64,000 bases of DNA, from positions 992,001 through 1,056,000 of the forward strand of contig NZ_CP046956.1 of assembly GCF_017792025.1 (NCBI RefSeq), in the 5' to 3' direction. Source of the stretch: Sediminibacillus dalangtanensis (GTDB lineage: Bacteria > Bacillota > Bacilli > Bacillales > Amphibacillaceae). Each line of letters begins with the position of its first letter. Within the stretch, counting starts at the first letter, position 1. This document shows positions 1 to 64,000 of this stretch, in pieces. Made by a program: the position numbers and the translations under genes. The notes under the pieces are model-generated. The model ran no database searches and had not been told where the DNA came from. It worked only from the letters and a program-made list of their open reading frames with translations.

Positions 1-779
1 TTGGAGAAAGAATGGGCATCATCGACAACCAAATGGAAGGTGCATTAATTTTGGTGGCCGTTTTGACTTGCCTGGTTACTCCGCCGGTCTTCAAAAAGTT
101 ATATGTAAATAATGTAGAACCGGAGCATAAGCAAGTCGTTTCCTTCATCGGGACTAACCAGGCAACATTGCCGGTTGTCCGGGAGTTGGATAATAATATG
201 TTTGAAATCTATATGTACCATACGAAAATGGAAAAGCTCGATGAGAAAATCACCAGATCGATTTTCGATATCACCCAGTTGGACAGCTACGACATTGGTT
301 TAATGGAAAAAATGAATGTTTTCGATGTAGATATTCTCGTTGTATCCACCGGGAATGAAGAGAAGAATGCGGAAATTGCATCTTATGCGAAAGAAAAAGG
401 TGTCGAGCGTGTCATTGCCCGTGTGGAAAAACCTGGACTCGATAAGGAATTGAAGGAACTGGGAATCGATGTCTTCTCTGTATTGCTTTCCAGTAAGGCG
501 TTGCTTAAAGCGTTGATTGTAGCGCCGAGTGTCGTGGATATTTTGACCGAACAGGAGAGCGCCCTTTACGAAATCAACATGAATAATCCGATGTATCACG
601 AAAGTCTTATAAGAGAGTTTCCGTTTACTGGTGATGTTATCATGGTGCGGATATTCCGAGGCAAAGATTCAATCGTTCCTCATGGGGATACGGAGTTGCG
701 GTTGGGAGATCACCTCATCGTCACAGGTTCTTCTGAATATGTGGAAGAATTACAATCATTGTTAGAATACGGTTTTTAA
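1..779 (+). CDS. yjbQ: YjbQ-like CPA2 cation:proton antiporter, C-terminal part (5' truncated by window)
   Basis: The frame is open from base 3, so this is the tail of a longer protein. The first ~30 residues after the Met at base 12 form a hydrophobic helix (ALILVAVLTCLVTPPVF), the end of the membrane antiporter domain. A soluble part follows with a TrkA-N Rossmann-like domain (about residues 40-160, with a degenerate glycine motif IGTNQATLP) and a TrkA-C domain (about 180-255, ending near VTGSSEYVEELQSLL). This is the layout of CPA2 K+ or Na+/H+ antiporters with a nucleotide-sensing regulatory tail. YjbQ in B. subtilis has it and also lies upstream of fabI, which supports the name. The transported ion cannot be told from the sequence. 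Confidence 0.8.
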   Translation, partial: GERMGIIDNQMEGALILVAVLTCLVTPPVFKKLYVNNVEPEHKQVVSFIGTNQATLPVVRELDNNMFEIYMYHTKMEKLDEKITRSIFDITQLDSYDIGLMEKMNVFDVDILVVSTGNEEKNAEIASYAKEKGVERVIARVEKPGLDKELKELGIDVFSVLLSSKALLKALIVAPSVVDILTEQESALYEINMNNPMYHESLIREFPFTGDVIMVRIFRGKDSIVPHGDTELRLGDHLIVTGSSEYVEELQSLLEYGF

Positions 780-782
780 AAC

Positions 783-812
783 ATCCTGTCCGGCGTTGTG
801 TCGGGCAGGATT
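783..812 (+). terminator. Terminator after yjbQ
   Basis: An inverted repeat (ATCCTGTCCG / CGGGCAGGAT) begins a few bases after the stop codon. The T-rich tract behind it is short and interrupted. Confidence 0.6.
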
Positions 813-871
813 ATTACTTTTATGCGAGAATTACTAGATTGGTTGGAAATCGTGAAAAGAAGTTGAGTTTT

Positions 872-949
872 ATGCAACAGATCATTCCGCATATCACCGT
901 TGAAAACTGCAAAGAGGCATTAACGTGCCAAAAGCATAGCAAGGGCTGA
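872..949 (+). pseudogene. Remnant of a VOC/PhnB-like glyoxalase-fold gene (N-terminus only)
   Basis: An ATG at 872 opens 25 codons before TGA. The first 17 residues read MQQIIPHITVENCKEAL, which resembles the start of PhnB/VOC-family proteins (IIPHI-V-NCKEA-E-Y). After that the similarity stops and the frame ends. No convincing ribosome binding site or downstream continuation is visible. I read it as the 5' scrap of a lost gene; a chance ORF is possible but the start matches the family well. Confidence 0.45.
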
Positions 950-968
950 TCTCGATAAATCAGTTGTG

Positions 969-1013
969 TTTACCGGAAAGTTTCGATAAGATAATAATAG
1001 TATCAGGTACTAA
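969..1013 (+). promoter_or_regulatory. fabI promoter with FapR operator
   Basis: A sigma-A-like promoter (TTTACC at 969-974, 17 bases, TAATAA at 992-997) runs into a 17-bp palindrome ATAGTATCAGGTACTAA at 997-1013. This closely matches the FapR box (TTAGTACCTGRTACTAA), the malonyl-CoA-responsive repressor site of Bacillus fatty-acid genes. Its position at the probable transcription start fits repression of fabI. No fapR gene is in the window. Confidence 0.75.
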
Positions 1014-1058
1014 TAACTAGTATTAAAAACAAGCATCAACCTCAAGGAGGAAAAAGGA

Positions 1059-1835
1059 ATGAAGTTTACACTGGAAGGTCGTACATATGTCGTAATGGGT
1101 GTGGCCAATAAAAGGAGTATTGCCTGGGGAATCGCAAGGTCCCTGCATGAAGCCGGGGCAAGACTTATTTTCACTTATGCCAATGAACGGTTTGAAAAGC
1201 CGGTAAAAGATTTAGTATCCACATTAGAAGGGCAGGATGCACTGTTTTATGAGTGTGATGTTACCAATGATGAAGCAGTCAACGCCACTTTTCAGCAAAT
1301 TGGAGAAGATGTCGGCACAATTCACGGACTAGCCCACTGTATTGCATTCGCTGATAAAGAGGATTTGAAGGGCGAGTTTGTCGAAACGAGCAGGGACGGC
1401 TTCTTGCTATCGCAAAACATAAGTGCTTTCTCACTGGTCGCTGTCACAAGAGCTGCAGAAAAACTGATGACAGAGGGCGGAAGCATCGTGACCATGACGT
1501 ACCTAGGTGGAGAACGTGTCGTGCAAAATTACAATGTTATGGGAGTCGCAAAGGCCAGTCTTGATGCGAGTGTGAAGTATTTGGCCAATGACTTAGGAAA
1601 GCGCAACATACGAGTCAATGCCATTTCTGCAGGTCCGATTCGTACTCTGTCGGCAAAAGGCATTGGCGAGTTCAACAGCGTACTGAAGCAGATCGAGGAA
1701 AAAGCTCCGTTGCGCCGGACAGTAACCCAGGAAGAAGTTGGCGATACGGCCTATTATCTGATGAGCGATCTTTCCCGTGGAGTGACTGGAGAAACCATCC
1801 ACGTCGATTCCGGCTTTAACATTCTCGGTATTTAA
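1059..1835 (+). CDS. fabI: Enoyl-[acyl-carrier-protein] reductase (NADH) FabI
   Basis: FabI performs the last reduction of each fatty-acid elongation cycle (trans-2-enoyl-ACP to acyl-ACP) in the cytoplasm. The 258-residue length is normal. Visible marks are the N-terminal nucleotide-binding region (GVANKRSIAWGIA, residues 14-26), the FabI-specific active site with Tyr148 in MTYLGGERV, and Tyr158 and Lys165 in YNVMGVAKAS. The C-terminal HVDSGFNILGI is typical. The start is fixed by a strong AAGGAGG about 10 bases upstream. It is a single-gene unit with its own FapR-controlled promoter and terminator, between yjbQ and cotO as in B. subtilis, although the thiamine genes that separate yjbQ and fabI there are absent. 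Confidence 0.95.
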   Translation: MKFTLEGRTYVVMGVANKRSIAWGIARSLHEAGARLIFTYANERFEKPVKDLVSTLEGQDALFYECDVTNDEAVNATFQQIGEDVGTIHGLAHCIAFADKEDLKGEFVETSRDGFLLSQNISAFSLVAVTRAAEKLMTEGGSIVTMTYLGGERVVQNYNVMGVAKASLDASVKYLANDLGKRNIRVNAISAGPIRTLSAKGIGEFNSVLKQIEEKAPLRRTVTQEEVGDTAYYLMSDLSRGVTGETIHVDSGFNILGI

Positions 1836-1857
1836 GCAGAAAAAAATATAGAGTAAA

Positions 1858-1887
1858 AACCGCACGCCAATTGGTGTGCGGTTTTTT
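1858..1887 (+). terminator. fabI rho-independent terminator
   Basis: Stem AACCGCAC with loop and GTGCGGTT, followed by a run of six T. Confidence 0.9.
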
Positions 1888-1996
1888 GCAATAGCTCCTT
1901 TTTTATATTTGTGTGACATTGAAGGTTGGAGTGGATAGAAATTGCGACATAGTGAATACGTCTTCCTAGTCCCCTATATTAAGGGGGGGCCGCTGC

Positions 1997-2102
1997 GGAA
2001 ATACCCTGCGCTTTCCGCGGGCGGCTGGTGAGCTTCCTCGAGCTAACGCTCTGCGGGATCTCACCGAGGCCTTTCCTCCCGCTGGAGTCTCCGGGTATTT
2101 CC
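1997..2102 (+). repeat. Structured repeat family 1, copy A (forward)
   Basis: A ~106-bp element is enclosed by a perfect 10-bp inverted repeat GGAAATACCC / GGGTATTTCC. Inside are the family blocks GCTTTCCGCGGGC (left) and CCCGCTGGAGTCTCC (right) around a central hairpin with GAGC/GCTC at its tip. Related copies lie at 2417, 47657 and 48012. It sits in the long gene-free stretch 1888-2697, which otherwise holds only copy B. The 73-codon frame at 2375 overlaps copy B and is not a credible gene. Confidence 0.8.
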
Positions 2103-2416
2103 TTCGCTAGGACCAGCTTTCTGTATCTGATGGGGGTATTGCCCTTTTCCACTTGGAAACAAGATTCTTTATTTTACTAACAAATATTAGTTTGGGCTGT
2201 CTGTTATAAGAGCTTGACTGGAAGAAGCAGAGCCAGCCTTCAAAATTAGGTTTATTCGTTTTCCTTTAGGGGCAATTTGCTTCCTACCTGCCGATAAATA
2301 TTCTCAGAAGCTGCAAATTTTCTGTTATTCAAGATAGATTTCTGATAAAAAAAGTACTCAGAAAGGTCTAACACGTGGTATTCCTAACCAAATTCAGAAA
2401 TCACCACCAGCGGAGT

Positions 2417-2526
2417 CAGAACACGGAGACTCCTAAGGGAACAGAACGTGTCCGAAGACCCCGCAAAGAAGCGTTCTTTGCTTCTGCGGAGTCTGAGGCC
2501 GTGCCCATGGAAAGCGAAGTGTTCTG
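2417..2526 (-). repeat. Structured repeat family 1, copy B (reverse)
   Basis: Same family as copy A but in reverse orientation. The outer stem is CAGAACAC / GTGTTCTG, different in sequence from copy A but again complementary. The apical hairpin is GAAGC / GCTTC flanked by CCCGCA / TGCGG. The conserved blocks GGAGACTCC and GCCCATGGAAAGCG are recognisable. Confidence 0.8.
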
Positions 2527-2697
2527 CCGCAGCGAGGTTTTTCACTCATCCATCATCAGAATAAAAGAGTTACTGCGTAGTTTATTTTTATTGTAACAAA
2601 AGCAACTCCTTTTCCAATTTATAAAAATAGGCACATCCCCAGGAAATACTCATATAATGTGGGGAAGAGTTTTGAAGAAGGGGAGGAAGCCATTTTT

Positions 2698-3261
2698 ATG
2701 AATGGAAACAAAAACACCGCCCGTGAACCGATGTTGTATATAACCCAGCCCAAAATGGAAAAACCAACTGCCTCCATGCAAACCGACTACCGGACACCGA
2801 GAAAAAAGAAACGTAAACCGGATCGCGGAAGCTCAATAAAGGAGAAAGAACAAAGGAAGCGAAGTAGTGGAAAAGAATTGGAAGCAGAAGCGAATACCTT
2901 GCAAGAATCGGAGCATCCCCCTGCTGAAACGGAAACCATAGAAAAAGAAAAAATAAAAGAAAAAGCACAGCCAGCAGAAGTTTCCGAGAATGAACCGGAA
3001 GCGAAAGAAACGGGAACAAGTCAAAGAACGAGCCGCAAACGGTTTCGGGATATGACAAACGAAGAGAAAATCAACTACTTTGTCGGGCTGCCGAGAACCG
3101 TGCCACGAATGAAATGTGAGGTTGTCACAGACAAAGAAACGCATCGAGGAATCATCTATGACTATCAGGAAGGACTTGTGTACATGAAGACGATCAAGCG
3201 TCCGTTCAAAGCACAAGTCGACCAGGAAACCATCAAAAGTATTAAACTACTTGGATTTTAA
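2698..3261 (+). CDS. cotO: Spore coat protein CotO
   Basis: CotO is a late-acting spore coat protein needed for outer-coat assembly. The start ATG at 2698 follows GGGGAGGAAG; an earlier in-frame start at 2659 lacks a site. The N-terminal two thirds (to about residue 125) is a low-complexity Lys/Glu/Arg-rich, probably disordered linker. The C-terminal ~65 residues, starting near RDMTNEEKINYF and including GLPRTVPRMKCEV and ending LLGF, form the conserved CotO domain. The position after fabI and facing cotZ matches the B. subtilis arrangement. Confidence 0.88.
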   Translation: MNGNKNTAREPMLYITQPKMEKPTASMQTDYRTPRKKKRKPDRGSSIKEKEQRKRSSGKELEAEANTLQESEHPPAETETIEKEKIKEKAQPAEVSENEPEAKETGTSQRTSRKRFRDMTNEEKINYFVGLPRTVPRMKCEVVTDKETHRGIIYDYQEGLVYMKTIKRPFKAQVDQETIKSIKLLGF

Positions 3262-3268
3262 GCAAGAA

Positions 3269-3297
3269 AAAGTCCGGCCGTACCCGACCGGACTTCT
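3269..3297. terminator. Bidirectional terminator between cotO and cotZ
   Basis: Inverted repeat AAGTCCGG / CCGGACTT between convergent genes, with A-rich sequence on the left and T/C-rich on the right. Confidence 0.75.
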
Positions 3298-3323
3298 TTC
3301 TATAAGATGGAGTGCTGTAAAAA

Positions 3324-3779
3324 TTACAAAGCGCTGATGGCTGGCAGACAAGTAACATGGCAGAAGCAGTTCAAGTCTACAGTGATGCAAATTCCAGTTA
3401 CTTCTAGATGGCTGGTGTCCTGGTCAACTGGAGATTTTGGATCATCGTCGTGATCGTTTGGCTCACGCAGCAATTCCAAAACCGCGCAACAGTCGTCATC
3501 CACACTTTTTACCCGGAAATAGAAACTGCTGGTTGCATCGCCTAAATCGTCGGATGGCACACCAAATCCTTTGAAAGGCTTGCAGCTCCCTTTGCAGTAT
3601 AGAATAACCGGTACTGTATCCAACCCATTGTTGCTAGGGTCGTTACCGCCTAACAGGTCGCTGATGGATTGCTCACAGCTGGTGGTACAATCAGAAAGTA
3701 CATCGGACTGTGCATCGGAGATTTCCCTCAGGATATCGCATACACAGCTGCCAGTTTTATAATCACTTCCACAACTCAT
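3324..3779 (-). CDS. cotZ: Spore coat protein CotZ/CotY family
   Basis: This 151-residue, cysteine-rich protein (at least 14 Cys) begins MSCGSDYKTGSCVCDIL and has the family pattern DCTTSCEQSI, PVILYCKGSCKPF and CITVDLNCFCHVTCL. CotY and CotZ are crust proteins of the outermost spore layer that self-assemble through disulfides. Only one member is present here, where B. subtilis has two. Upstream on the minus strand, at 3823-3831, CATATTCTA resembles a SigK -10 element, which would fit mother-cell expression, but the -35 is weak. CotY and CotZ cannot be separated by eye. Confidence 0.88.
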   Translation of the reverse strand: MSCGSDYKTGSCVCDILREISDAQSDVLSDCTTSCEQSISDLLGGNDPSNNGLDTVPVILYCKGSCKPFKGFGVPSDDLGDATSSFYFRVKSVDDDCCAVLELLREPNDHDDDPKSPVDQDTSHLEVTGICITVDLNCFCHVTCLPAISAL

Positions 3780-4001
3780 TCTATCTAACCCCTTTCCAAT
3801 GATGATTGACTTTTGTCCTTAATAGAATATGTTCGAAGGGGGTTAGTGTGTGGGCAATTACCATATATATTGTCTTGCCTTTCAGGAAAATTTTTTCGCA
3901 CTTCCTCTTGAACAGGGCGGATGTCTATACCTGAAATTAGACATTCACATAGGATAATAGCGATCAATACTTTACTAATAAGGAGCGCTCATTGGAGAAC
4001 G

Positions 4002-4070
4002 TCCAGCTTATAGTCCTCATCGGCTGCAACTACGAGGGCAGTAGGCGATCCGGGCAGGATGCAAGCTGGA
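4002..4070. repeat. Inverted repeat in coat-gene intergenic region
   Basis: TCCAGCTT at 4002 and AAGCTGGA at 4063 are perfect 8-bp arms around a GC-rich centre, inside an otherwise gene-free stretch (3780-4137). There is no T-run, so it is not a simple terminator. The 60-codon minus-strand frame at 3785-3967 has no coding character that I recognise. Confidence 0.5.
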
Positions 4071-4137
4071 AAGGGAGGGAAGGATAAGGGTCTTTTCCTG
4101 CTAAGTGAGCAGCATTAATAAGGGAGTGAAGAGGAAA

Positions 4138-4374
4138 ATGTCAGAAAAGAAAAAGGTTATTTATGTGAAGGACCTGGTAATCAAAGCGGATAACGTCACC
4201 TTTGAACCACCTCGTCAACCACGGCATCATGTTGATCCATTTTTCGGTCCTAGGAGAATGGAAGCCGAAGAAGTGGGAGAAAAGGAACAAGAAGAGGCAG
4301 TGGAAGCTGTAGAAGAAGAACATGAAGAGCATCACCAGGAAGAGGATGGGAGAAAAGGTTTCTCCTGGATTTAG
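4138..4374 (+). CDS. Small charged protein, probably sporulation/coat-associated
   Basis: I do not recognise the family with certainty. The 78-residue protein starts with MSEKKKVIYVKDLVIKADN, then PPRQPRHHVDPFFGPRR, and ends in a Glu-rich tail (EEEHEEHHQEEDGRKGF). The ATG at 4138 has an AGAGGA site close upstream. The His/Pro/Arg block followed by an acidic tail, and the location directly behind cotO and cotZ, suggest a spore-associated protein. No catalytic motif or membrane segment is visible. Confidence 0.6.
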   Translation: MSEKKKVIYVKDLVIKADNVTFEPPRQPRHHVDPFFGPRRMEAEEVGEKEQEEAVEAVEEEHEEHHQEEDGRKGFSWI

Positions 4375-4378
4375 TATC

Positions 4379-4407
4379 AGAGGGACAGCTGACTTGCTGT
4401 CTCTTTT
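4379..4407 (+). terminator. Terminator after the small charged protein gene
   Basis: Stem GGGACAGC / GCTGTCTC followed by TTTTT, just after the stop codon. Confidence 0.75.
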
Positions 4408-4455
4408 TGTGTATCACTGCTGTCTATGGATTTTTCGTATAAAAGAGGTGAAGGT

Positions 4456-4668
4456 ATGGTCGACAAGTCCGACATCTTTCCGATGAAAAAGAATTTGCAA
4501 ATAATCGAAAAGCATTTACACAAAAATGAAAAATGGCTGCGATTGCCGGAAAAGCATATCGCCGAATTAGAAAGCAAAGCTACTGCCTGGAATACGCAAT
4601 TTCTGAAAGAAATGGATCAGCTGGAAGCCGTCATGAAGGAATTGCAAGATTTTATAGATAAGGAATAA
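4456..4668 (+). CDS. Small coiled-coil protein of unknown function
   Basis: A 70-residue product starts at the ATG at 4456, which is preceded by GAGGTGAAGG. The sequence is helical and heptad-like (IIEKHLHKNEKWLRL ... AELESKATAWN ... LEAVMKELQDFIDKE), consistent with a coiled coil. No known domain is recognised. It lies between two other small unknown genes in the same direction and may belong to the sporulation-type block behind cotZ. Confidence 0.5.
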   Translation: MVDKSDIFPMKKNLQIIEKHLHKNEKWLRLPEKHIAELESKATAWNTQFLKEMDQLEAVMKELQDFIDKE

Positions 4669-4738
4669 GCACTAGAATACTTTTTGGGAAAAGCGGGTAT
4701 AGATGAATAACCAAAGGTAGGAAAAAGGGGTGTAATAG

Positions 4739-5026
4739 GTGGGGTATTTGTTGCCAGTCCCGCTTTATCAGTATCAGGATTACCAGGAGCGTGTAACTAG
4801 AAATGCGCCAAGCCCATTCTATATCGAAGGCGTCTATAAGTCCCACCTGGATACCAAGCATAAACAAATTGAACAAGAAGAAAATAGAAAAACGCAAGTT
4901 GACTGTAAACCTTCAGAAATGAAAAAAGTGCTGTATGCTCCAAGGACCGTCCACAAATCCTATTTAGCAGAAAAGATATACGCTGATGTGACAGGAAAAG
5001 GACGCCATTTTAGCGAAACCATATAA
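4739..5026 (+). CDS. Small protein of unknown function (GTG start)
   Basis: This is a 95-residue product starting at GTG with AAAAAGGGG about 6-8 bases upstream. The N-terminus YLLPVPLYQYQDYQERV is Tyr/Gln-rich and the C-terminal half is basic (APRTVHKSYLAEKIYADVTGKGRHF). There is no membrane segment or signal peptide. The tyrosine content and neighbours make a coat or forespore role possible, but this is inference only. Confidence 0.55.
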   Translation: MGYLLPVPLYQYQDYQERVTRNAPSPFYIEGVYKSHLDTKHKQIEQEENRKTQVDCKPSEMKKVLYAPRTVHKSYLAEKIYADVTGKGRHFSETI

Positions 5027-5109
5027 CCAGACAAAGGGTCCGCTGCGAAGCTGGTGCATAACTGCCCGGCAAGGCGGGCCGTTTAGTTTTGAGAAAAGGA
5101 GCAGGTTAT

Positions 5110-6012
5110 ATGGAATTCCAACCATTAAAAGAAGGGACATGTTACTACTTTGAGGGACCGGTCAATATCGGCTATTTACGGAATGGTGAGGAAGGAATGC
5201 TGATTGATGCAGGGATTGACGCTTCTACCATGAAAAAAGTGTTAAAGTGGTTGAAGCAGGAGGAATTACCTCTCACGCATTTGTTCATTACCCATGCTCA
5301 TTCAGACCACTATGGGGGAGCTAACTATTTGCAAAGCCGGCAGGGGGTGCATACAGCAGCACCGGTCTTGGAAGCGGCGATTTTACAATATCCAATTCTC
5401 GAACCGTTGTATTTGTTTGGCGGGAACGACCCGCTTCCCGAGCTTCGAAACAAGTTTTTGGAAGGGGCTCCGATTCAAATAGACCAAATGATCGATGAAG
5501 GGTTTTGTCAAATCGGCAGTTTTGCTATCGAAGCGATCCTTTTACCAGGTCACAGCTATCATCAACTTGGGCTTCTTTACCAGGAAATTTTCTATGCTGG
5601 AGATAGCTACTTTGGCGAGAAGCAATTGGAAAAACATGGAATCCCTTATCTTACCGATACACAGCTTGCCATGGATAGTTTACATAAATTGAAAGGAATA
5701 ACGTGCCAGGGAGCGGTTCCGGGACATGGGACATATGAAGAGAATTTCCAATCCACTGTTCAGTCGAATTTCGATTATCATGAGCAGCTGCTTGAGTGGC
5801 TTGAGGAAGAAATCGGCAAAAAACCGGATGGTATGAGCCATGAGGATGTAATTGCATCGATGTGCGCCAATTATCACGTGCGGGCTTCGCAGCTGTCACA
5901 ATGGCTATTATTCCGTACAGCTGTCACTGCCTATTTGACCGCTCTTCTAAAACAAAATCGGATAACGAGCGAAATTAAAGATTACCGTTGGTTTTTCAAG
6001 GTTCTCCGCTGA
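5110..6012 (+). CDS. MBL-fold metallo-hydrolase
   Basis: A 300-residue metallo-beta-lactamase-fold hydrolase. The zinc-binding signature THAHSDHYGG is at about residues 60-69, with further ligands in LLPGHSYHQLG (about 141-151), the Asp in YAGDSYF, and VPGHG (about 208). The ATG at 5110 is chosen over an in-frame TTG at 5089 because AAAAGGAG lies 7-8 bases before it. The last ~70 residues form a helical region as in many stand-alone MBL hydrolases. The substrate is unknown; glyoxalase-II-like or quorum-lactonase-like activities are possible family roles. Confidence 0.85.
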   Translation: MEFQPLKEGTCYYFEGPVNIGYLRNGEEGMLIDAGIDASTMKKVLKWLKQEELPLTHLFITHAHSDHYGGANYLQSRQGVHTAAPVLEAAILQYPILEPLYLFGGNDPLPELRNKFLEGAPIQIDQMIDEGFCQIGSFAIEAILLPGHSYHQLGLLYQEIFYAGDSYFGEKQLEKHGIPYLTDTQLAMDSLHKLKGITCQGAVPGHGTYEENFQSTVQSNFDYHEQLLEWLEEEIGKKPDGMSHEDVIASMCANYHVRASQLSQWLLFRTAVTAYLTALLKQNRITSEIKDYRWFFKVLR

Positions 6013-6030
6013 TATGGAAACAATTCTTAT

Positions 6031-6075
6031 AAAGGACCTTAAGTCGGCAGTTGTCAGTGTCCGACATAAGGTCTT
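6031..6075. terminator. Bidirectional terminator between convergent genes
   Basis: Long stem AAAGGACCTTA..GTCGG / CCGAC..TAAGGTCTTT between the MBL hydrolase and the SDR gene. Confidence 0.85.
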
Positions 6076-6084
6076 TTGCTGTCT

Positions 6085-6855
6085 TTAGCTTGCTCCCATA
6101 CCACCATCAATTCTATATTGGGCACCAGTTATAAAACTGCTGTCCTCCGATGCGAGAAATAGGACAAGTTTTGCAATATCACTGGATTCTCCATAACGGC
6201 CCAACGGGATATCCTTCATGAAATCATCTTTGGCCACATTGGCATCACTCGGGTTAGCACCAGCTTCTAATGAGCGCATCATACGGGTATCTACAGGTGA
6301 TGGATGGATAGAGTTGACTCTTACATTGTGTGAGGCAACTTCCAATGCGGCTGTTTTCGTAATACCTATAACTGCATGTTTGGAAGCAACATAAGGGGCG
6401 ACACCGGGACTACCCATCAAGCCTGCCACAGAGGAAGTGTTAATAACGGTACCGCTGTTTTGTTTTATCATTACTGGGAGGACATGCTGCAAACCGAGAA
6501 AAACGCCGCGAACATTGACACTCAAGACCTTGTCTAGATCCTCGATTTGTTGATCTACAATCGGTGCCACTTTTCCTTCGATCCCGGCATTATTGAAAAA
6601 GATATCAATCGAACCAAATTCGCTGACGGTTTTGTCAACATAGTTCTTGACGTCTTCCTCTTTCGATACATTTGCTGGAATGGTTAGTACGTCACCGAAA
6701 GATTTTAACTCTGTCTTTGCCTTGTTAAGCGTTTCCTGATTTAAATCCACTAAAGCAACCTTGGCTCCTTCTTCCAGAAAATACTGAGCGGTCACTTTCC
6801 CGATACCGCCTGCTCCGCCAGTGATAATTGCCGTCTTTCCATTTAATCTGCCCAT
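6085..6855 (-). CDS. SDR-family oxidoreductase
   Basis: Classical short-chain dehydrogenase/reductase of 256 residues. The cofactor motif TGGAGGIG is at residues 12-19. Asp37 in ALVDLNQ suggests NAD preference. NNAG follows at about 88-91, the catalytic Ser is in INTSSVAG, and YVASK (about 155-159) supplies Tyr and Lys. The C-terminal GAQYRIDGGMGAS is typical. An AGGAGCGATCGT-type site precedes the ATG. The substrate is unknown. It is transcribed towards the MBL gene and stands alone. Confidence 0.88.
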   Translation of the reverse strand: MGRLNGKTAIITGGAGGIGKVTAQYFLEEGAKVALVDLNQETLNKAKTELKSFGDVLTIPANVSKEEDVKNYVDKTVSEFGSIDIFFNNAGIEGKVAPIVDQQIEDLDKVLSVNVRGVFLGLQHVLPVMIKQNSGTVINTSSVAGLMGSPGVAPYVASKHAVIGITKTAALEVASHNVRVNSIHPSPVDTRMMRSLEAGANPSDANVAKDDFMKDIPLGRYGESSDIAKLVLFLASEDSSFITGAQYRIDGGMGAS

Positions 6856-6998
6856 TTACGATCGCTCCTTTTGATGTAGTTCCATTGGCTTCCTTCCATT
6901 CATTCTTGTAGTAAATTTTCCCTATTCCTAATCCAATAAACATAGAGCTAGAGAAAATCTGGAAAGCACCAAATCAAAAGGAAAGGCGAAGAATTTAA

Positions 6999-7676
6999 TT
7001 AATACGGTTGGATATGCAGCGGATGGCCTTCCTTCCATTCAGCAAAAAATACATCTTCTGGCGACTGGACCTCTTGTTTGGAAAGTTCCGTATGTAGCCA
7101 CTTTTCATCTAGATCAGCTTCGGCTAGATTGTCATATAATATTTCGCCGTCTGATATGAGGGTGAAGGCCAATAATGGTTCCTGCGGCTGTAGATTCATA
7201 TCCTGTCGCGTCGGGGGCTGGGCCTGGGATTTTTTCATGACCGAAATGGATCCATCGGTTTCCAGGATGGCGAAGGCTACCTCGTTAACAGAAAATGCCC
7301 CCTTAGCACGCAGTAGATGCTGCAGCTGGTTGATATCAAGCTTGCTTTTTTTCATCTGTTCTCGCTGTAAATGCCCTTTATTGATGATGATTGCAGGCAT
7401 TCCTTCCAGCAGCCTGCGTGATTTTTTGAACTTTTGGGTAACGATCTCTGTCACATAGAGTAAAATTCCCCATAGTAACACCGCGTAGCCAATTTCAAAC
7501 AAGCCCGCCTGATCGTCAAACAAAGCGTTTCCGACCAGTTCACCCAATATGAGTGCAGCGATGAAGTCAAAAGCGGTCAATTGGGTGATTTGAGTTTTTC
7601 CTAAAAATTTCGTAATCAAAAACAAAGCGAAAAATCCAAAAATCGTCTCTACTAATATAGAAACGGCATTATCCAT
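6999..7676 (-). CDS. DUF421 (YetF/YrbG-type) membrane protein
   Basis: A 225-residue protein with three N-terminal hydrophobic segments (about residues 5-25, 32-50, 57-76), including KTQITQLTAFDFIAALILGE, the DUF421 hallmark. A cytoplasmic domain follows with LLEGMPAIIINKGHLQREQMKK and NEVAFAILETDGSISV. The start at 7676 follows AGGGGGGTTGTGAAA; an upstream in-frame ATG would add 13 residues without a site. B. subtilis has several paralogues, some made in sporulation. Biochemical function is not established. Confidence 0.85.
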   Translation of the reverse strand: MDNAVSILVETIFGFFALFLITKFLGKTQITQLTAFDFIAALILGELVGNALFDDQAGLFEIGYAVLLWGILLYVTEIVTQKFKKSRRLLEGMPAIIINKGHLQREQMKKSKLDINQLQHLLRAKGAFSVNEVAFAILETDGSISVMKKSQAQPPTRQDMNLQPQEPLLAFTLISDGEILYDNLAEADLDEKWLHTELSKQEVQSPEDVFFAEWKEGHPLHIQPY

Positions 7677-7794
7677 TTTCACAACCCCCCTAGCGTTCTT
7701 TTTTATCCTTGCCAATTATCAGGGGGGGCATACGGAAAAAGGGGTATAAAACAGTTCCTGGTTTCATGATCTGCGGAAGGAGAGGGCTATAAAA

Positions 7795-7819
7795 AAACCT
7801 TGCCGAAAAGACAAGGTTT
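7795..7819 (-). terminator. Terminator of the yjcG-yjcF unit
   Basis: Stem AAACCTTG / CAAGGTTT read on the minus strand, followed by a run of T just after the yjcF stop. Confidence 0.85.
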
Positions 7820-7827
7820 CATCGTAC

Positions 7828-8250
7828 TTATAATTCTTTTATCATGGTGACATGCGGGATGCCGGCGTCCATGAACTCCCCAGAAACGGTTTGATAGCCA
7901 AGTGATTTATAAAAATCCTCTGCGTGTGTCTGGGCATTCAGTTTGGACTTTTGGAATCCGTTTTCCAGAATGGCAGCTTCCATTTCTTTGATTATCTGTG
8001 AACCGAAAGAGCGGCCGCGATACTCCTTGAGGACACAGATTCTTTCCAGCTTTCCATACGGGTCGACAAATCGAAGCCTGCTTGCTGCAACTGGTATTTC
8101 ATTTTCATAGCCGACGAAATGGATGGCTTCCTCTTCAAGCTCATCGATCTCCAGTTCCGCCGGGACTTTTTGCTCCTCGACAAAGACAGTGTTTCTTACA
8201 TGATACGCTTGTTTTTGTTCTGTTTCTGTTTCCACTTGTTTGACTTGCAT
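7828..8250 (-). CDS. yjcF: GNAT-family N-acetyltransferase YjcF
   Basis: A 140-residue GNAT acetyltransferase. The start resembles YjcF/ElaA-type proteins (VRNTVFVEEQKVPAELEIDELEEEA), the acetyl-CoA loop is YRGRSFGSQI (about residues 79-88), and the end is LGYQTVSGEFMDAGIPHVTM. It starts 3 bases after the yjcG stop and is clearly cotranscribed. The paralogous context (yjcH-yjcG-yjcF) is conserved in Bacillus. The substrate is unknown. Confidence 0.88.
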   Translation of the reverse strand: MQVKQVETETEQKQAYHVRNTVFVEEQKVPAELEIDELEEEAIHFVGYENEIPVAASRLRFVDPYGKLERICVLKEYRGRSFGSQIIKEMEAAILENGFQKSKLNAQTHAEDFYKSLGYQTVSGEFMDAGIPHVTMIKEL

Positions 8251-8253
8251 TAT

Positions 8254-8772
8254 TTAATTCTTCTCCTCGCCGAATGTAAAGGTTTCAAATACTGTCCACG
8301 CGCCATTTTCCAACTGGTACATCAACTGAAAACGATCGACAGTCTGCTCCAGGTCAAAGCTTTGCATTTTTAAACTTCCAAATACATCCGAGTATTCGTC
8401 GTGTGAAAGCTTTTGGGCAATGGTTATGTGTGGGACGAAAGAATACGTTTTTTCTTGCGGCAGGTTACCGGTATGCAATCTTTCGTTCAATTTAAGCAAT
8501 TCATCGACAGGCTCAACTTTTAAGTATATCGTGTTGGTCACCGGGGAAAAAGAGCTTACTTTATGAATCTGTAACGGAAAAGGCTTTGTTTCTGCCGCCA
8601 CTTTTCGTAGTTCTCCCACAATCGGTTTTAAATCATCTTCATTGGCCTCGAACGGCTCTTTTAATGTAAGATGTGGCGGAATGAGTGCATAATGTGGATC
8701 ATACCGCTTTCTGTATGAATTAGCCGTATCTTGAATTTTCTTTTCTGGAAAAATAGCAATACCATATCTCAT
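8254..8772 (-). CDS. yjcG: YjcG, 2H phosphoesterase (2'-5' RNA ligase-like)
   Basis: A 172-residue member of the 2H phosphoesterase superfamily. Both catalytic HxT motifs are present: PHLTLKEPF (His34, Thr36) and PHITIAQKL (His115, Thr117). Family members hydrolyse or ligate 2'-5' or cyclic phosphodiesters; the substrate of YjcG is not established. The ATG has AGGAGGAAT upstream. It forms a two-gene operon with yjcF. Confidence 0.9.
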   Translation of the reverse strand: MRYGIAIFPEKKIQDTANSYRKRYDPHYALIPPHLTLKEPFEANEDDLKPIVGELRKVAAETKPFPLQIHKVSSFSPVTNTIYLKVEPVDELLKLNERLHTGNLPQEKTYSFVPHITIAQKLSHDEYSDVFGSLKMQSFDLEQTVDRFQLMYQLENGAWTVFETFTFGEEKN

Positions 8773-8994
8773 GAATATTCCTCCTGTATGATTGGTTTAC
8801 GTTAGGCAATATTGAATAGCTTGGTATTTTGATTGATCATGTAGCTAATTCCAATTCGGTTACCAACCATTATATCAAAAATTGGTAAAACGGGCGTAGC
8901 CTAAATTAGTGAAAATGCACAAATTTAAAAAAACGCTGCTTGGAGCCCTGGCAAAGGATCTTCGCTGGTAAATCGTAAGGTTGCTTATACACTG

Positions 8995-9720
8995 TTATCC
9001 ATTAAACATGGTGACAAGGGCCCGCTTCAAGTCCTTTTGCCAGAACTTCCATGTATGATTTCCGTCAAGTTCATGGTACACATAGTTGGTGTCCTGTTGT
9101 TCGATAAGCTCGCGAAGCTTTCGGTTCGGTTCCAGAAAATCTTTGCGATCCCCTGCTGTTGTCGGGACATCTGTTTCCTCGTTTCCGATAGTGTGGTATA
9201 TATCGAGGGTGTCGACCGACTTGGCAGATTGAACAGCATTCAGAACTTTTTCATCAACATACGGTGACTGCATGATTACTTTTCCGAAAGTGTTCGAATA
9301 TTTTAAAGCTGTCATCAAAGCCAACGTTCCTGCCAGTGAGTCGCCAATCAATGCCCGGCTGCCACCTACGTGATATGTCGGCAGTTCTTCATCCAACAGT
9401 GGAACCACCTCGTGGAGAAGGAACTGCATATAAGCAGCCTGCTTACTGCCGTTAGGATGATATTTATCCTGACGGTCGTATTTATCATTATAATGAATCC
9501 CTACAAAAACAGTATTTTCAATCTCTCCGTCGCTATGCAGCCGATCGCTCAGTGTCGCGATCCGGCCAAGCTGAAAGTAATCATCTCCATCCTGCATAAT
9601 ACAGACATGGTACTTGTACAAAGGAGAGAAAGACTCCGGCAGATACCATTTAATCGTCATGATTTCATCTAAGTACTTGCTGTCGATTTGTCGATCAAGC
9701 ATCTTTCCTTTTCTACCCAT
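8995..9720 (-). CDS. yjcH: YjcH, esterase-D-like alpha/beta hydrolase
   Basis: A 241-residue hydrolase of the putative esterase family (enterochelin-esterase-like fold). The nucleophile elbow is LIGDSLAGTLAL (about residues 125-136) and the catalytic His is in ELDGNHTWKFW near the C-terminus. The N-terminal LPESFSPLYKYHVCIMQDG is typical. The start at 9720 is favoured by AAGGGAGTGAG. A 222-base gap (8773-8994) separates it from yjcG, and I see no other gene there. The natural substrate is unknown. Confidence 0.85.
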   Translation of the reverse strand: MGRKGKMLDRQIDSKYLDEIMTIKWYLPESFSPLYKYHVCIMQDGDDYFQLGRIATLSDRLHSDGEIENTVFVGIHYNDKYDRQDKYHPNGSKQAAYMQFLLHEVVPLLDEELPTYHVGGSRALIGDSLAGTLALMTALKYSNTFGKVIMQSPYVDEKVLNAVQSAKSVDTLDIYHTIGNEETDVPTTAGDRKDFLEPNRKLRELIEQQDTNYVYHELDGNHTWKFWQKDLKRALVTMFNG

Positions 9721-9853
9721 TGTAACTCACTCCCTTAACATCCAGCCAAGAAGTATCCTAAAAGATTCCCCCTGCCGCCCACAACTAAACAAATCTAAGC
9801 CCAGTTTAACATAAAACAACAAAAAAAGAACATAGGAGTGCAGGGAGTGTGCA

Positions 9854-9918
9854 GGGGGGACAGTCCCTCCGTGAATCATTTCACAAGTAAATTGCCATTA
9901 GATTTGGGGACAGTCCCC
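9854..9918 (+). repeat. GGGGACAGTCCC-type palindromes, partial copies (P1)
   Basis: GGGGGGACAGTCCC at 9854-9867, with a half-copy of the longer palindrome seen at 10585 (CTCCGTGAATCATTTCAC), and a second GGGGACAGTCCCC at 9906-9918. They lie upstream of the stress-protein promoter in the gene-free stretch 9721-9935. Confidence 0.7.
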
Positions 9919-9935
9919 GATAAATGGAGGGATAA

Positions 9936-9961
9936 GATTTATCTGCGCTCCCGCCGGGTAT
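9936..9961 (+). promoter_or_regulatory. Probable SigB promoter
   Basis: GATTTA, 14 bases, then GGGTAT. This resembles the SigB consensus GTTTAA-N12-14-GGGWAW and lies 35 bases before the start of a gene whose family is SigB-controlled in B. subtilis. Confidence 0.55.
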
Positions 9962-9995
9962 AGAGTGGTAAAACCTTTAAAGGAGGCTGACTTAG

Positions 9996-10565
9996 ATGGA
10001 AAGTAAAGTCATTGGCGGTGTTTTCAAAACGCAGGAAGATGCAATCAAAGCGATTAAAGAGCTGCAAGAAAAAGGCTATAAGAAAGATGATATATCGGTA
10101 TTCGCCAAGGATAGCGATGAAGCAGAAGCGATTGGCGATGAAACGGATACCAGTGTAAGCAAAGATAAGAGTGGACGTGGCAAAAATGCCGGAAAAGGAC
10201 TCGGTATTGGAGTTGGTACCGGCGGCGTACTAGGAGGGATTACCGGTTTGATTGCCGAAGTAGGCCTTCTGGCTATACCCGGTGTCGGAGCCATCGCTGC
10301 GGCAGGTCCGATCGCTGCTGCTTTAACAGGAGCAGGCATTGGAGCCGGCGGTGGCGGTATTGTCGGTGCACTTGTGGGTGCAGGTATCCCCGAAGAACAT
10401 GCCAAGGAATATGAACGCCATCTAAAAAATGGACATATCGTTGTTTTAGTCGAGACAGGGGAGAACGATCGAGAAGTTTATAAAACCTTCCTGGCCAATA
10501 AAACGGAAAACCATACCATCTATCCAGACGAAGTAGTGGTTAACGAACCGAGAAGTCATCAGTAA
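9996..10565 (+). CDS. General stress protein 17M-like (YflT domain) protein
   Basis: A 189-residue protein with an N-terminal YflT/GSP17M domain (VIGGVFKTQEDAIKAIKELQ and KGYKKDDISVFAKD). A Gly/Ala-rich hydrophobic middle follows (about residues 65-125: GLGIGVGTGGVLGGITG and AALTGAGIGAGGGGIVGALV), then an IPEEHAKEYERHLKNGHIVVLVE block found in related stress proteins. The start is set by AAAGGAGG. The SigB-type promoter in front supports general-stress induction. The glycine-zipper-like middle suggests membrane association; the molecular role is unknown. Confidence 0.8.
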   Translation: MESKVIGGVFKTQEDAIKAIKELQEKGYKKDDISVFAKDSDEAEAIGDETDTSVSKDKSGRGKNAGKGLGIGVGTGGVLGGITGLIAEVGLLAIPGVGAIAAAGPIAAALTGAGIGAGGGGIVGALVGAGIPEEHAKEYERHLKNGHIVVLVETGENDREVYKTFLANKTENHTIYPDEVVVNEPRSHQ

Positions 10566-10584
10566 AGGACTGATGAGAAGAAAG

Positions 10585-10630
10585 TGGGGACAGTCCCTCT
10601 GTGAATCTGCTCACAGAGGGACTGTCCCCA
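10585..10630. repeat. Perfect palindrome (P2) of the GGGGACAGTCCC family
   Basis: Twenty-base arms (TGGGGACAGTCC... / ...GGACTGTCCCCA) around a 6-base loop ATCTGC, between two convergent genes. It may also act as a terminator. Compare 11795, where the arm carries a compensated A-to-T change. Confidence 0.9.
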
Positions 10631-10635
10631 TTCTT

Positions 10636-11729
10636 TTAATGCTCCATTTTGACAATCGGTTTTACGGTAGTACCTTGTTTCGAATCAGCAAAAGCTTGGT
10701 TGATGTCTTTCAATTCATAGAAATTGATGAGTTTATCGAATGGAAACTGTCCGTTTTTGTAGTACGCAATCAATTTAGGTATGAACAGTTGGGGGATGGC
10801 ATTTCCTTCAATGGCTCCTACAAGCCCTTTACCCAAAGCCATGATGTCCTCGAAAACGTTGAACTCCGTTTCCTGGGTAACGCCTACGACAGCAGAGATT
10901 CCTAACGGCTTCAATGCTTGTACAGACTGACGAGCCAAAGCGGGTACGCTGGTTGTTTCAACAGCATAGTTCGTACCCCGCCGGTCAGCTTTCGGATTTC
11001 TTCTACTGTATCGACTTCTTTGCCATTAAGGACGTGACTGGCCCCTAATTCTTTTGCCAATTCCAAGCGGCTTTCATGCACATCGATTGCGATGATTTGG
11101 GAACAGCCGACAATTTTCGCTGCCATCACAGCGCTAAGACCGACAGCTCCGCATCCAAAGACAGCTATGGTTTCACCAAAATTCGGCTGTAACTTGTTCA
11201 ACACAGTACCACTCCCGGTCTGAATGCCACAGCCGAGCGGTCCGAGTAATGCAAGATCGACATCTTTATCTACCTTTACCACATTGCGCTCATTTGCAAT
11301 GGCAAAAGTTCCAAACGAGGATTGGCCGAAGAAGCTGGAAACGGACTCTCCATCTTGCTTAATCCGAGTGGTGTTGTCATTCATTTTCCCTCCGAAATTC
11401 AAATCATTAAAAAACAAGCAGTAAGCAGGATGCCCGGACAAACAATTCTCACAATGCCCACAGGATGAAAAGGATAGAACAACATGATCTCCTTTTTCGA
11501 CCGTATGGACATTGGATCCGACTTTTTCAATAATGCCGGAACCTTCGTGTCCCAGAACAGCAGGGAGCGGGACAGGAACTTCCTGATCCCTTGCCACAGC
11601 ATCCGTATGACAGACACCAGAAGCAACTACCTTTACCAATACTTCATTATCGGTTGGTTCCGCCAGTTCCACTTCTTCAATTTGAAAATCTTCCCCTTTA
11701 CCATGAATTACAGCAGCTTTCACTTTCAT
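10636..11729 (-). pseudogene. Zinc-dependent NAD(P) alcohol dehydrogenase, one-base frameshift
   Basis: The first part (11729 to about 10973) encodes an MDR-family zinc alcohol dehydrogenase, benzyl/aryl-alcohol type. It carries GVCHTDAVARD with a catalytic-zinc Cys, GHEGSGI, the structural-zinc block SCGHCENCLSGHPAYC, and the NAD-binding GCGAVGLSA. After KLTGGVR the frame drifts and ends. The expected continuation (NYAVETTSVPALARQSVQAL ... FPFDKLINFYELKDINQAF) is in the next frame to 10636. One missing base near 10970-10976 explains the break. The start at 11729 has AAAGGAG seven bases before it. The rest of the gene is well conserved, so inactivation is recent or the base is a sequence error. 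It is bracketed by palindromes P2 and P3. Confidence 0.85.
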
Positions 11730-11794
11730 TTCCATTCTCCTTTTATCGTCATTTCCTCGTAGCTTTCCCAAAAAAAATGAAGATAACCCGCAGC

Positions 11795-11837
11795 GGGGTC
11801 AGTCCCTCTGTGAATTATTCACAGAGGGACTGACCCC
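11795..11837. repeat. Perfect palindrome (P3) of the GGGGACAGTCCC family
   Basis: Twenty-one-base arms (GGGGTCAGTCCCTCTG... / ...CAGAGGGACTGACCCC) around one central base. It differs from P2 by a compensated base pair in the arm (GGGGTCAG/CTGACCCC versus GGGGACAG/CTGTCCCC). Confidence 0.9.
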
Positions 11838-11920
11838 AAAAATCCACCACGAAATAAGCAATACCAATCAACTCACATGATTTGTCTGTTTTCATCCATA
11901 CTAGTAGCGGAGGTATCTTT

Positions 11921-12877
11921 ATGAAAACGTTTCTTTTAACAATTTTATTGGCGTCGGTTATTTCGGTCCAGCAGCATCCGCCCGAACCGCCAAAGCAGCC
12001 AACCAAACCAGAAGTACAACAACCGCCGGCGTTCACGGTCACCCATGAAGGTAAAACAATCCATCAGATAACAGGTAAAGATGTGAGTCTTCCTTATATA
12101 GAGGGAATGTGGCTTGATATGACAAAATACAATCAATTCCAGGAAGAAGTCGCTTCACAGGTATATCGTGAACCAGTCAATGCCAAAATTGATGAGAGCG
12201 GACAAATAAAGCCGGCAAAACCTGGCCGTGAACTTGATCGGGAGCAGTTCAACCACCAATTTGCGAGCTACTTTTATGGACGTGAAGCTTCCAAGGTGGA
12301 GACACCGCTCCGGGTTGTCCATCCACGTGTCGATGAAGAACTGCTTGCTTCTATTCGTGAGCGAAAAATCGGCCAGTATGTCACTTACTATAATGAAAGC
12401 AATAAAGAACGATCGAAGAACGTAGCACTCGCTGCTGAGGCAATCGACAGCCATGTCGTGTTTCCAAGCGAAACCTTCTCTTTTAATGGTGTTGTAGGAA
12501 AACGGACGAAAGAAAAGGGCTACCTGCCGGCACCGGTGATTGTAAAAGGGGAATTGGCGGAAGATATCGGCGGGGGCATCTGCCAAATTTCCTCCACTCT
12601 TTATAATGCAGTCGACCAGGCAGGCGTGAAAATAATCGAAAGGTATTCCCACAGTCGCCGTGTTCCATATGTGCCGCCCGGGAGAGACGCTACAGTCAGT
12701 TGGTATGGTCCGGACTTCACCTTCGAAAATGATTATAACCAGCCTATATTAATTCGGGCAAAAGCAGTAAATGGGAGAGTATTGATCAACATCTTTTCAT
12801 CCGAAACAATTGAAAATGAGAAACGCGAAGTACCGGAAGCGGATGCGGAACCACCAAAAGAGGTGCCGGCCGAGTAG
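11921..12877 (+). CDS. VanW-family protein
   Basis: A 318-residue protein starting at the ATG at 11921 behind AGCGGAGG. A hydrophobic N-terminus (KTFLLTILLASVISV) suggests export or anchoring, followed by a Pro/Gln/Lys-rich linker. The VanW domain occupies about residues 125-275, with the hallmark DIGGGICQISSTLYNAV and RYSHSRRVPYVPPGRDA. VanW proteins occur in some vancomycin-resistance clusters but this one is a stand-alone housekeeping-type copy with no van genes near. The C-terminal tail is acidic/Pro-rich. Molecular function is unknown. Confidence 0.85.
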   Translation: MKTFLLTILLASVISVQQHPPEPPKQPTKPEVQQPPAFTVTHEGKTIHQITGKDVSLPYIEGMWLDMTKYNQFQEEVASQVYREPVNAKIDESGQIKPAKPGRELDREQFNHQFASYFYGREASKVETPLRVVHPRVDEELLASIRERKIGQYVTYYNESNKERSKNVALAAEAIDSHVVFPSETFSFNGVVGKRTKEKGYLPAPVIVKGELAEDIGGGICQISSTLYNAVDQAGVKIIERYSHSRRVPYVPPGRDATVSWYGPDFTFENDYNQPILIRAKAVNGRVLINIFSSETIENEKREVPEADAEPPKEVPAE

Positions 12878-12884
12878 AAACCGC

Positions 12885-13235
12885 TCAATCGATTCCTTGC
12901 ACCCCGAGATCATCAAGCAAAATTTTTAACTCTTCCGCCGCCCGGTCCGTGCCCTTGTAATAGTCCTCTATGCTGCAGTCTTGTAAGTAACGATAGCGAT
13001 CGATAATATCATCGAGCGCCACTCGTTCTTCATCGGCTGCATTCAAGTAATAGGGAGCCAGGGCGGCACATAACACGGTGAACGCGCCCTGGCTGTTTTC
13101 TATATAATCAACCGTAATGATACCAGCCATCGAGTTATTCTTTTTTATGTTCAATGCCCGCTTTGCAGCAATTTCAAGCTTGATTGCAATTTGTTGACTG
13201 AACACATGAAACAGTCCCTTCTTTTCCGATTTCAT
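12885..13235 (-). CDS. Conserved-looking hypothetical protein
   Basis: A 116-residue protein with no domain I recognise. It reads as a mixed, mostly helical soluble protein (FSQQIAIKLEIAAKRAL ... SQGAFTVLCAALAPYYL ... IIDRYRYLQDCSIEDYY ... LKILLDDLGV). It ends 7 bases from the stop of the VanW gene, convergently, with no terminator between. The ribosome binding site is weak (AAGATGG). It is accepted as a gene because it fills the gap with good coding character. Confidence 0.55.
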   Translation of the reverse strand: MKSEKKGLFHVFSQQIAIKLEIAAKRALNIKKNNSMAGIITVDYIENSQGAFTVLCAALAPYYLNAADEERVALDDIIDRYRYLQDCSIEDYYKGTDRAAEELKILLDDLGVQGID

Positions 13236-13342
13236 TTATACCATCTTACCAGAAGAGAAAGCGCTTTAAAAAGATAAAGACCTTTTTTTGTAGATAGACC
13301 ATGTTATAATAAGCGCAAAAGACGGCAGGGAGATTAGAAAAG

Positions 13343-14110
13343 ATGAACATTGTGTTTGATTTGGACGGGACTATTTGTTTCAAAGGAAAACCCGTATCAG
13401 AAAACGTTTTGCAAGCGTTGGAACAGCTCCAGGAACATGGCCATTCGATTATTTTTGCTTCGGCACGTCCGATTCGAGACATGTTGCCAGTGCTTGATTC
13501 GCGATTTCATACATATACCATGATAGGGGGAAATGGATCACTGATTTCCGAACGAGGAAGTCTCACGCATAAAACTGCATTTTCGCATCACCAACTAGAA
13601 GTTATCAAACATTTGATCGATAGCCAAAACGCTGCTTATTTAGTTGATGGAGAGTGGAACTATTCTTATACAGGGCCGGCAGACCATGCCATTTTAAGCA
13701 AGGTAGATCCAGGCAAATTAGCAAAAAATATACCGATCGAGCAACATCCGGCTGTGGTAAAAGCACTTATTCTATCTGCTGTTGATATGAATTTGCTCGC
13801 CAGGGAACTGGAAAAAATAGATGTTGTTCTTCATCGTCACTCCGCAGAAAATGTGCTGGATATTAGTCCTGAAAATATTGATAAACGTACAGCGTTACTT
13901 ACGATTGGCATAGATGATTATATCGCGTTCGGAAATGATGCTAATGATATACGGATGTTCCAAGGGGCACACCATGCAGTAATGATCGGCCATCATGCCG
14001 AGCTTGCTTCTTTTGCTTCGGAAGAAATCCCGTTAGATGGAGACTTTGAAGCGGTGATAGCTGAACGTATTGTACAACTAAGCACAGCCTGCGAAGGAAG
14101 TAAGGTATAA
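13343..14110 (+). CDS. HAD-superfamily hydrolase (Cof-type)
   Basis: A 255-residue HAD phosphatase of the Cof/type IIB class. Motif I is VFDLDGTICF (Asp7 nucleophile, Asp9), motif II is the Ser in IFASARPI, Lys is in motif III near DISPENIDKRTAL, and motif IV is AFGNDANDIRMF. A C2 cap domain lies between. The AGGGAGATTAG site and a TATAAT-like -10 near 13305 precede the ATG. Such enzymes dephosphorylate sugar phosphates or nucleotides; the specific substrate is unknown. Confidence 0.88.
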   Translation: MNIVFDLDGTICFKGKPVSENVLQALEQLQEHGHSIIFASARPIRDMLPVLDSRFHTYTMIGGNGSLISERGSLTHKTAFSHHQLEVIKHLIDSQNAAYLVDGEWNYSYTGPADHAILSKVDPGKLAKNIPIEQHPAVVKALILSAVDMNLLARELEKIDVVLHRHSAENVLDISPENIDKRTALLTIGIDDYIAFGNDANDIRMFQGAHHAVMIGHHAELASFASEEIPLDGDFEAVIAERIVQLSTACEGSKV

Positions 14111-14246
14111 GAAAAATTCAGACTAAGCATGGCTGAACCTTTCTTTATCGCCTATACGTTTACAAGAGACAAGGCAAAAAAGAATAGTATTGACAAAAGG
14201 GGAATTACCTATTAAAGTAATAGTTGTCGATAAAATATTATAATGT

Positions 14247-14319
14247 GATTCCGTAGCTCAGCTGGGAGAGCGCCACCTTGACAGGGTGGAGGTCGTTGGT
14301 TCGAGCCCAATCGGAATCA
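14247..14319 (+). tRNA. tRNA-Val (anticodon GAC)
   Basis: A full cloverleaf can be drawn by hand. The acceptor GATTCCG pairs with CGGAATC, and the D stem is GCTC/GAGC. The anticodon stem CCACC/GGTGG encloses the loop TTGACAG (anticodon GAC), and the T arm GTTGG-TTCGAGC-CCAAT closes with one G-T pair. The discriminator base is A and CCA is not encoded. It is a single tRNA gene, not part of a cluster. Confidence 0.97.
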
Positions 14320-14325
14320 TACCCA

Positions 14326-14357
14326 GAACCCTTGATAGAAAAGGGTTCTTTTTTTTG
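14326..14357 (+). terminator. tRNA-Val terminator
   Basis: AGAACCCTT / AAGGGTTCT stem followed by eight T, directly behind the tRNA. Confidence 0.9.
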
Positions 14358-14459
14358 CCTGAAGTGAAAAAACGGTTCTCTGTCAATTACAAAGTTAGGT
14401 GCGTAAAAGGGCTTTCTCTGATATTTTTTATATAGCATAGTGTATGGAAGGTGATATAT

Positions 14460-14645
14460 TTGCTTAAAGTTTTAGGATATTTTTTTACCATAACTGTAAT
14501 CATATACATAATGTTTACAGTATCGGCAACAATGCTGGACGTTAATAGTGAAGGGGCGGTTTTTCACATACTCATATTTATGACTTTGCTTTTGACCCTG
14601 ATTTCAGCTTTGCTAATTAGGATAATTGAACTGATGAAAAAATAG
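14460..14645 (+). CDS. Small two-helix membrane protein
   Basis: About 61 residues with two hydrophobic helices (VLGYFFTITVIIYIMF and FHILIFMTLLLTLISALLI) and a basic C-terminus IIELMKK. The TTG at 14460 is preceded by GGAAGGTG; a GTG at 14451 in the same frame lies within that site. The family is unknown. It is followed by a strong terminator, which supports an expressed single-gene unit. Confidence 0.5.
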   Translation: MLKVLGYFFTITVIIYIMFTVSATMLDVNSEGAVFHILIFMTLLLTLISALLIRIIELMKK

Positions 14646-14716
14646 TTGATTTAAATAATTCTGGTTGTCCATCTAAATAGCAAAAAAGACAGCGATAACA
14701 GAAATACATAAAAAAA

Positions 14717-14752
14717 AGAGTGGGATTTAAGCTTACACGCTAAATCCCACTC
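14717..14752. terminator. Strong bidirectional terminator
   Basis: Thirteen-base stem AGAGTGGGATTTA / TAAATCCCACTCT with A-run on the left and T-run on the right. Confidence 0.9.
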
Positions 14753-14937
14753 TTTTTTTGAAAGCAATAAATTCAAGGGCATAACAAAAAACCATTGAAT
14801 CATCTTGGATTTCATGGTAAATTAAATAGGTATGTATTGGTGTAAAACGAAATACTTCATACTACCTCTATTTTAATTATACGACTTACACAATGCATTA
14901 GTCAACCCTTTTATAAAAATTTTTAAGGAGTGTTGCT

Positions 14938-17274
14938 ATGGGATTGGATTTTCAGCAGGAGAAGATGCGGTTAGCCCGGGTTCAAAAGACACTTACGGAA
15001 GAAGTCGACAGACTTGAAGAAGAAACTTCCAGGCGAAAAAAAGAGGTTGTTCATATCCGGAAGCATTTTTGGGATGAAGTGAAGGTGAACACCGAAACCT
15101 TTGATGATTACTTGGAAACCATTATTGGTTTGAGACAAGAGGCGCAGGCCTTATCGGTAACTCAGAGTATCCACCGACATGCATCCAAGCGGCTGTCAAC
15201 ATTGCACCGTATGCAGGACATACCCTACTTCGGCCGGATTGATTTTAGGGAAGACGGGGCTTCTGACGTGGAGGAGATTTACATTGGCATTTCCTCGCTT
15301 AGAGACGATAGCGGCGAAAACTTTCTGATTTACGACTGGAGGTCGCCGATTGCAAGTGTTTACTACGATTTTCAGCCTGGTCCGGCAAAGTATGCTGCTC
15401 CAGGTGGAGAAGTCCAAGGTGAATTGAAGAAAAAGTGGCAGTACCTTATTCGCGGGGGTGAGCTTGAATCTCTGTTCGATACGAGTCTTACCATAGGGGA
15501 TGAAATTTTACAGGAAGTCCTGGGTAAAGGTACTGACAAACAAATGCACAGTATAGTAGCGACAATTCAACAGGAGCAGAACCGTATTATCCGTCATGAT
15601 CATGGAAGACTGCTAGTTGTTCATGGTGCAGCTGGAAGTGGCAAGACTTCGGTCGCTATGCAACGGATTGCTTATTTGCTCTACAAATATCGAGATCGCT
15701 TGCATGCTGATCAAATTATTCTGTTTTCGCCTAATTCCATGTTTAGCAGTTATGTGTCCAATGTATTGCCGGAACTGGGAGAAGAAAATATGCAACAAGT
15801 TACGTTTCAGGAATACCTGAATCACCGATTGAATAAACAGTTTCAAGTAGAAAATCCCTACGAACAATTGGAATATGTTTTAACTGCTGAGAACACCTCT
15901 TCCTACCAGACAAGGCTAGCGGGCATCCGGTTGAAAGGATCTTCCAGCTTTGTCGATGCGGTCCAATCGTACAGACGGTCTCTGGAATATACCGGAATGA
16001 TTTTCAAGGATATTGCCTTCAGAGGGGAATCGATCATAACTGCGAGACAGATAGAAGAAAGGTTTTATAATCAAGACGCATCTCTTCGCTTTCCTAACAG
16101 ACTTGAAAAATTGAAGGATTGGTTAATCAAAAAAATAAAAGAAATTCAAAAGGTAGAAAGGAAAAGGCCGTGGGTACAAGAGGAAATCGAACTACTAAGT
16201 GACGATGCGTACCAAGAGGCGCGAACCTTCTTGGCGGAAAAACGAGGGTTGAAACGAGAAGAGATTGCCCACTATGAGGTCGAGCCAGACGAACTTGCAC
16301 GGTTGATCGTTCATCAAAAGTGGATGCCGTTACGAAAAAAGATCCGCTCGTTTCGTTTCATCGATTTTAAAGGAATTTACAGGCAGCTTTTTGATGATTC
16401 CTCTCAATTCGTAAAAGGAGAAAATACAGCGAAGTGGTCGGCTATTTGTAAGGCGACGCAGGAAATGCTGGATGAAGATAAACTATTTTATGAGGATGCT
16501 GCGCCATTTCTATTTCTGAAAGAGTTGATTCAGGGCTTTCAGACGAACAGCTCGATCAAACATCTCGTTGTTGATGAGGCTCAGGATTATACACCTTTTC
16601 AATTTGAGTTTTTGAAGCGTTTATTCCCCTCAGCAAGGATGACAGTGCTCGGCGACTTTAATCAGGCAATATTCGCCCATGCCAATGGAAGGGTAGATTT
16701 CGACACGCTAACCAGCCTGTACGGTCCGGATAGAACAGAAGTGATCAATTTAGCGCGGAGTTACCGATCGACCAAACCGATTATTGAATGTACAAGAAGA
16801 CTTGTTCCTAATGGTGGAGAAATAATTCCTTTTGAACGTGCTGGGGAACGACCTGTTCTGAAACAAGTAGTTGATCGAGTAGAACTGCACAGTTGTATTG
16901 TCTCCCAAATAGCAGCGTTGCAAAGGTTAGGACATAAAAGTATCGCCATCATATGCAAATCCGCCAAAGAAAGTGAAAGGGCATATGAATCCTTGGCATG
17001 TATTAAAGATATCAAGCTGTTAAAGAGTAACTCGGCGACCTACGAACAAGGAGTCGTTGTGTTGCCGGCATATTTGTCCAAAGGTGTGGAATTCGATGCT
17101 GTGATTATTTACGATGCATCGGAAAACGTGTATGGAGACGAGAGTTTGCGGAGAATATTTTACACAGCTTGCACCAGAGCTATGCATTATTTGCAGTTTT
17201 ATAGTGTCGGGGTACCGAGCCCCTTTTTGCGGACCGTGTTGCGGAATGGGTACGTTCAATGTGCCTCCACCTAA
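14938..17274 (+). CDS. helD: RNA polymerase recycling motor ATPase HelD
   Basis: HelD is a UvrD/Rep-like SF1 ATPase that binds RNA polymerase, prises open its channels and releases stalled or nucleic-acid-bound enzyme. The 778-residue length matches Bacillus HelD. The first ~60 residues form a charged coiled coil (QQEKMRLARVQKTLTEEVDR), the arm inserted into the secondary channel. Walker A GAAGSGKTS is at 230-238, a large insertion of about 300-480 is the clamp arm, and Walker B lies in VVDEAQDYTPFQF (about 544-556). LGDFNQAIF and the C-terminal YTACTRAMHYL motif complete the fold. The ATG has TAAGGAG upstream. It lies directly ahead of rph; a short hairpin overlaps its stop. Confidence 0.93.
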   Translation: MGLDFQQEKMRLARVQKTLTEEVDRLEEETSRRKKEVVHIRKHFWDEVKVNTETFDDYLETIIGLRQEAQALSVTQSIHRHASKRLSTLHRMQDIPYFGRIDFREDGASDVEEIYIGISSLRDDSGENFLIYDWRSPIASVYYDFQPGPAKYAAPGGEVQGELKKKWQYLIRGGELESLFDTSLTIGDEILQEVLGKGTDKQMHSIVATIQQEQNRIIRHDHGRLLVVHGAAGSGKTSVAMQRIAYLLYKYRDRLHADQIILFSPNSMFSSYVSNVLPELGEENMQQVTFQEYLNHRLNKQFQVENPYEQLEYVLTAENTSSYQTRLAGIRLKGSSSFVDAVQSYRRSLEYTGMIFKDIAFRGESIITARQIEERFYNQDASLRFPNRLEKLKDWLIKKIKEIQKVERKRPWVQEEIELLSDDAYQEARTFLAEKRGLKREEIAHYEVEPDELARLIVHQKWMPLRKKIRSFRFIDFKGIYRQLFDDSSQFVKGENTAKWSAICKATQEMLDEDKLFYEDAAPFLFLKELIQGFQTNSSIKHLVVDEAQDYTPFQFEFLKRLFPSARMTVLGDFNQAIFAHANGRVDFDTLTSLYGPDRTEVINLARSYRSTKPIIECTRRLVPNGGEIIPFERAGERPVLKQVVDRVELHSCIVSQIAALQRLGHKSIAIICKSAKESERAYESLACIKDIKLLKSNSATYEQGVVVLPAYLSKGVEFDAVIIYDASENVYGDESLRRIFYTACTRAMHYLQFYSVGVPSPFLRTVLRNGYVQCAST

Positions 17275-17284
17275 CGGAGGTTTT
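17262..17284 (+). terminator. Weak hairpin overlapping the helD stop codon
   Basis: CCTCC / GGAGG stem followed by TTTT. It could attenuate but probably does not fully separate helD from rph. Confidence 0.4.
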
Positions 17285-17308
17285 AAACACCAGATGATAT
17301 CAGGCTAA

Positions 17309-19993
<2,685 letters not shown>

Positions 19994-20003
19994 TTAACGG
20001 ATA

Positions 20004-20036
20004 GAAGGTAGCGGGTAATATACCCGGTACCTTCTC
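20004..20036 (+). terminator. Hairpin after rph
   Basis: AGAAGGTA..CGGGT / ACCCG..TACCTTCT, a strong stem 10 bases after the stop but without a T-run. Confidence 0.55.
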
Positions 20037-20151
20037 AATCCGATAAAAGGCTGGAAGGTTTTGTTGTCCAGCATGAACCCAAAGAGCTTACAGAAGTCGC
20101 TTCTTTTGAAAGAAATAGGTGGTGAAGTTGTGAAATCGCTTAATTTTATTA

Positions 20152-20180
20152 TTGACACCCCACAATAACAGTGGTAAATT
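20152..20180 (+). promoter_or_regulatory. Sigma-A promoter of the bglP-bglH operon
   Basis: TTGACA at 20152-20157, 17 bases, TAAATT at 20175-20180. Confidence 0.8.
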
Positions 20181-20182
20181 AA

Positions 20183-22282
<2,100 letters not shown>

Positions 22283-22287
22283 AGTAA

Positions 22288-22369
22288 TACTGTAGCGGAG
22301 GCTGGTAAAAAAGGCCGGTCTCCCCTCTTACTGATAAGGTGGTATGGGGATTGAACACTACAGTCATTA
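22288..22369 (+). repeat. Inverted repeat between bglP and bglH
   Basis: ACTGTAG near 22289 pairs with CTACAGT near 22362 across a GC-rich interior. It could form an intercistronic mRNA structure. Confidence 0.4.
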
Positions 22370-22399
22370 TTTTTGATAAATGAAAAATTGGAGGAATAA

Positions 22400-23833
<1,434 letters not shown>

Positions 23834-23902
23834 ATGAAGAGTGTTATTGAGCAAAAAATGACTCCTGCCAGGTTTGGAATCTACCGGGAGTAATGCAATA
23901 AA

Positions 23903-23940
23903 GAAGCCGCGTTTTGAAGAGACTTCAAACGTGGCTTCCT
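23903..23940. terminator. Terminator of the bgl operon
   Basis: GAAGCCGCGTTTTGAAG / CTTCAAACGTGGCTTC stem with T-rich tail; it also serves the converging lipoprotein gene. Confidence 0.85.
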
Positions 23941-23945
23941 TTATA

Positions 23946-24335
23946 TCAAGGAGTCAATGTGATTTTTTCCGATTTTTCTCCCCAGTCAATCTCAAATGCA
24001 ACTGCTTCTGCCTCTGATTGCGCACAACCTTCACACATACTGCCACTTCCTTCAATTAATCCATTTTCGTTCAATATGTCTTCACCTTTTGTGCTGCCGG
24101 TATCATAATCAAAAGCATAGGAAATCCTTTCTTCCGGTAACGGTTCCACTCCTTTATAGGAGATACTAAAAGAGGTTTCTTGCTTGTTTTCTTCAGGTTG
24201 ATAGATTTCATATCTGACCTGCCAATTTTCGCTTTCTCCTGTGTACAACTTATAAGTTTGATTATCATTATCACAAGCTGTTAAGGAAAACACGATTAAA
24301 AAAGATAAAAGCAAAAGTTTATTCAATAGAAACAC
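23946..24335 (-). CDS. Small lipoprotein of unknown function
   Basis: A 129-residue protein. The N-terminal signal (FLLNKLLLLSFLIVFSL) ends in the lipobox LTAC, so Cys21 would be lipid-anchored on the outer face of the membrane. The mature part is acidic, with a CEGC pair near the end and no family I recognise. The start has AGGAGTG upstream. Confidence 0.75.
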   Translation of the reverse strand: MFLLNKLLLLSFLIVFSLTACDNDNQTYKLYTGESENWQVRYEIYQPEENKQETSFSISYKGVEPLPEERISYAFDYDTGSTKGEDILNENGLIEGSGSMCEGCAQSEAEAVAFEIDWGEKSEKITLTP

Positions 24336-24460
24336 TCCTAATGATGTGTGGGCTTTTACAGAGTGAAAAGCGGATTTTTCACTGTCATTTTAACACATGG
24401 GAACTTGGTCAAGAAAACCTCCAAAGTAAACGATTACCAAATAAAACGGTTAAAAGAAAA

Positions 24461-24493
24461 GTCAACAGCGAAACATCCGATTTTGCTGTTGAC
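24461..24493 (-). terminator. Terminator of the O-methyltransferase gene
   Basis: GTCAACAGC / GCTGTTGAC stem, T-rich on the minus strand side. Confidence 0.8.
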
Positions 24494-24518
24494 CTTCCTG
24501 GACATTGAGAACCACAAT

Positions 24519-25160
24519 CTATTTTTCTTTTACTCTGGAAACGGTCAATCCATCTCCTATTGGAATGAGCAATGACTCTAATTTAGGATGATTGGCAGTA
24601 AGCTCGTTGAAACGCTTCATATGCTCGGTATAACGTTTTTGCTTAGCATCCTTATCTGCTACACTACCTCCAGCCAAAACATTGTCGGCAACAATTAACG
24701 CACCAGGTTCGGCGAGCTTGATGCAACGCTCCAGGTAATGGTGGTAATTTTCTTTGTCCGCATCGATAAAGAAAAAATCAAACTGACGCTGATCAACTGA
24801 CAGCTGCTCAAGGCCTTCCAGTGCAGGCCCCATAATGTAAGTGACTTGGTTGCCAAAGCCCGCTTTAGCTAGATTGTTTCTTGCCACTTCAGCGTATTTT
24901 TCCTCCAGCTCCAGGGAAGTCAAATTTCCACCACTGCCAAATCCCCTTGCAAGGCAAATGCCGCTATAACCGCCTAGTGCTCCGATCTCCAGTACATTCT
25001 CAGCACCAGTAAAGGAAACAAGCATGGTAAGCAGTTTTCCGGAGGATGGAGATACGGATATCGCCGGCATGTTGTTATCCCTGATGGACGCTGTTACCTC
25101 CTCTAGAATTTCGTCTTTGCTGACAAAAACACTGTCAATATAACGGTTTATTTGTTTCAT
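24519..25160 (-). CDS. Class I SAM-dependent O-methyltransferase
   Basis: A 213-residue enzyme of the caffeoyl-CoA/catechol O-methyltransferase family (YrrM-like). The SAM-binding motif is VLEIGALGGYSG (about residues 56-67), the metal-binding FFFIDADKENY follows, and VADNVLAGG holds the downstream metal ligand. The start at 25160 follows GAGAGGAG; an in-frame ATG 31 codons upstream lacks a site. The acceptor substrate is unknown. Confidence 0.88.
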   Translation of the reverse strand: MKQINRYIDSVFVSKDEILEEVTASIRDNNMPAISVSPSSGKLLTMLVSFTGAENVLEIGALGGYSGICLARGFGSGGNLTSLELEEKYAEVARNNLAKAGFGNQVTYIMGPALEGLEQLSVDQRQFDFFFIDADKENYHHYLERCIKLAEPGALIVADNVLAGGSVADKDAKQKRYTEHMKRFNELTANHPKLESLLIPIGDGLTVSRVKEK

Positions 25161-25372
25161 TATGAATCTCCTCTCAATTAATCTATTTCCATCTATTATA
25201 CTACATGGCGTTTTTGATAACCTGTATCTTAGTATTTGCATTCCGGATAACAATGGAAAGTGTTTTTCCTTCCGTATAAAAGTAGGAAAAAATCATTTAT
25301 ACTTAATATACAGAAAATGGCAAAATGATTTCTCCGAATGGAAACAGGTCAGTCTTAAAAAGGAGGAACGGG

Positions 25373-25525
25373 ATGAGAAAAAGGTACACGTGGAGAAGTT
25401 TTTCATCTTTAATCGCAGCAATTTTGTTGTTGGCCGGAATGTGGCTTCCTTTTCTAAATGTTGTAGGTTTTAATTTGATGATGATTGGTGCCGTGGTTAA
25501 CGTGGTGTTCACCATTTATGGATAA
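25373..25525 (+). CDS. Small membrane protein
   Basis: Fifty residues: a basic N-terminus (MRKRYTWRSF) and two short hydrophobic stretches (LIAAILLLAGMWLPFL and FNLMMIGAVVNVVFTIYG). A strong AAAAAGGAGGAAC site precedes the ATG, which makes it a credible gene. The family is unknown. Confidence 0.6.
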   Translation: MRKRYTWRSFSSLIAAILLLAGMWLPFLNVVGFNLMMIGAVVNVVFTIYG

Positions 25526-25653
25526 GTACGGAAAAAAACCATTGCTAATCCTAGGGTTGATCATCACTTCAGCTCAACTTTCTTTTGTCTTTATCACAAT
25601 GTATGTGATACGCCTTGCTCCTTGAGATCTCTATACTGCACGACTAAGTCAAG

Positions 25654-25689
25654 AATCCTGCCCCCCTTACTGAAGGGAGGCAGGATTTT
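25654..25689 (+). terminator. Strong hairpin terminator
   Basis: ATCCTGCCCCCCTT / AAGGGAGGCAGGAT stem and TTTTT, about 130 bases behind the small membrane protein gene. Confidence 0.8.
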
Positions 25690-25824
25690 TGCTATAGACA
25701 GAAACTATTTTCGCCCAGATGTTTAGTAGAAGTGCACATTTTTCTTCGACAAGATATTTGTCTAGGACAAACCGTTTTTTCTTTCATACAATGTAGTATC
25801 CCTAGAAGAAAGGGGGGAGATAGA

Positions 25825-26232
25825 ATGGGACGTTATCATAATCGTGAAGAACGGAGGAATGCCGTTTCACCGAGCGAGACTTCACCAGCAGGGGATGAAA
25901 TGGTAGTCCATCCGACAGAAAGGGTAGTTAACACTAGAACAAGACAGCGTGTCGTGAAGAATGTTCATCCGACCGAAGTAGAAAACGTTAATAGAACCGT
26001 TGTAAGAAACGAGAATTATTATCCTGTCAGAAATTACGATGTAAATGAAACCGTAGTAGAAGATTATGACTGCGGTAGTGACCTCAACAACCCAAACTGC
26101 AGACGTGTCAGTCCAGCTTCGGATAGTAATGATAATCGAGGACATTGCGGACGTGTCAGCCCGGCTTCAGAAAATAATAATCGTGGACGCGACAGATGTT
26201 GCTGCCGCCATCATAGGCGAAGTTGGATTTAA
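25825..26232 (+). CDS. cotD: Spore coat protein CotD family
   Basis: A 135-residue inner-coat protein of the CotD family. The diagnostic stretch is VHPTERVVNTRTRQRVVKN, repeated in part as VHPTEVENVNRTVVRNENYY, then VNETVVEDYDCGSD. The C-terminal half carries two RVSPAS repeats and a Cys/His/Arg cluster (RCCCRHHRRSW). The start ATG follows AAGGGGGGAG. It is far from cotO/cotZ and alone, as usual for cotD. Confidence 0.85.
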   Translation: MGRYHNREERRNAVSPSETSPAGDEMVVHPTERVVNTRTRQRVVKNVHPTEVENVNRTVVRNENYYPVRNYDVNETVVEDYDCGSDLNNPNCRRVSPASDSNDNRGHCGRVSPASENNNRGRDRCCCRHHRRSWI

Positions 26233-26235
26233 ACA

Positions 26236-26262
26236 GGAGCACCCATTATGGGTGCTTCTTCC
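26236..26262 (+). terminator. cotD terminator
   Basis: AGCACCC / GGGTGCT stem with a following CTT-rich tract. Confidence 0.75.
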
Positions 26263-26334
26263 GAATTACCAGTGCATTCAGATTACTGCTTAGTAAATTT
26301 TTAATATTCGTTTTATTTTCCGAGGAGGATGAAC

Positions 26335-27111
26335 ATGACAAAAATATTTATTGACCCTGGTCATGGCGGTAGTGATCCCGGCGCTACTGGAAATGGATTA
26401 CAGGAGAAGCATTTGACCTTAGCCATTGCCCTGAAACTACGCGATATTCTAAATAGTCAGTATGAAGGACACTCTATCATGTTGTCGCGCACTACCGATC
26501 AAAACATCTCTTTATCCCAGCGGACCAATATGGCCAATAACTGGGGAGCCGACTATTTAGTATCGATTCATATCAATGCGGGTGGCGGAACAGGGTTTGA
26601 ATCGTACACGTTCAATGGCAGTTATTCTGGAAAGGCGGAAACAAACCGGCTAAGGGGGATTGTTCATGACGCGGTTGTCAACCAAACTGGGTTTAGAGAC
26701 CGTGGCAAAAAAGAAGCAAACTTCCATATGCTTAGGGAATCTGCTATGCCGGCGGTGTTGACGGAGAACGGTTTTATTGACCATTCCGCAGATGCAGCAA
26801 ACCTTAAATCAGATGCTTTTCTTACCCGAATTGCCCGAGGGCATGCAGTCGGACTGGCGAACGCACTCGGTTTGACTCCAAAAAGTAGTGGCGGAGATAC
26901 CGGAACGCAGAAATTTGTTGAGATTATTGTGGATTCCTTATGGACCTACAATACGGCAGATTGGGATGATAAGGCTGTCGTTGTGAATAGAGGAGAAGTT
27001 TTTACCGTCATCCGGGACAAGTTCCCAGTTGGTGGTGGTTATATGTATCAGATTAAAAGTGGGTTGTATATCACAGCAAATTCATCATATGTCAGGTATT
27101 ATACGAGGTAA
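26335..27111 (+). CDS. N-acetylmuramoyl-L-alanine amidase (Amidase_3)
   Basis: A 258-residue zinc amidase that cuts the bond between N-acetylmuramate and the stem peptide of peptidoglycan. The catalytic domain (residues 1-180) has KIFIDPGHGGSDPGATG (His10), Glu24, LVSIHINAGGGTGFE (His79) and the catalytic Glu in VLTENGFID. The C-terminal ~65 residues (KFVEIIVDSLWTYN ... VRYYTR) may bind the wall. There is no signal peptide, as in phage endolysins and the mother-cell lysis enzyme CwlC. The location after cotD fits sporulation lysis but does not prove it. The start at 26335 is spaced six bases from AGGAGG. Confidence 0.88.
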   Translation: MTKIFIDPGHGGSDPGATGNGLQEKHLTLAIALKLRDILNSQYEGHSIMLSRTTDQNISLSQRTNMANNWGADYLVSIHINAGGGTGFESYTFNGSYSGKAETNRLRGIVHDAVVNQTGFRDRGKKEANFHMLRESAMPAVLTENGFIDHSADAANLKSDAFLTRIARGHAVGLANALGLTPKSSGGDTGTQKFVEIIVDSLWTYNTADWDDKAVVVNRGEVFTVIRDKFPVGGGYMYQIKSGLYITANSSYVRYYTR

Positions 27112-27195
27112 TGGCACAAAAATACCGTTTCACTGATTATTTATCCGTACAAGAAAGATATCCTTCCTATTGGTTGATGAGCACTTCTCATCGGC

Positions 27196-27236
27196 AGTCA
27201 AGATAATACGCTTTCCAAGGGCGCGGCTTCAACTTT
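27196..27236 (+). repeat. Structured repeat family 1, truncated left half (copy F)
   Basis: AAGATAATACGCTTTCCAAG and GGCGCGGCTTCAACTT match the left arm of the family-1 element, but the right arm and closing stem are missing. It lies in the gene-free stretch 27112-27438, which also holds a terminator. Confidence 0.5.
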
Positions 27237-27340
27237 CCTCCGAATACGAAGTACGTGTACTATTCAAATAACCTAAGGGTAGGCTTGAGAGCTGGACAGC
27301 ATCCTGCCAGATTATATAAAACTTATTACCACAAAAAGAA

Positions 27341-27383
27341 AAAACCGAACGAGTCCAAGCATTCCGGAGCATCGTTCGGTTTC
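27341..27383. terminator. CCGAACG-type terminator downstream of tcyP
   Basis: AAACCGAACGA / TCGTTCGGTTT stem with a T-run on the minus strand, about 55 bases beyond the tcyP stop. The stem resembles those at 30434, 47568 and 48183. Confidence 0.8.
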
Positions 27384-27438
27384 TGCATTGGCCGCTATGT
27401 TTTATTCCAGCTTCGCTGAGGGTTAAAACAAATTGTTA

Positions 27439-28836
27439 TTACAACGACTGACTGTCATCAATCGCTGTTTGGTCATGAAATCTTTTTACATGGAGCTTGC
27501 CTAAAATACGCGAAGTCAGCGTTCCGGAGACCATCGCCCCGTTCACGTTCAAGGCAGTTCGGCCCATATCGATGAACGCTTCGATCGAGATCAACAGCCC
27601 GGCTAACGCAACCGGCATATTCAAGGAAGACAACACGATCAACGCTGCAAATGTTGCGCCGCCTCCCACACCGGCAATACCGAAGGAACTGATACCGATG
27701 ATGAGTACCAACTGTAAAATGAATAACGGATCAAGCGGATCGATTCCGACCGTCGGGGCGATCATGACGGCCAGCATAGCTGGATAGATACCAGCGCACC
27801 CATTTTGCCCCATGGTCGCTCCGAATGATGCTGAGATATTTGCAATTCCCTCTTCAACTCCAAGTGCATTTTTTTGAGCGGAAATAGTTAACGGAATCGT
27901 ACCGGCACTAGAACGGGAGGTAAACGCAAAGCCTAACACTGGAATCACTTTTTTCAAAAACGTCATCGGATTCAATCCGAATACTCCTACTAATACCAAA
28001 TGAATCACAAACATTGTCAGTAATGCTGCGTAAGAGGCGAGTACGAACTTACCCAGTTCGACAATGCCGGCGAAATCGGTAGTCGCGACAGTATTAGCCA
28101 TCAAGGCTAAAATGCCATATGGAGTTAAACGCAAAATCAATGTGACGATGCGCATAACTACTGCATAAACGACATTTACCATATTGGTGAACGCTTCGGC
28201 CTGTGCTGGATTTTTCCGTCGCAATCCTAAGACAGCAATTCCGACAATAACTGAGAATACCACAACTGCAATGACGGAAGTGGAACGCTGTCCGGTCATG
28301 TCCAGGAATATGTTTGAAGGAATGAAGTTCAATATTTTTTGTGGGGTGGATTGTCCTTCCACCACATCATCCAAGGTTGCCTCCAGAGAAGAACCTCGCT
28401 CCTGCTCAGCTTGACCTGCCTCGATTTGTCCAGCATCCAAATCGAAAATGGTAGCAGAGACAATACCGACCAACGCTGCTACCATGGTGGTAGTAATGAG
28501 AATACCGATGATCCAAGCGGACATTTTCCCTAACTCCGCAGATCTGTCGAGATTAATAATGGATTGAATAATCGATACCAGTACAAGCGGAATAACAATC
28601 ATCATCAGAAAATTCACATAGCCACGTCCTACGATACTGTACCAATCTGCAGTGGTGATAAGCACTTCTGAACCACTGCCATAAATCCATTGTAAAACAG
28701 CCCCGAGAATGATTCCCAGACCTAATCCGGTAAAGACCCGTTTCGAAAAGGAAACGTGCTTTCGCTGAAGGGTAATTAATACACCAATGATTGCAAGCAA
28801 TACAGCGATATTAAGAAAAACCCAAAGTAACACCAT
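27439..28836 (-). CDS. tcyP: L-cystine uptake symporter TcyP
   Basis: A 465-residue member of the dicarboxylate/amino acid:cation symporter family, matching TcyP in length. It has 8-9 hydrophobic segments plus re-entrant loops. Family marks are YVNFLMMIVIPLVLVSIIQS, FTSRSSAGTIPLTISAQKN (serine-rich hairpin), GQNGCAGIYPAMLAVM and GISSFGIAGVGGGATFA. The acidic extracytoplasmic loop (EAGQAEQERGSS) is usual for TcyP. The start at 28836 is seven bases from GGAGGAGG. It is transcribed divergently from pepC. In B. subtilis it is CymR-controlled; no clear CymR box was identified here. Confidence 0.88.
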   Translation of the reverse strand: MVLLWVFLNIAVLLAIIGVLITLQRKHVSFSKRVFTGLGLGIILGAVLQWIYGSGSEVLITTADWYSIVGRGYVNFLMMIVIPLVLVSIIQSIINLDRSAELGKMSAWIIGILITTTMVAALVGIVSATIFDLDAGQIEAGQAEQERGSSLEATLDDVVEGQSTPQKILNFIPSNIFLDMTGQRSTSVIAVVVFSVIVGIAVLGLRRKNPAQAEAFTNMVNVVYAVVMRIVTLILRLTPYGILALMANTVATTDFAGIVELGKFVLASYAALLTMFVIHLVLVGVFGLNPMTFLKKVIPVLGFAFTSRSSAGTIPLTISAQKNALGVEEGIANISASFGATMGQNGCAGIYPAMLAVMIAPTVGIDPLDPLFILQLVLIIGISSFGIAGVGGGATFAALIVLSSLNMPVALAGLLISIEAFIDMGRTALNVNGAMVSGTLTSRILGKLHVKRFHDQTAIDDSQSL

Positions 28837-29050
28837 CCATAAACCTCCTCCACTTTTGTATTCGTTAGTATATGCACCCGAAGAATGCATGCTTACTAAT
28901 ATCTATAAATCCTATCTAATTTGTATGCTTTAAGGGTGTAAAATTAATTTAAATTATGAATTGGTTTGATGATTTCTGAATCTTTAGTCTTTCCGGATAA
29001 AAAGGCGTATAATGGAATAGGTAATCTACATAGAAGGGGAGGAAAAACAG

Positions 29051-30391
29051 ATGACCAAGAAAATCGATAAAGATATGGTAGAGGCTTTTTCGAATAGTCT
29101 CTATAATGATCCGCAAAACCAGGTGATAAAGGATGCGATCATGAAAAACGGCATCCAGGCTTCGATTCAGAACAATGATTCGGTTGTAGCGATGAATCAC
29201 GTGTTTTCGGAGGAAATCAAAACGGGAAAAGTGACCAATCAAAAGCAAAGTGGACGCTGTTGGATGTTTGCGGCATTGAACACATTTACACACAAATTGA
29301 ACGATTTGTTTAATCTCAAGGATTTTGAGCTATCGCAAAATTATACGAATTTCTGGGATAAGTTCGAAAAAGCAAATTACTTTTTGGAAAACATACTGGA
29401 TACAGTGGAGGAACCATTGGATGGAAGGTTGGTTTCCTGGCTATTAGATACCCCGCAGCAGGACGGCGGGCAATGGGATATGTTCGTTTCGTTGATTGAT
29501 AAATATGGGGTCGTACCGAAACAAGTGATGCCGGAAACCTTTCATAGCAGCAATTCTTCTCAATTGAATCAGCTGTTGGACGCCTCTTTGCGCAAGGATG
29601 CCGTTGAACTTCGCAGACTTCATGGAGAAGGCAAACCGGAAGCGGAGCTACAGCAAGTAAAAGAGGGGATGCTATCGAACATTTATACCTTGCTTGTTTA
29701 TGCTCTCGGTGAGCCTCCTGAGACGTTTGATTTTGAATTCAGGGACGAAGATCATGGCTTCCATCGCGAAGAAGGTATAACCCCGCATGCATTCTTTGAA
29801 AAATATGTCGGGATCAACCTTCATGATTATGTAAGTGTCATTAATGCCCCGACAGAAGATAAGCCATACGGAAAAACGTATACCGTTTCGCGGCTGGGCA
29901 ATGTGATCGACGGAACATCGATCAAATATTTAAATGTCGATATGAAGACGTTGAAAGAGCTCGCCGTCAAGCAAATCAAGGATAATGAAAGTGTCTGGTT
30001 CGGCTGTGATGTCGGTCAGGACTCCAATCGGAAAGAAGGGATCATGGATACTGCTCTATTTGATTATGAACAGGCATTCGGCTTCTCGCCTGGGATGTCG
30101 AAAGCGGAACGGCTTGACTTTAAGGACGGACTGCTGACACATGCTATGGTGTTGACGGGGGTCAATCTCGTCGATAATAAACCAAATCGATGGAAGGTTG
30201 AGAACAGCTGGGGAGAAAAAGTAGGCGACAAGGGCTACTTCGTGATGAGTGATGAATGGATGAACGAATACACTTATCAGGTAGTCGTACACAAAAAATA
30301 CTTATCAGAAGAACTGAAGCAAGCCTGGGATCAGGAGCCAGTGGTCTTGAAGCCGTGGGATCCTATGGGGTCGCTTGCTGTTATGAAGTAA
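29051..30391 (+). CDS. pepC: Aminopeptidase C (bleomycin-hydrolase family, C1)
   Basis: A 446-residue cytoplasmic cysteine aminopeptidase that trims N-terminal residues from peptides. The catalytic triad is visible: Cys70 in SGRCWMFAALN, His364 in LLTHAMVLTGV and Asn385 in VENSWGEKVGD. The fold-specific helix ELSQNYTNFWDKFEKANYF follows the Cys. GGGGAGG precedes the ATG. A TATAAT-like -10 lies near 29010. The C-terminus LAVMK is the family's usual carboxy tail. Confidence 0.94.
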   Translation: MTKKIDKDMVEAFSNSLYNDPQNQVIKDAIMKNGIQASIQNNDSVVAMNHVFSEEIKTGKVTNQKQSGRCWMFAALNTFTHKLNDLFNLKDFELSQNYTNFWDKFEKANYFLENILDTVEEPLDGRLVSWLLDTPQQDGGQWDMFVSLIDKYGVVPKQVMPETFHSSNSSQLNQLLDASLRKDAVELRRLHGEGKPEAELQQVKEGMLSNIYTLLVYALGEPPETFDFEFRDEDHGFHREEGITPHAFFEKYVGINLHDYVSVINAPTEDKPYGKTYTVSRLGNVIDGTSIKYLNVDMKTLKELAVKQIKDNESVWFGCDVGQDSNRKEGIMDTALFDYEQAFGFSPGMSKAERLDFKDGLLTHAMVLTGVNLVDNKPNRWKVENSWGEKVGDKGYFVMSDEWMNEYTYQVVVHKKYLSEELKQAWDQEPVVLKPWDPMGSLAVMK

Positions 30392-30401
30392 AGAAAAAAT
30401 T

Positions 30402-30475
30402 GGCCGGGACAAAAGCTTGGCCACCAAAGCAATACCGAGCGAATTCTAAATGCTATTCGAATTCGCTCGGTTTAT
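30402..30475 (+). terminator. pepC terminator with GGCCGGGACAAAAGC tract
   Basis: Eleven bases after the pepC stop begins GGCCGGGACAAAAGCTTGG with CCACCAAAGCAA, then the stem ACCGAGCGAATTC / GAATTCGCTCGGT and TTTATTT. The same tract occurs in inverse orientation at 48183-48253 and in part at 47541. Confidence 0.8.
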
Positions 30476-30487
30476 TTAATGAAATAG

Positions 30488-31212
30488 AAAACCCCTGGCT
30501 ATGCCGGGGGTTCCGGAGAGCTTACAGCGTGGTAATAAAAAAACCTCTCTTCATGGTAGGATAAAGTTGGTTTCCCGACCACTTCATCTCACCAAAGAAG
30601 GAGGTATGCCCTTTGAAGGACATGAATAGTTTAGCACATACAACATGGAATTGTAAGTATCACGTAGTCTTTGCTCCCAAGTACAGAAGACAAATCATTT
30701 ATGGAAAGTATAAAAAGAGTATAGGGCAAATTATAAGAGATTTATGTGAACGGAAAGGTGTAATCATCCATGAAGCAAATGCCTGTCCGGATTACATCCA
30801 TATGTTAGTCAGTATTCCACCCAAGCTAAGTGTATCTCAATTTATGGGGTACTAAAAAGGAAAAAGCAGTCTGATGATATTTGATCGGCACGCTAATTTG
30901 AAATATCTATATGGGAATCGGAAATTCTGGTGTCGAGGTTTCTACGTTGATACAGTGGGCAGAAATAAGAAACAAATCCAAGAATATATAAGAAATCAGC
31001 TAAAAGAAGATTATATGGCTGATCAGTTAACCTTGTTCGAAGAACATGACCCATTTACAGGGAAAAAAATCGGAAGAAATAACGAAATTATTTAGAATTA
31101 GTGAGTGAATGTGGTGCAGGCGGGAAACCTTTTCGGTGGGCCTTTCAGGCTGAGGCCGGTAACAGAGGCTTTCAGCCACAGAACAAACCACCAGTTCACA
31201 CTGGTGGTTTTG
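30488..31212 (+). mobile_element. IS200/IS605-type insertion element
   Basis: A Y1-transposase gene is flanked by sub-terminal hairpins: CCCCTGG / CCGGGG at about 30492-30509 and AAACCACCAG / CTGGTGGTTT at 31185-31210. There are no terminal inverted repeats or target duplications, as expected for this single-strand transposing class. Exact ends are estimates. It lies directly behind the pepC terminator. No tnpB-like accessory gene is present. Confidence 0.8.
30613..31095 (+). pseudogene. tnpA: IS200-type TnpA transposase with one internal stop
   Basis: The frame starts at TTG behind GGAGGTATGCCC and reads MKDMNSLAHTTWNCKYHVVF, APKYRRQII, HEANACPDYIHMLVSIPPK (the HUH-like histidine region) and SQFMGY. 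It meets TAA at 30853-30855, then continues in the same frame as KGKSSLMIFDRHANL ... KKQIQEYIRNQL. In relatives the stop position is a Leu codon, so one base change (TTA to TAA) accounts for it. The catalytic Tyr is in the second part (IQEYI), so the truncated product would be inactive. Confidence 0.85.
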
Positions 31213-31237
31213 ATTTTAAAATCTTTATCCGAGATTG

Positions 31238-31738
31238 TTAATCATAATATGTTAGGTCAATACCACTGCTGCCATAAGTTGTTCGTATGTTAATATAAAA
31301 TTCAGCAGTATCATTACTACCATCTACGTATCCACCTATATTTCTCCAAATTGCCCATCCACCTGAAGAATCAAGGTAACGTACCGCTAATTCTTCTGGA
31401 GAATTTCCTGATTCATCTTCTTCAAATAGCTTGACTTGGATGGTGCCTATGGAGGAAGGTCTATATGGGTCTACTTTTACAGCAAAGTCTCCGCCGTTAG
31501 AGTCAACTGTATAAGTGGTATCCCAAGCATTATTATTCAGCGGTCGATTCCATGATGTATCTACTGCCCATGAAGGGTGGGTATATACTTTATCCCAGCT
31601 TCCAGCACCTAGTGTACTAATTCCAGTGACTGCAACATCATTCGATGACGGGCTTGCTGCGTGTGTTTTTAATGAACTTAATGGACTAACCGCTAACATT
31701 ACTATCAAAAAACCTGATAAAATGAATCTTTTCTTCAT
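31238..31738 (-). CDS. Secreted protein of unknown function
   Basis: A 166-residue protein with a clear signal peptide (MKKRFILSGFLIVMLAVSPL, probable cleavage after KTHA near residue 27). The mature part is a Ser/Thr/Asn-rich beta-type sequence with several Trp (WDKVYTHPSWAVDTSWNRPL, WAIWRNIGGY) and no Cys. No family is recognised. The site GAGGAGCTAAGT precedes the ATG. It lies next to the IS element and an AT-rich SEDS gene, so it may have been acquired. Confidence 0.7.
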   Translation of the reverse strand: MKKRFILSGFLIVMLAVSPLSSLKTHAASPSSNDVAVTGISTLGAGSWDKVYTHPSWAVDTSWNRPLNNNAWDTTYTVDSNGGDFAVKVDPYRPSSIGTIQVKLFEEDESGNSPEELAVRYLDSSGGWAIWRNIGGYVDGSNDTAEFYINIRTTYGSSGIDLTYYD

Positions 31739-31921
31739 ACTTAGCTCCTCCTTTTACTTTAAAGAATTAGCTAATTCCATTTAATAATGAGCTCACTATA
31801 ATTAGAGTATACTTAATTTGCGGAATTTTGTAAACTCTTGATAATATTTTCTTTTTATATAACTGCATTTAACATTTATGTTAAAATGAAAGCGACAGAG
31901 AAAATCAAAAGGATGAAAGCA

Positions 31922-33088
31922 TTGAATAAAAGATTACATGGTTCGAATGATTTAATACTATTACTGTTTGGTTTTATAAGCATCAGCCTGGTAGCCATTT
32001 ACAATGCAGAACAGTTGGAACAATACAGCGGGGAAAATTTTCTTATTAAGCAATTGTTTTGGTTTGTATTAGGGTTGGTCATAATTGCATTGATTCAATT
32101 AATCGATTTAGAAAGCATATACTTATTAAGCTTTTATTTATATTTAGCCGGCTTAGTTCTATTAGTAGTTCTTCATCTAAGTCCTGAGGCAATAGCACCG
32201 AATATAAACAGTGCAAAAAGTTGGTTCAGAGTAGGTGGTATTACTTTCCAACCTTCAGAATTAGTAAAAATAACTACAATTGTTTATTTGGCTGCTACAA
32301 TATCTAAGCATAGGAAAAAACACAAAAATAGAGATGTCAAAAGCGATATAAAGCTGTTGCTGAAATTGTTGATAATCGGAATTATACCGGTGGGGATTAT
32401 TATTCTTCAGCCGGATTTCGGCACTGCTATGGTTTATTTGGCTATAATGGGAGGAATTATTTTTTTGTCTGGTATCGATTGGAAAATAATTACTTCTATC
32501 ATTTTATTTGTTGCCCTGACTGTAGGAATTATCGGAATGTTAGTAGTGAAATTCCCTGAATTTACTCAATCTACGCTTCATATTGCGCCTTATCAAATGG
32601 ACAGGATAGAAACTTGGCTGGGATTTTCAGAAAGTGATTCCGATAACTCGTTCCACTTTCGAAGATCTTTACTGGCTATTGGTTCAGGACAATTAACTGG
32701 AAAAGGGATTAACAATACAGAAGTCTATATACCGGAAGCCCAAACTGATTTTATTTTTTCTATAATCGGAGAAACATTTGGTTTTACCGGATGTGCGATA
32801 GTGATACTGTTGTATTTTTTACTAATATATAAATTAGTCTCATTGGGGCTTAAAATTCACCCTAACTATGATTTTGGTGCTTTTGTATGTTTCGGTTATT
32901 TAATTTTAATTTTTATTCATACTTTTCAAAATGTAGGTATGACTATAGGGGTTATGCCAATTACTGGAATACCGTTACTTCTAATAAGCTACGGTGGCAG
33001 CTCTGTGTTATCTGCAATGATTGGCTATGCATTGATTATAAAGGTCAATAGTGAACAAAATAGGCTTGACAATTCACTTTTTAAGTGA
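31922..33088 (+). CDS. SEDS-family (FtsW/RodA/SpoVE-like) protein
   Basis: A 388-residue polytopic membrane protein of the SEDS family, peptidoglycan glycosyltransferases of division, elongation and sporulation. About ten helices are seen. Family motifs are SAKSWFRVGGITFQPSELVK, ILQPDFGTAM, and the catalytic-loop block IPEAQTDFIFSIIGETFGF with its Asp. VMPITGIPLLLISYGGSS closes the signature. The TTG at 31922 has AAAGGATG in front; ATGs at 31886 and 31913 in the same frame lack good sites. Base composition is more AT-rich than neighbours. No partner class-B PBP gene lies beside it. Confidence 0.85.
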   Translation: MNKRLHGSNDLILLLFGFISISLVAIYNAEQLEQYSGENFLIKQLFWFVLGLVIIALIQLIDLESIYLLSFYLYLAGLVLLVVLHLSPEAIAPNINSAKSWFRVGGITFQPSELVKITTIVYLAATISKHRKKHKNRDVKSDIKLLLKLLIIGIIPVGIIILQPDFGTAMVYLAIMGGIIFLSGIDWKIITSIILFVALTVGIIGMLVVKFPEFTQSTLHIAPYQMDRIETWLGFSESDSDNSFHFRRSLLAIGSGQLTGKGINNTEVYIPEAQTDFIFSIIGETFGFTGCAIVILLYFLLIYKLVSLGLKIHPNYDFGAFVCFGYLILIFIHTFQNVGMTIGVMPITGIPLLLISYGGSSVLSAMIGYALIIKVNSEQNRLDNSLFK

Positions 33089-33255
33089 ATTGTCAAGGTA
33101 AATAATCACCACGTAACTCCTGTTTATTTAGCGATTTCTTTCCTCTAAAAAAATAGGAAAATGGTGTTTTTGGTATATCGAGTTATTTTATTGGAAAACG
33201 GTTAAAAATGATTAATTACCATTTTGTGGAGGGGTCAATAGTTATTGAATATGGT

Positions 33256-33660
33256 TTAGTTCCTCGTTTAACTTCCTAAACTGATTTTTGAAATAAAGGT
33301 AAAAGCAAATAAATCCAGCGCACCGCATATAATGTCAGCGTTATAACAAGGAATAACAGCATGCTTGATGTTCCAGTTGGAATCCAGCAAAATCTAATAG
33401 GTAAGCACAAAGTAAACAACTATGACGGTGAAAGTGAAGGATGGTCTGCTCGATTTGTGATAAAGTCCTGATTTCAAAATAAAGAAGTTTCACAGAAAAT
33501 CCATCCGCATAATATAGAGACAAGCGATTTTTTAGGAAAAGCCACCCCCATCGAGTACTTTTTCATCTCCAAAATACACCAGAGTATTAGTAGCCAATAC
33601 GGCAATAAATGCACCAAAAAAGATGTCAATCAAGCTTCTGAATAAAAAGGTTTTCACTTT
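33256..33660 (-). pseudogene. Decayed copy of DUF3021 membrane protein
   Basis: The sequence aligns base by base with the intact DUF3021 gene at 35347-35760, but stops and small length changes break the frame. Surviving pieces include YFEIRTLSQIEQTILHF, matching YFEIRSLSLFQQTGLHF of the intact copy. The RBS region AGGAGGGATAAAAAG of the intact pair is also duplicated. Confidence 0.8.
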
Positions 33661-33955
33661 TTATCCCTCCTGTTCATTTTTAATATGGAACTGATTACTG
33701 ACTTAATAACGAGATGCATATTCCTTCGCCCGGATTTGAAGTGGACACAAAGTGTGCCGTTGAAGGTTGTTTCGAAGTGGCTGATTTTAAAAAGATTTAC
33801 GACAAACGACTTGGAAATCCTAATAAACCGGTCCCTAGGCAGAGTTTGGTCCATTTCATATAAATTTTCTTTGACCTATTCCTGCTGGGGTTGCTGCCAG
33901 GACTGTATCCCGTTCTGATTGAAAATAATAAACCTCCTCTGGTTTCAAAATATGT
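33654..33955 (-). pseudogene. Decayed copy of LytTR regulator
   Basis: It matches the C-terminal two thirds of the intact LytTR gene at 35757-36218: DQTLPRDRFIRISKSFVVNL and FETTFNGTLCVHFKSG survive. The upstream part is frameshifted and then lost where a degenerate family-1 repeat begins near 33951. Confidence 0.8.
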
Positions 33956-34062
33956 TATTGCTCCTCGTTTTTCCCTTTCGAGCTGAAAATCAACTTGGAA
34001 AAGCGCTTTTCTTTACCAAGTTATCTGTAGCCGTGATCGCGGAAAACGAATTACCTCGCCGT
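33951..34062 (-). repeat. Structured repeat family 1, degenerate copy E
   Basis: On the minus strand TTCGTTTTCCGCGATCACGG, then AACTTGG with CCAAGTTGATTTTCAGCTCG match the family-1 core, including a central hairpin CTTGG/CCAAG. The outer stem is no longer complementary. It interrupts the decayed LytTR copy. Confidence 0.6.
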
Positions 34063-34281
34063 AATGAAGGGCTAGAATGGTTGCTTTTTCTAAGTGTTTA
34101 TTTAATAGGTACATTTTAATGGGATTCGTTCGGTTTTTATTCTGTATACTATGTTTTGCCCCGGCCCTTTTTATTAATGTATCAAAATATTGCCGCTGCA
34201 GTCCGGATCCGATTCTTAAACTGCAATTGAAAAAGTTACTCGCATACTCCCTTAATTTCTCAGTGTTAGGTATTCGTTCTC

Positions 34282-35025
<744 letters not shown>

Positions 35026-35040
35026 TTATCCTCACTTTTT

Positions 35041-35346
35041 AACGTATTGTATGATCCGTATTCCATTCAGCTTCTAGTATAAACGGAACGTCTTTTTCCT
35101 CAACAAATGGTTCATCGAAAGGACAGGCAATCAAGAGAACATCATATGCTGAAAACTTTCGTATACCTTACCCCAAGCTATTTTCCACTCCTAAAGAGAA
35201 CAAATAATAAGGCAAATGTCAGGATACCGGCAAAATTTATTGATACTGCCAAAAAAAGAGGATATCAGCTTTTATATAAACTAACTATTCTCTTATTATA
35301 GTCTATTGAACGAAACCGATGGTGAGTAAGGCGCCCTGCGTATTTC
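35041..35346. other. Gene-free stretch
   Basis: About 300 AT-rich bases between map and the DUF3021 gene. I see no convincing gene, hairpin or repeat; the 64-codon frame at 35107 has no ribosome binding site. Confidence 0.5.
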
Positions 35347-35760
35347 TTATTCAACATGCTGTAGCTCCTCGTTTAGCTTTCTGGACTGATTTTTAAAATA
35401 AAGGTAAAAACAAATCCAGATCACTGAATACAAGGCCAGTGTTATCACTAGGAATAACAGGATACTGGATGTTCCGGCCGGAATCCAGCCGATTTGATAG
35501 GCCAGTACAAAGTAAGCAGCCATGGCCGTAACGAAGTGAAGCCCGGTTTGCTGAAATAGCGATAAAGATCTGATTTCAAAGTAAAGCGGGGTAACTGAAA
35601 ATAACCATCCACAAAATATTGATCCAAGCGAATTTTTTAGGAAAAGTCCCCCGTCGAGTACATTTTCCCCTCCGAAATACACCAGAGAATTAGTAGCCAA
35701 TACGGCAATAAATGCACCAAAAAAGATGCCAATCAAGCTTCTGAATAAAAAGGTTTTCAC
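35347..35760 (-). CDS. DUF3021 membrane protein
   Basis: A 137-residue protein with four hydrophobic segments (about residues 5-27, 40-60, 70-90, 100-122). The motif LVYFGGENVLDGGLFLKNSL and the end YLYFKNQSRKLNEEL are typical of DUF3021. Its start overlaps the LytTR stop by 4 bases (ATGA-type coupling). In Bacillaceae and lactic acid bacteria this membrane protein accompanies LytTR regulators, and may act as their membrane partner. Confidence 0.85.
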   Translation of the reverse strand: MKTFLFRSLIGIFFGAFIAVLATNSLVYFGGENVLDGGLFLKNSLGSIFCGWLFSVTPLYFEIRSLSLFQQTGLHFVTAMAAYFVLAYQIGWIPAGTSSILLFLVITLALYSVIWICFYLYFKNQSRKLNEELQHVE

Positions 35761-36218
35761 TTTTTATCCCTCCTGTTCATTTTTAAAATAGATCGGATAT
35801 TACTGACATAATGCCGTGAAGCATATTCCTTCGCCCCGGATTTGAAGTGGACACAGAGTGTGCCGTTGAATGATGGTTCGAAGTGGCTGATTTCATAAAG
35901 ATTTGCGACAATGGACTTAGAAATTCGGATAAACCGGTTCTTAGGAAGGATTTGATCCAGTTCATATAATTTTTCTTTGACCTTGAAGAAACCTGCTGGG
36001 GTTGCTGCCATGACTGTATCTCGTTCCGATTGAAAGTAGTAAACCTCTTCCGGTTTTAAAATATGTTGTTGATCCCCGTTTTTCCCGATAATAAAGTTTG
36101 TTTTTCTGTTCTCCAGGAAATCGAGAACTTGTTTAATCGAATCGTCGATTTCCCTGCATTGGATCGTAACGGTTGTACCTTTATGATTACGATCCACATC
36201 CAATAACACCTTCACCAT
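35757..36218 (-). CDS. LytTR-family DNA-binding regulator
   Basis: A 153-residue protein: a short N-terminal part (MVKVLLDVDRNHKGTTVTIQ) and a C-terminal LytTR DNA-binding domain (about residues 50-150: LKPEEVYYFQSERDTVMA, YELDQILPKNRFIRISKS, PSFNGTLCVHFKSG). There is no receiver domain, so it is not a classical response regulator. The start at 36218 follows AAAGGAGGGG. It is translationally coupled to the DUF3021 gene. A decayed copy of the pair lies 2 kb away. Confidence 0.88.
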   Translation of the reverse strand: MVKVLLDVDRNHKGTTVTIQCREIDDSIKQVLDFLENRKTNFIIGKNGDQQHILKPEEVYYFQSERDTVMAATPAGFFKVKEKLYELDQILPKNRFIRISKSIVANLYEISHFEPSFNGTLCVHFKSGAKEYASRHYVSNIRSILKMNRRDKK

Positions 36219-36384
36219 TTCCCCTCCTTTTGTTCGATTCGTTAAATCCAGTATAGAGGGGCTTTCATTTCTTGTCATCATGATGGAGACAAAACGTCAA
36301 ACCGAAAAGACAAGATGCAATTCTCTTTCTGCAACCTGCAAAGGAGTGCTTGGAACAACAGGTGGTTCTATGTATCTCTAATCA

Positions 36385-36421
36385 AAAAGGGGGACTGTCC
36401 CTGCAAAACAGTCTCCCCTTT
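36385..36421. terminator. Terminator-like hairpin of the GGGACTGTCCC family (P4)
   Basis: AAAAGGGGGACTG / CAGTCTCCCCTTTT with one bulged base, 11 bases past the stop of the following minus-strand gene. It contains the GGGGACTGTCCC core seen at P1-P3. Confidence 0.7.
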
Positions 36422-36431
36422 CATTTTTAAC

Positions 36432-36701
36432 CTAATAATAGCCCCCATATGGTGGATATCCATAATATGGCGGATAAAGCAGCGAGCTCCCTAACAGTCC
36501 GCCGACCACACCTCCAAGAAATGGAGAACCAAAGCCTCCATATCCATGAAACGGCAGTGGTCCGAAGAAAGGTCGTGGTCCGAAAAAAGGTCTTGGCCCA
36601 TAAAATGGGCGCGGACCGTAAAAGGGTCGCCCGCGTTCTTCTATGAAACCTTGCTGCTGCTCGTAAGATGGATATCCTTGTAACGGCTCTTGCATACTCA
36701 T
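36432..36701 (-). CDS. Gly/Pro/Tyr/Phe-rich repeat protein, coat-like
   Basis: An 89-residue protein. After MSMQEPLQGYPSYEQQQGF, four tandem copies of RPF(Y/F)GP or close variants cover about residues 26-50. A Gly-rich hydrophobic stretch (FGSPFLGGVVGGLLGSSLL) and a PPYYGYPPYGGYY tail follow. This composition resembles small spore-coat or surface proteins. A strong GAGGGGGAAAT site precedes the start. It lies beside yvrJ and sigO, on the same strand as yvrJ, so it may belong to the SigO-regulated locus. Confidence 0.7.
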   Translation of the reverse strand: MSMQEPLQGYPSYEQQQGFIEERGRPFYGPRPFYGPRPFFGPRPFFGPLPFHGYGGFGSPFLGGVVGGLLGSSLLYPPYYGYPPYGGYY

Positions 36702-36799
36702 TTCCCCCTCTTTATAAATAGCGTTGCTTCATTTTATTTAAGAGGGGGGCAAATGTAGCCTGTTTCCTCGATCAGGCTGAAAAGTTGGGCTGCTATCCC

Positions 36800-36961
36800 T
36801 CATCGAGTATTTTTTGTACCAAGGGCATCGCGTAGCTTGTCGATGGATTCAGCCAGGGTCATTATTCTTTTTTCGAAACGGATTAACAGATATAAAACCA
36901 GGACGACAGGAAAACCAAGATTGCTGATCAATGCCATCCATGTTGTAATGGATGTCTCCAC
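36800..36961 (-). CDS. yvrJ: YvrJ-family small membrane protein
   Basis: A 53-residue protein starting at GTG behind AAGGAGG. The sequence has MALISNLGFPVVLVLYLLIR, then a charged helix (FEKRIMTLAESIDKLRDAL). The N-terminal helix with NxGFP and the following E-R/K helix are the YvrJ signature. In B. subtilis yvrJ is divergent from sigO-rsoA and controlled by SigO/RsoA, exactly the arrangement seen here. Confidence 0.8.
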   Translation of the reverse strand: METSITTWMALISNLGFPVVLVLYLLIRFEKRIMTLAESIDKLRDALGTKNTR

Positions 36962-37173
36962 TATGGATCCCCTCCTTATTATTCCTTCTATTTACTAAAG
37001 AGCTGCCTCTCCTGAAAAAGTAAACCAGAACAAGATAGTTATATTTACACTAGAAATTGGAACAAATATTGCGATATAATGACAAAAAAAGCGAACGCAT
37101 GTTCTTATTTTTTCGGAAATTAGTTTATTTTTATTCTGTTTCAAGCTCTTTACATAGTAGGAGGGATTCATCT

Positions 37174-37788
37174 ATGGAATATGAGCGCTACTCAAACAAT
37201 CAGCATGACATCGTGGAAGAGTTCTTTGAAAGGTATCACAATTTCGCAAGGCAACCGGTTGTCAAGTCGTTCTTTTCGACTGAGGAAAACAAACTGCTAT
37301 TGGAAAAGGCATTGGTAGAAAGGACAGAAGAAAGTCGAAAAAGACTGGATAATAAATTTCGAGATTATTATCACCGGGCAAAATTGACCAAGTATTTTTC
37401 GAATTTGATTTATTTTAATTCAATCAATTTTGATAAGCGTACACGTACGTACTATGAAAAGTATTTAACGATACTCAATCAGCCGTTGTCCGATAAAGAA
37501 ACGGATTCTGAAGATGAATGGATCGATATCATTTCCAAAGAAACGTTTGATCCTGTGGAAGAGATCGTAAGAGATAGTGAAAAATTGGAAGATCACATCC
37601 TGGATGAAGCGTTATACGATGCCATTCAGCAATTAAGCATGCTTCAAAAAGAGGTGCTCGCACTCATATATGTAAACCAATTAAAAATCAAAGAAGTAGC
37701 TGCTGTAAGGAAAACCTCCTCTCAAAATATATCCAAAATTCACAGGCAGGCAATCGCCAAGTTAAAAAAATATCTGAAAGAAAGGTGA
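37174..37788 (+). CDS. sigO: RNA polymerase sigma factor SigO (YvrI)
   Basis: A 204-residue sigma-70-like protein. The C-terminal ~70 residues form a clear region 4 helix-turn-helix (LYDAIQQLSMLQKEVLALIY, IKEVAAVRKTSSQNISKIH) that recognises the -35 element. A canonical region 2 is missing, as in SigO, where the separate RsoA protein supplies it. The start ATG at 37174 follows GTAGGAGGG. rsoA begins 4 bases after its stop and yvrJ is divergent, matching the B. subtilis locus. In B. subtilis this split sigma responds to acid and drives oxdC; no oxalate decarboxylase gene is in the window. Confidence 0.88.
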   Translation: MEYERYSNNQHDIVEEFFERYHNFARQPVVKSFFSTEENKLLLEKALVERTEESRKRLDNKFRDYYHRAKLTKYFSNLIYFNSINFDKRTRTYYEKYLTILNQPLSDKETDSEDEWIDIISKETFDPVEEIVRDSEKLEDHILDEALYDAIQQLSMLQKEVLALIYVNQLKIKEVAAVRKTSSQNISKIHRQAIAKLKKYLKER

Positions 37789-37792
37789 CACG

Positions 37793-37990
37793 ATGAAACA
37801 AGAACACTATTTAATTACCGAGTTCATTACCCAAATGGAACCCAAAATAAAAAAATCGATCAAATCCACTTCCTTTCAGGAAAGAGACGATTTGGAACAG
37901 GAAATAAAATTGAAAATGGTCGAGACGGTATCCAGAGGAGTGATCAAAGAAACGCCTGGTTTCTGGGAGTTCAAACAATCATTCGAATAA
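37793..37990 (+). CDS. rsoA: RsoA, sigma-O co-factor (region-2-like)
   Basis: A 65-residue protein: HYLITEFITQMEPKIKKSIK, then QERDDLEQEIKLKMVETV, the sigma region-2-like helix that contacts the beta' subunit and partners SigO. It ends TPGFWEFKQSFE. The ATG lies 4 bases from the sigO stop with AAAGGTG overlapping the end of sigO. Its size and place match RsoA (YvrHa). Confidence 0.85.
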   Translation: MKQEHYLITEFITQMEPKIKKSIKSTSFQERDDLEQEIKLKMVETVSRGVIKETPGFWEFKQSFE

Positions 37991-37997
37991 GAGAGTG

Positions 37998-38035
37998 GAC
38001 ACCAGCCAACTTATTTACAATGTTTGGCTGGTGTC
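37998..38035 (+). terminator. Hairpin after rsoA
   Basis: GACACCAGCCAA / TTGGCTGGTGTC, a perfect 12-bp stem, without a long T-run. Confidence 0.7.
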
Positions 38036-38213
38036 TCTATGTAGTAAGGATAGAGTAGATTTCGATTAGGACTTATGATAGTTTGAACAAAAAGGACTGT
38101 ACACCAGTATCTTTCTATAGGAGTTGTACGAGATAGGTCCTAACTGGTATGAGCAGACCATTATCAAATAAAATGGAACGGAAGAGATTATAGGGCAAAG
38201 GGGGAGGGAGCGA

Positions 38214-39119
38214 TTGAAGGGCAAGTTTATTTCATTTGATGTGGGCGGGACGAAAGTGAAGCATTCGGTTATGCTTGGGGACGGCACCATATTGGAAAAG
38301 GATCAATACGATACACCGGTCTCTGATTTAGAGAAATTTTTGATGGAAATGGAACTTATCATCAAGGAGTATCGTTCCCGCCATTCGGTTAACGGGATAG
38401 CGATTAGTATGCCTGGTCCGATAAATCCTGTAACTGGATATTTGGATTCTGATACAGCGGGTAATGTGGTCTGTATAAGAAGAAGGAGCATTAAAACGTT
38501 GTTGGAAGAGAAGATCGACTTGCCGGTAGAGGTGGAAAACGACGGGAATTGTGCTGCTTTGGCTGAACAGTTCAACGGTAATGCACAAGGCGTAAAAGAT
38601 TTTGTATGTGTAACGATCGGGACAGGAATTGGCGGAGGAATTGTGGTCGACGGAAAAGTTTTGCGCGGCAAGTCATTTAGGGGTGGAGAATTCGGGTTTA
38701 TGATAACGAATAGGTCACTTCCTGACAAAGCGATATGGCATCGTAATGGTGCGACCGGAAGCCTGACTCAGAATTACAGACAATCCATGCGGCTTGATAC
38801 GAACTATAGAGTGGAAGGACAAACGATTTTTCGACAGGCCGAGCAGGATGAACAAAGTGCTACTATGTTGGATGATTGGTTGACAAGTGTTAGCTGCGGA
38901 TTGTACAACCTGGCTGTTACACTGAATCCGGAGATCATACTAGTGGGGGGCGGTGTTAGCGCGCAAACGGACCTTCTTCAAAAGATAGAAACGAAGCTGG
39001 AGCAACTGGAATTTTGGAAGGACTTCCGTGTCCCGCTTGCTGTTTGTAAACATAAGAATGATGCAGGTATGATCGGGGCCGTGCAACATTTTTTGTTAAG
39101 ACAAGGACAAAACCTCTAA
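38214..39119 (+). CDS. ROK-family sugar kinase/regulator
   Basis: A 301-residue ROK protein. The N-terminal ATP site is FISFDVGGTKVKHSV, the catalytic Asp lies in VENDGNCAALAE (about residues 112-123), and VTIGTGIGGGIVVDG is the second phosphate loop. GGEFGFMI follows, but the usual ROK zinc motif CxCGxxGCxE behind it is missing. No helix-turn-helix is present, so it is a kinase (glucose- or ManNAc-type), not a repressor. The TTG start has AAAGGGGGAGGGAG. A terminator follows. Confidence 0.85.
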   Translation: MKGKFISFDVGGTKVKHSVMLGDGTILEKDQYDTPVSDLEKFLMEMELIIKEYRSRHSVNGIAISMPGPINPVTGYLDSDTAGNVVCIRRRSIKTLLEEKIDLPVEVENDGNCAALAEQFNGNAQGVKDFVCVTIGTGIGGGIVVDGKVLRGKSFRGGEFGFMITNRSLPDKAIWHRNGATGSLTQNYRQSMRLDTNYRVEGQTIFRQAEQDEQSATMLDDWLTSVSCGLYNLAVTLNPEIILVGGGVSAQTDLLQKIETKLEQLEFWKDFRVPLAVCKHKNDAGMIGAVQHFLLRQGQNL

Positions 39120-39133
39120 CAAGTACAGAATCT

Positions 39134-39161
39134 AAAAAAGCAGGAGTTATGCCTGCTTTTG
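39134..39161 (+). terminator. ROK gene terminator
   Basis: AAAAGCAGG / CCTGCTTTT stem. Confidence 0.85.
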
Positions 39162-39238
39162 TCTGGGTCTATATGATGAGAATGACACGAATAATTATGT
39201 TAATATGAGGACGAATCCAGATTTTTGGAGGTGGTTGA

Positions 39239-39757
39239 GTGGTGGAGGTAAGACGTGCACGCGCGGAAGACGTTGAAGGAATCGCACAAGTATGTATAGA
39301 AGGATGCTGGGATACTTATGCAGGAATCAGAAGCAGGGAAAATATTGAACGGAATAATCGCATTTTTTATAATCACGAACGGATAACAAGCGAGCTTCAG
39401 GAGGAAGATGGCTGGGACGGATACATAGTGGCCGTCGATAATGAGGAAGTGGTAGGAGCAATCGGCGGAGGAATGATCAGTGAAAAAGAAAGTGAAGTAT
39501 ATGTGCTATATCTTGATCCCGGGCGGCGTAGAGAAGGAATTGGCAGCAAGTTACTGGAGTTCCTGACCGGTATTCATTTGGAAAAAGGGGCAAAACGACA
39601 GTGGGTATCTGTCCAAAAAGGGAATCAAAAAGGACTCCCTTTTTATGAAGCAAAGGGGTTTCAATACCAGTCGGAGAGACCTGCTTATTCCAATGTTGAG
39701 GGGGAAAACTACCTTTCCTTCCGAATGAGCAGGGAAATAGGAAAAGGCGATGCTTAA
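39239..39757 (+). CDS. GNAT-family N-acetyltransferase
   Basis: A 172-residue acetyltransferase. It begins VEVRRARAEDVEGIAQVCIE; the acetyl-CoA loop is LDPGRRREGIGSKLLEF (about residues 98-114), followed by FYEAKGFQYQSERP. The GTG start has TTGGAGGTGG. The substrate is unknown. It has its own terminator. Confidence 0.87.
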   Translation: MVEVRRARAEDVEGIAQVCIEGCWDTYAGIRSRENIERNNRIFYNHERITSELQEEDGWDGYIVAVDNEEVVGAIGGGMISEKESEVYVLYLDPGRRREGIGSKLLEFLTGIHLEKGAKRQWVSVQKGNQKGLPFYEAKGFQYQSERPAYSNVEGENYLSFRMSREIGKGDA

Positions 39758-39762
39758 TAAAA

Positions 39763-39796
39763 AGCTTGTAGAAAACCTTTGTTTTTTCTACAAGCT
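39763..39796. terminator. Bidirectional terminator
   Basis: AGCTTGTAGAAAA / TTTTCTACAAGCT between convergent genes. Confidence 0.85.
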
Positions 39797-39813
39797 GAGT
39801 GCAATTCTTTAAT

Positions 39814-40635
39814 TTACTTCACGGAGGTAGTCATTTCCAAGGCATCCAATGGCACCCGATCAGTCCTCAACCGATAAACCTTATCCTGCTCTTGCCACCG
39901 TATATCCACCTGGACCTCTTTGCCGCCCTGAGGATAATCTACCAACACGGCGCCTGTATTTTCCGGTGCCGGAAGCATATGGGTTTCCAGGTACTCCACC
40001 ATTTTTTTCGCAATGCCGGGCTGGTCCATATCATCTTTAGTAAGGGAGCTAATACTGAAAAGCCAGTTCCCTTCTTGCCAGCTGAAGTAATGATGCCCCG
40101 CAGCGCCTTCACCATAACCGGTAATACCATGCCCCAAGTCTGTTGCTCCTTCACTATAGGAGGGGACTTCTTTGCCACTCTGGAATTCGTTCATCGCACT
40201 GCTGGCAGCTTCTGCTGAATTATATAAAGTCCCGGAAAAAGTGGCAACCTCTTCTCCTGATGAAGTCTGATATTTAACTGTATAAGCAGTTTCCGAGTTT
40301 TTCTCTATCTTTGGTTCAACATCTTCTTTGGTCGGAAAACTGGTCGGCAGTTTGATAACGGACTGTTTCATTTTTAATTGTTCGCTAACAGAAGAAGATT
40401 CTACATTGCTTGTTCCGGTGTTCTCGTCCGTTTCGTTCTGTGTATCGCTATTTTTTTCACTAACTTGTTCGCTTTCAGTTTCATCATCACTGCCTGCCTC
40501 AACATTTTGATTTTCAGCCGATGGTGTTGTCTCAGAGTCTGCTTGCTGATCATTATTATTGTCGGATGTACAACCTGTCGCAACTAGAAAACTTCCTAAC
40601 ATGAACGGCAGAATAATGGAACTTTTCATTGTCAT
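39814..40635 (-). CDS. Large lipoprotein of unknown function
   Basis: A 273-residue lipoprotein. The signal peptide ends in the lipobox VATGC. A long acidic Gln/Ser/Glu/Asn-rich linker (about residues 22-85, with SDDETESEQVSEKNSDTQ) precedes a folded part of ~180 residues (SVIKLPTSFPTKEDVEPKIE to the end). The start at 40635 follows AGAAGGAATC. I do not recognise the domain; the extracellular, membrane-anchored location is inferred from the lipobox. Confidence 0.75.
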   Translation of the reverse strand: MTMKSSIILPFMLGSFLVATGCTSDNNNDQQADSETTPSAENQNVEAGSDDETESEQVSEKNSDTQNETDENTGTSNVESSSVSEQLKMKQSVIKLPTSFPTKEDVEPKIEKNSETAYTVKYQTSSGEEVATFSGTLYNSAEAASSAMNEFQSGKEVPSYSEGATDLGHGITGYGEGAAGHHYFSWQEGNWLFSISSLTKDDMDQPGIAKKMVEYLETHMLPAPENTGAVLVDYPQGGKEVQVDIRWQEQDKVYRLRTDRVPLDALEMTTSVK

Positions 40636-40826
40636 TTTTGATTCCTTCTTTGCTTTTTTTAGTAGTGTTCCCAGTAGAATAATCAATAAACAATTTATCG
40701 ATACTAAGAGCCGCTTTCGCTGGAAAATTCATAGCTGAAGGGGGGGTTAAAAAACCTCAAAGATTGTTTTGTCTCCTGATAGGCAGGGTATTTTTCTGAT
40801 AAAGCGATTAAAAGGAGTGACAATAG

Positions 40827-41276
40827 TTGAAAGCGTATATACGATTTGCCGGCATGGTTTTAACTTCTACCATTGTTATGTTTATCTTCAAATATTTTAG
40901 TACTTATCAGTTGGATCATGTGTTTTTCAGTGAGACAAGGGTCTATATGGCAATCATGATGGGGGCAGCCATGACGATGATTATGTTGCTTTTTATGTTT
41001 CGCATGCTCAAGAACAGAAAAGCCAATATCGGAATTGCAGCGGGAAGTATTGTAGTGTTTTTCTTATCGTTATTTCTGCTCCGCAGCCAGACTTTGGTCG
41101 ATGATACAGATTATATGGAAGCAATGATCCCGCACCATTCTATCGCCATATTGACAAGTGAACGTGCTCAAATAACAGATCCGAGAGTCCGGAAGCTTGC
41201 CGATGAAATCATCAAGGCACAACGCAGAGAAATAGGCGAGATGAAAAAACTGATCAAAGATCTTAAAGATGAGTAA
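40827..41276 (+). CDS. DUF305 membrane protein
   Basis: A 149-residue protein with three membrane helices (about residues 5-24, 35-57, 67-86). The C-terminal part has MEAMIPHHSIAILTSERAQ and IIKAQRREIGEMKKLI, the DUF305 signature with a His pair. DUF305 proteins are often near copper genes but no such genes are adjacent. The TTG start has AAAGGAGTG. Function is unknown. Confidence 0.82.
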   Translation: MKAYIRFAGMVLTSTIVMFIFKYFSTYQLDHVFFSETRVYMAIMMGAAMTMIMLLFMFRMLKNRKANIGIAAGSIVVFFLSLFLLRSQTLVDDTDYMEAMIPHHSIAILTSERAQITDPRVRKLADEIIKAQRREIGEMKKLIKDLKDE

Positions 41277-41295
41277 TGAACGATTCAGGAACTAG

Positions 41296-41322
41296 AGACC
41301 GGTCTTCAATGGCCGGTTTTTT
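41296..41322 (+). terminator. DUF305 gene terminator
   Basis: GACCGG / CCGGTT stem with a T-run. The remaining ~280 bases to the next gene are AT-rich with no further feature seen. Confidence 0.8.
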
Positions 41323-41604
41323 AACTGATAAGAAGTAATGATTTCATGATTATACTGTTCCAGTCCCTTCCGTCTACTTTTCTGAAAAATCTTCATTCCA
41401 TCATATATGGCAATAGACCGCCATCGTGTGTCTTAAGCTAACCATTTGGAAGAGCTGACTTCCCTTTACTTATCCCCATATCCTCCAGTACTTTATTTCT
41501 TGTATATTACGAAAAAAAAGAAATAGTTATTTAAAGAGATGTTGTAAAAAAACATGAAAATAGCCTGCGCCTGCGTAATCACGATTCAGGAAGGGAGGAT
41601 AGAT

Positions 41605-43104
41605 ATGTGGATAAATGTAGTAGATTATGGAGCGGTCGGTGACGGACAGACAAAGGATGCGGTTGTAATTCAGGCTGCATTGGATGAAGCAAGATGTACA
41701 GAAAGGGGGGGAATGGTGATAATCCCTGCGGGGACGTATCGATTGGAAAAAACCTTGTACGTGTCTTCCAATACACATATTATTGCCGCCCCCACTGCCA
41801 GATTGTTGAGAGATCATGACGGTTACCTTGTTACCAATGGTCGGCCCAAAGAGTCATTCGAGGGGTATGATGGCCATTCGAACATCACCATAGAAGGCGG
41901 TATTTGGGATTTTAATGGAGTAGAACGACGAAAAATGCATAACTGTTTTGCAATCGGCCATGGGGAAAATATAACATTGGAGCGGATGGAAATAAGGGAC
42001 GTTGCCGGAGCACATGCAATAGAGGTTTGTGGCTGCCGAAACGTTTGGATCAACGGCTGTAGGTTCTTAGGGTTCATTGACACTGGGGGTCGCTCCTTTT
42101 CGGAAGCTGTCCAAATTGACTTGATGAAAGCTGTTTGGGTATTTAGTGCATTCGGTGCTTACGATCAGACCATTTGCGAAAACATATGGATCAACGATTG
42201 TTATTTCGGTTCCTCCGACACAGAAGGGAGCCAGGTGTGGCCGCGCGGAATTGGAAGTCATTCATCCACAATCGGTGTCTGGCATGAAAATATCGTGATA
42301 AGCGGTAATGTGTTCGAAGGTACCTCAAAACAGGCTGTGCGAGGGTATAGTTGGAAAAATGTCCAAATCCATCACAACCAGCTATTGCATTGTGGAGCAG
42401 GTATAGAGGTTTCATCCCCTCCATTAAGTGACGCAAAGGATACTAAAAATATCTTTGGAATCCAAACCGGGAAGAGTCAGCCGTGTGAAAATACGGAGAT
42501 TGTAAGCAATATTATAACAGGCGGACTTTCTTATCATCACGGTATCGCCATTATCGGGGAAAGGACCGGAATAATGGAAAACGTCTCGATTAGCGGCAAC
42601 ATTATCTCGGATTCAGCAGAGCAAAGCAACTATTCGGGTGTAAATATTGTTTATGGGGATACCGTGAAGGTACACAATAACATACTGAAAAACTTAAAAG
42701 GAACAGCAATTACTGCTGGGAAGGGAAATAGTTATAATATCCAGGATAATGCTATTTCTCGAGCTGGTGGGGATGGCATTGCTATTATCGGCTCGACCGA
42801 TGGAGTGGATATTAAAAATAATTCTATCCATTATATTCAGGATAATGGGATTGTGATATCGGATAAGGTAAAGATGGCTGTTATACACGGCAACACAATT
42901 AACGGAGTGAATGGGAGGAATATGGATGCTTGTCCAATTTCAGTCAAGCAGGCTGATTATGTAACAATCAGTGCTAACACCTATTTTGATGAAAAGCCTG
43001 AATTCCAAGTTTCGACAATGCTAAATATTGCTTCCTCCTGTAACCATGTCTTGCAGAATGAAAATTATTTTCCGAGTCCTTCCAGAAACGCTTCTCAGTC
43101 TTGA
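41605..43104 (+). CDS. Right-handed parallel beta-helix protein (pectate-lyase-like)
   Basis: A 499-residue protein. The N-terminus WINVVDYGAVGDGQTKDAVV is the pectate_lyase_3/GH28-like start. The rest is made of beta-helix coils with N-x-I/V repeats: NITIEGGIWDFNG, NVWINGCRF, NIWINDCYFG, VSISGNIISD, VDIKNNSIHYI, AVIHGNTING. There is no signal peptide, so an intracellular or spore location is possible. Family members act on polygalacturonates or other polysaccharides; the catalytic residues cannot be assigned by eye. The ATG at 41605 follows GGGAGGATAG. It is a single gene. Confidence 0.82.
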   Translation: MWINVVDYGAVGDGQTKDAVVIQAALDEARCTERGGMVIIPAGTYRLEKTLYVSSNTHIIAAPTARLLRDHDGYLVTNGRPKESFEGYDGHSNITIEGGIWDFNGVERRKMHNCFAIGHGENITLERMEIRDVAGAHAIEVCGCRNVWINGCRFLGFIDTGGRSFSEAVQIDLMKAVWVFSAFGAYDQTICENIWINDCYFGSSDTEGSQVWPRGIGSHSSTIGVWHENIVISGNVFEGTSKQAVRGYSWKNVQIHHNQLLHCGAGIEVSSPPLSDAKDTKNIFGIQTGKSQPCENTEIVSNIITGGLSYHHGIAIIGERTGIMENVSISGNIISDSAEQSNYSGVNIVYGDTVKVHNNILKNLKGTAITAGKGNSYNIQDNAISRAGGDGIAIIGSTDGVDIKNNSIHYIQDNGIVISDKVKMAVIHGNTINGVNGRNMDACPISVKQADYVTISANTYFDEKPEFQVSTMLNIASSCNHVLQNENYFPSPSRNASQS

Positions 43105-43345
43105 ACAGATGAATCCTTCTCCATTTTCAAAAGAAGAAGAGGATTGGCTGATTCTTGCAATCGAGTATTATATGAAGCAAACTGAAATGCTGACAGAAGA
43201 ATAGGTGCACTCACTCCTGCTGTTAAGTAACCTTCAGGTAACCATCTTACCCGTAAGTGCGGTCTTCCCTTTCTTTTTTTGCTTCGATAGAATAAACAGT
43301 GCGGGTTCATTCCGTAAGCTGTAAAGAAGGAAAGGGAGGATTTTG

Positions 43346-43858
43346 ATGAGTAAAAAAATCGCGGTTTTAGTTACTGATATGGTGGAAGAAATCGAATTGA
43401 CGGATCCAGCCGAAAAATTTAAGGATGCCGGGCATACTATTGAACTAATCGGGCAAGAAGCCGGGAAACAAATCACTGGTAAAAATGGAGATTCCTTTAC
43501 GATTGATAAAGGAATCGAGGAAGTATCCGCTGACTCCTTTGATGCATTATTGGTACCTGGAGGTTTTTCTCCTGACTTGTTGCGTATCGATGAACGGAAT
43601 GCGGCTTTCGCACGTTCTTTTTTTGAATCTAAAAAACCCGTATTCGCGATTTGCCATGGCCCTCAGTTCTTAATTGATACAGATCAACTCAACGGATTGG
43701 ATGTGACAGGCTTTACTTCCATCCGGAAAGATTTGATCAATGCAGGTGCCAACTTCAAGGATGAGGAAGTAGTAGTGGATCAAAATCTTGTTACCAGCCG
43801 TACACCGGATGACCTTCCAGCATTCAACCGTGAGGCACTGAAGCTGCTTGAAGGGTAA
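43346..43858 (+). CDS. yfkM: General stress protein 18, DJ-1/PfpI family (YfkM-like)
   Basis: A 170-residue DJ-1/PfpI-fold protein. Cys103 in FAICHGPQFLI is the nucleophile elbow, Glu15 region (VTDMVEEIELTDP) provides the acid residue and His104 follows the Cys. YfkM of B. subtilis is a SigB-dependent general stress protein with this length; protease or deglycase activity is debated for the family. The ATG at 43346 (not the TTG at 43343) is spaced from GGGAGG. No clear SigB promoter was seen upstream. Confidence 0.88.
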   Translation: MSKKIAVLVTDMVEEIELTDPAEKFKDAGHTIELIGQEAGKQITGKNGDSFTIDKGIEEVSADSFDALLVPGGFSPDLLRIDERNAAFARSFFESKKPVFAICHGPQFLIDTDQLNGLDVTGFTSIRKDLINAGANFKDEEVVVDQNLVTSRTPDDLPAFNREALKLLEG

Positions 43859-43867
43859 CGAAGTAAA

Positions 43868-43900
43868 AAGAACAGCCTAACACCACGGGCTGTTCTTTTC
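43868..43900 (+). terminator. yfkM terminator
   Basis: AAGAACAGCC / GGGCTGTTCTT stem plus TTTC tract. Confidence 0.85.
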
Positions 43901-43914
43901 TTTACTGTATAGAA

Positions 43915-44150
43915 AATGATAAATTTAACTGTCTGTATATAATTATTGGCAGAAACAGCCACGTCCAGCTCCAGCGCCTACCCCTCGAGGTCTTAACCCC
44001 CCCTCTGTGTAGCAAAAAGCGCCACGCCGAGGCTGTTCTTTAGCTTGTCGGAGGCTCAAACGATTGTGGGTCATGCAGGCGTTGCCACAGGACGTGGCGG
44101 CCTGTACACCTTTAAACAGGCGCTTGCGTTTTTGTCCTAAATCGATGCCG
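43915..44150. repeat. Dispersed repeat family 2, copy R1
   Basis: About 230 bp nearly identical to 62515-62745. Landmarks are CCACGTCCAGCTCCAGCGCC, TACCCCTCGAGGTCTTAA, CTCTGTGTAGCAAAAAGCGC, GCCGAGGCTGTTCTT and TTTAAACAGGCGCTTGCG. No ORF is conserved between copies (the frames differ by small length changes), so it is non-coding. It fills the gap 43901-44184. Confidence 0.88.
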
Positions 44151-44184
44151 GACTTTTGTCTAAGGTGCAACAATTATAAATTGT

Positions 44185-44568
44185 TTATGACTCTTTCACA
44201 ATACCTTCTTCTTTTAGCTGATCGATCCGTTTTTTCCCCCACTCATACATCTGTTCGATGATGGGCAATAACGTATATCCAAGTGCTGTCATTGAATACT
44301 CCACTTTTGGAGGCGTCTCTGGATATACCTTCCGTTGAATTATGCCGTCCTCTATCAATTCTTTTAATTGATTGGAAAGGGTTTTATGGGAAATGTTTTT
44401 GAAGAGTCGTTCCAAATCACTAAAACGATGGGTTCCTTCCACGCCTAAATGCCATAAAATTACCACCTTCCATTTTCCGCTAATGATGGAAAGGGTTAAC
44501 TCTTTTTCACAATGATAATCCCCGTTCTCCAGCTTTGTTTTTATTTCTTCCCGCAATGTATTGCACAT
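44185..44568 (-). CDS. HxlR-family transcriptional regulator
   Basis: A 127-residue winged-helix protein: SIISGKWKVVILWHL, GTHRFSDLERLFKNISHKTL, then LKELIEDGIIQRKVYPETPP and VEYSMTALGYTLLPII are the HxlR signature. The start at 44568 is seven bases from GGAAGGAAG; a longer frame upstream lacks a site. It lies 123 bases behind the MFS gene on the same strand and probably controls it. HxlR proteins often sense electrophiles or redox change via Cys; Cys2 and Cys19-20 are candidates. Confidence 0.88.
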   Translation of the reverse strand: MCNTLREEIKTKLENGDYHCEKELTLSIISGKWKVVILWHLGVEGTHRFSDLERLFKNISHKTLSNQLKELIEDGIIQRKVYPETPPKVEYSMTALGYTLLPIIEQMYEWGKKRIDQLKEEGIVKES

Positions 44569-44691
44569 GGGTAACTTCCTTCCTGGTTCAATAGGTTTTA
44601 TTCCTATAGAATAATCTGTTTCTATTGTTAGTTCAATAACTAAACTTCGAACGCCTCGATAAATGAAAGGCATTTTCGAAAAAGAGAAAGA

Positions 44692-45843
44692 TCAGATATG
44701 CTGCAACTTCCCATTAGAGGAACGCAATCTTGTATAGCCGGCAATTGTCAGCACCGTCATGCTGACAAGAAATGCGATAAAGTACGGCGATATGGAATCA
44801 CGGACCACCCCTGTAAAAAAAGAGCTGCTGATGATACCCAGCGAGTAGATAGCCGACATAAAACCAAATGCTCTGCCATGGCTTTGTTTGCTTGTATTGT
44901 CTGTGACTGCTGTTGCCATCGCAGGCATGACCAAGCCGGAGAAAATACCAAGGAAAAACAATAATACTGCCAGAGGAAGAACCGATGTGAAAATACCTGC
45001 CAAGGCCATCGCCATTCCAAATAAACCGATGACTAGACGTTTAAAGGGGGAGAAGCGATTGACAAAAAACATTGACAACATCAGTAGAGTGCCAATGCCC
45101 ATATAACTGAACAGTCTGCCAGTATCAAAAGTAGATAACCCATTTTCTACGGCTAAATATGGTACTTCGTAAATGACGACCCCGTGTACATACATGGCCG
45201 CAAACCCGATCAGATAGACAGCGATTAATTTGGGATTCGTTTCAAACTTAATGGTAGCATTCGATGGGGAAAGGGAAACTACTGGTTTCGTTTCCTTTAA
45301 GGAACGTGCAGCATAAAGCCCGATAGCCAGCATGGTACTGCCGATAATCCAATAAGTGTTTTGATAACCAATGAGGACAACCAGCTTACCGCCGATCAGT
45401 GGGGCGGCAATACCAGCAATGGTAGAAAACAGTCCGTTGATCGCCATATTTTTTCCTTGCTGTCTGCTGTTGTCGGCGAATCCGGAAAGCATGGTAAAAG
45501 CTGCAGGAATCAAAAATGCCAGAGCAAAACCATTCAGGGCATGCAAAACCAACAAGTCGCCAGAATCATTGGCGAAGGCATGGGCAATAAACAACAACCC
45601 AGAAGCAAAAATAGGCAGTGTGATGAATAGTTTTTTACCAAGCCGGTCGATTAACGGGCCGGCGAGAACATTGCCGGATAAATTGGTGAATGAGGTAACA
45701 CTCAGGATGATGCCGATAAAAACGCTGGTTGCTCCGAATGCTGCCGCATATGGTGTGAATACGGGAACCTGAACTCTCATTGCTAAACTGATAAAAAACA
45801 AAACGATAAAAATGTGCCATTTATTAGCTGTAGTTTTTTTCAT
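44692..45843 (-). CDS. MFS transporter
   Basis: A 383-residue major facilitator protein with 12 predicted helices. The motif-A loop is AGPLIDRLGKKLF (about residues 61-73) and motif C-like GIAAPLIGGKLV follows. The repeated loop between helices 6 and 7 is basic/acidic (SLKETKPVVSLS). Drug or sugar efflux is typical for this type but no substrate can be named. The start lies at TTTCAC/GAGGTGAG (AGGTGAG site). Confidence 0.85.
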   Translation of the reverse strand: MKKTTANKWHIFIVLFFISLAMRVQVPVFTPYAAAFGATSVFIGIILSVTSFTNLSGNVLAGPLIDRLGKKLFITLPIFASGLLFIAHAFANDSGDLLVLHALNGFALAFLIPAAFTMLSGFADNSRQQGKNMAINGLFSTIAGIAAPLIGGKLVVLIGYQNTYWIIGSTMLAIGLYAARSLKETKPVVSLSPSNATIKFETNPKLIAVYLIGFAAMYVHGVVIYEVPYLAVENGLSTFDTGRLFSYMGIGTLLMLSMFFVNRFSPFKRLVIGLFGMAMALAGIFTSVLPLAVLLFFLGIFSGLVMPAMATAVTDNTSKQSHGRAFGFMSAIYSLGIISSSFFTGVVRDSISPYFIAFLVSMTVLTIAGYTRLRSSNGKLQHI

Positions 45844-45983
45844 TTTCTCACCTCGTAAAACTTTATGAAGGAGAGGTAAGAATTAGACGAGCAATTGGTT
45901 CCAGCTTGTTTTTATAAATCCAATGTAAACTTTGTTAAGTCTGCTGATTAGGATATTTTATCTAGGCCCTCGAAACAAGTCTT

Positions 45984-46041
45984 TCATCCAGGAAAACCAG
46001 ACTAACTTTTCTAGTCCTTTATAAGTCGGAAAACTGGATGA
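45984..46041. repeat. Inverted repeat upstream of the alkaline phosphatase gene
   Basis: TCATCCAG at 45984 and CTGGATGA at 46034 are perfect 8-bp arms with a further AGACTA/TAGTC mini-hairpin inside. It is part of the 323-base gap 45844-46166. Confidence 0.5.
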
Positions 46042-46092
46042 GGGAGTAGCTGCATAGGCCTATTCAATCAAAATTACAGCAAATCGACATTT

Positions 46093-46120
46093 TTACGTTC
46101 TATTTATCTTTCTTCAATAA
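46093..46120 (+). promoter_or_regulatory. Candidate PhoP box
   Basis: Three hexamers at an 11-base period, TTACGT, TTATCT, CAATAA, resemble weak PhoP direct repeats (consensus TTAACA, 5-base spacers). The position ~50 bases before the phosphatase start fits Pho control. Confidence 0.35.
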
Positions 46121-46166
46121 AACCAGATTAATATATTACTTGAAATCATAATTTGGAGGGAAACCT

Positions 46167-47522
46167 ATGAATAACAAACGCATGTTAAAAAGATTGGCAG
46201 TTCCACTAGTGATAACAGGAGTAGCCCTGGGAAGCTTATTTACCTTCTATACTCCATCGGAAGCGAATCAAGAACAAAACCATGCAAAAGTAAAAAATGT
46301 TATTTTTTTGATTGGTGATGGCATGGGACCTGCCTATAACACGATGTACCGTTACTTGAAAGATGATCCAAGTACACCAATGATGGAGTCTACTGCCTTT
46401 GATTCTTACTTGGTGGGGATGCAAAAAACCTATCCCCACGATCATGAAGAAAACATTACGGATTCTGCTGCTGCTGCAACTTCCATGGCTGGCGGAGTAA
46501 AGACATACAATGGTGCGATTGCAGTCGATACAGAGAAGCAAGATGTTAAAACAGTGCTTGAGCAAGCAAAAGAACAAGGAAAGTCGACTGGTTTGGTCGT
46601 GACCTCCCAGGTCAATCATGCGACACCAGCTGCTTTTGGTGCGCACGATGAATCCAGGCAAAACTATAATCAGATAGCCGATGACTACTATGATGATTTA
46701 GTAAATGGCCAGCATAAAGTGGACGTACTTTTAGGCGGCGGAACAAGCTATTTTGAACGGGAAGACCGAAATTTGGTAGAAGCATTTCAAAAGGATGGGT
46801 ACAGTTATGTAACCAGCCGTAAACAACTGCTGAAGGATGATCATAATCAAGTTTTAGGGTTGTTTGCCCCGGTAGGAATGGACAAAATGATTGATCGAAA
46901 CGCATCCACTCCCTCTTTAGCTGAAATGACTAATTCTGCTCTTGATCGTCTGAGTAAGGATAAAGACGGTTTTTTCCTTATGGTTGAAGGAAGTCAAATT
47001 GATTGGGCAGGACACGATAATGATGTGGTTGGGGCTATGAGTGAAATGGAAGACTTCGAAAAAGCATTCAAAGCAGCGATTGAATACGCAAAGAAAGACA
47101 AGCATACCCTGGTAGTTGCCACAGCTGATCATTCTACGGGAGGATTGTCTATCGGAGCTAATGGCCCGTATGTTTGGAATCCGGCGCCAATAAAGGCGGC
47201 AAAACGAACTCCGGATTATATGGCACAGGAAATAACGAATGGTGAGCCAGTGAGATCTGTGTTGGATAAATACATTGATTTAGCTTTGACGGAAGATGAG
47301 ATTCAATCAGTGGAAACAGCAAGCCAAAGCGGAGAGGTAACGGATATCGACAATGCCATTGAAGCGATATTTAACGAGCGATCTGGAACTGGCTGGACTA
47401 CAGGCGGACATACTGGTGTCGATGTGAATATCTACGCATATGGACCGGGTTCTGACCAATTTGCTGGTTCACTGGAAAATACAGAAACAGCTGAGAAACT
47501 ATTCGACTTTTTACGTAATTGA
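46167..47522 (+). CDS. phoA: Secreted alkaline phosphatase
   Basis: A 451-residue PhoA/PhoB-type alkaline phosphatase releasing phosphate from organic esters outside the membrane. It has a signal peptide (residues 1-33, ending TPSEANQ). Metal ligand Asp51 is in FLIGDGMGP and nucleophile Ser100 in TDSAAAATSMAGG. Further ligands lie in SQVNHATPAAFGAH, VEGSQIDWAGHDND, TADHSTGG and the final TTGGHTGVDVNIYA. The start follows TTTGGAGGG. It is probably induced by phosphate starvation. B. subtilis has two such enzymes; the symbol is generic. Confidence 0.92.
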   Translation: MNNKRMLKRLAVPLVITGVALGSLFTFYTPSEANQEQNHAKVKNVIFLIGDGMGPAYNTMYRYLKDDPSTPMMESTAFDSYLVGMQKTYPHDHEENITDSAAAATSMAGGVKTYNGAIAVDTEKQDVKTVLEQAKEQGKSTGLVVTSQVNHATPAAFGAHDESRQNYNQIADDYYDDLVNGQHKVDVLLGGGTSYFEREDRNLVEAFQKDGYSYVTSRKQLLKDDHNQVLGLFAPVGMDKMIDRNASTPSLAEMTNSALDRLSKDKDGFFLMVEGSQIDWAGHDNDVVGAMSEMEDFEKAFKAAIEYAKKDKHTLVVATADHSTGGLSIGANGPYVWNPAPIKAAKRTPDYMAQEITNGEPVRSVLDKYIDLALTEDEIQSVETASQSGEVTDIDNAIEAIFNERSGTGWTTGGHTGVDVNIYAYGPGSDQFAGSLENTETAEKLFDFLRN

Positions 47523-47540
47523 ATAACAAGCTGAATATCC

Positions 47541-47603
47541 TGAGACAAAAGCATCATGACCAAAATGAAAACCGAACGATACCACCATTCGTTCGGTTTT
47601 TTT
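47541..47603 (+). terminator. phoA terminator with GAGACAAAAGC tract
   Basis: GAGACAAAAGCATCATGACC followed by the stem AAAACCGAACGA / TCGTTCGGTTTT and T-run, 19 bases after the stop. It is the partial sister of the elements at 30402 and 48183. Confidence 0.82.
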
Positions 47604-47656
47604 GATGAGCAAAAAGCAAAACGTTTTACACTATGAAAAGTGCAACTTTCCACTCC

Positions 47657-47770
47657 GGCAAGGTACTTCGCTTTCCGCGGGCACGGCTTCAGCTAACTTG
47701 GCAAAGAATACCGCTTTGCCAAGTGGATCTTCAGCTCGCGCTCATCCCGCTGGAGTCTGTGTACCTTGCC
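47657..47770 (+). repeat. Structured repeat family 1, copy C (forward)
   Basis: Outer stem GGCAAGGTAC / GTACCTTGCC (perfect 10 bp). The core has TTCGCTTTCCGCGGGCACGG, GCTTCAGCTAACTTGGC and CATCCCGCTGGAGTCTG. The central hairpin ACTTGGCAAAG / CTTTGCCAAGT is a perfect 11-bp stem. Part of the gene-free region 47604-48182. Confidence 0.88.
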
Positions 47771-48011
47771 TCCGTTGGATGGAGATATCTTCTCTTCAGG
47801 TGTGTTTTTCGTTTTGCCTATTCATGTTACGGATAGAAAGCGAAGCCGCATGGAAACCAGGAGTACTTCTTTAGCCAATTTATGCTATAAAGAAAAAAGG
47901 CCCCCCAAGCCTTTCGTCTTCGTCACTGTTTAGATACCTATCAACCAATAGAAGAGAACGGTCCATCTTGTCTTGATCATATGGAAATCAGACCACGAAA
48001 ACATAGCGAAG

Positions 48012-48125
48012 GCAAGATACGGAGACTCCTACGGGAATAGCACGAGCTGAAAATCCCGCAATAAAGCGTTTTTTTAACTTTCTGAGGAAGTTGAAGCCGT
48101 GCCCGTGAAACGCGTAGTATCTTGC
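48012..48125 (-). repeat. Structured repeat family 1, copy D (reverse)
   Basis: Outer stem GCAAGATAC / GTATCTTGC, with GGAGACTCC, GCACGAGCTGAAAATCCCGC and GCCGTGCCCGTGAAACGCG as the reversed core blocks. It is inverted relative to copy C, 240 bases away. Confidence 0.85.
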
Positions 48126-48182
48126 AGTAGCGATTTGAAACACACGTCAAACAACAGGATAAAACGAGACTACACAAAAAAA

Positions 48183-48253
48183 CGAACGGATTTGATCGGA
48201 AACTATAATTCGTTCGGTTTGTACTTTAGTGGCCACGCTTTTGTCCCGGCCTC
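48183..48253 (-). terminator. lrp-gene terminator with GGCCGGGACAAAAGC tract
   Basis: Read on the minus strand: GGCCGGGACAAAAGCGTGG, CCACTAAAGTACAA, then CCGAACGAATT and a distant CCGTTCGTTTTTTT. The tract starts 13 bases after the stop of the Lrp-family gene. It is an inverse copy of 30402-30475. Confidence 0.75.
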
Positions 48254-48266
48254 TTTTAATTATATT

Positions 48267-48704
48267 TTATAAATGAAATGATAGATTGGTTTCTACTTTA
48301 GAAAAGATAAAATGGGTAACCGTTACAGCAAAGGTACTTAACGTATTAATAAATTCTTCTGCCTGTGTAAAATCTTTAAAATGCAACTTAAGCATATAAC
48401 ATGCTTTGCCGGCAATTCGATAACAAAACTCTACATTAGAGAACGTTTGGATTTTATTTTTAAAGGCTTCGTAGTTTCCGTCTTTCACGGTAGCTTCTAT
48501 CAAGCATTGTATCGGATAGCCCAACTTTTCATAGTCGACTTCGAGGGTATATTGCTGGATGATTCCGAAAGATTCCATTTGTCTCACCCTTTCCGTCACA
48601 GATGGAGAAGAAAGATTGACTCTCCTGCCAAGCTCACTCATTGACAAACGGCTGTTTTTCTGTAATTCATCTATTATTTTTACATCGATATCATCTATTT
48701 TCAT
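48267..48704 (-). CDS. Lrp/AsnC-family transcriptional regulator
   Basis: A 145-residue regulator: the N-terminal HTH is DVKIIDELQKNSRLSMSELG with VNLSSPSVTERVRQMESFGI, and the C-terminal RAM/AsnC ligand domain (about residues 65-140) carries VEFCYRIAGKACYMLKLHF. Such proteins sense amino acids and bind as octamers. It is divergent from the AhpD-like gene, 120 bases away, and may control it. The start has AAGGAGGAATC. Confidence 0.9.
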   Translation of the reverse strand: MKIDDIDVKIIDELQKNSRLSMSELGRRVNLSSPSVTERVRQMESFGIIQQYTLEVDYEKLGYPIQCLIEATVKDGNYEAFKNKIQTFSNVEFCYRIAGKACYMLKLHFKDFTQAEEFINTLSTFAVTVTHFIFSKVETNLSFHL

Positions 48705-48824
48705 ATTTTAAATGATTCCTCCTTATTACGTTTGATTTCTAAAGGATTTTGTATATTTTCTTTAAAAAGTGTATGTGAAAGATTTAGTTATTATCTTATC
48801 ATTATAAAACAAGGAGGGATAGGG

Positions 48825-49238
48825 ATGGTCAGAATTAATCAGTCGAAAATTGGGGAAACGCCTTTCCAACAACTATTGGGGCATAACCCGAGGATAATGG
48901 AAAGTTGGACATTGCTCGGGAAAGTGTTGGAAAAGGACGGACAACTGTCGGTAGAACTTAAAGAGCAGGTGAGAAGGACGCTGGCTCAGCGAAATGGCTG
49001 TCAATACTGCAAAGCAAAAGGAAAACCGAACCCGCATATTGTGGATGAAAGAGTACTTACCGCAACAGGATTTGCTGAAGTTTTTGCCAGGTTACATGGA
49101 GAAATACCAGACTCCGTGTTCGATGTATTACGGGATGTGTTTTCAGAAAAAGAAATCAGTGAATTGATCGCTTTTATTTGCTTTACCACTGCTCAGCAAA
49201 ATGTTGGAGCTGTTTTGCAATTAGAAGCAGAGGCTTGA
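48825..49238 (+). CDS. AhpD-like carboxymuconolactone decarboxylase-family protein
   Basis: A 137-residue all-helical protein of the AhpD/CMD fold. The peroxidatic CxxC lies in RNGCQYCKAKG (Cys66, Cys69); LVELIAF-type helices follow. The start at 48825 is behind CAAGGAGGGA. Family members reduce peroxides or act in ring cleavage. The role here is unknown; redox protection is likely from the CxxC. The neighbouring Lrp-type gene is divergent. Confidence 0.8.
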   Translation: MVRINQSKIGETPFQQLLGHNPRIMESWTLLGKVLEKDGQLSVELKEQVRRTLAQRNGCQYCKAKGKPNPHIVDERVLTATGFAEVFARLHGEIPDSVFDVLRDVFSEKEISELIAFICFTTAQQNVGAVLQLEAEA

Positions 49239-49313
49239 TCGGATAATATGCCGTGAAAAAAAGTTCTCCATCCTTTATCTTAGTAATAGATCATACATTT
49301 TTAAGGCTGAGGG

Positions 49314-50153
49314 GTGAGAGGATTGAGAATCGAAAAGCAGACATTCGGTACAGAAGGTGCATACGCAATAGCATATTTATGGGAGGATTCTTCTCAATTC
49401 AAGACTGGGGAGAAACGTCCGGCAGTGGTGATATGCCCAGGAGGAGGCTATACCCACACTTCCGACAGGGAAGCAGATCCTGTGGCGATGAAGTATTTCT
49501 CAGAAGGATACCATGTCATTACTGTCAGATATTCTTGCATTTCTTCTGATACACCTTTATTTCCCGATCCTTATGTACAGCTCGGTTCAACTTTTTTGTG
49601 GCTGCGTTCAAACGCGGAGAACTGGCATGTCGATTTGGAGCAAATCGTCCTGACTGGTTTTTCGGCAGGAGGGCACCTTGCTCTCACATTTACGGCAGAA
49701 AAGGAATGGGTAGCTGGACTACTGGGTGTTTCTTCGAAAAAATTGCATGTTAATCACTTGGTATTATGTTATCCGGTCGTCAATTTCACATATGGATGGC
49801 CAAAAGAAGTAGAAAAGGAGAAAAAAATCAAATATTTATTCGGGCATGACTTTCATCAACCAACAAAGAAAAGGCTTATCCAACCTGACAAGTATATGCC
49901 GGACTCACTTCCAAGAACCTTTATCTGGCATACAAGGGATGATGCTACGGTGCCGGTGGAAAATTCGATGAAACTGATGCTCGCCCTTCAGGAAAAACAA
50001 ATCCCGCATGAGGCTCACTTTTTTGAAAGCGGGGTACATGGCCTTTCGTTAGGCAATGCCGTCTCGGCTGCATACAAAGAGCAAATCAATCCGTATTGTG
50101 AACCTTGGTTTGACCTTGCTTTAAATTGGTTGAAAAAAGAGATCAAGCAATGA
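49314..50153 (+). CDS. Alpha/beta hydrolase (BD-FAE / acetyl-esterase-like)
   Basis: A 279-residue serine hydrolase. The oxyanion-hole motif is VICPGGGYTHTSDREADPV, the nucleophile elbow GFSAGGHLAL (Ser about 120), the Asp in HTRDDATVPVENS and the His in ESGVHGLSLGNA. This type deacetylates xylan or related sugars. The start codon is uncertain: GTG at 49314 is used, with GAGGG upstream; a TTG at 49323 is an alternative. Confidence 0.86.
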   Translation: MRGLRIEKQTFGTEGAYAIAYLWEDSSQFKTGEKRPAVVICPGGGYTHTSDREADPVAMKYFSEGYHVITVRYSCISSDTPLFPDPYVQLGSTFLWLRSNAENWHVDLEQIVLTGFSAGGHLALTFTAEKEWVAGLLGVSSKKLHVNHLVLCYPVVNFTYGWPKEVEKEKKIKYLFGHDFHQPTKKRLIQPDKYMPDSLPRTFIWHTRDDATVPVENSMKLMLALQEKQIPHEAHFFESGVHGLSLGNAVSAAYKEQINPYCEPWFDLALNWLKKEIKQ

Positions 50154-50190
50154 AAAAACATGGCACCTATCTATTTGGTGTCATGTTTTT
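50153..50190. terminator. Terminator of the esterase gene
   Basis: AAAAACATGGCACC / GGTGTCATGTTTTT stem with T-run. Confidence 0.85.
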
Positions 50191-50208
50191 ACTATGTAAG
50201 GCTTCTTC

Positions 50209-50565
50209 CTATTCAGCTGCTAATTCAATGGTATAGGTTCCACGGTCGGTCGTTAAAGAAAAACGGGAATCCTCGTATTGATATAAAGTAGAATCCTCAA
50301 TCGGAATTTCGTACACCTGATCTGGAAGTGGCTGTGCATTTGCCGCATCCGTAAGCATGGTACCGTCGCCGTTTAACTGCAGCTTATGCTTCGCTTGATA
50401 GTCGTCGATTCTTCGTGTATCCGTATCATAGGAAACGGCATTTAACCGAAGGACTGTCTCATCATAATCCCCGATTTCCTGTTTTGTTACTTTAATGGTC
50501 TTGCCATTCCATTGCTGTAATAATTGATTGAAACCTTCGATTGATAAAAATTGTGGTTGTGCCAT
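50209..50565 (-). CDS. Hypothetical protein
   Basis: A 118-residue, acidic soluble protein (AQPQFLSIEGFNQLLQQWN, IGDYDETVLRLNAVSYDTDT, RFSLTTDRGTYTIEL). It is beta-rich, without membrane segments or a recognised domain. The start is behind CCAAGGAGGGATGATC, choosing the second of two ATGs. It ends next to the convergent esterase terminator. Confidence 0.65.
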   Translation of the reverse strand: MAQPQFLSIEGFNQLLQQWNGKTIKVTKQEIGDYDETVLRLNAVSYDTDTRRIDDYQAKHKLQLNGDGTMLTDAANAQPLPDQVYEIPIEDSTLYQYEDSRFSLTTDRGTYTIELAAE

Positions 50566-50886
50566 GATCATCCCTCCTTGGTTTAGCGTTTCCGAAAAGC
50601 AGAGAATCATACGATTTTTGCTTTCGACCAAAGTAGGGGAGAAGGGTGAAAGCTTTTATGCGAAAAAGTTGTTAATGGCTTATAACACCCTGAAAATGGT
50701 AAACTGTACCCAGTGTATTAAAAATCATCTGTTACAGGAAAAAAGAACAGACTGCGGGTTAAAGACAATTAGAGAAAAAAGGAATAAGATATCGTGAAGC
50801 TTCTCGTTTATTAAGAAACAGAGACAATTTGTTTTGGGGAGTGTGCAAGAAGCTGATCGAGCTTATCTATACAGGAGGGTACGACT

Positions 50887-51420
50887 ATGAAGCTTGTGGG
50901 AATATCAGGATCGTTGGTTGGCTGGAAGACCCATGTAGCCATCAATAAAGTGTTGGCAGCTGCTAAAGCGATTGACTCAGATGTGAAAACGGAAATGATC
51001 GATTTGAAGGACTATGATGTGGAATTTGTGCGCGGAACGCCGCTCGCATATTATAATGAAGATACATTTCATGTAGTAAATAAAATATTGGCCGCTGATT
51101 TTATAGTTATCGGCACACCGATTTACCAGGCATCTATTTCTGGCGCATTGAAAAATCTGCTTGACCACTTCCCTGTCGATGCTTTTAAGAATAAAGTTAC
51201 AGGAATTGTGACTACTGGAGCAGTCGAAAAGCATTTTCTTGTCTCCGAATATCAGTTAAAACCGATTCTTTCTTATTTGAAGGGATTGGTACCAGCCTTG
51301 AATGTTTTTATCCATAACGACTCATTTGACGATGAAAATGAAATCATTGACGAAGAGGTTACCGAACGCATCAGGAAATTTGCGGCAGAACTGGTAAGAT
51401 TGCAGCAGAATATCAGTTGA
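50887..51420 (+). CDS. NADPH-dependent FMN reductase-family oxidoreductase
   Basis: A 177-residue flavodoxin-like protein. The N-terminal phosphate loop is GISGSLVGWKTHVA (FMN binding), and IGTPIYQASISGALKNLLDH is the second FMN-binding and dimer loop. It reduces FMN, quinones or azo dyes with NAD(P)H in relatives. The start follows CAGGAGGGT. It is probably cotranscribed with the next small gene (33 bases away). Confidence 0.87.
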   Translation: MKLVGISGSLVGWKTHVAINKVLAAAKAIDSDVKTEMIDLKDYDVEFVRGTPLAYYNEDTFHVVNKILAADFIVIGTPIYQASISGALKNLLDHFPVDAFKNKVTGIVTTGAVEKHFLVSEYQLKPILSYLKGLVPALNVFIHNDSFDDENEIIDEEVTERIRKFAAELVRLQQNIS

Positions 51421-51453
51421 CCGGATTAAAAGACAGCAAGAGAAGGAGGAAGC

Positions 51454-51690
51454 ATGATGGAACTGGACGCTCTGTTACAAGACATTTCAATATGGCGGGC
51501 TGAGCAAACGGAAATTGGAGAGCCGACTATTCCGAAAAAAATTCTAATCCACCCCACGATATTGGAAGCAATTAGAACAGATGAGCGAATAGATCAATAT
51601 AGTACAGGACAGGAAGAGGACAATTCTTTCGTAATGTTTGGCGCTCGTGTGGTCCCCACCATAGATGTGTTGAAATGGGAGATAGAATAA
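51454..51690 (+). CDS. Small hypothetical protein behind the flavin reductase gene
   Basis: A 78-residue protein: MMELDALLQDISIWRAEQTE, IPKKILIHPTILEAIRTDER and MFGARVVPTIDVLKWEIE. No motif is recognised. GAAGGAGGAAG lies 3-6 bases before the first of two ATGs. Spacing suggests an operon with the reductase, and a terminator follows at 51717. Confidence 0.6.
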   Translation: MMELDALLQDISIWRAEQTEIGEPTIPKKILIHPTILEAIRTDERIDQYSTGQEEDNSFVMFGARVVPTIDVLKWEIE

Positions 51691-51716
51691 GCATAGATAA
51701 TTCACAAAAATACTTT

Positions 51717-51747
51717 AAACCAGCAGCTGAAGGGACAGTGCTGGTTT
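51717..51747 (+). terminator. Terminator of the reductase operon
   Basis: AAACCAGCAGCTG / CAGTGCTGGTTTT stem with T-rich tail. Confidence 0.85.
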
Positions 51748-51837
51748 TCATTTTTGTCAAAAAGGGCTGTATCTAAAATCTGGAGGACGCTCCTTTTTCA
51801 CTAAGAGCAATTTTTTACCATACTGGTCGTTTGCTTC

Positions 51838-52815
51838 CTAGTCATTTTGTTGATAAAAAGCGGCTGTAGCTTTTGCCATATCGCTGACTTTGTTATGTAG
51901 CCGTTTTGGTTTTAGGACCCTGATTTGATTGGCGAAACCTAAGATATATGCTGCTGCTTCCTCTTCTGTATTGAAAACTAAATCAACAGGAACCCACCCT
52001 TCTTGTGATGGATCCTTTACTTTGAGAATCCGGACAAAACGTCCAGTGAAAGTCAACCGGGGCAGGATTGCTTCAAAAACCTGTACCGAAACGTGGTATT
52101 CAGGTAAATTCTTGATAAATGCTTTTGTAGTAGAATGCCAATAACTTGCAAGGTCGAAACTCTTCGGACGAATAAAGGTTTCAGCGGTTGGTTTAGCGGC
52201 TTTTATTCTGGAAATTCGGTAACTACGGATTTCGTTATTCTCTTTACCAGCAATAAAATACCAGTTGTTTCCTTTAGCAACTAATCCTAGTGGTTTTACT
52301 ATCCTCTCATCCTCACTGCCATCTGCACGCTGGTATTCTATCCTTAATTTTTTTGTTTGCCAGATTGCTTGCTGAAGTACAGAAAATGAAGCCACATTTT
52401 CTTGTTTTTGTCTCCAATTACTCGTATCGATATAGATGCGGTTCCACACTGCTTTAGCACTATTTTGTTGTACTGCTGGAAGGGATGCGAATAATTTGTT
52501 TCTGGCGTCTTCAGCTTCACGTTTAAGTCCAAGATCCTCTAGCAACTGTATCGAGTAAGAAATAAACAAGGCATGGACTTCAGCCTCTTTAAAACCAGTA
52601 AGGCTTGTTTTATAGTTATCAAGTAATGACCATCCGCCTTGCTTGCCACGTTCTGCAACAACTGGGATACCTATCCTGCTGAGCACTTCCATGTCTCGAT
52701 AAATCGTCCGTTCTGAAACTTCCAGTTTTTCGGATAGCTGTTTTGCTGTCAACTTATCGTACGACTGCAATAATAATAAAATCGATATTAGCCGGTCTCC
52801 TCTCATCGTGTTCAC
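51838..52815 (-). CDS. HTH-11/WYL-domain transcriptional regulator
   Basis: A 325-residue protein. The N-terminal DeoR/HTH-11 wing (LISILLLLQSYDKLTAKQLS, VSERTIYRDMEVLSRIGIPV) is followed by a WYL domain (about residues 140-230: LRIEYQRADGSEDERIVKPL, NWYFIAGKENNEIRSYRISR) and a WCX-like C-terminus. WYL domains bind ligands or nucleic acids. It is divergent from the SDR gene with ~100 bases between, so it probably regulates that gene. Confidence 0.9.
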   Translation of the reverse strand: MNTMRGDRLISILLLLQSYDKLTAKQLSEKLEVSERTIYRDMEVLSRIGIPVVAERGKQGGWSLLDNYKTSLTGFKEAEVHALFISYSIQLLEDLGLKREAEDARNKLFASLPAVQQNSAKAVWNRIYIDTSNWRQKQENVASFSVLQQAIWQTKKLRIEYQRADGSEDERIVKPLGLVAKGNNWYFIAGKENNEIRSYRISRIKAAKPTAETFIRPKSFDLASYWHSTTKAFIKNLPEYHVSVQVFEAILPRLTFTGRFVRILKVKDPSQEGWVPVDLVFNTEEEAAAYILGFANQIRVLKPKRLHNKVSDMAKATAAFYQQND

Positions 52816-52915
52816 CTACTTTTCGTATATACAGATTATTTAATGAAATATGACAGAGGTTGTCAAGATAGCTTGTTTACAATGAATACATCTTTTATAG
52901 AAAGGGTGTAGTGAT

Positions 52916-53752
52916 TTGAAAAAGTTAACAGGGAAGATTGCATTGGTGACTGGAGCAAGCAGAGGTGCAGGGCGGGGGATTGCAATAGAATTAGGGAAAG
53001 CAGGAGCGACAGTTTATGTTACAGGACGTAGCTTAAAAGAGAGGTCTACCCAAAATTTCCCTGGATCTATCGATGAAACTGCAGAGGAAATTATAGAGGC
53101 AGGAGGGATGGCAATTGCCATTCGATGCGATCACACGAAAGACGAAGAGACAGCAGCGGTAATAGAACAGATACGAAGGGAACAAGGAAAACTGGATATT
53201 TTAGTAAATAATGTCTGGGGAGCACATGATCTTGGGGTGGAAGGAGGGCCTTTTTGGGAACTTCCTTTAGAACATTGGGATACGATGTTCACGGCTGGTG
53301 TCCGTGCCCAATTGGCGACGAATCATTATGCGGTTCCTTTTATGCGGGAAAATCAGGAGGCGGTTATTTTCCATACAACCTTTTGGGATGATGGTAATTA
53401 CACAAGACAGTTCTATTATGACTTGGCCAAGAATGCACTTGTACGCATGGCTTATGGACTTTCGATAGAGCTAAAGAAGGATAATATCGCTGTAATTGCT
53501 GTTTCTCCGGGATTTATGAGAACGGAATTAGTACTTAAATATCATCAATCAGATGAGGAGCACTGGCAGCAGTCAAAGGATTTACAAGGTACAGAAACCC
53601 CGTTTTATATTGGTCGGGGCATTACAGCTTTGGCTGAAGATCCTGATATTATGGAGAAAACGGGTAGAGTATGTAAAGTCGCTGACCTTGCAAAGGAATA
53701 CCAGTTTGCCGATGTGGACGGACGTTATATTCCTCCTTTTACAATAAAATAA
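52916..53752 (+). CDS. SDR-family oxidoreductase (DHRS1-like), unusual active site
   Basis: A 278-residue short-chain dehydrogenase with TGASRGAGRGIAIELG (residues 14-29) and LVNNVWGAHD in place of the usual NNAG. The catalytic Tyr/Lys are in YYDLAKNAL (YxxxK). The Ser normally ~13 residues before Tyr is not seen: the region reads VIFHTTFWDDGNYTRQF. The TTG start has AAAGGGTGTAG. Divergent from a WYL regulator. The substrate is unknown. Confidence 0.85.
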   Translation: MKKLTGKIALVTGASRGAGRGIAIELGKAGATVYVTGRSLKERSTQNFPGSIDETAEEIIEAGGMAIAIRCDHTKDEETAAVIEQIRREQGKLDILVNNVWGAHDLGVEGGPFWELPLEHWDTMFTAGVRAQLATNHYAVPFMRENQEAVIFHTTFWDDGNYTRQFYYDLAKNALVRMAYGLSIELKKDNIAVIAVSPGFMRTELVLKYHQSDEEHWQQSKDLQGTETPFYIGRGITALAEDPDIMEKTGRVCKVADLAKEYQFADVDGRYIPPFTIK

Positions 53753-53760
53753 ACAGGCAG

Positions 53761-53786
53761 AAAGCATCCTTACAGGGTGCTTTTTC
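53761..53786 (+). terminator. SDR gene terminator
   Basis: AAAGCATCC / GGGTGCTTT stem plus T-run. Confidence 0.85.
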
Positions 53787-53959
53787 TATTATCTAAAAGA
53801 TGTTCTGAAAAGTTAACTATGTCGCAGTTCCTATCAACAGAAATAATTAATAAGCTGCGAAGCATGCAAATGAAGGGGGGGTGTTTTTTAATAATTGTTT
53901 GGAAAAAAATGAAACAAAAAAATCCGTTTACCAGTCTAAAAGTTGGAAGGGGGATTCAC

Positions 53960-54523
53960 ATGAGGGATAATCGCGATATTCCAATACCGTTTGACCAAGA
54001 GGAAGTTCATGAACAAGAGAAAGAGCAAATACTGAAAGAACTAATGGCTTCCTATTCACAAAAAGTGTTCTTGCTTGCCTATTCCTTTGTACAAGACCAT
54101 GGCATGGCAGAAGACATTTCACAGGAAGTTTTTATTAAGTGCTATCAGAATTTAAAACAATATCGGGGTGAAGCCTCGTTATCCACCTGGCTGTATCGGA
54201 TTACAGCAAATACATCAAAAGACGTCTTAAGAAAAAATAAACTAGCCATCCTTATGCAGCCGAGGCAATTTTTTGAACCATTTAAGCGCAGCGAAAGTCC
54301 AGAAGTGTCTTATCTAAAACAAGACCAACGGGAAGAAGTATTGCAGAGTATTTTCTCGCTCCCGATTAAATATCGGGAAATTCTCATCCTGTATTATTTT
54401 CACGAACAAAAGGTGGAGGAAATTGCAGTTTCCCTTGCTATTAATTCCAATACTGTTCGAACCAGACTAGTCCGGGGGAGAGAAAGATTAAAACGAGTGT
54501 TAACTTCTCGAATAGGAGAGTGA
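53960..54523 (+). CDS. ECF-type RNA polymerase sigma factor
   Basis: A 187-residue group IV sigma factor. Region 2 reads AYSFVQDHGMAEDISQEVFI, KCYQNLKQYRGEASLSTWLY and RITANTSKDVLRK; region 4 is SIFSLPIKYREILILYYFHE and VEEIAVSLAINSNTVRTRL. The ATG at 53960 is behind GTTGGAAGGGGG. The next gene starts 6 bases after its stop and encodes a membrane protein, the usual anti-sigma arrangement. No clear ECF autoregulatory promoter was identified. Confidence 0.9.
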   Translation: MRDNRDIPIPFDQEEVHEQEKEQILKELMASYSQKVFLLAYSFVQDHGMAEDISQEVFIKCYQNLKQYRGEASLSTWLYRITANTSKDVLRKNKLAILMQPRQFFEPFKRSESPEVSYLKQDQREEVLQSIFSLPIKYREILILYYFHEQKVEEIAVSLAINSNTVRTRLVRGRERLKRVLTSRIGE

Positions 54524-54529
54524 TCCTTA

Positions 54530-55594
54530 ATGGATAAGAAGTTAAAAGAGACGAAAAGTTACTATTACGATCATTATTTCTCAAAGGATACAGCTAAAAA
54601 AATTGAAGACAGGGTTTTTGAAAAGTTGCAAGCCAAGCCAAAAACACAAGGGTTCGGAAAGAAAGTAATTTATTTAAGTTCAGCAGCAGTCATTCTTATG
54701 GGTCTGTTAATTGGTTCTGCATTTACTTCTCCGACCGTAGCTAACGTCCTTGCGCAAATCCCGGTTCTGAATGGACTGTTCGAAAAAGGTTCTGACTCTT
54801 CTTTAGTGGGCTCAATAGTTGATGAATTGCAAGATGAGGGCTATAAGGTTGGTGGAGCCAGCCTGCATGTAAGAACCAAAACAATCGGAATAGAAATAGA
54901 TGGTTCGGAAAGCTATTATGAAGAAGTCAAAGAAGAAGTGAAACGAAAGGCCATCAACCTTCTGGAAGCAAAGGGAGTTGATGCCTATAAGGTGAATATA
55001 ACCTTACACAAAGAACCAGTAGACCCCGAGTCAGAGATGACAACAGAGCAAATAAAGCAGATGGAAGCGTATCAGGAGCAAAGTCAGCAACTGCAAAAAG
55101 CCATTCTCGAAAAGATGGAAAAAGAGGGGTATGAGATTCTTTCGGCAAACGTTAGAATCAATGACATAGAACGATTTATTCCATTGGAAATTCCTATTAC
55201 GGAAACCCGCATAGATGAAATGAAAGCAATCGCAAGAGATTTGGCTGAGGAGACCGAATTAGGCGATTTCAAAATAAAAGTATATAAAATAGATCCGGAA
55301 AAACAAAAAGCGGAGCAAAGATGGATGCCTGTTATAAGTGCGATGGGAGAAGGATTAATCGGAATGGAAGAGCTTAAAGTCGAAGGATTTGCTTATTCCT
55401 TTTATCCATCCCCACTTACGTTCTCCATCAGGACTTCGATTGAGGCTGATCAAAAAGATGCTAAGGAACTGGTAGCCGAGATTGAAAGGGAAGCCCGGCA
55501 ATTTATTGAATCGGATGAAGTGAAAGAAAATGTGAAGGATGATGAATACATCATTAATATTTATAGTAAGGACGAGGAAATATTGAACCACTAA
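54530..55594 (+). CDS. DUF4030 membrane protein, probable anti-sigma factor
   Basis: A 354-residue protein. An N-terminal cytoplasmic part (about residues 1-42: LKETKSYYYDHYFSKDTAKK) precedes one membrane helix (VIYLSSAAVILMGLLIGSAF, about 45-64). The large extracytoplasmic part has repeated ferredoxin-like stretches (VGGASLHVRTKTIGIEIDGS, DAYKVNITLHKEPVDPES, EILSANVRINDIERFI) typical of DUF4030. It is coupled to the ECF sigma gene, so it is likely the regulator that holds the sigma factor until a wall or membrane signal. The signal is unknown. Confidence 0.8.
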   Translation: MDKKLKETKSYYYDHYFSKDTAKKIEDRVFEKLQAKPKTQGFGKKVIYLSSAAVILMGLLIGSAFTSPTVANVLAQIPVLNGLFEKGSDSSLVGSIVDELQDEGYKVGGASLHVRTKTIGIEIDGSESYYEEVKEEVKRKAINLLEAKGVDAYKVNITLHKEPVDPESEMTTEQIKQMEAYQEQSQQLQKAILEKMEKEGYEILSANVRINDIERFIPLEIPITETRIDEMKAIARDLAEETELGDFKIKVYKIDPEKQKAEQRWMPVISAMGEGLIGMEELKVEGFAYSFYPSPLTFSIRTSIEADQKDAKELVAEIEREARQFIESDEVKENVKDDEYIINIYSKDEEILNH

Positions 55595-55601
55595 TTATGG
55601 A

Positions 55602-55638
55602 AGAAGCGTTTCTGATTTATATCAGAAGCGCTTTTTTT
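55602..55638 (+). terminator. Terminator of the ECF/DUF4030 operon
   Basis: AAGCGTTTCTGAT / ATCAGAAGCGCTT stem and T-run. Confidence 0.9.
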
Positions 55639-55696
55639 GCAGGTGATACTCCCACTTGTGGAGAAAATTTTTAGAGTGAAAGGAGTTGGTATAAAA

Positions 55697-56491
55697 ATGA
55701 AAAAATATGATAGGAACCTTTTCGAAGGAACGGCAACCTATTATGCAAAATACAGGCCGGTGTATCCTTCAACTCTCGTTCGATTTTTAGTGCAGCGTTT
55801 TTCCTTGAATGGCGAACAACCATTGATTGATATAGGTTGTGGGACTGGACAACTGACTACCCGCTTTAGTGATTGGTGTAGCAGGATTGTTGGTCTAGAT
55901 ACGGATGCAGGAATGATTATGGAAGCGAAATGCCTTCAACAAAAACTACGATATGGAAACATTGATTGGATACATGGTGATTTGCAGGATTATATTCAAC
56001 AACATAACGAGGAATTTTTTCAGTTAGCAATCATTGCCAAGGCATTTCATTGGATGGAACGCGAGAAGACATTGGAACTATTATATCCGTTACTAAATAA
56101 AGGAGGGGGAATAGCAATAATCGATTCTTATAACTCGAACGGTTCACAGGAATTGTGGAAAAGAAAATTCAAGGATGTGGTGACTCATTGGTATGGAAAA
56201 GAACGGAGGGCTGGTAATACTACTTATCGACATCCCGATCGAAGTTATGAAACAATCATTAACGATTCTGATTTCGATTTAGAAGTTCACCGGCTTCCGT
56301 CCTATGAAGTGACTTGGACAGTTGAATCCATCATCGGAAATTTATACTCAACCTCTTATGGAGCGAAACGATTTCTCGGTAATAGAGAGAAGGAATTCGA
56401 AACAGAAGCGAGGGAAATATTGCTCTCCACGAATCCAGCCGGGGTATTCAAGGAGCAAGTAGAATTGACTATTAAAATGGCTATCAAGTGA
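55697..56491 (+). CDS. Class I SAM-dependent methyltransferase
   Basis: A 264-residue enzyme. Motif I is LIDIGCGTGQLTTRF (about residues 37-51), followed by IVGLDTDAGMIMEA and AIIAKAFHWMEREKTLELLY. The Trp in AFHWM is typical of methyltransferase-11-type enzymes. The ATG is preceded by AAAGGAG at a rather long 11-base spacing. The substrate is unknown. Confidence 0.86.
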   Translation: MKKYDRNLFEGTATYYAKYRPVYPSTLVRFLVQRFSLNGEQPLIDIGCGTGQLTTRFSDWCSRIVGLDTDAGMIMEAKCLQQKLRYGNIDWIHGDLQDYIQQHNEEFFQLAIIAKAFHWMEREKTLELLYPLLNKGGGIAIIDSYNSNGSQELWKRKFKDVVTHWYGKERRAGNTTYRHPDRSYETIINDSDFDLEVHRLPSYEVTWTVESIIGNLYSTSYGAKRFLGNREKEFETEAREILLSTNPAGVFKEQVELTIKMAIK

Positions 56492-56528
56492 CCGGGGGGC
56501 AATCTTGTTGAGGTTGAAATTTGTTAGA

Positions 56529-56556
56529 AAGGAAGCAATAAAGAAGCTTCCTTTCC
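56529..56556. terminator. Terminator between convergent genes
   Basis: AAGGAAGC / GCTTCCTT stem. Confidence 0.7.
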
Positions 56557-56563
56557 TCTATTC

Positions 56564-56788
56564 TTAGCACTTACGGCAGATTAGCCCTGTCCCAAAGCTG
56601 GTTACGCAAAATAAGACGGCTAGTAACAAAACGAAAAGTGCTAGAATTATAATGGAAATCAAACCAAAACATTCACCAGGTTGTTCGGGTTCTGGTTCGG
56701 GTTCTGGCTCTGGCTGCGGCGGGCAGCATGGTTGGCAAGGCGGCTGGCATATGTCTCTCCACCGTGGCTGCCAGGTAGAACAAATCAT
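56564..56788 (-). CDS. Cys/Pro-rich single-helix protein with (Glu-Pro) repeat
   Basis: A 74-residue protein: CSTWQPRWRDICQPPCQPCC, then five EP dipeptides, a membrane helix (LISIIILALFVLLLAVLFCV) and a C-terminal GLICRKC. AAAGGAGG six bases before the ATG is excellent, so it is a real gene. Six cysteines sit on the N-terminal side of the helix up to residue 40. No family is recognised; a spore-envelope or metal-binding role is possible. Confidence 0.7.
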   Translation of the reverse strand: MICSTWQPRWRDICQPPCQPCCPPQPEPEPEPEPEQPGECFGLISIIILALFVLLLAVLFCVTSFGTGLICRKC

Positions 56789-56934
56789 AGGTATCCTCCT
56801 TTGCTGACGTATAGTATAGAGTATGGAATTGTAATCTTGCCTGATTGGTACAATGATGGAAATTATGGTGTAATGTGTGTATAATCCTACTTTGCAAAAG
56901 TAGTCGATAGATAAAGCGAAAGGGAGATATACAT

Positions 56935-57429
56935 ATGCCAGAATTTAGTACGGAAAGATTGGAAATGCACACGTTGACAGCTGATATGATGGAAGCAGTG
57001 TTAAAAGGGGAGGCGGAGTTTGAGCGTACCGTACCGTATAAAATCGATTCCGAGTGGCCCTTGGAAGTTTATAAGAATCTTTTTCCTTATAAAATTGAGC
57101 GCTTCCGTAAGGTTCCTTCCGAAAATGAATGGGAAGGGCTGATAGTTGATAAAACAGACAACAGGATTGTCGGCGATATGGGATTTAAAGGCGGACCAAA
57201 CGAAGAAGGAGTGATTGATTTAGGTTACAGCATCATTCCAAGTTGCCGAGGCAAGGGATTTGCCACCGAAATGGGAAAAGCAATGGTAGAATGGGGACTC
57301 ACTCAGCCCGGGGTGAAAAAGGTGATGGCTAGTTGTGATCCCGACAATGCTCCTTCCATCCGTGTATTGGAGAAAATAGGTTTTCAACCGACGATACAAA
57401 CGGATGATTCGATCTATTGGTTGTATTGA
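56935..57429 (+). CDS. GNAT-family N-acetyltransferase (RimJ/RimL-like)
   Basis: A 164-residue acetyltransferase: FSTERLEMHTLTADMMEAVL at the N-terminus, GFKGGPNEEGVIDLGYSI, and the CoA loop SCRGKGFATEMGKAMVEWG (about residues 107-125), then DPDNAPSIRVLEKIGFQPT. The start is behind AAAGGGAG. The substrate is unknown. Confidence 0.88.
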   Translation: MPEFSTERLEMHTLTADMMEAVLKGEAEFERTVPYKIDSEWPLEVYKNLFPYKIERFRKVPSENEWEGLIVDKTDNRIVGDMGFKGGPNEEGVIDLGYSIIPSCRGKGFATEMGKAMVEWGLTQPGVKKVMASCDPDNAPSIRVLEKIGFQPTIQTDDSIYWLY

Positions 57430-57448
57430 ACAGCATATAAGTATTAGC

Positions 57449-57488
57449 CAAAAAGAGGCATTCCTTTACTGATGAAGCCTCTTTTTTG
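57449..57488 (+). terminator. Acetyltransferase gene terminator
   Basis: AAAAAGAGGC / GCCTCTTTTT stem and T-run. Confidence 0.88.
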
Positions 57489-57555
57489 TTTATACTGAGA
57501 AAAACAAAAACCTTGCCTTTATGTTTCTCGTCTAACTACCAGGGAGGTGATCAAA

Positions 57556-58086
57556 TTGGAAGAATACACAGCAGAAGATGTAATAGAGGATAGAGAAGAA
57601 ATAATCGATCAACTCATGCAGGATTATGGCCAGGATATTTTGCAGCTTGCTTTTTCTTATGTAAAGGATAAAGGAGCTGCTGAGGATTTAACACAAGAAA
57701 TCTTTATAAAATGTTACAAGAAGCTTCATACATACGATGGAAAATCGAAACTGAAAACATGGTTGTGGAGAATTGCCATTAATCATTGTAAAGATTATTT
57801 GAAGAGCTGGTACATAAGAAATGTTTTCACTGATGGATCTGACAATTTCCAGAAGAGCACCAGCCCGGATGATGTAGAAAAGACAGTTATCCAAAAAAGT
57901 GAGGATCAACAGCTTATGGGAGCCGTCATGGAACTTCCGGTGAAATACCGAGAAGTGATTTACTTGTTTTATTACGAAGACTTGCCACTGAATGAGGTAT
58001 CGATTGTAACCGGGAAAAACGTCAATACGGTGAAGACACGATTAAGAAAAGCAAAAAAATTGCTGCGAAAAAAGTTGGGAGGCTGA
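57556..58086 (+). CDS. ECF-type RNA polymerase sigma factor (second)
   Basis: A 176-residue group IV sigma factor: region 2 FSYVKDKGAAEDLTQEIFI and KLKTWLWRIAINHCKDYL; region 4 VMELPVKYREVIYLFYYED and LNEVSIVTGKNVNTVKTRL. The TTG at 57556 is used because GGGAGG lies 8 bases before it; the GTG at 57547 falls inside that site. It heads a tight operon with a PadR protein and a HAAS-SEDS gene, not a conventional anti-sigma gene. Confidence 0.9.
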   Translation: MEEYTAEDVIEDREEIIDQLMQDYGQDILQLAFSYVKDKGAAEDLTQEIFIKCYKKLHTYDGKSKLKTWLWRIAINHCKDYLKSWYIRNVFTDGSDNFQKSTSPDDVEKTVIQKSEDQQLMGAVMELPVKYREVIYLFYYEDLPLNEVSIVTGKNVNTVKTRLRKAKKLLRKKLGG

Positions 58087-58091
58087 ACAAT

Positions 58092-58508
58092 TTGGAGAAA
58101 AGGCTGAGTAAATTGAAAAACGCAATGGACAAAACGATCTTCAAGGATTTGGACTTTTCGGAACGTCACAGAAGTGCCGTGTTTCAAGTAATAGGAAAGG
58201 AAGAGAAGAAAGAGGAGGATGTATTTCGGGCTGTATTACAGCTGCTTGTCCAAGAGAAGACAGGTGTTGAACTAGCAAAACTACTCCGGGCAAGGGGAAT
58301 AAAAAATTTCGAGAACAACGAAGGATTTCTTTATACCACGCTCCATCGTCTTGAGCTAAAAGGACATTTGGCTGCCAATTGGAGTGAGGAGGGAGAAAAA
58401 CGGTATCAATTAAACCGGAGAGGAAAGCGCCTTTTGGCAAGAATGGAAAAGAGTGCTATTAAACAAGGTGATTTGAAGTTATGGCTGGAAGTGACAGCTA
58501 ATGAATAA
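58092..58508 (+). CDS. PadR-like winged-helix regulator with ECF-operon N-terminal segment
   Basis: A 138-residue protein. Residues 1-35 (RLSKLKNAMDKTIFKDLDFS, ERHRSAVFQVI) resemble the cytoplasmic start of Bacillus anti-sigma factors. The rest is a PadR winged helix (VFRAVLQLLVQEKTGVELAK, GFLYTTLHRLELKGHLAANW, EGEKRYQLNRRGKRLLARM). The combination suggests a soluble regulator, possibly of the sigma factor. The TTG start has GGGAGG, 5 bases after the sigma stop. Its end overlaps the next gene by 8 bases. Confidence 0.82.
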   Translation: MEKRLSKLKNAMDKTIFKDLDFSERHRSAVFQVIGKEEKKEEDVFRAVLQLLVQEKTGVELAKLLRARGIKNFENNEGFLYTTLHRLELKGHLAANWSEEGEKRYQLNRRGKRLLARMEKSAIKQGDLKLWLEVTANE

Positions 58509-59738
58509 CAACAGGAAAAGATTTCTTGAAACCGTTGTGAAAGAGATAAGATCACCGTCTGTCCGAAAAATGATAGTGACCGAGCTTGATCACCATATTG
58601 ATAAAGAGAAACAACGTTTTATAACATCAGGAATGAGCGAAGAGGATGCGGAAGAAAAAGCGGTTGCTCAAATGGGGAATCCTGTTCCATTAGGGAAAGA
58701 ATTGAAAAAACTGCACAGGCCCAGAGTTGATTGGTGGATAGCAGGTCTATTGATGATGGCTCTCTGTTTCGGCTTTTTACCATTGTTGGCGATGGACGAG
58801 AATTTAGGATTCGTGCCACATAAGATTATCTACACAATAGTTGGGGTAGTGATTACAGGGGGACTGATGCTGGTTGACTATTCAAAAATAGTCAAATTTC
58901 GATGGGCAAGTTACCTTGGTGGACTGTTTTTGTTAGTCTTTTTAATCCTTTTTCCAACTGCTTAGTAAACGGCTTCCCTTATGTCGAACTGGGACCGCTC
59001 GTTTTTACCATTCTGGATACGATTCCATTCTTTTTCATTAGCTGGACTGGCTTGTTAACGGATAGAAAAGCGAATGGACTTATCCTTTACATTCTCCACC
59101 TAGTTCCATATTTTCTGTTTGTGTTTATTGGAAATGTGTTGGCTACGCTCCTCTATTCATTTATCATTATAGGCATGGTTGTGTGGGCTGATATGGCTCG
59201 ACTTAAAAAAATATATTTGCTCATAATCGGTGCGTCTGGACTGGTTATCAGTTTGGCCACGCGCTTAAAAACGTCTATTACAGGAGAATACACAGAGGAA
59301 ACAACGTTTGTTTATTCCAATATTCAAGAAGTATTTACCCATGCCAAATGGCTGCGGATGGGAGAAGGGAATCGAACTGCAGGTGTGCCGGAAGCTCATA
59401 CGGATTTAGCCCTTGTTACCATCATTCATCAGTTTGGTTGGCTGGCCGGATTATTCACTGTAATCGAGCTTATTGGACTCCTGGCAAGAATGCTGTTCAT
59501 TTTCCCGCGTGTGAATGAACCGTTGGGAAAAGTACTGATTGGCGGTGGAGTAACCTTGCTTGCCTTCCAAACATTCTACAACCTGGGTATGATTTTGGGG
59601 ATTTTCCCGCTTGTGGGGGTACCGTTGCCATTTATTAGTTACGGTTCTTTTCCGATTGTGCTTAATGCCATCGTGCTTGGACTCGTGCTTAGTGTTTATC
59701 GACGAAAATCGACCTTCCATGCAATCAAAGTAGAGTGA
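58501..59738 (+). pseudogene. HAAS-domain/SEDS (FtsW/RodA-like) fusion gene, one-base frameshift
   Basis: The first frame (58501-58965) has an N-terminal HAAS/permease-prefix domain (EIRSPSVRKMIVTELDHHID, GMSEEDAEEKAVAQMGNP) and the first three membrane helices of a SEDS protein. It ends at TAG after LFLLVFLILFPTA. The SEDS part continues in the next frame from VNGFPYVELGPL to 59738, with GVPEAHTDLALVTIIHQFGW (catalytic Asp) and GVPLPFISYGS. One extra T in GCTTAG (giving ALV in place of A-stop) would restore about 410 residues. A CTTTTTA tract lies upstream in the first frame, so programmed -1 slippage cannot be excluded. It sits behind an ECF sigma and a PadR gene. Confidence 0.8.
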
Positions 59739-59745
59739 ATTGGTG

Positions 59746-59778
59746 AAACCCGTTTGGGCAAAAGTGCCAAACGGGTTT
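59746..59778 (+). terminator. Terminator of the ECF/PadR/SEDS operon
   Basis: AAACCCGTTTGG / CCAAACGGGTTT stem. Confidence 0.85.
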
Positions 59779-59865
59779 GTGTATGCCGTTCGTGTTTGTA
59801 ACTATTGGACAGTAATTACGCCTTCCTTTTTTATCCGCGACTTAAGCTTCAAAGCTTGTGTAAAT

Positions 59866-60771
59866 TCATTCTGTCTGCTTCCCAGTGGATTTTATATATT
59901 GACTTGTTTTAGCAGCAATTTCTCTGGCTTCATTGGCAAATGGAGTATCTTCAAAAGCTTTATAGAATGGACGGAGCAGGGATTCAACGACCGCATTCCG
60001 GATATTGGCAGCAGAAAGCTCTTCAAACAAGACATCCGCCAAGTCAAGCATGTTTTTTGGTGTTTGTTTCGGCCTGGTTCTGATATCCTGTCTCAATCTT
60101 CCTAATAAGTGAAGAATGTCCCCTTTTGGTACTCGATGAATTTCAATATTATTTTTCAACATTTCCATTGCTTCCAAATCTAGAAGTGCTTTTTTTTCCT
60201 TTACCATGACCGGAAGGATTTCTTTTATATACTGAATAATCGTCCTTGCGGCTTTTACCGGATCTAGTGGGGCATCATGCGTCATTCGCCAAGTAATGGA
60301 GATATGTTGCATCATTCCGTAAAATAGGACAGCTGCTTCATAAGAGTAAGGCCGTACTTGTTCCCCGAAAACGTCGGTAAACCGTTCGGCCAGCCATTCA
60401 TGTTCATGTAATCGATGCAGGGAAATCATTTTTTTCAATTCTTTGTCGCCGGAATGCAGAATTGAATTGTACACAGCAATGAGGTTTTGCTGATGATTGA
60501 TGTTTAATAGAACGGATATCTGCTGGATCAACAACTCGATATCTGTAGGATCGTTACCAGCTAGCATTTCCTGCCTTTGTAAACTAGCTTCGTAACGGGC
60601 CCTATCTAAAATGACGAGTACGCACTCGTTTTTTGACGCAAAATAATTATAGAAAGTTCCTTTGGAAATACCGGCCCGCGTTAATATGTCCTGAAGCGAA
60701 GTTTGCTCGATCCCTTTCTCGATAAATAGCTGCAAGGCGCTGTCAATAACTTGCTTTTTTCGATCGCTCAT
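59866..60771 (-). CDS. TetR-family regulator of the DHA2 exporter
   Basis: A 301-residue TetR protein, longer than usual (~200). The N-terminal HTH reads VIDSALQLFIEKGIEQTSLQ, then DILTRAGISKGTFYNYFASK. The ligand domain follows; the last ~100 residues (IHRVPKGDILHLLGRLRQDI to the end) are an extra helical extension. It is divergent from an efflux pump with two palindromes between, so it most likely represses both. Confidence 0.88.
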   Translation of the reverse strand: MSDRKKQVIDSALQLFIEKGIEQTSLQDILTRAGISKGTFYNYFASKNECVLVILDRARYEASLQRQEMLAGNDPTDIELLIQQISVLLNINHQQNLIAVYNSILHSGDKELKKMISLHRLHEHEWLAERFTDVFGEQVRPYSYEAAVLFYGMMQHISITWRMTHDAPLDPVKAARTIIQYIKEILPVMVKEKKALLDLEAMEMLKNNIEIHRVPKGDILHLLGRLRQDIRTRPKQTPKNMLDLADVLFEELSAANIRNAVVESLLRPFYKAFEDTPFANEAREIAAKTSQYIKSTGKQTE

Positions 60772-60788
60772 ATAATTCCCCCGAAATT

Positions 60789-60801
60789 ATACCGATGGTA
60801 T
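60789..60801. promoter_or_regulatory. TetR operator O1
   Basis: ATACCGATGGTAT, a palindrome shared with O2, 18-30 bases downstream of the regulator's -10. Confidence 0.65.
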
Positions 60802-60818
60802 ATTTTATAAATGCTTAT

Positions 60819-60847
60819 ATCATAGCGTTTACTAATTAATTTTTCAA
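60819..60847 (-). promoter_or_regulatory. Promoter of the tetR gene
   Basis: On the minus strand TTGAAA, 17 bases, TATGAT. Confidence 0.7.
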
Positions 60848-60852
60848 ATCCC

Positions 60853-60881
60853 TTGATTTAATTATACCACTAGTATAGAAT
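60853..60881 (+). promoter_or_regulatory. Promoter of the exporter gene with operator O2 in its spacer
   Basis: TTGATT, 17 bases, TAGAAT. O2 (ATACCACTAGTAT, 60864-60876) fills the spacer and reaches the first base of the -10, so TetR binding would exclude polymerase. Confidence 0.7.
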
Positions 60882-61029
60882 GTCTCAAGTGACCGGAATT
60901 ATGGAGAAGGAAAAAACGCTCCCTGGTGGCTCCGTTTTATTCAGTGAATCTGTCTTTGCCACTTCAGGAGTAATAATAAAGAAATTTCCTATGAACTAAT
61001 ACTATCTATTTTAAGAAAGAAGGAATACC

Positions 61030-62454
61030 ATGGTTGAGAGTCAAAACGCTGCATCGTCACCGCAAAATATCAATAAAATTCCTCTGATGATCGTGCTGAT
61101 TTCCGGAGCATTTGCTGCTATTTTGAATCAAACATTGTTAGCAACTGCTTTGCCGCACATAATGAGGGATTTGGATTTAAATGCAAATACTGCCCAGTGG
61201 CTGCAGTCTATTTTTATGCTGGTAAACGGAATCATGATTCCAGTTACCGCTTTTTTGATTGAACGGTTTACAACTCGTAACTTATTCTTCACCGCCATGG
61301 GGCTTTTTGGATTGGGTACAATAATATGTGCATTTGCCCCTGGTTTTTCCATTCTAATGGTCGGCAGAATCCTGCAAGCATCCGGAGCAGGGATTATCAT
61401 GCCGTTGATGCAAACCATTTTGTTTTTAATATTCCCTGTAGAGCGGCGCGGAACCGCGATGGGAATGTTCGGTTTGGTTATTGCCTTTGCTCCCGCAATT
61501 GGCCCGACACTTTCCGGCTGGCTAGTAGAAAATTATCCATGGAGAAGTTTGTTTTATGTTATTTTCCCGATTATCGTGATTGATTTGATTGTTTCTTACT
61601 TCATTTTGAAAAACGTGACCGAACAAAAAAATCCACGGGTTGATGTCTTGTCGATTATCCTTTCATCACTGGGATTTGGCGGTTTATTATATGGATTCAG
61701 TACAGCCGGCAACAGTGGATGGGGAAGCTATCAGGTGGTTATCTCCATGATAGTCGGCGCGATAAGCTTATACTTCTTTATCACTCGTCAATCGAAGCTT
61801 AAACAACCGATACTCCAGTTCAAAGTATTCCAACACAAGATGTTTACCATTACCACTGCTCTTGGCATGATCGTATTTATTGCCATGATTGGCGGTGCGG
61901 TTATTCTGCCGCTGTTTATGCAGAATATGCTTGGATATACTGCCTTTGAATCGGGATTGATGCTGCTGCCTGGTGCTTTACTGATGGGAGTAATGAACCC
62001 GATTATGGGCCGGTTGTTCGACAAATTTGGTGCCAAGTGGCTGGCGATTATCGGGCTGGCAGATTTGGTCGTCACTACATTTATGTTTACGGACATGACA
62101 GGTGACACAACCTTCACTTACTTGGCTACTGTGAACGCGGCTAGAATGCTCGGTGTCGCGATGGTAATGATGCCGGTCACTACAGCTGGTCTCAATCAGC
62201 TGCCACCACACCTGATCCCGCATGGCACAGCGATGAACAACACCATGCGTCAGGTTGCCGGAGCTGTTGGTACAGCACTGTTGGTAACGGTTATGACCAA
62301 TAATGTACAGCCTGAAAATGGAATCGATGGTGCTGTCCATGGGGTGAATGTTTCCTTTATCGTGGCAGGTATAATCGCGATTATCGGACTCGTTTTGTCA
62401 TTCTTCATCAAAAACTCCCGTCCTTCTGTCGGAGAGGATACGGAGCAGGCTTAA
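61030..62454 (+). CDS. DHA2-type MFS multidrug exporter (EmrB/QacA-like)
   Basis: A 474-residue MFS protein with about 14 helices. Marks are ALPHIMRDLDLNANTAQWLQ (helix 1-2), LIERFTTRNLFFTAMGLFGL (motif A region), LQASGAGIIMPLMQTILF and APAIGPTLSGWLVENYPWRS (motif C with Gly/Pro). MNNTMRQVAGAVGTALLVTV closes the family pattern. AAGAAAGAAGGAATACC precedes the ATG. It exports drugs or toxic amphiphiles with proton exchange. Controlled by the divergent TetR. Confidence 0.9.
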   Translation: MVESQNAASSPQNINKIPLMIVLISGAFAAILNQTLLATALPHIMRDLDLNANTAQWLQSIFMLVNGIMIPVTAFLIERFTTRNLFFTAMGLFGLGTIICAFAPGFSILMVGRILQASGAGIIMPLMQTILFLIFPVERRGTAMGMFGLVIAFAPAIGPTLSGWLVENYPWRSLFYVIFPIIVIDLIVSYFILKNVTEQKNPRVDVLSIILSSLGFGGLLYGFSTAGNSGWGSYQVVISMIVGAISLYFFITRQSKLKQPILQFKVFQHKMFTITTALGMIVFIAMIGGAVILPLFMQNMLGYTAFESGLMLLPGALLMGVMNPIMGRLFDKFGAKWLAIIGLADLVVTTFMFTDMTGDTTFTYLATVNAARMLGVAMVMMPVTTAGLNQLPPHLIPHGTAMNNTMRQVAGAVGTALLVTVMTNNVQPENGIDGAVHGVNVSFIVAGIIAIIGLVLSFFIKNSRPSVGEDTEQA

Positions 62455-62467
62455 ATGCACTAAATTC

Positions 62468-62504
62468 AAAAAACCAGTCAACTGTTGTGTTGACTGGTTT
62501 TTTT
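62468..62504 (+). terminator. Exporter terminator
   Basis: AAACCAGTCAAC / GTTGACTGGTTT stem with seven T. Confidence 0.92.
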
Positions 62505-62514
62505 GCTGTAAAGG

Positions 62515-62745
62515 AAATTATAAAATTAATTGACTGTGGATAATTATTGGCTGAACCAGCCACGTCCAGCTCCAGCGCCTACCCCCTCGAGGTCTTAAGC
62601 CCACCCTCTGTGTGGCAAAAAGCGCCGCGCCGAGGCTGTTCTTAAGCTTGTCGGAGGCCCAAACGATGTGGGTCATGCAGGCGTTGCCACAGGACGTGAC
62701 AGCTTTAGCCTGTACTCCTTTAAACAGGCGCTTGCGCTTTTGTCC
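62515..62745. repeat. Dispersed repeat family 2, copy R2
   Basis: Nearly identical to 43915-44150 over about 230 bp and in the same orientation, including ATAATTATTGGC at the left and TTTAAACAGGCGCTTGCG near the right. It fills most of the gap 62505-62848. Confidence 0.88.
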
Positions 62746-62848
62746 CTATCGAACAGTAGCATAGAGAGGAATGTTTTTTTTGATCTAAGTACAGCGCATC
62801 CAACAGTCTCTACATACATAAGATTAACCCTCTTGAAACCACTGGAGG

Positions 62849-63478
62849 TTAGACTTTCTCTGGATTTAAGCCTCTCCAGAAAAAATCAACGATTTGTTCG
62901 GCGGTTTGCGTTGTTGTCGGAAAAATGCCATTTCCGTTCCGATTTCGATAGTTGCCAACCCGCAGCAATGCTACGTAGGCATGGGCAGCAAATGTGGAAT
63001 CAATACTGCTTGTTTCTTTCTTTTCTCCTGCTTCTCTAATCGCTTGTTCAATAGCTTTATATAATTGTTCCTCAGCATGCTGCATTCTGGTTATCTGTTC
63101 TTCTGACAAATTATTTTTTGTTTCGCGCATGAAACTGTCTAAGTCTATATTGAATGTGGCAGTCAAGTGTGCTTCGGCAATTTCCAGCAGGCGTTCGCGT
63201 AACGGAATATCTTTTTGTAAAATCCCTTGGGTTTGTCCATGAATCCGGGTAATTAGTTGTACGATGGTTTCTGTAAACAAGGAAGCCTTGCTTGGATAGT
63301 AATAATATATGGTAGCTTTGGTGAGGTTGGCAGCCTTGGCTACGTCGTCCACGGATACTTCCTGGTAACTATGGGCTAAAAAAAGCTCGATGGCTGCCTG
63401 GAGGATGATGTCGGTTGTCGGTTGTTTTCGGTCACTTGCGCGCGGTCTTCCCAGCGGCCGTTGGTTATTCGCGGTCAA
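62849..63478 (-). CDS. TetR/AcrR-family regulator
   Basis: A 209-residue TetR protein. A basic N-terminus (QRPLGRPRASDRKQ) precedes the HTH (ILQAAIELFLAHSYQEVSVD, DVAKAANLTKATIYYYYPSK). The rest is a helical ligand domain, ending FFWRGLNPEKV. It is divergent from the MMPL gene with ~140 bases between and probably represses it. Confidence 0.9.
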   Translation of the reverse strand: MTANNQRPLGRPRASDRKQPTTDIILQAAIELFLAHSYQEVSVDDVAKAANLTKATIYYYYPSKASLFTETIVQLITRIHGQTQGILQKDIPLRERLLEIAEAHLTATFNIDLDSFMRETKNNLSEEQITRMQHAEEQLYKAIEQAIREAGEKKETSSIDSTFAAHAYVALLRVGNYRNRNGNGIFPTTTQTAEQIVDFFWRGLNPEKV

Positions 63479-63551
63479 TCTCGCTCTCTCCTTATTTCCT
63501 TCTATTTCTGCAAGTATATCATACGTTTTTAATAAAGATATTTCCTGTAAA

Positions 63552-63580
63552 TTGAAAATTAACCAACCGGTATATATAAT
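63552..63580 (+). promoter_or_regulatory. Promoter of the MMPL gene with candidate TetR operator
   Basis: TTGAAA, 17 bases, TATAAT, an excellent sigma-A promoter. ACCAACCGGT inside the spacer has ACC/GGT dyad symmetry and could be the operator of the divergent TetR. Confidence 0.65.
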
Positions 63581-63619
63581 TAATATCAGTACTTACTTTC
63601 AATCGGAGAAGGGGATGGC

Positions 63620-64000
63620 ATGAACAATTTTACAGAATGGTTAGGCAAAGCGATAGCAGGTATGAGAACCAGATGGTTAACCGTGGTGATATGGGTTGCC
63701 CTTGTGGCAGTAGTATCGATGGTGTGGCCTCAGGTGAATAAAGAAGAAACAGGATCGAATAATCTGTTACCGGGAGATGCAATGTCGGAAGAGGCTGCCA
63801 GGCTTGCTGATGAACAGTTTCCGGATAATTCGGGTGTTCCGTTACTTGTGGTATGGTACAGAGATGGCGGATTGACAGAAGAAGATTTTTTATCTGTACA
63901 ATCATTGTTCGGCAAGTTGGAAGAAAACCCGCTCGAAAATCAAAAAATGATTCCAGGATTTGGAGAAATGCCTGTGCCGGTATTGCAAGAGGCAGCCTCA
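63620..64000 (+). CDS. MMPL/RND-superfamily transporter, N-terminal part (3' truncated by window)
   Basis: The ATG at 63620, behind AGAAGGGGATG, opens 127 codons running off the window. The start is typical of MMPL exporters: FTEWLGKAIAGMRTRWLTVV, one membrane helix (VVIWVALVAVVSMVWP), then an extracytoplasmic region with NLLPGDAMSEEAARLADEQF and FPDNSGVPLLVVWY. Homologues such as YdgH are ~1000 residues and export lipophilic compounds or lipids. It is paired with the divergent TetR gene. Confidence 0.85.
   Translation, partial: MNNFTEWLGKAIAGMRTRWLTVVIWVALVAVVSMVWPQVNKEETGSNNLLPGDAMSEEAARLADEQFPDNSGVPLLVVWYRDGGLTEEDFLSVQSLFGKLEENPLENQKMIPGFGEMPVPVLQEAAS

Follow-up and report, generated by a model that had tools for sequence, protein, structure and literature searches.

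Facing 110-bp hairpins in Sediminibacillus dalangtanensis as probable subterminal parts of MITEs, one with IS1182-type ends at a terminator site

Two composite elements lie in the 64,000-nucleotide stretch of the Sediminibacillus dalangtanensis genome analysed here (the window; Table 1). Element 1 has as its neighbours a gene of the short-chain dehydrogenase type and a spore coat gene of the CotO type, and element 2 is situated between the convergent genes of an alkaline phosphatase and an AsnC-type regulator. Each holds two hairpins that had been predicted from the sequence as copies of one family, at 1997, 2417, 47657 and 48012, with outer arms that differ between copies and are complementary within each. 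A covariance model (R1) built from 22 sequences, all four main window copies among them, recovered the four at 97.8-110.2 bits, and such arms are present in every one; the hairpin family is real, and the earlier observation is confirmed. A half copy claimed at 27196 was recognisable by its sequence at 27199 but scored too low for R1; the stretch around it is approximately 250-270 bp longer than the corresponding DNA of two relatives. The degenerate copy predicted near 33951 can be folded, but R1 did not match it.

Table 1. Coordinates of the composite elements, hairpins and terminator-like stems in the window
Feature	Position	Strand	Ends, arms or stem	Score or basis
Composite element 1, F3..F5 type	1934..2588	.	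ends GATAGAAATTGCGACATAG / rc AAATAAACTACGCAGTAAC	
Hairpin F3	1997..2102	+	arms GGAAATACCC / GGGTATTTCC	110.2 bits (R1), fold
Hairpin F5	2415..2528	-	arms GGCAGAACAC / GTGTTCTGAC	101.4 bits (R1)
Half copy, F2-type 5' half	27199..27250	+		recognised by sequence; sub-threshold in R1 (E<=1)
Degenerate F1-type copy	33951..34060	-		fold; no R1 match at E<=1
Composite element 2, F1..F2 type	47539..48252	.	IS1182-type ends CCTGAGACAAAAGC / GCTTTTGTCCCGGCC	
Terminator-like stem, inward from left end	47568..47603	+	AAAACCGAACGA..TCGTTCGGTTTTTTT	score 12 (genome 1039541 +)
Hairpin F1	47657..47770	+	arms GGCAAGGTAC / GTACCTTGCC	105.5 bits (R1)
Hairpin F2	48011..48126	-	arms GCAAGATAC / GTATCTTGC	97.8 bits (R1)
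Weaker terminator-like stem, inward from right end	48176..48222	-		score 8 (genome 1040248 -)

The core of the hairpin was matched 196 times (at most 1 mismatch) in the 4.1-Mb genome, versus 3 times for a reversed control pattern, and R1 matches were found in 113 of 120 genomes of the taxonomic family and 70 of 250 genomes of the class; R1 was also run on 80 of 117 loci (L211-L290). The statement that copies lie only between genes was nearly right, with 10 of 70 matches mostly inside an open reading frame of at least 100 aa by a crude ORF call. Intervals between convergent genes received 23 of the 70 hairpin matches, and such intervals account for 191 of 1101 gene intervals overall. An apparent run of exact core matches on one strand between 1.06 and 2.83 Mb was a listing artefact, because exact minus-strand matches do occur there, and matches of the 14-mer core to viral contigs (among the matches listed, one per contig) were judged to be mostly chance and were set aside. 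A literature search, in which coverage of subscription journals was poor, found no paper on the hairpin family.

Facing orientation, seen twice in the window, proved to be the usual arrangement at close range: 56 of 58 neighbouring hairpins less than 700 bp apart face each other. In the S. dalangtanensis genome, facing pairs sit inside non-coding elements of approximately 600-750 bp with inverted ends, and both window pairs are such composites (1934-2588 and about 47539-48252). The 110-bp hairpin initially described is a real unit, but the mobile unit is larger and holds two hairpins, sometimes one; by R1, 79 of 191 hairpin matches examined had no facing partner, and few pairs emerged when composite ends were paired by use of long patterns. 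A typical element in this genome consists of an end repeat, a terminator-like stem (in the IS1182 type), an inward hairpin, about 80-310 bp of filler and a mirrored second half. A 438-aa open reading frame between facing hairpins at locus L257, whose translation resembles a GTPase and not a transposase, was taken as lying between unrelated neighbours.

The two elements differ in their ends. Of 159 family genomes, 36 contain the element 1 end motif, and at 21 of 30 loci the hairpin core lies 57-94 nt inward of it; in one relative (G023) the position of element 1 is occupied by an F4..F3 element whose order is reversed. Elements with GATAGAAACTGCG-type ends, including the first pair of the window, still have the terminator beside them, and these ends have so far been matched to no known transposase; a mobiliser of the 1934-2588 type is presumed. 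An IS1595-type gene (L322), considered as their autonomous partner, was judged to be nested.

Element 2, in contrast, shares TGGGACAAAA at its end with IS1182-family transposons. At the IS1182 loci compared, which are NF033551 loci and not IS1272 itself, 18 of 30 had GGCTGGGACAAAA (at most 2 mismatches) at each end, versus 0 of 300 control windows of the S. dalangtanensis genome. Terminal inverted repeats common to a non-coding element and an autonomous transposon are one mark of a MITE, and insertion polymorphism at a defined target, another such mark, was found for the element 2 type in 7 tight comparisons at 4 loci. Elements of this type measure about 700 bp between their ends, are multi-copy and show no transposase open reading frame, and the F1/F2 copies look recent in this genome. 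Element 2 is absent from three related genomes, and the two of these that can be aligned tightly carry a plain intrinsic terminator at its site. In all 7 tight comparisons (of 13 listed; 4 loci), taken as a raw count, an intrinsic-terminator-like hairpin was replaced. A terminator-like stem between end and hairpin was found at 24 of 29 IS1182-type ends, versus 15 of 100 in the control, and a stem scoring at least 10 at 16 of 29, versus 3 of 300; these stems were scored with a purpose-written script, and a promoter/terminator scan (loops up to 8) caught only part of them.

Hairpins also occur in some transposase-encoding IS1182 elements, for example between end and transposase at L424 and L447. 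Most IS1182 elements lack one, with the hairpin being internal in just these 2 of 30 loci, and hence it is not required for them; the association is weak by count alone, and what supports it is the location of the hairpin within the ends. In genomes G091 and G023, 9 of 11 PF05598 loci have a hairpin immediately ahead of the transposase, and in 5 of those 9 the end motif lies some 80 nt further out; among these PF05598 loci, L411 carries hairpins of the F1/F2 type instead, and at L413 the only hairpin is that of a neighbour. In Sporosarcina luteola (L236), hairpins flank a truncated IS1182 gene, the second being recognised by core match only, and here the target terminator has been duplicated instead of lost. 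The IS1182 gene between facing hairpins at L422 was rejected as an autonomous parent and was ascribed to insertion into a hairpin, because its own ends fall inside the second hairpin. Neither the S. dalangtanensis genome nor relative G063 gave a match to an IS1182 transposase.

The prediction that sequence changes while pairing is kept was borne out by the folds and by an alignment of 22 copies preselected mostly because their arms matched clearly: pairing held in 93.5% of the 720 cells, whereas shuffles gave 71.8% and slid partners no more than 54%, and 25 of 33 pairs had changes on both sides. Covariation is strong, yet it is not RNA-like. G-T cells were not generally preferred over A-C cells, numbering 53 versus 74 in the outer stem, 244 versus 26 in helix 2 (28 versus 26 minus one mostly T-G column), 160 versus 97 in helix 3 (32 versus 29 minus the first and last columns) and 15 versus 29 in helix 4, whereas the control of tRNAs, filtered to well-paired ones, gave 15 versus 1. 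The exceptions are two conserved stem columns that are mostly T-G (216 of 235 and 125 of 236 cells). Between neighbours across loci we counted 137 compensatory and 171 one-sided changes, whereas orthologous copies (11 comparisons) showed 14 one-sided changes and 2 doubtful compensatory ones.

Arm complementarity might alternatively be a by-product of DNA repair, in which template switching within a palindrome copies or erases mutations and produces covariation without function. Direct changes from one Watson-Crick pair to another with few wobble intermediates would fit such a process, as would the 22 compensatory cells in 58 copy pairs of similarity at least 0.96, whose interiors are near-identical; local repair should, however, also act at orthologous sites, where changes, in a small sample, were mostly one-sided, and we regard this explanation as unlikely. 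An independently transcribed, structured non-coding RNA family, as initially suggested, is a good deal less probable still. Strong covariation and sequence-conserved internal segments would suit it, and the two T-G columns are acceptable to RNA as well, but at gathering score Rfam matched only tRNA and Bacillaceae-1 in the window and nothing at the hairpins, wobble is not generally favoured, orthologues, in a small sample, mostly lose pairing one-sidedly, the hairpins face each other within elements that have their own ends, and presence differs among close species. As for the other initial suggestion, a transposable single-stranded DNA element, transposability stands, but a HUH/Y1 derivative of, for example, REP/RAYT or IS200/IS605 is the least probable reading of all, despite imperfect hairpins near both ends, often as inverted pairs, and three PF01797 matches in the genome (one of which lies in the window, around 30643-30999, and contains an in-frame stop), since IS1182-type inverted ends, insertion into a target hairpin and IS1182 genes in some elements favour a DDE transposase and, in an unsystematic check of linkage, none of the three PF01797 genes was seen inside a composite.

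We consider it probable that each 110-bp unit is a DNA hairpin lying subterminally in a MITE, a small non-autonomous transposable element, and that element 2 was placed on a terminator by an IS1182-family transposase. This transposase, coming from elsewhere or since lost here, would have inserted element 2 into the intrinsic terminator hairpin between the two convergent genes, with loss of the target hairpin, and the inward-reading terminators of the element, presumably functional, would then have taken over. The outer stem would stay complementary in moving lineages and decay after insertion, a pattern that fits a signal read as DNA, either hairpin or cruciform, during transposition, and being so read is the presumed function of the hairpin. 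More tentatively, IS1182-type transposition may read DNA hairpins twice, as targets and as paired subterminal signals in its own MITEs, so that the covarying stem would be a structural signal at the DNA level and the element would swap terminators and mend its own damage through the terminators that it brings along.

Bacterial MITEs such as Correia, RUP and bcr1 are short, non-coding, mostly intergenic and high in copy number and have inverted ends. The window elements resemble them in all these respects, but differ in having modular, paired, covarying hairpins and, in the element 2 type, in sitting on terminators. The IS1182-family elements IS1272 and TnSha1 have hairpins, in many cases terminators, as their insertion sites and partly delete them, according to the accessible text of Furi et al. 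2016 (PMC4923244). The likeness to the element 2 type lies in IS1182-type ends, as tested against NF033551 loci, and in terminator-hairpin insertion with target loss, as seen in the tight comparisons; elements of this type, however, lack a transposase and contain 110-bp hairpins that covary as well as terminator-like stems that read inward, and that text makes no mention of 110-bp-type hairpins inside IS1272. Bhal-1 of Bacillus halodurans, described in the accessible part of its report as a stem-loop family of 74 bp with 36 copies (PMC2267715), is also a stem-loop repeat in a Bacillaceae genome, the comparison being by description and not by sequence. Bacillaceae-1 RNA (RF01690) is likewise high-copy in this genome but differs in sequence and fold and has 67 positions; shortly after its window copy stands GGGACAAAAGC, which is the element 2 end motif.

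If our interpretation is true, one of the commonest repeats of this group would be a transposon end and no longer a candidate RNA. It would also follow that covariation tests can score strongly positive on DNA elements, and that structured-RNA screens therefore need a wobble check and an orthologue check. Terminator-carrying elements that replace terminators would, moreover, suggest a way in which many insertions can be tolerated and a route for the turnover of signals at gene ends.

The ~110-bp hairpin occurs throughout the species' own genome, a single 4.1-Mb contig in which the shared core block has 196 matches with at most one mismatch versus 3 for a reversed control pattern. The positions and folds originally given for the four main copies in the window were borne out by sequence, folding and covariance model matches, and comparison of own-genome copies set apart subfamilies F1 to F6, mainly by their outer arms (Table). 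Model matches were found in 113 of 120 genomes and 44 of 46 genera at the family level, and in 70 of 250 genomes and 26 of 106 genera at the class level, with the number of matches per genome capped. A sequence query with the F1 hairpin matched 1 of 72,556 plasmid records and 0 phage records. The arrangement of copies as opposite-orientation pairs proved general: 56 of 58 neighbouring model matches less than 700 bp apart point towards one another, the other 2 being tandem (21 versus 1 in the own genome, 35 versus 1 in other species), with inner distances of 78-313 bp in the own genome and 41-566 bp elsewhere. A facing partner was present for 112 of 191 model matches and absent for 79, some of which lie at contig or locus edges and some of which are single-hairpin forms. 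Subfamily pairings were fixed among the examined pairs (F1 with F2; F3 with F4, F5 or F6), and within each composite type the 17 pairs listed resembled one another in the sequence separating and flanking the hairpins. The ends of these composites are TGGGACAAAAGC for F1/F2 elements and GATAGAAACTGCGACATA for F3-type elements. An independent search for the GATAGAAACTGCGACATA motif matched 36 of 159 family genomes (reversed control, 1 match); at 30 such loci, one per genome, the core lay 57-94 nt inward in 21, and a facing core was present as well in 13. One further genome (G145) has, in five stretches, ~280-bp elements that are 96-97% identical and combine a GAGGCTGGGACAAA end with one hairpin and one terminator-like stem; these are a recently active one-hairpin form.

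Empty sites were found in relatives: alignment with orthologous 400-kb regions from three genomes of the genus showed several composites that one species has and others lack. Both flanks of F1/F2-type elements align within 24 nt in 7 of the 13 comparisons listed (4 loci), the other 6 being too loosely aligned for judgement, and every one of these 7 reveals a terminator-like hairpin plus T-run in the other species at the element's site. For the second window element (47539-48252), such a hairpin stands at the site in both tightly aligned genomes, G063 and G023, and a separate set of comparisons gave more examples. These target hairpins were judged from folds, and the argument is carried by the exactness of position, not by the frequency of terminators at gene ends. 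Since the target hairpin is absent from the occupied site, F1/F2 insertion appears to replace it rather than to interrupt it; the Sporosarcina luteola element (L236) instead has a copy of the target terminator on either side, with one mismatch, and thus insertion does not always have the same result at the target. The elements also bring their own stems: an inward terminator-like stem lies between end and hairpin at 24 of 29 F1/F2-type ends (control, 15 of 100 random 110-nt stretches), with a stem score of at least 10 at 16 of 29 (control, 3 of 300), and these built-in stems presumably terminate transcription. Of 70 hairpin matches, 23 lie between convergent genes, an arrangement that accounts for 191 of 1101 gene intervals overall.

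Furi et al. (2016, PMC4923244) describe how IS1272 and TnSha1 (IS1182 family) insert into hairpins, several of them confirmed terminators, and delete part of the target without duplicating it, and an IS survey places IS1182 among the families over-represented between convergent genes (PMC9208149). Of 30 IS1182-family transposase loci (best matches, one per genome), 18 are flanked left and right by the GGCTGGGACAAAA end within 500-600 bases, versus 0 of 300 random own-genome windows. Among 11 PF05598 loci from two genomes (G091 and G023), 9 have the hairpin directly before the transposase, with the end motif ~80 nt outside it in 5 of those 9; in L424 and L447 it separates the element end from the transposase. 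In L236 it flanks a truncated IS1182 gene (NF033551, E 3.8e-45, under the family's full-length cut-off) on both sides, the second by core match only. The hairpin is not obligatory for IS1182 elements, because only 2 of the 30 best loci carry it inside their ends; a profile search with NF033551 gave no match in the own genome or G063. Taken together, the hairpins are probably subterminal DNA hairpins of IS1182-type MITEs. One IS1182 element sits within a composite's second hairpin (L422), consistent with hairpins as targets.

F3-type elements, including the first window pair, have ends that look unrelated, leave the adjoining terminator in place, and yielded no transposase for their ends. At the site of the first window element (1934-2588), G023 has F4..F3, opposite in order to the own F3..F5, and at site 1065067 the own F3..F6 stands against F3..F4 in G063 and G023; such differing pairs at shared sites suggest that occupied sites persist while halves are swapped or inverted. 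IS1595-type transposase pieces in one F4..F3 composite are probably nested. Hairpins of different subfamilies seem to have received a short CAAGGAAGGCT element, in one orientation or the other, at a comparable position. None of the three own-genome matches to Y1 transposase genes was seen in a composite.

The predicted within-copy complementarity of the variable outer arms held, with two-sided change in 10 of 10 outer pairs of the 22-copy alignment. Its consensus has 33 pairs, 25 with two-sided changes, and 93.5% of 720 cells pair, versus 71.8% after shuffling and no more than 54% with slid partners. Because these diverse copies were mostly picked for clear arm match, which favours paired arms, pairing was recounted on the model's own matches, 193 and then 248 (71 own-genome, 122 other-species, 55 same-genus); the outer stem cells of the 248 comprise 1947 Watson-Crick, 53 G-T, 74 A-C and 177 other, in alignments that, being fitted to the structure, lean towards pairing.

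A structured RNA accepts G-U pairs and excludes A-C mismatches. Among the 248 matches, G-T versus A-C counts were 244 and 26 in helix 2 (28 and 26 excluding one mostly T-G column with 216 G-T), 160 and 97 in helix 3 (32 and 29 excluding one column with 125 G-T and another with 68 A-C), and 15 and 29 in helix 4. Tests on tRNAs of the same DNA gave 15 G-U versus 1 A-C in 19 of 24 distinct tRNAs, an indicative control because keeping those with at least 10 of 12 pairs favours G-U. Of the original alternatives, an RNA or a transposable single-stranded DNA element, mobility is supported by presence and absence between species, with the larger composite rather than ~110 bp as the unit, and RNA is disfavoured, G-T showing no broad excess over A-C once the mostly T-G columns are set aside. 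Between neighbouring copies across loci (154 pairs; the 209 of 248 matches with complete arms), 137 arm changes were compensatory and 171 one-sided, and two-sided differences numbered 189 versus 49 expected under independence. Template-switch correction of palindromes would also yield complementary arms neutrally, an explanation we consider unlikely; we infer a function for the hairpin itself. At orthologous sites, a small sample of 11 comparisons gave 14 one-sided and 2 compensatory changes, both of the latter from comparisons of doubtful orthology.

Bacillaceae-1, rated certainly an RNA in a table of PMC2864571, has 94 own-genome matches at E<=0.001 versus 5-23 in four same-genus relatives. 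Below 1.95 Mb, 49 of 54 matches are on the minus strand, and beyond that point 35 of 40 are on the plus strand; the family resembles a strand-biased mobile element. Both window copies stand behind a terminator-like hairpin, the stronger one is followed by GGGACAAAAGC, and of 29 in the stretches examined, 6 are no more than 500 bp away from a 110-bp hairpin (random-placement mean 1.5). The direct repeat in the window is probably a tandem gene duplication.

Hairpin subfamilies and other features with their positions
Feature	Position	Strand	Sequence or remark
F1 subfamily			outer arm GGCAAGGTAC
F2 subfamily			outer arm GGCAAGATAC
F3 subfamily			outer arm GGAAATACCC
F4 subfamily			outer arm GGTAGCATAC
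F5 subfamily			outer arm GGCAGAACAC
F6 subfamily			outer arm GGAAAAACAC
CAAGGAAGGCT element sites	own genome about 1238517-1238917; L265 2396-2530; G023 at site of window 1997
Bacillaceae-1 RNA (RF01690)	window 62658-62724	-	Rfam
Bacillaceae-1 RNA (RF01690), weaker match	window about 44055-44116		Rfam
Solitary GGGACAAAAGC end with terminator-like stem	window 30381-30480		inverted match to 48224-48272
Y1 (IS200-type, PF01797) gene with stop	window about 30643-30999		directly after solitary GGGACAAAAGC end
Direct repeat in several blocks	window 33242-33975 / 35347-36086		84-93% identical, spacing about 2105 bp
IS1595-type transposase pieces	L322 4291-5719
IS1182 element	L422 1001-3165		ends AGGAGTCTGTCCGACG

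MITEs as a kind and terminator targeting by IS1182 are already known, and no paper on this hairpin family was found in the open-licence literature searched. What would be new, judging from sequence, are the paired covarying subterminal hairpins and the built-in terminator-like stems. The many compensatory changes across loci, together with the mostly one-sided changes at orthologous sites, suggest that arm pairing may be kept in lineages that are spreading and lost once an element is fixed.
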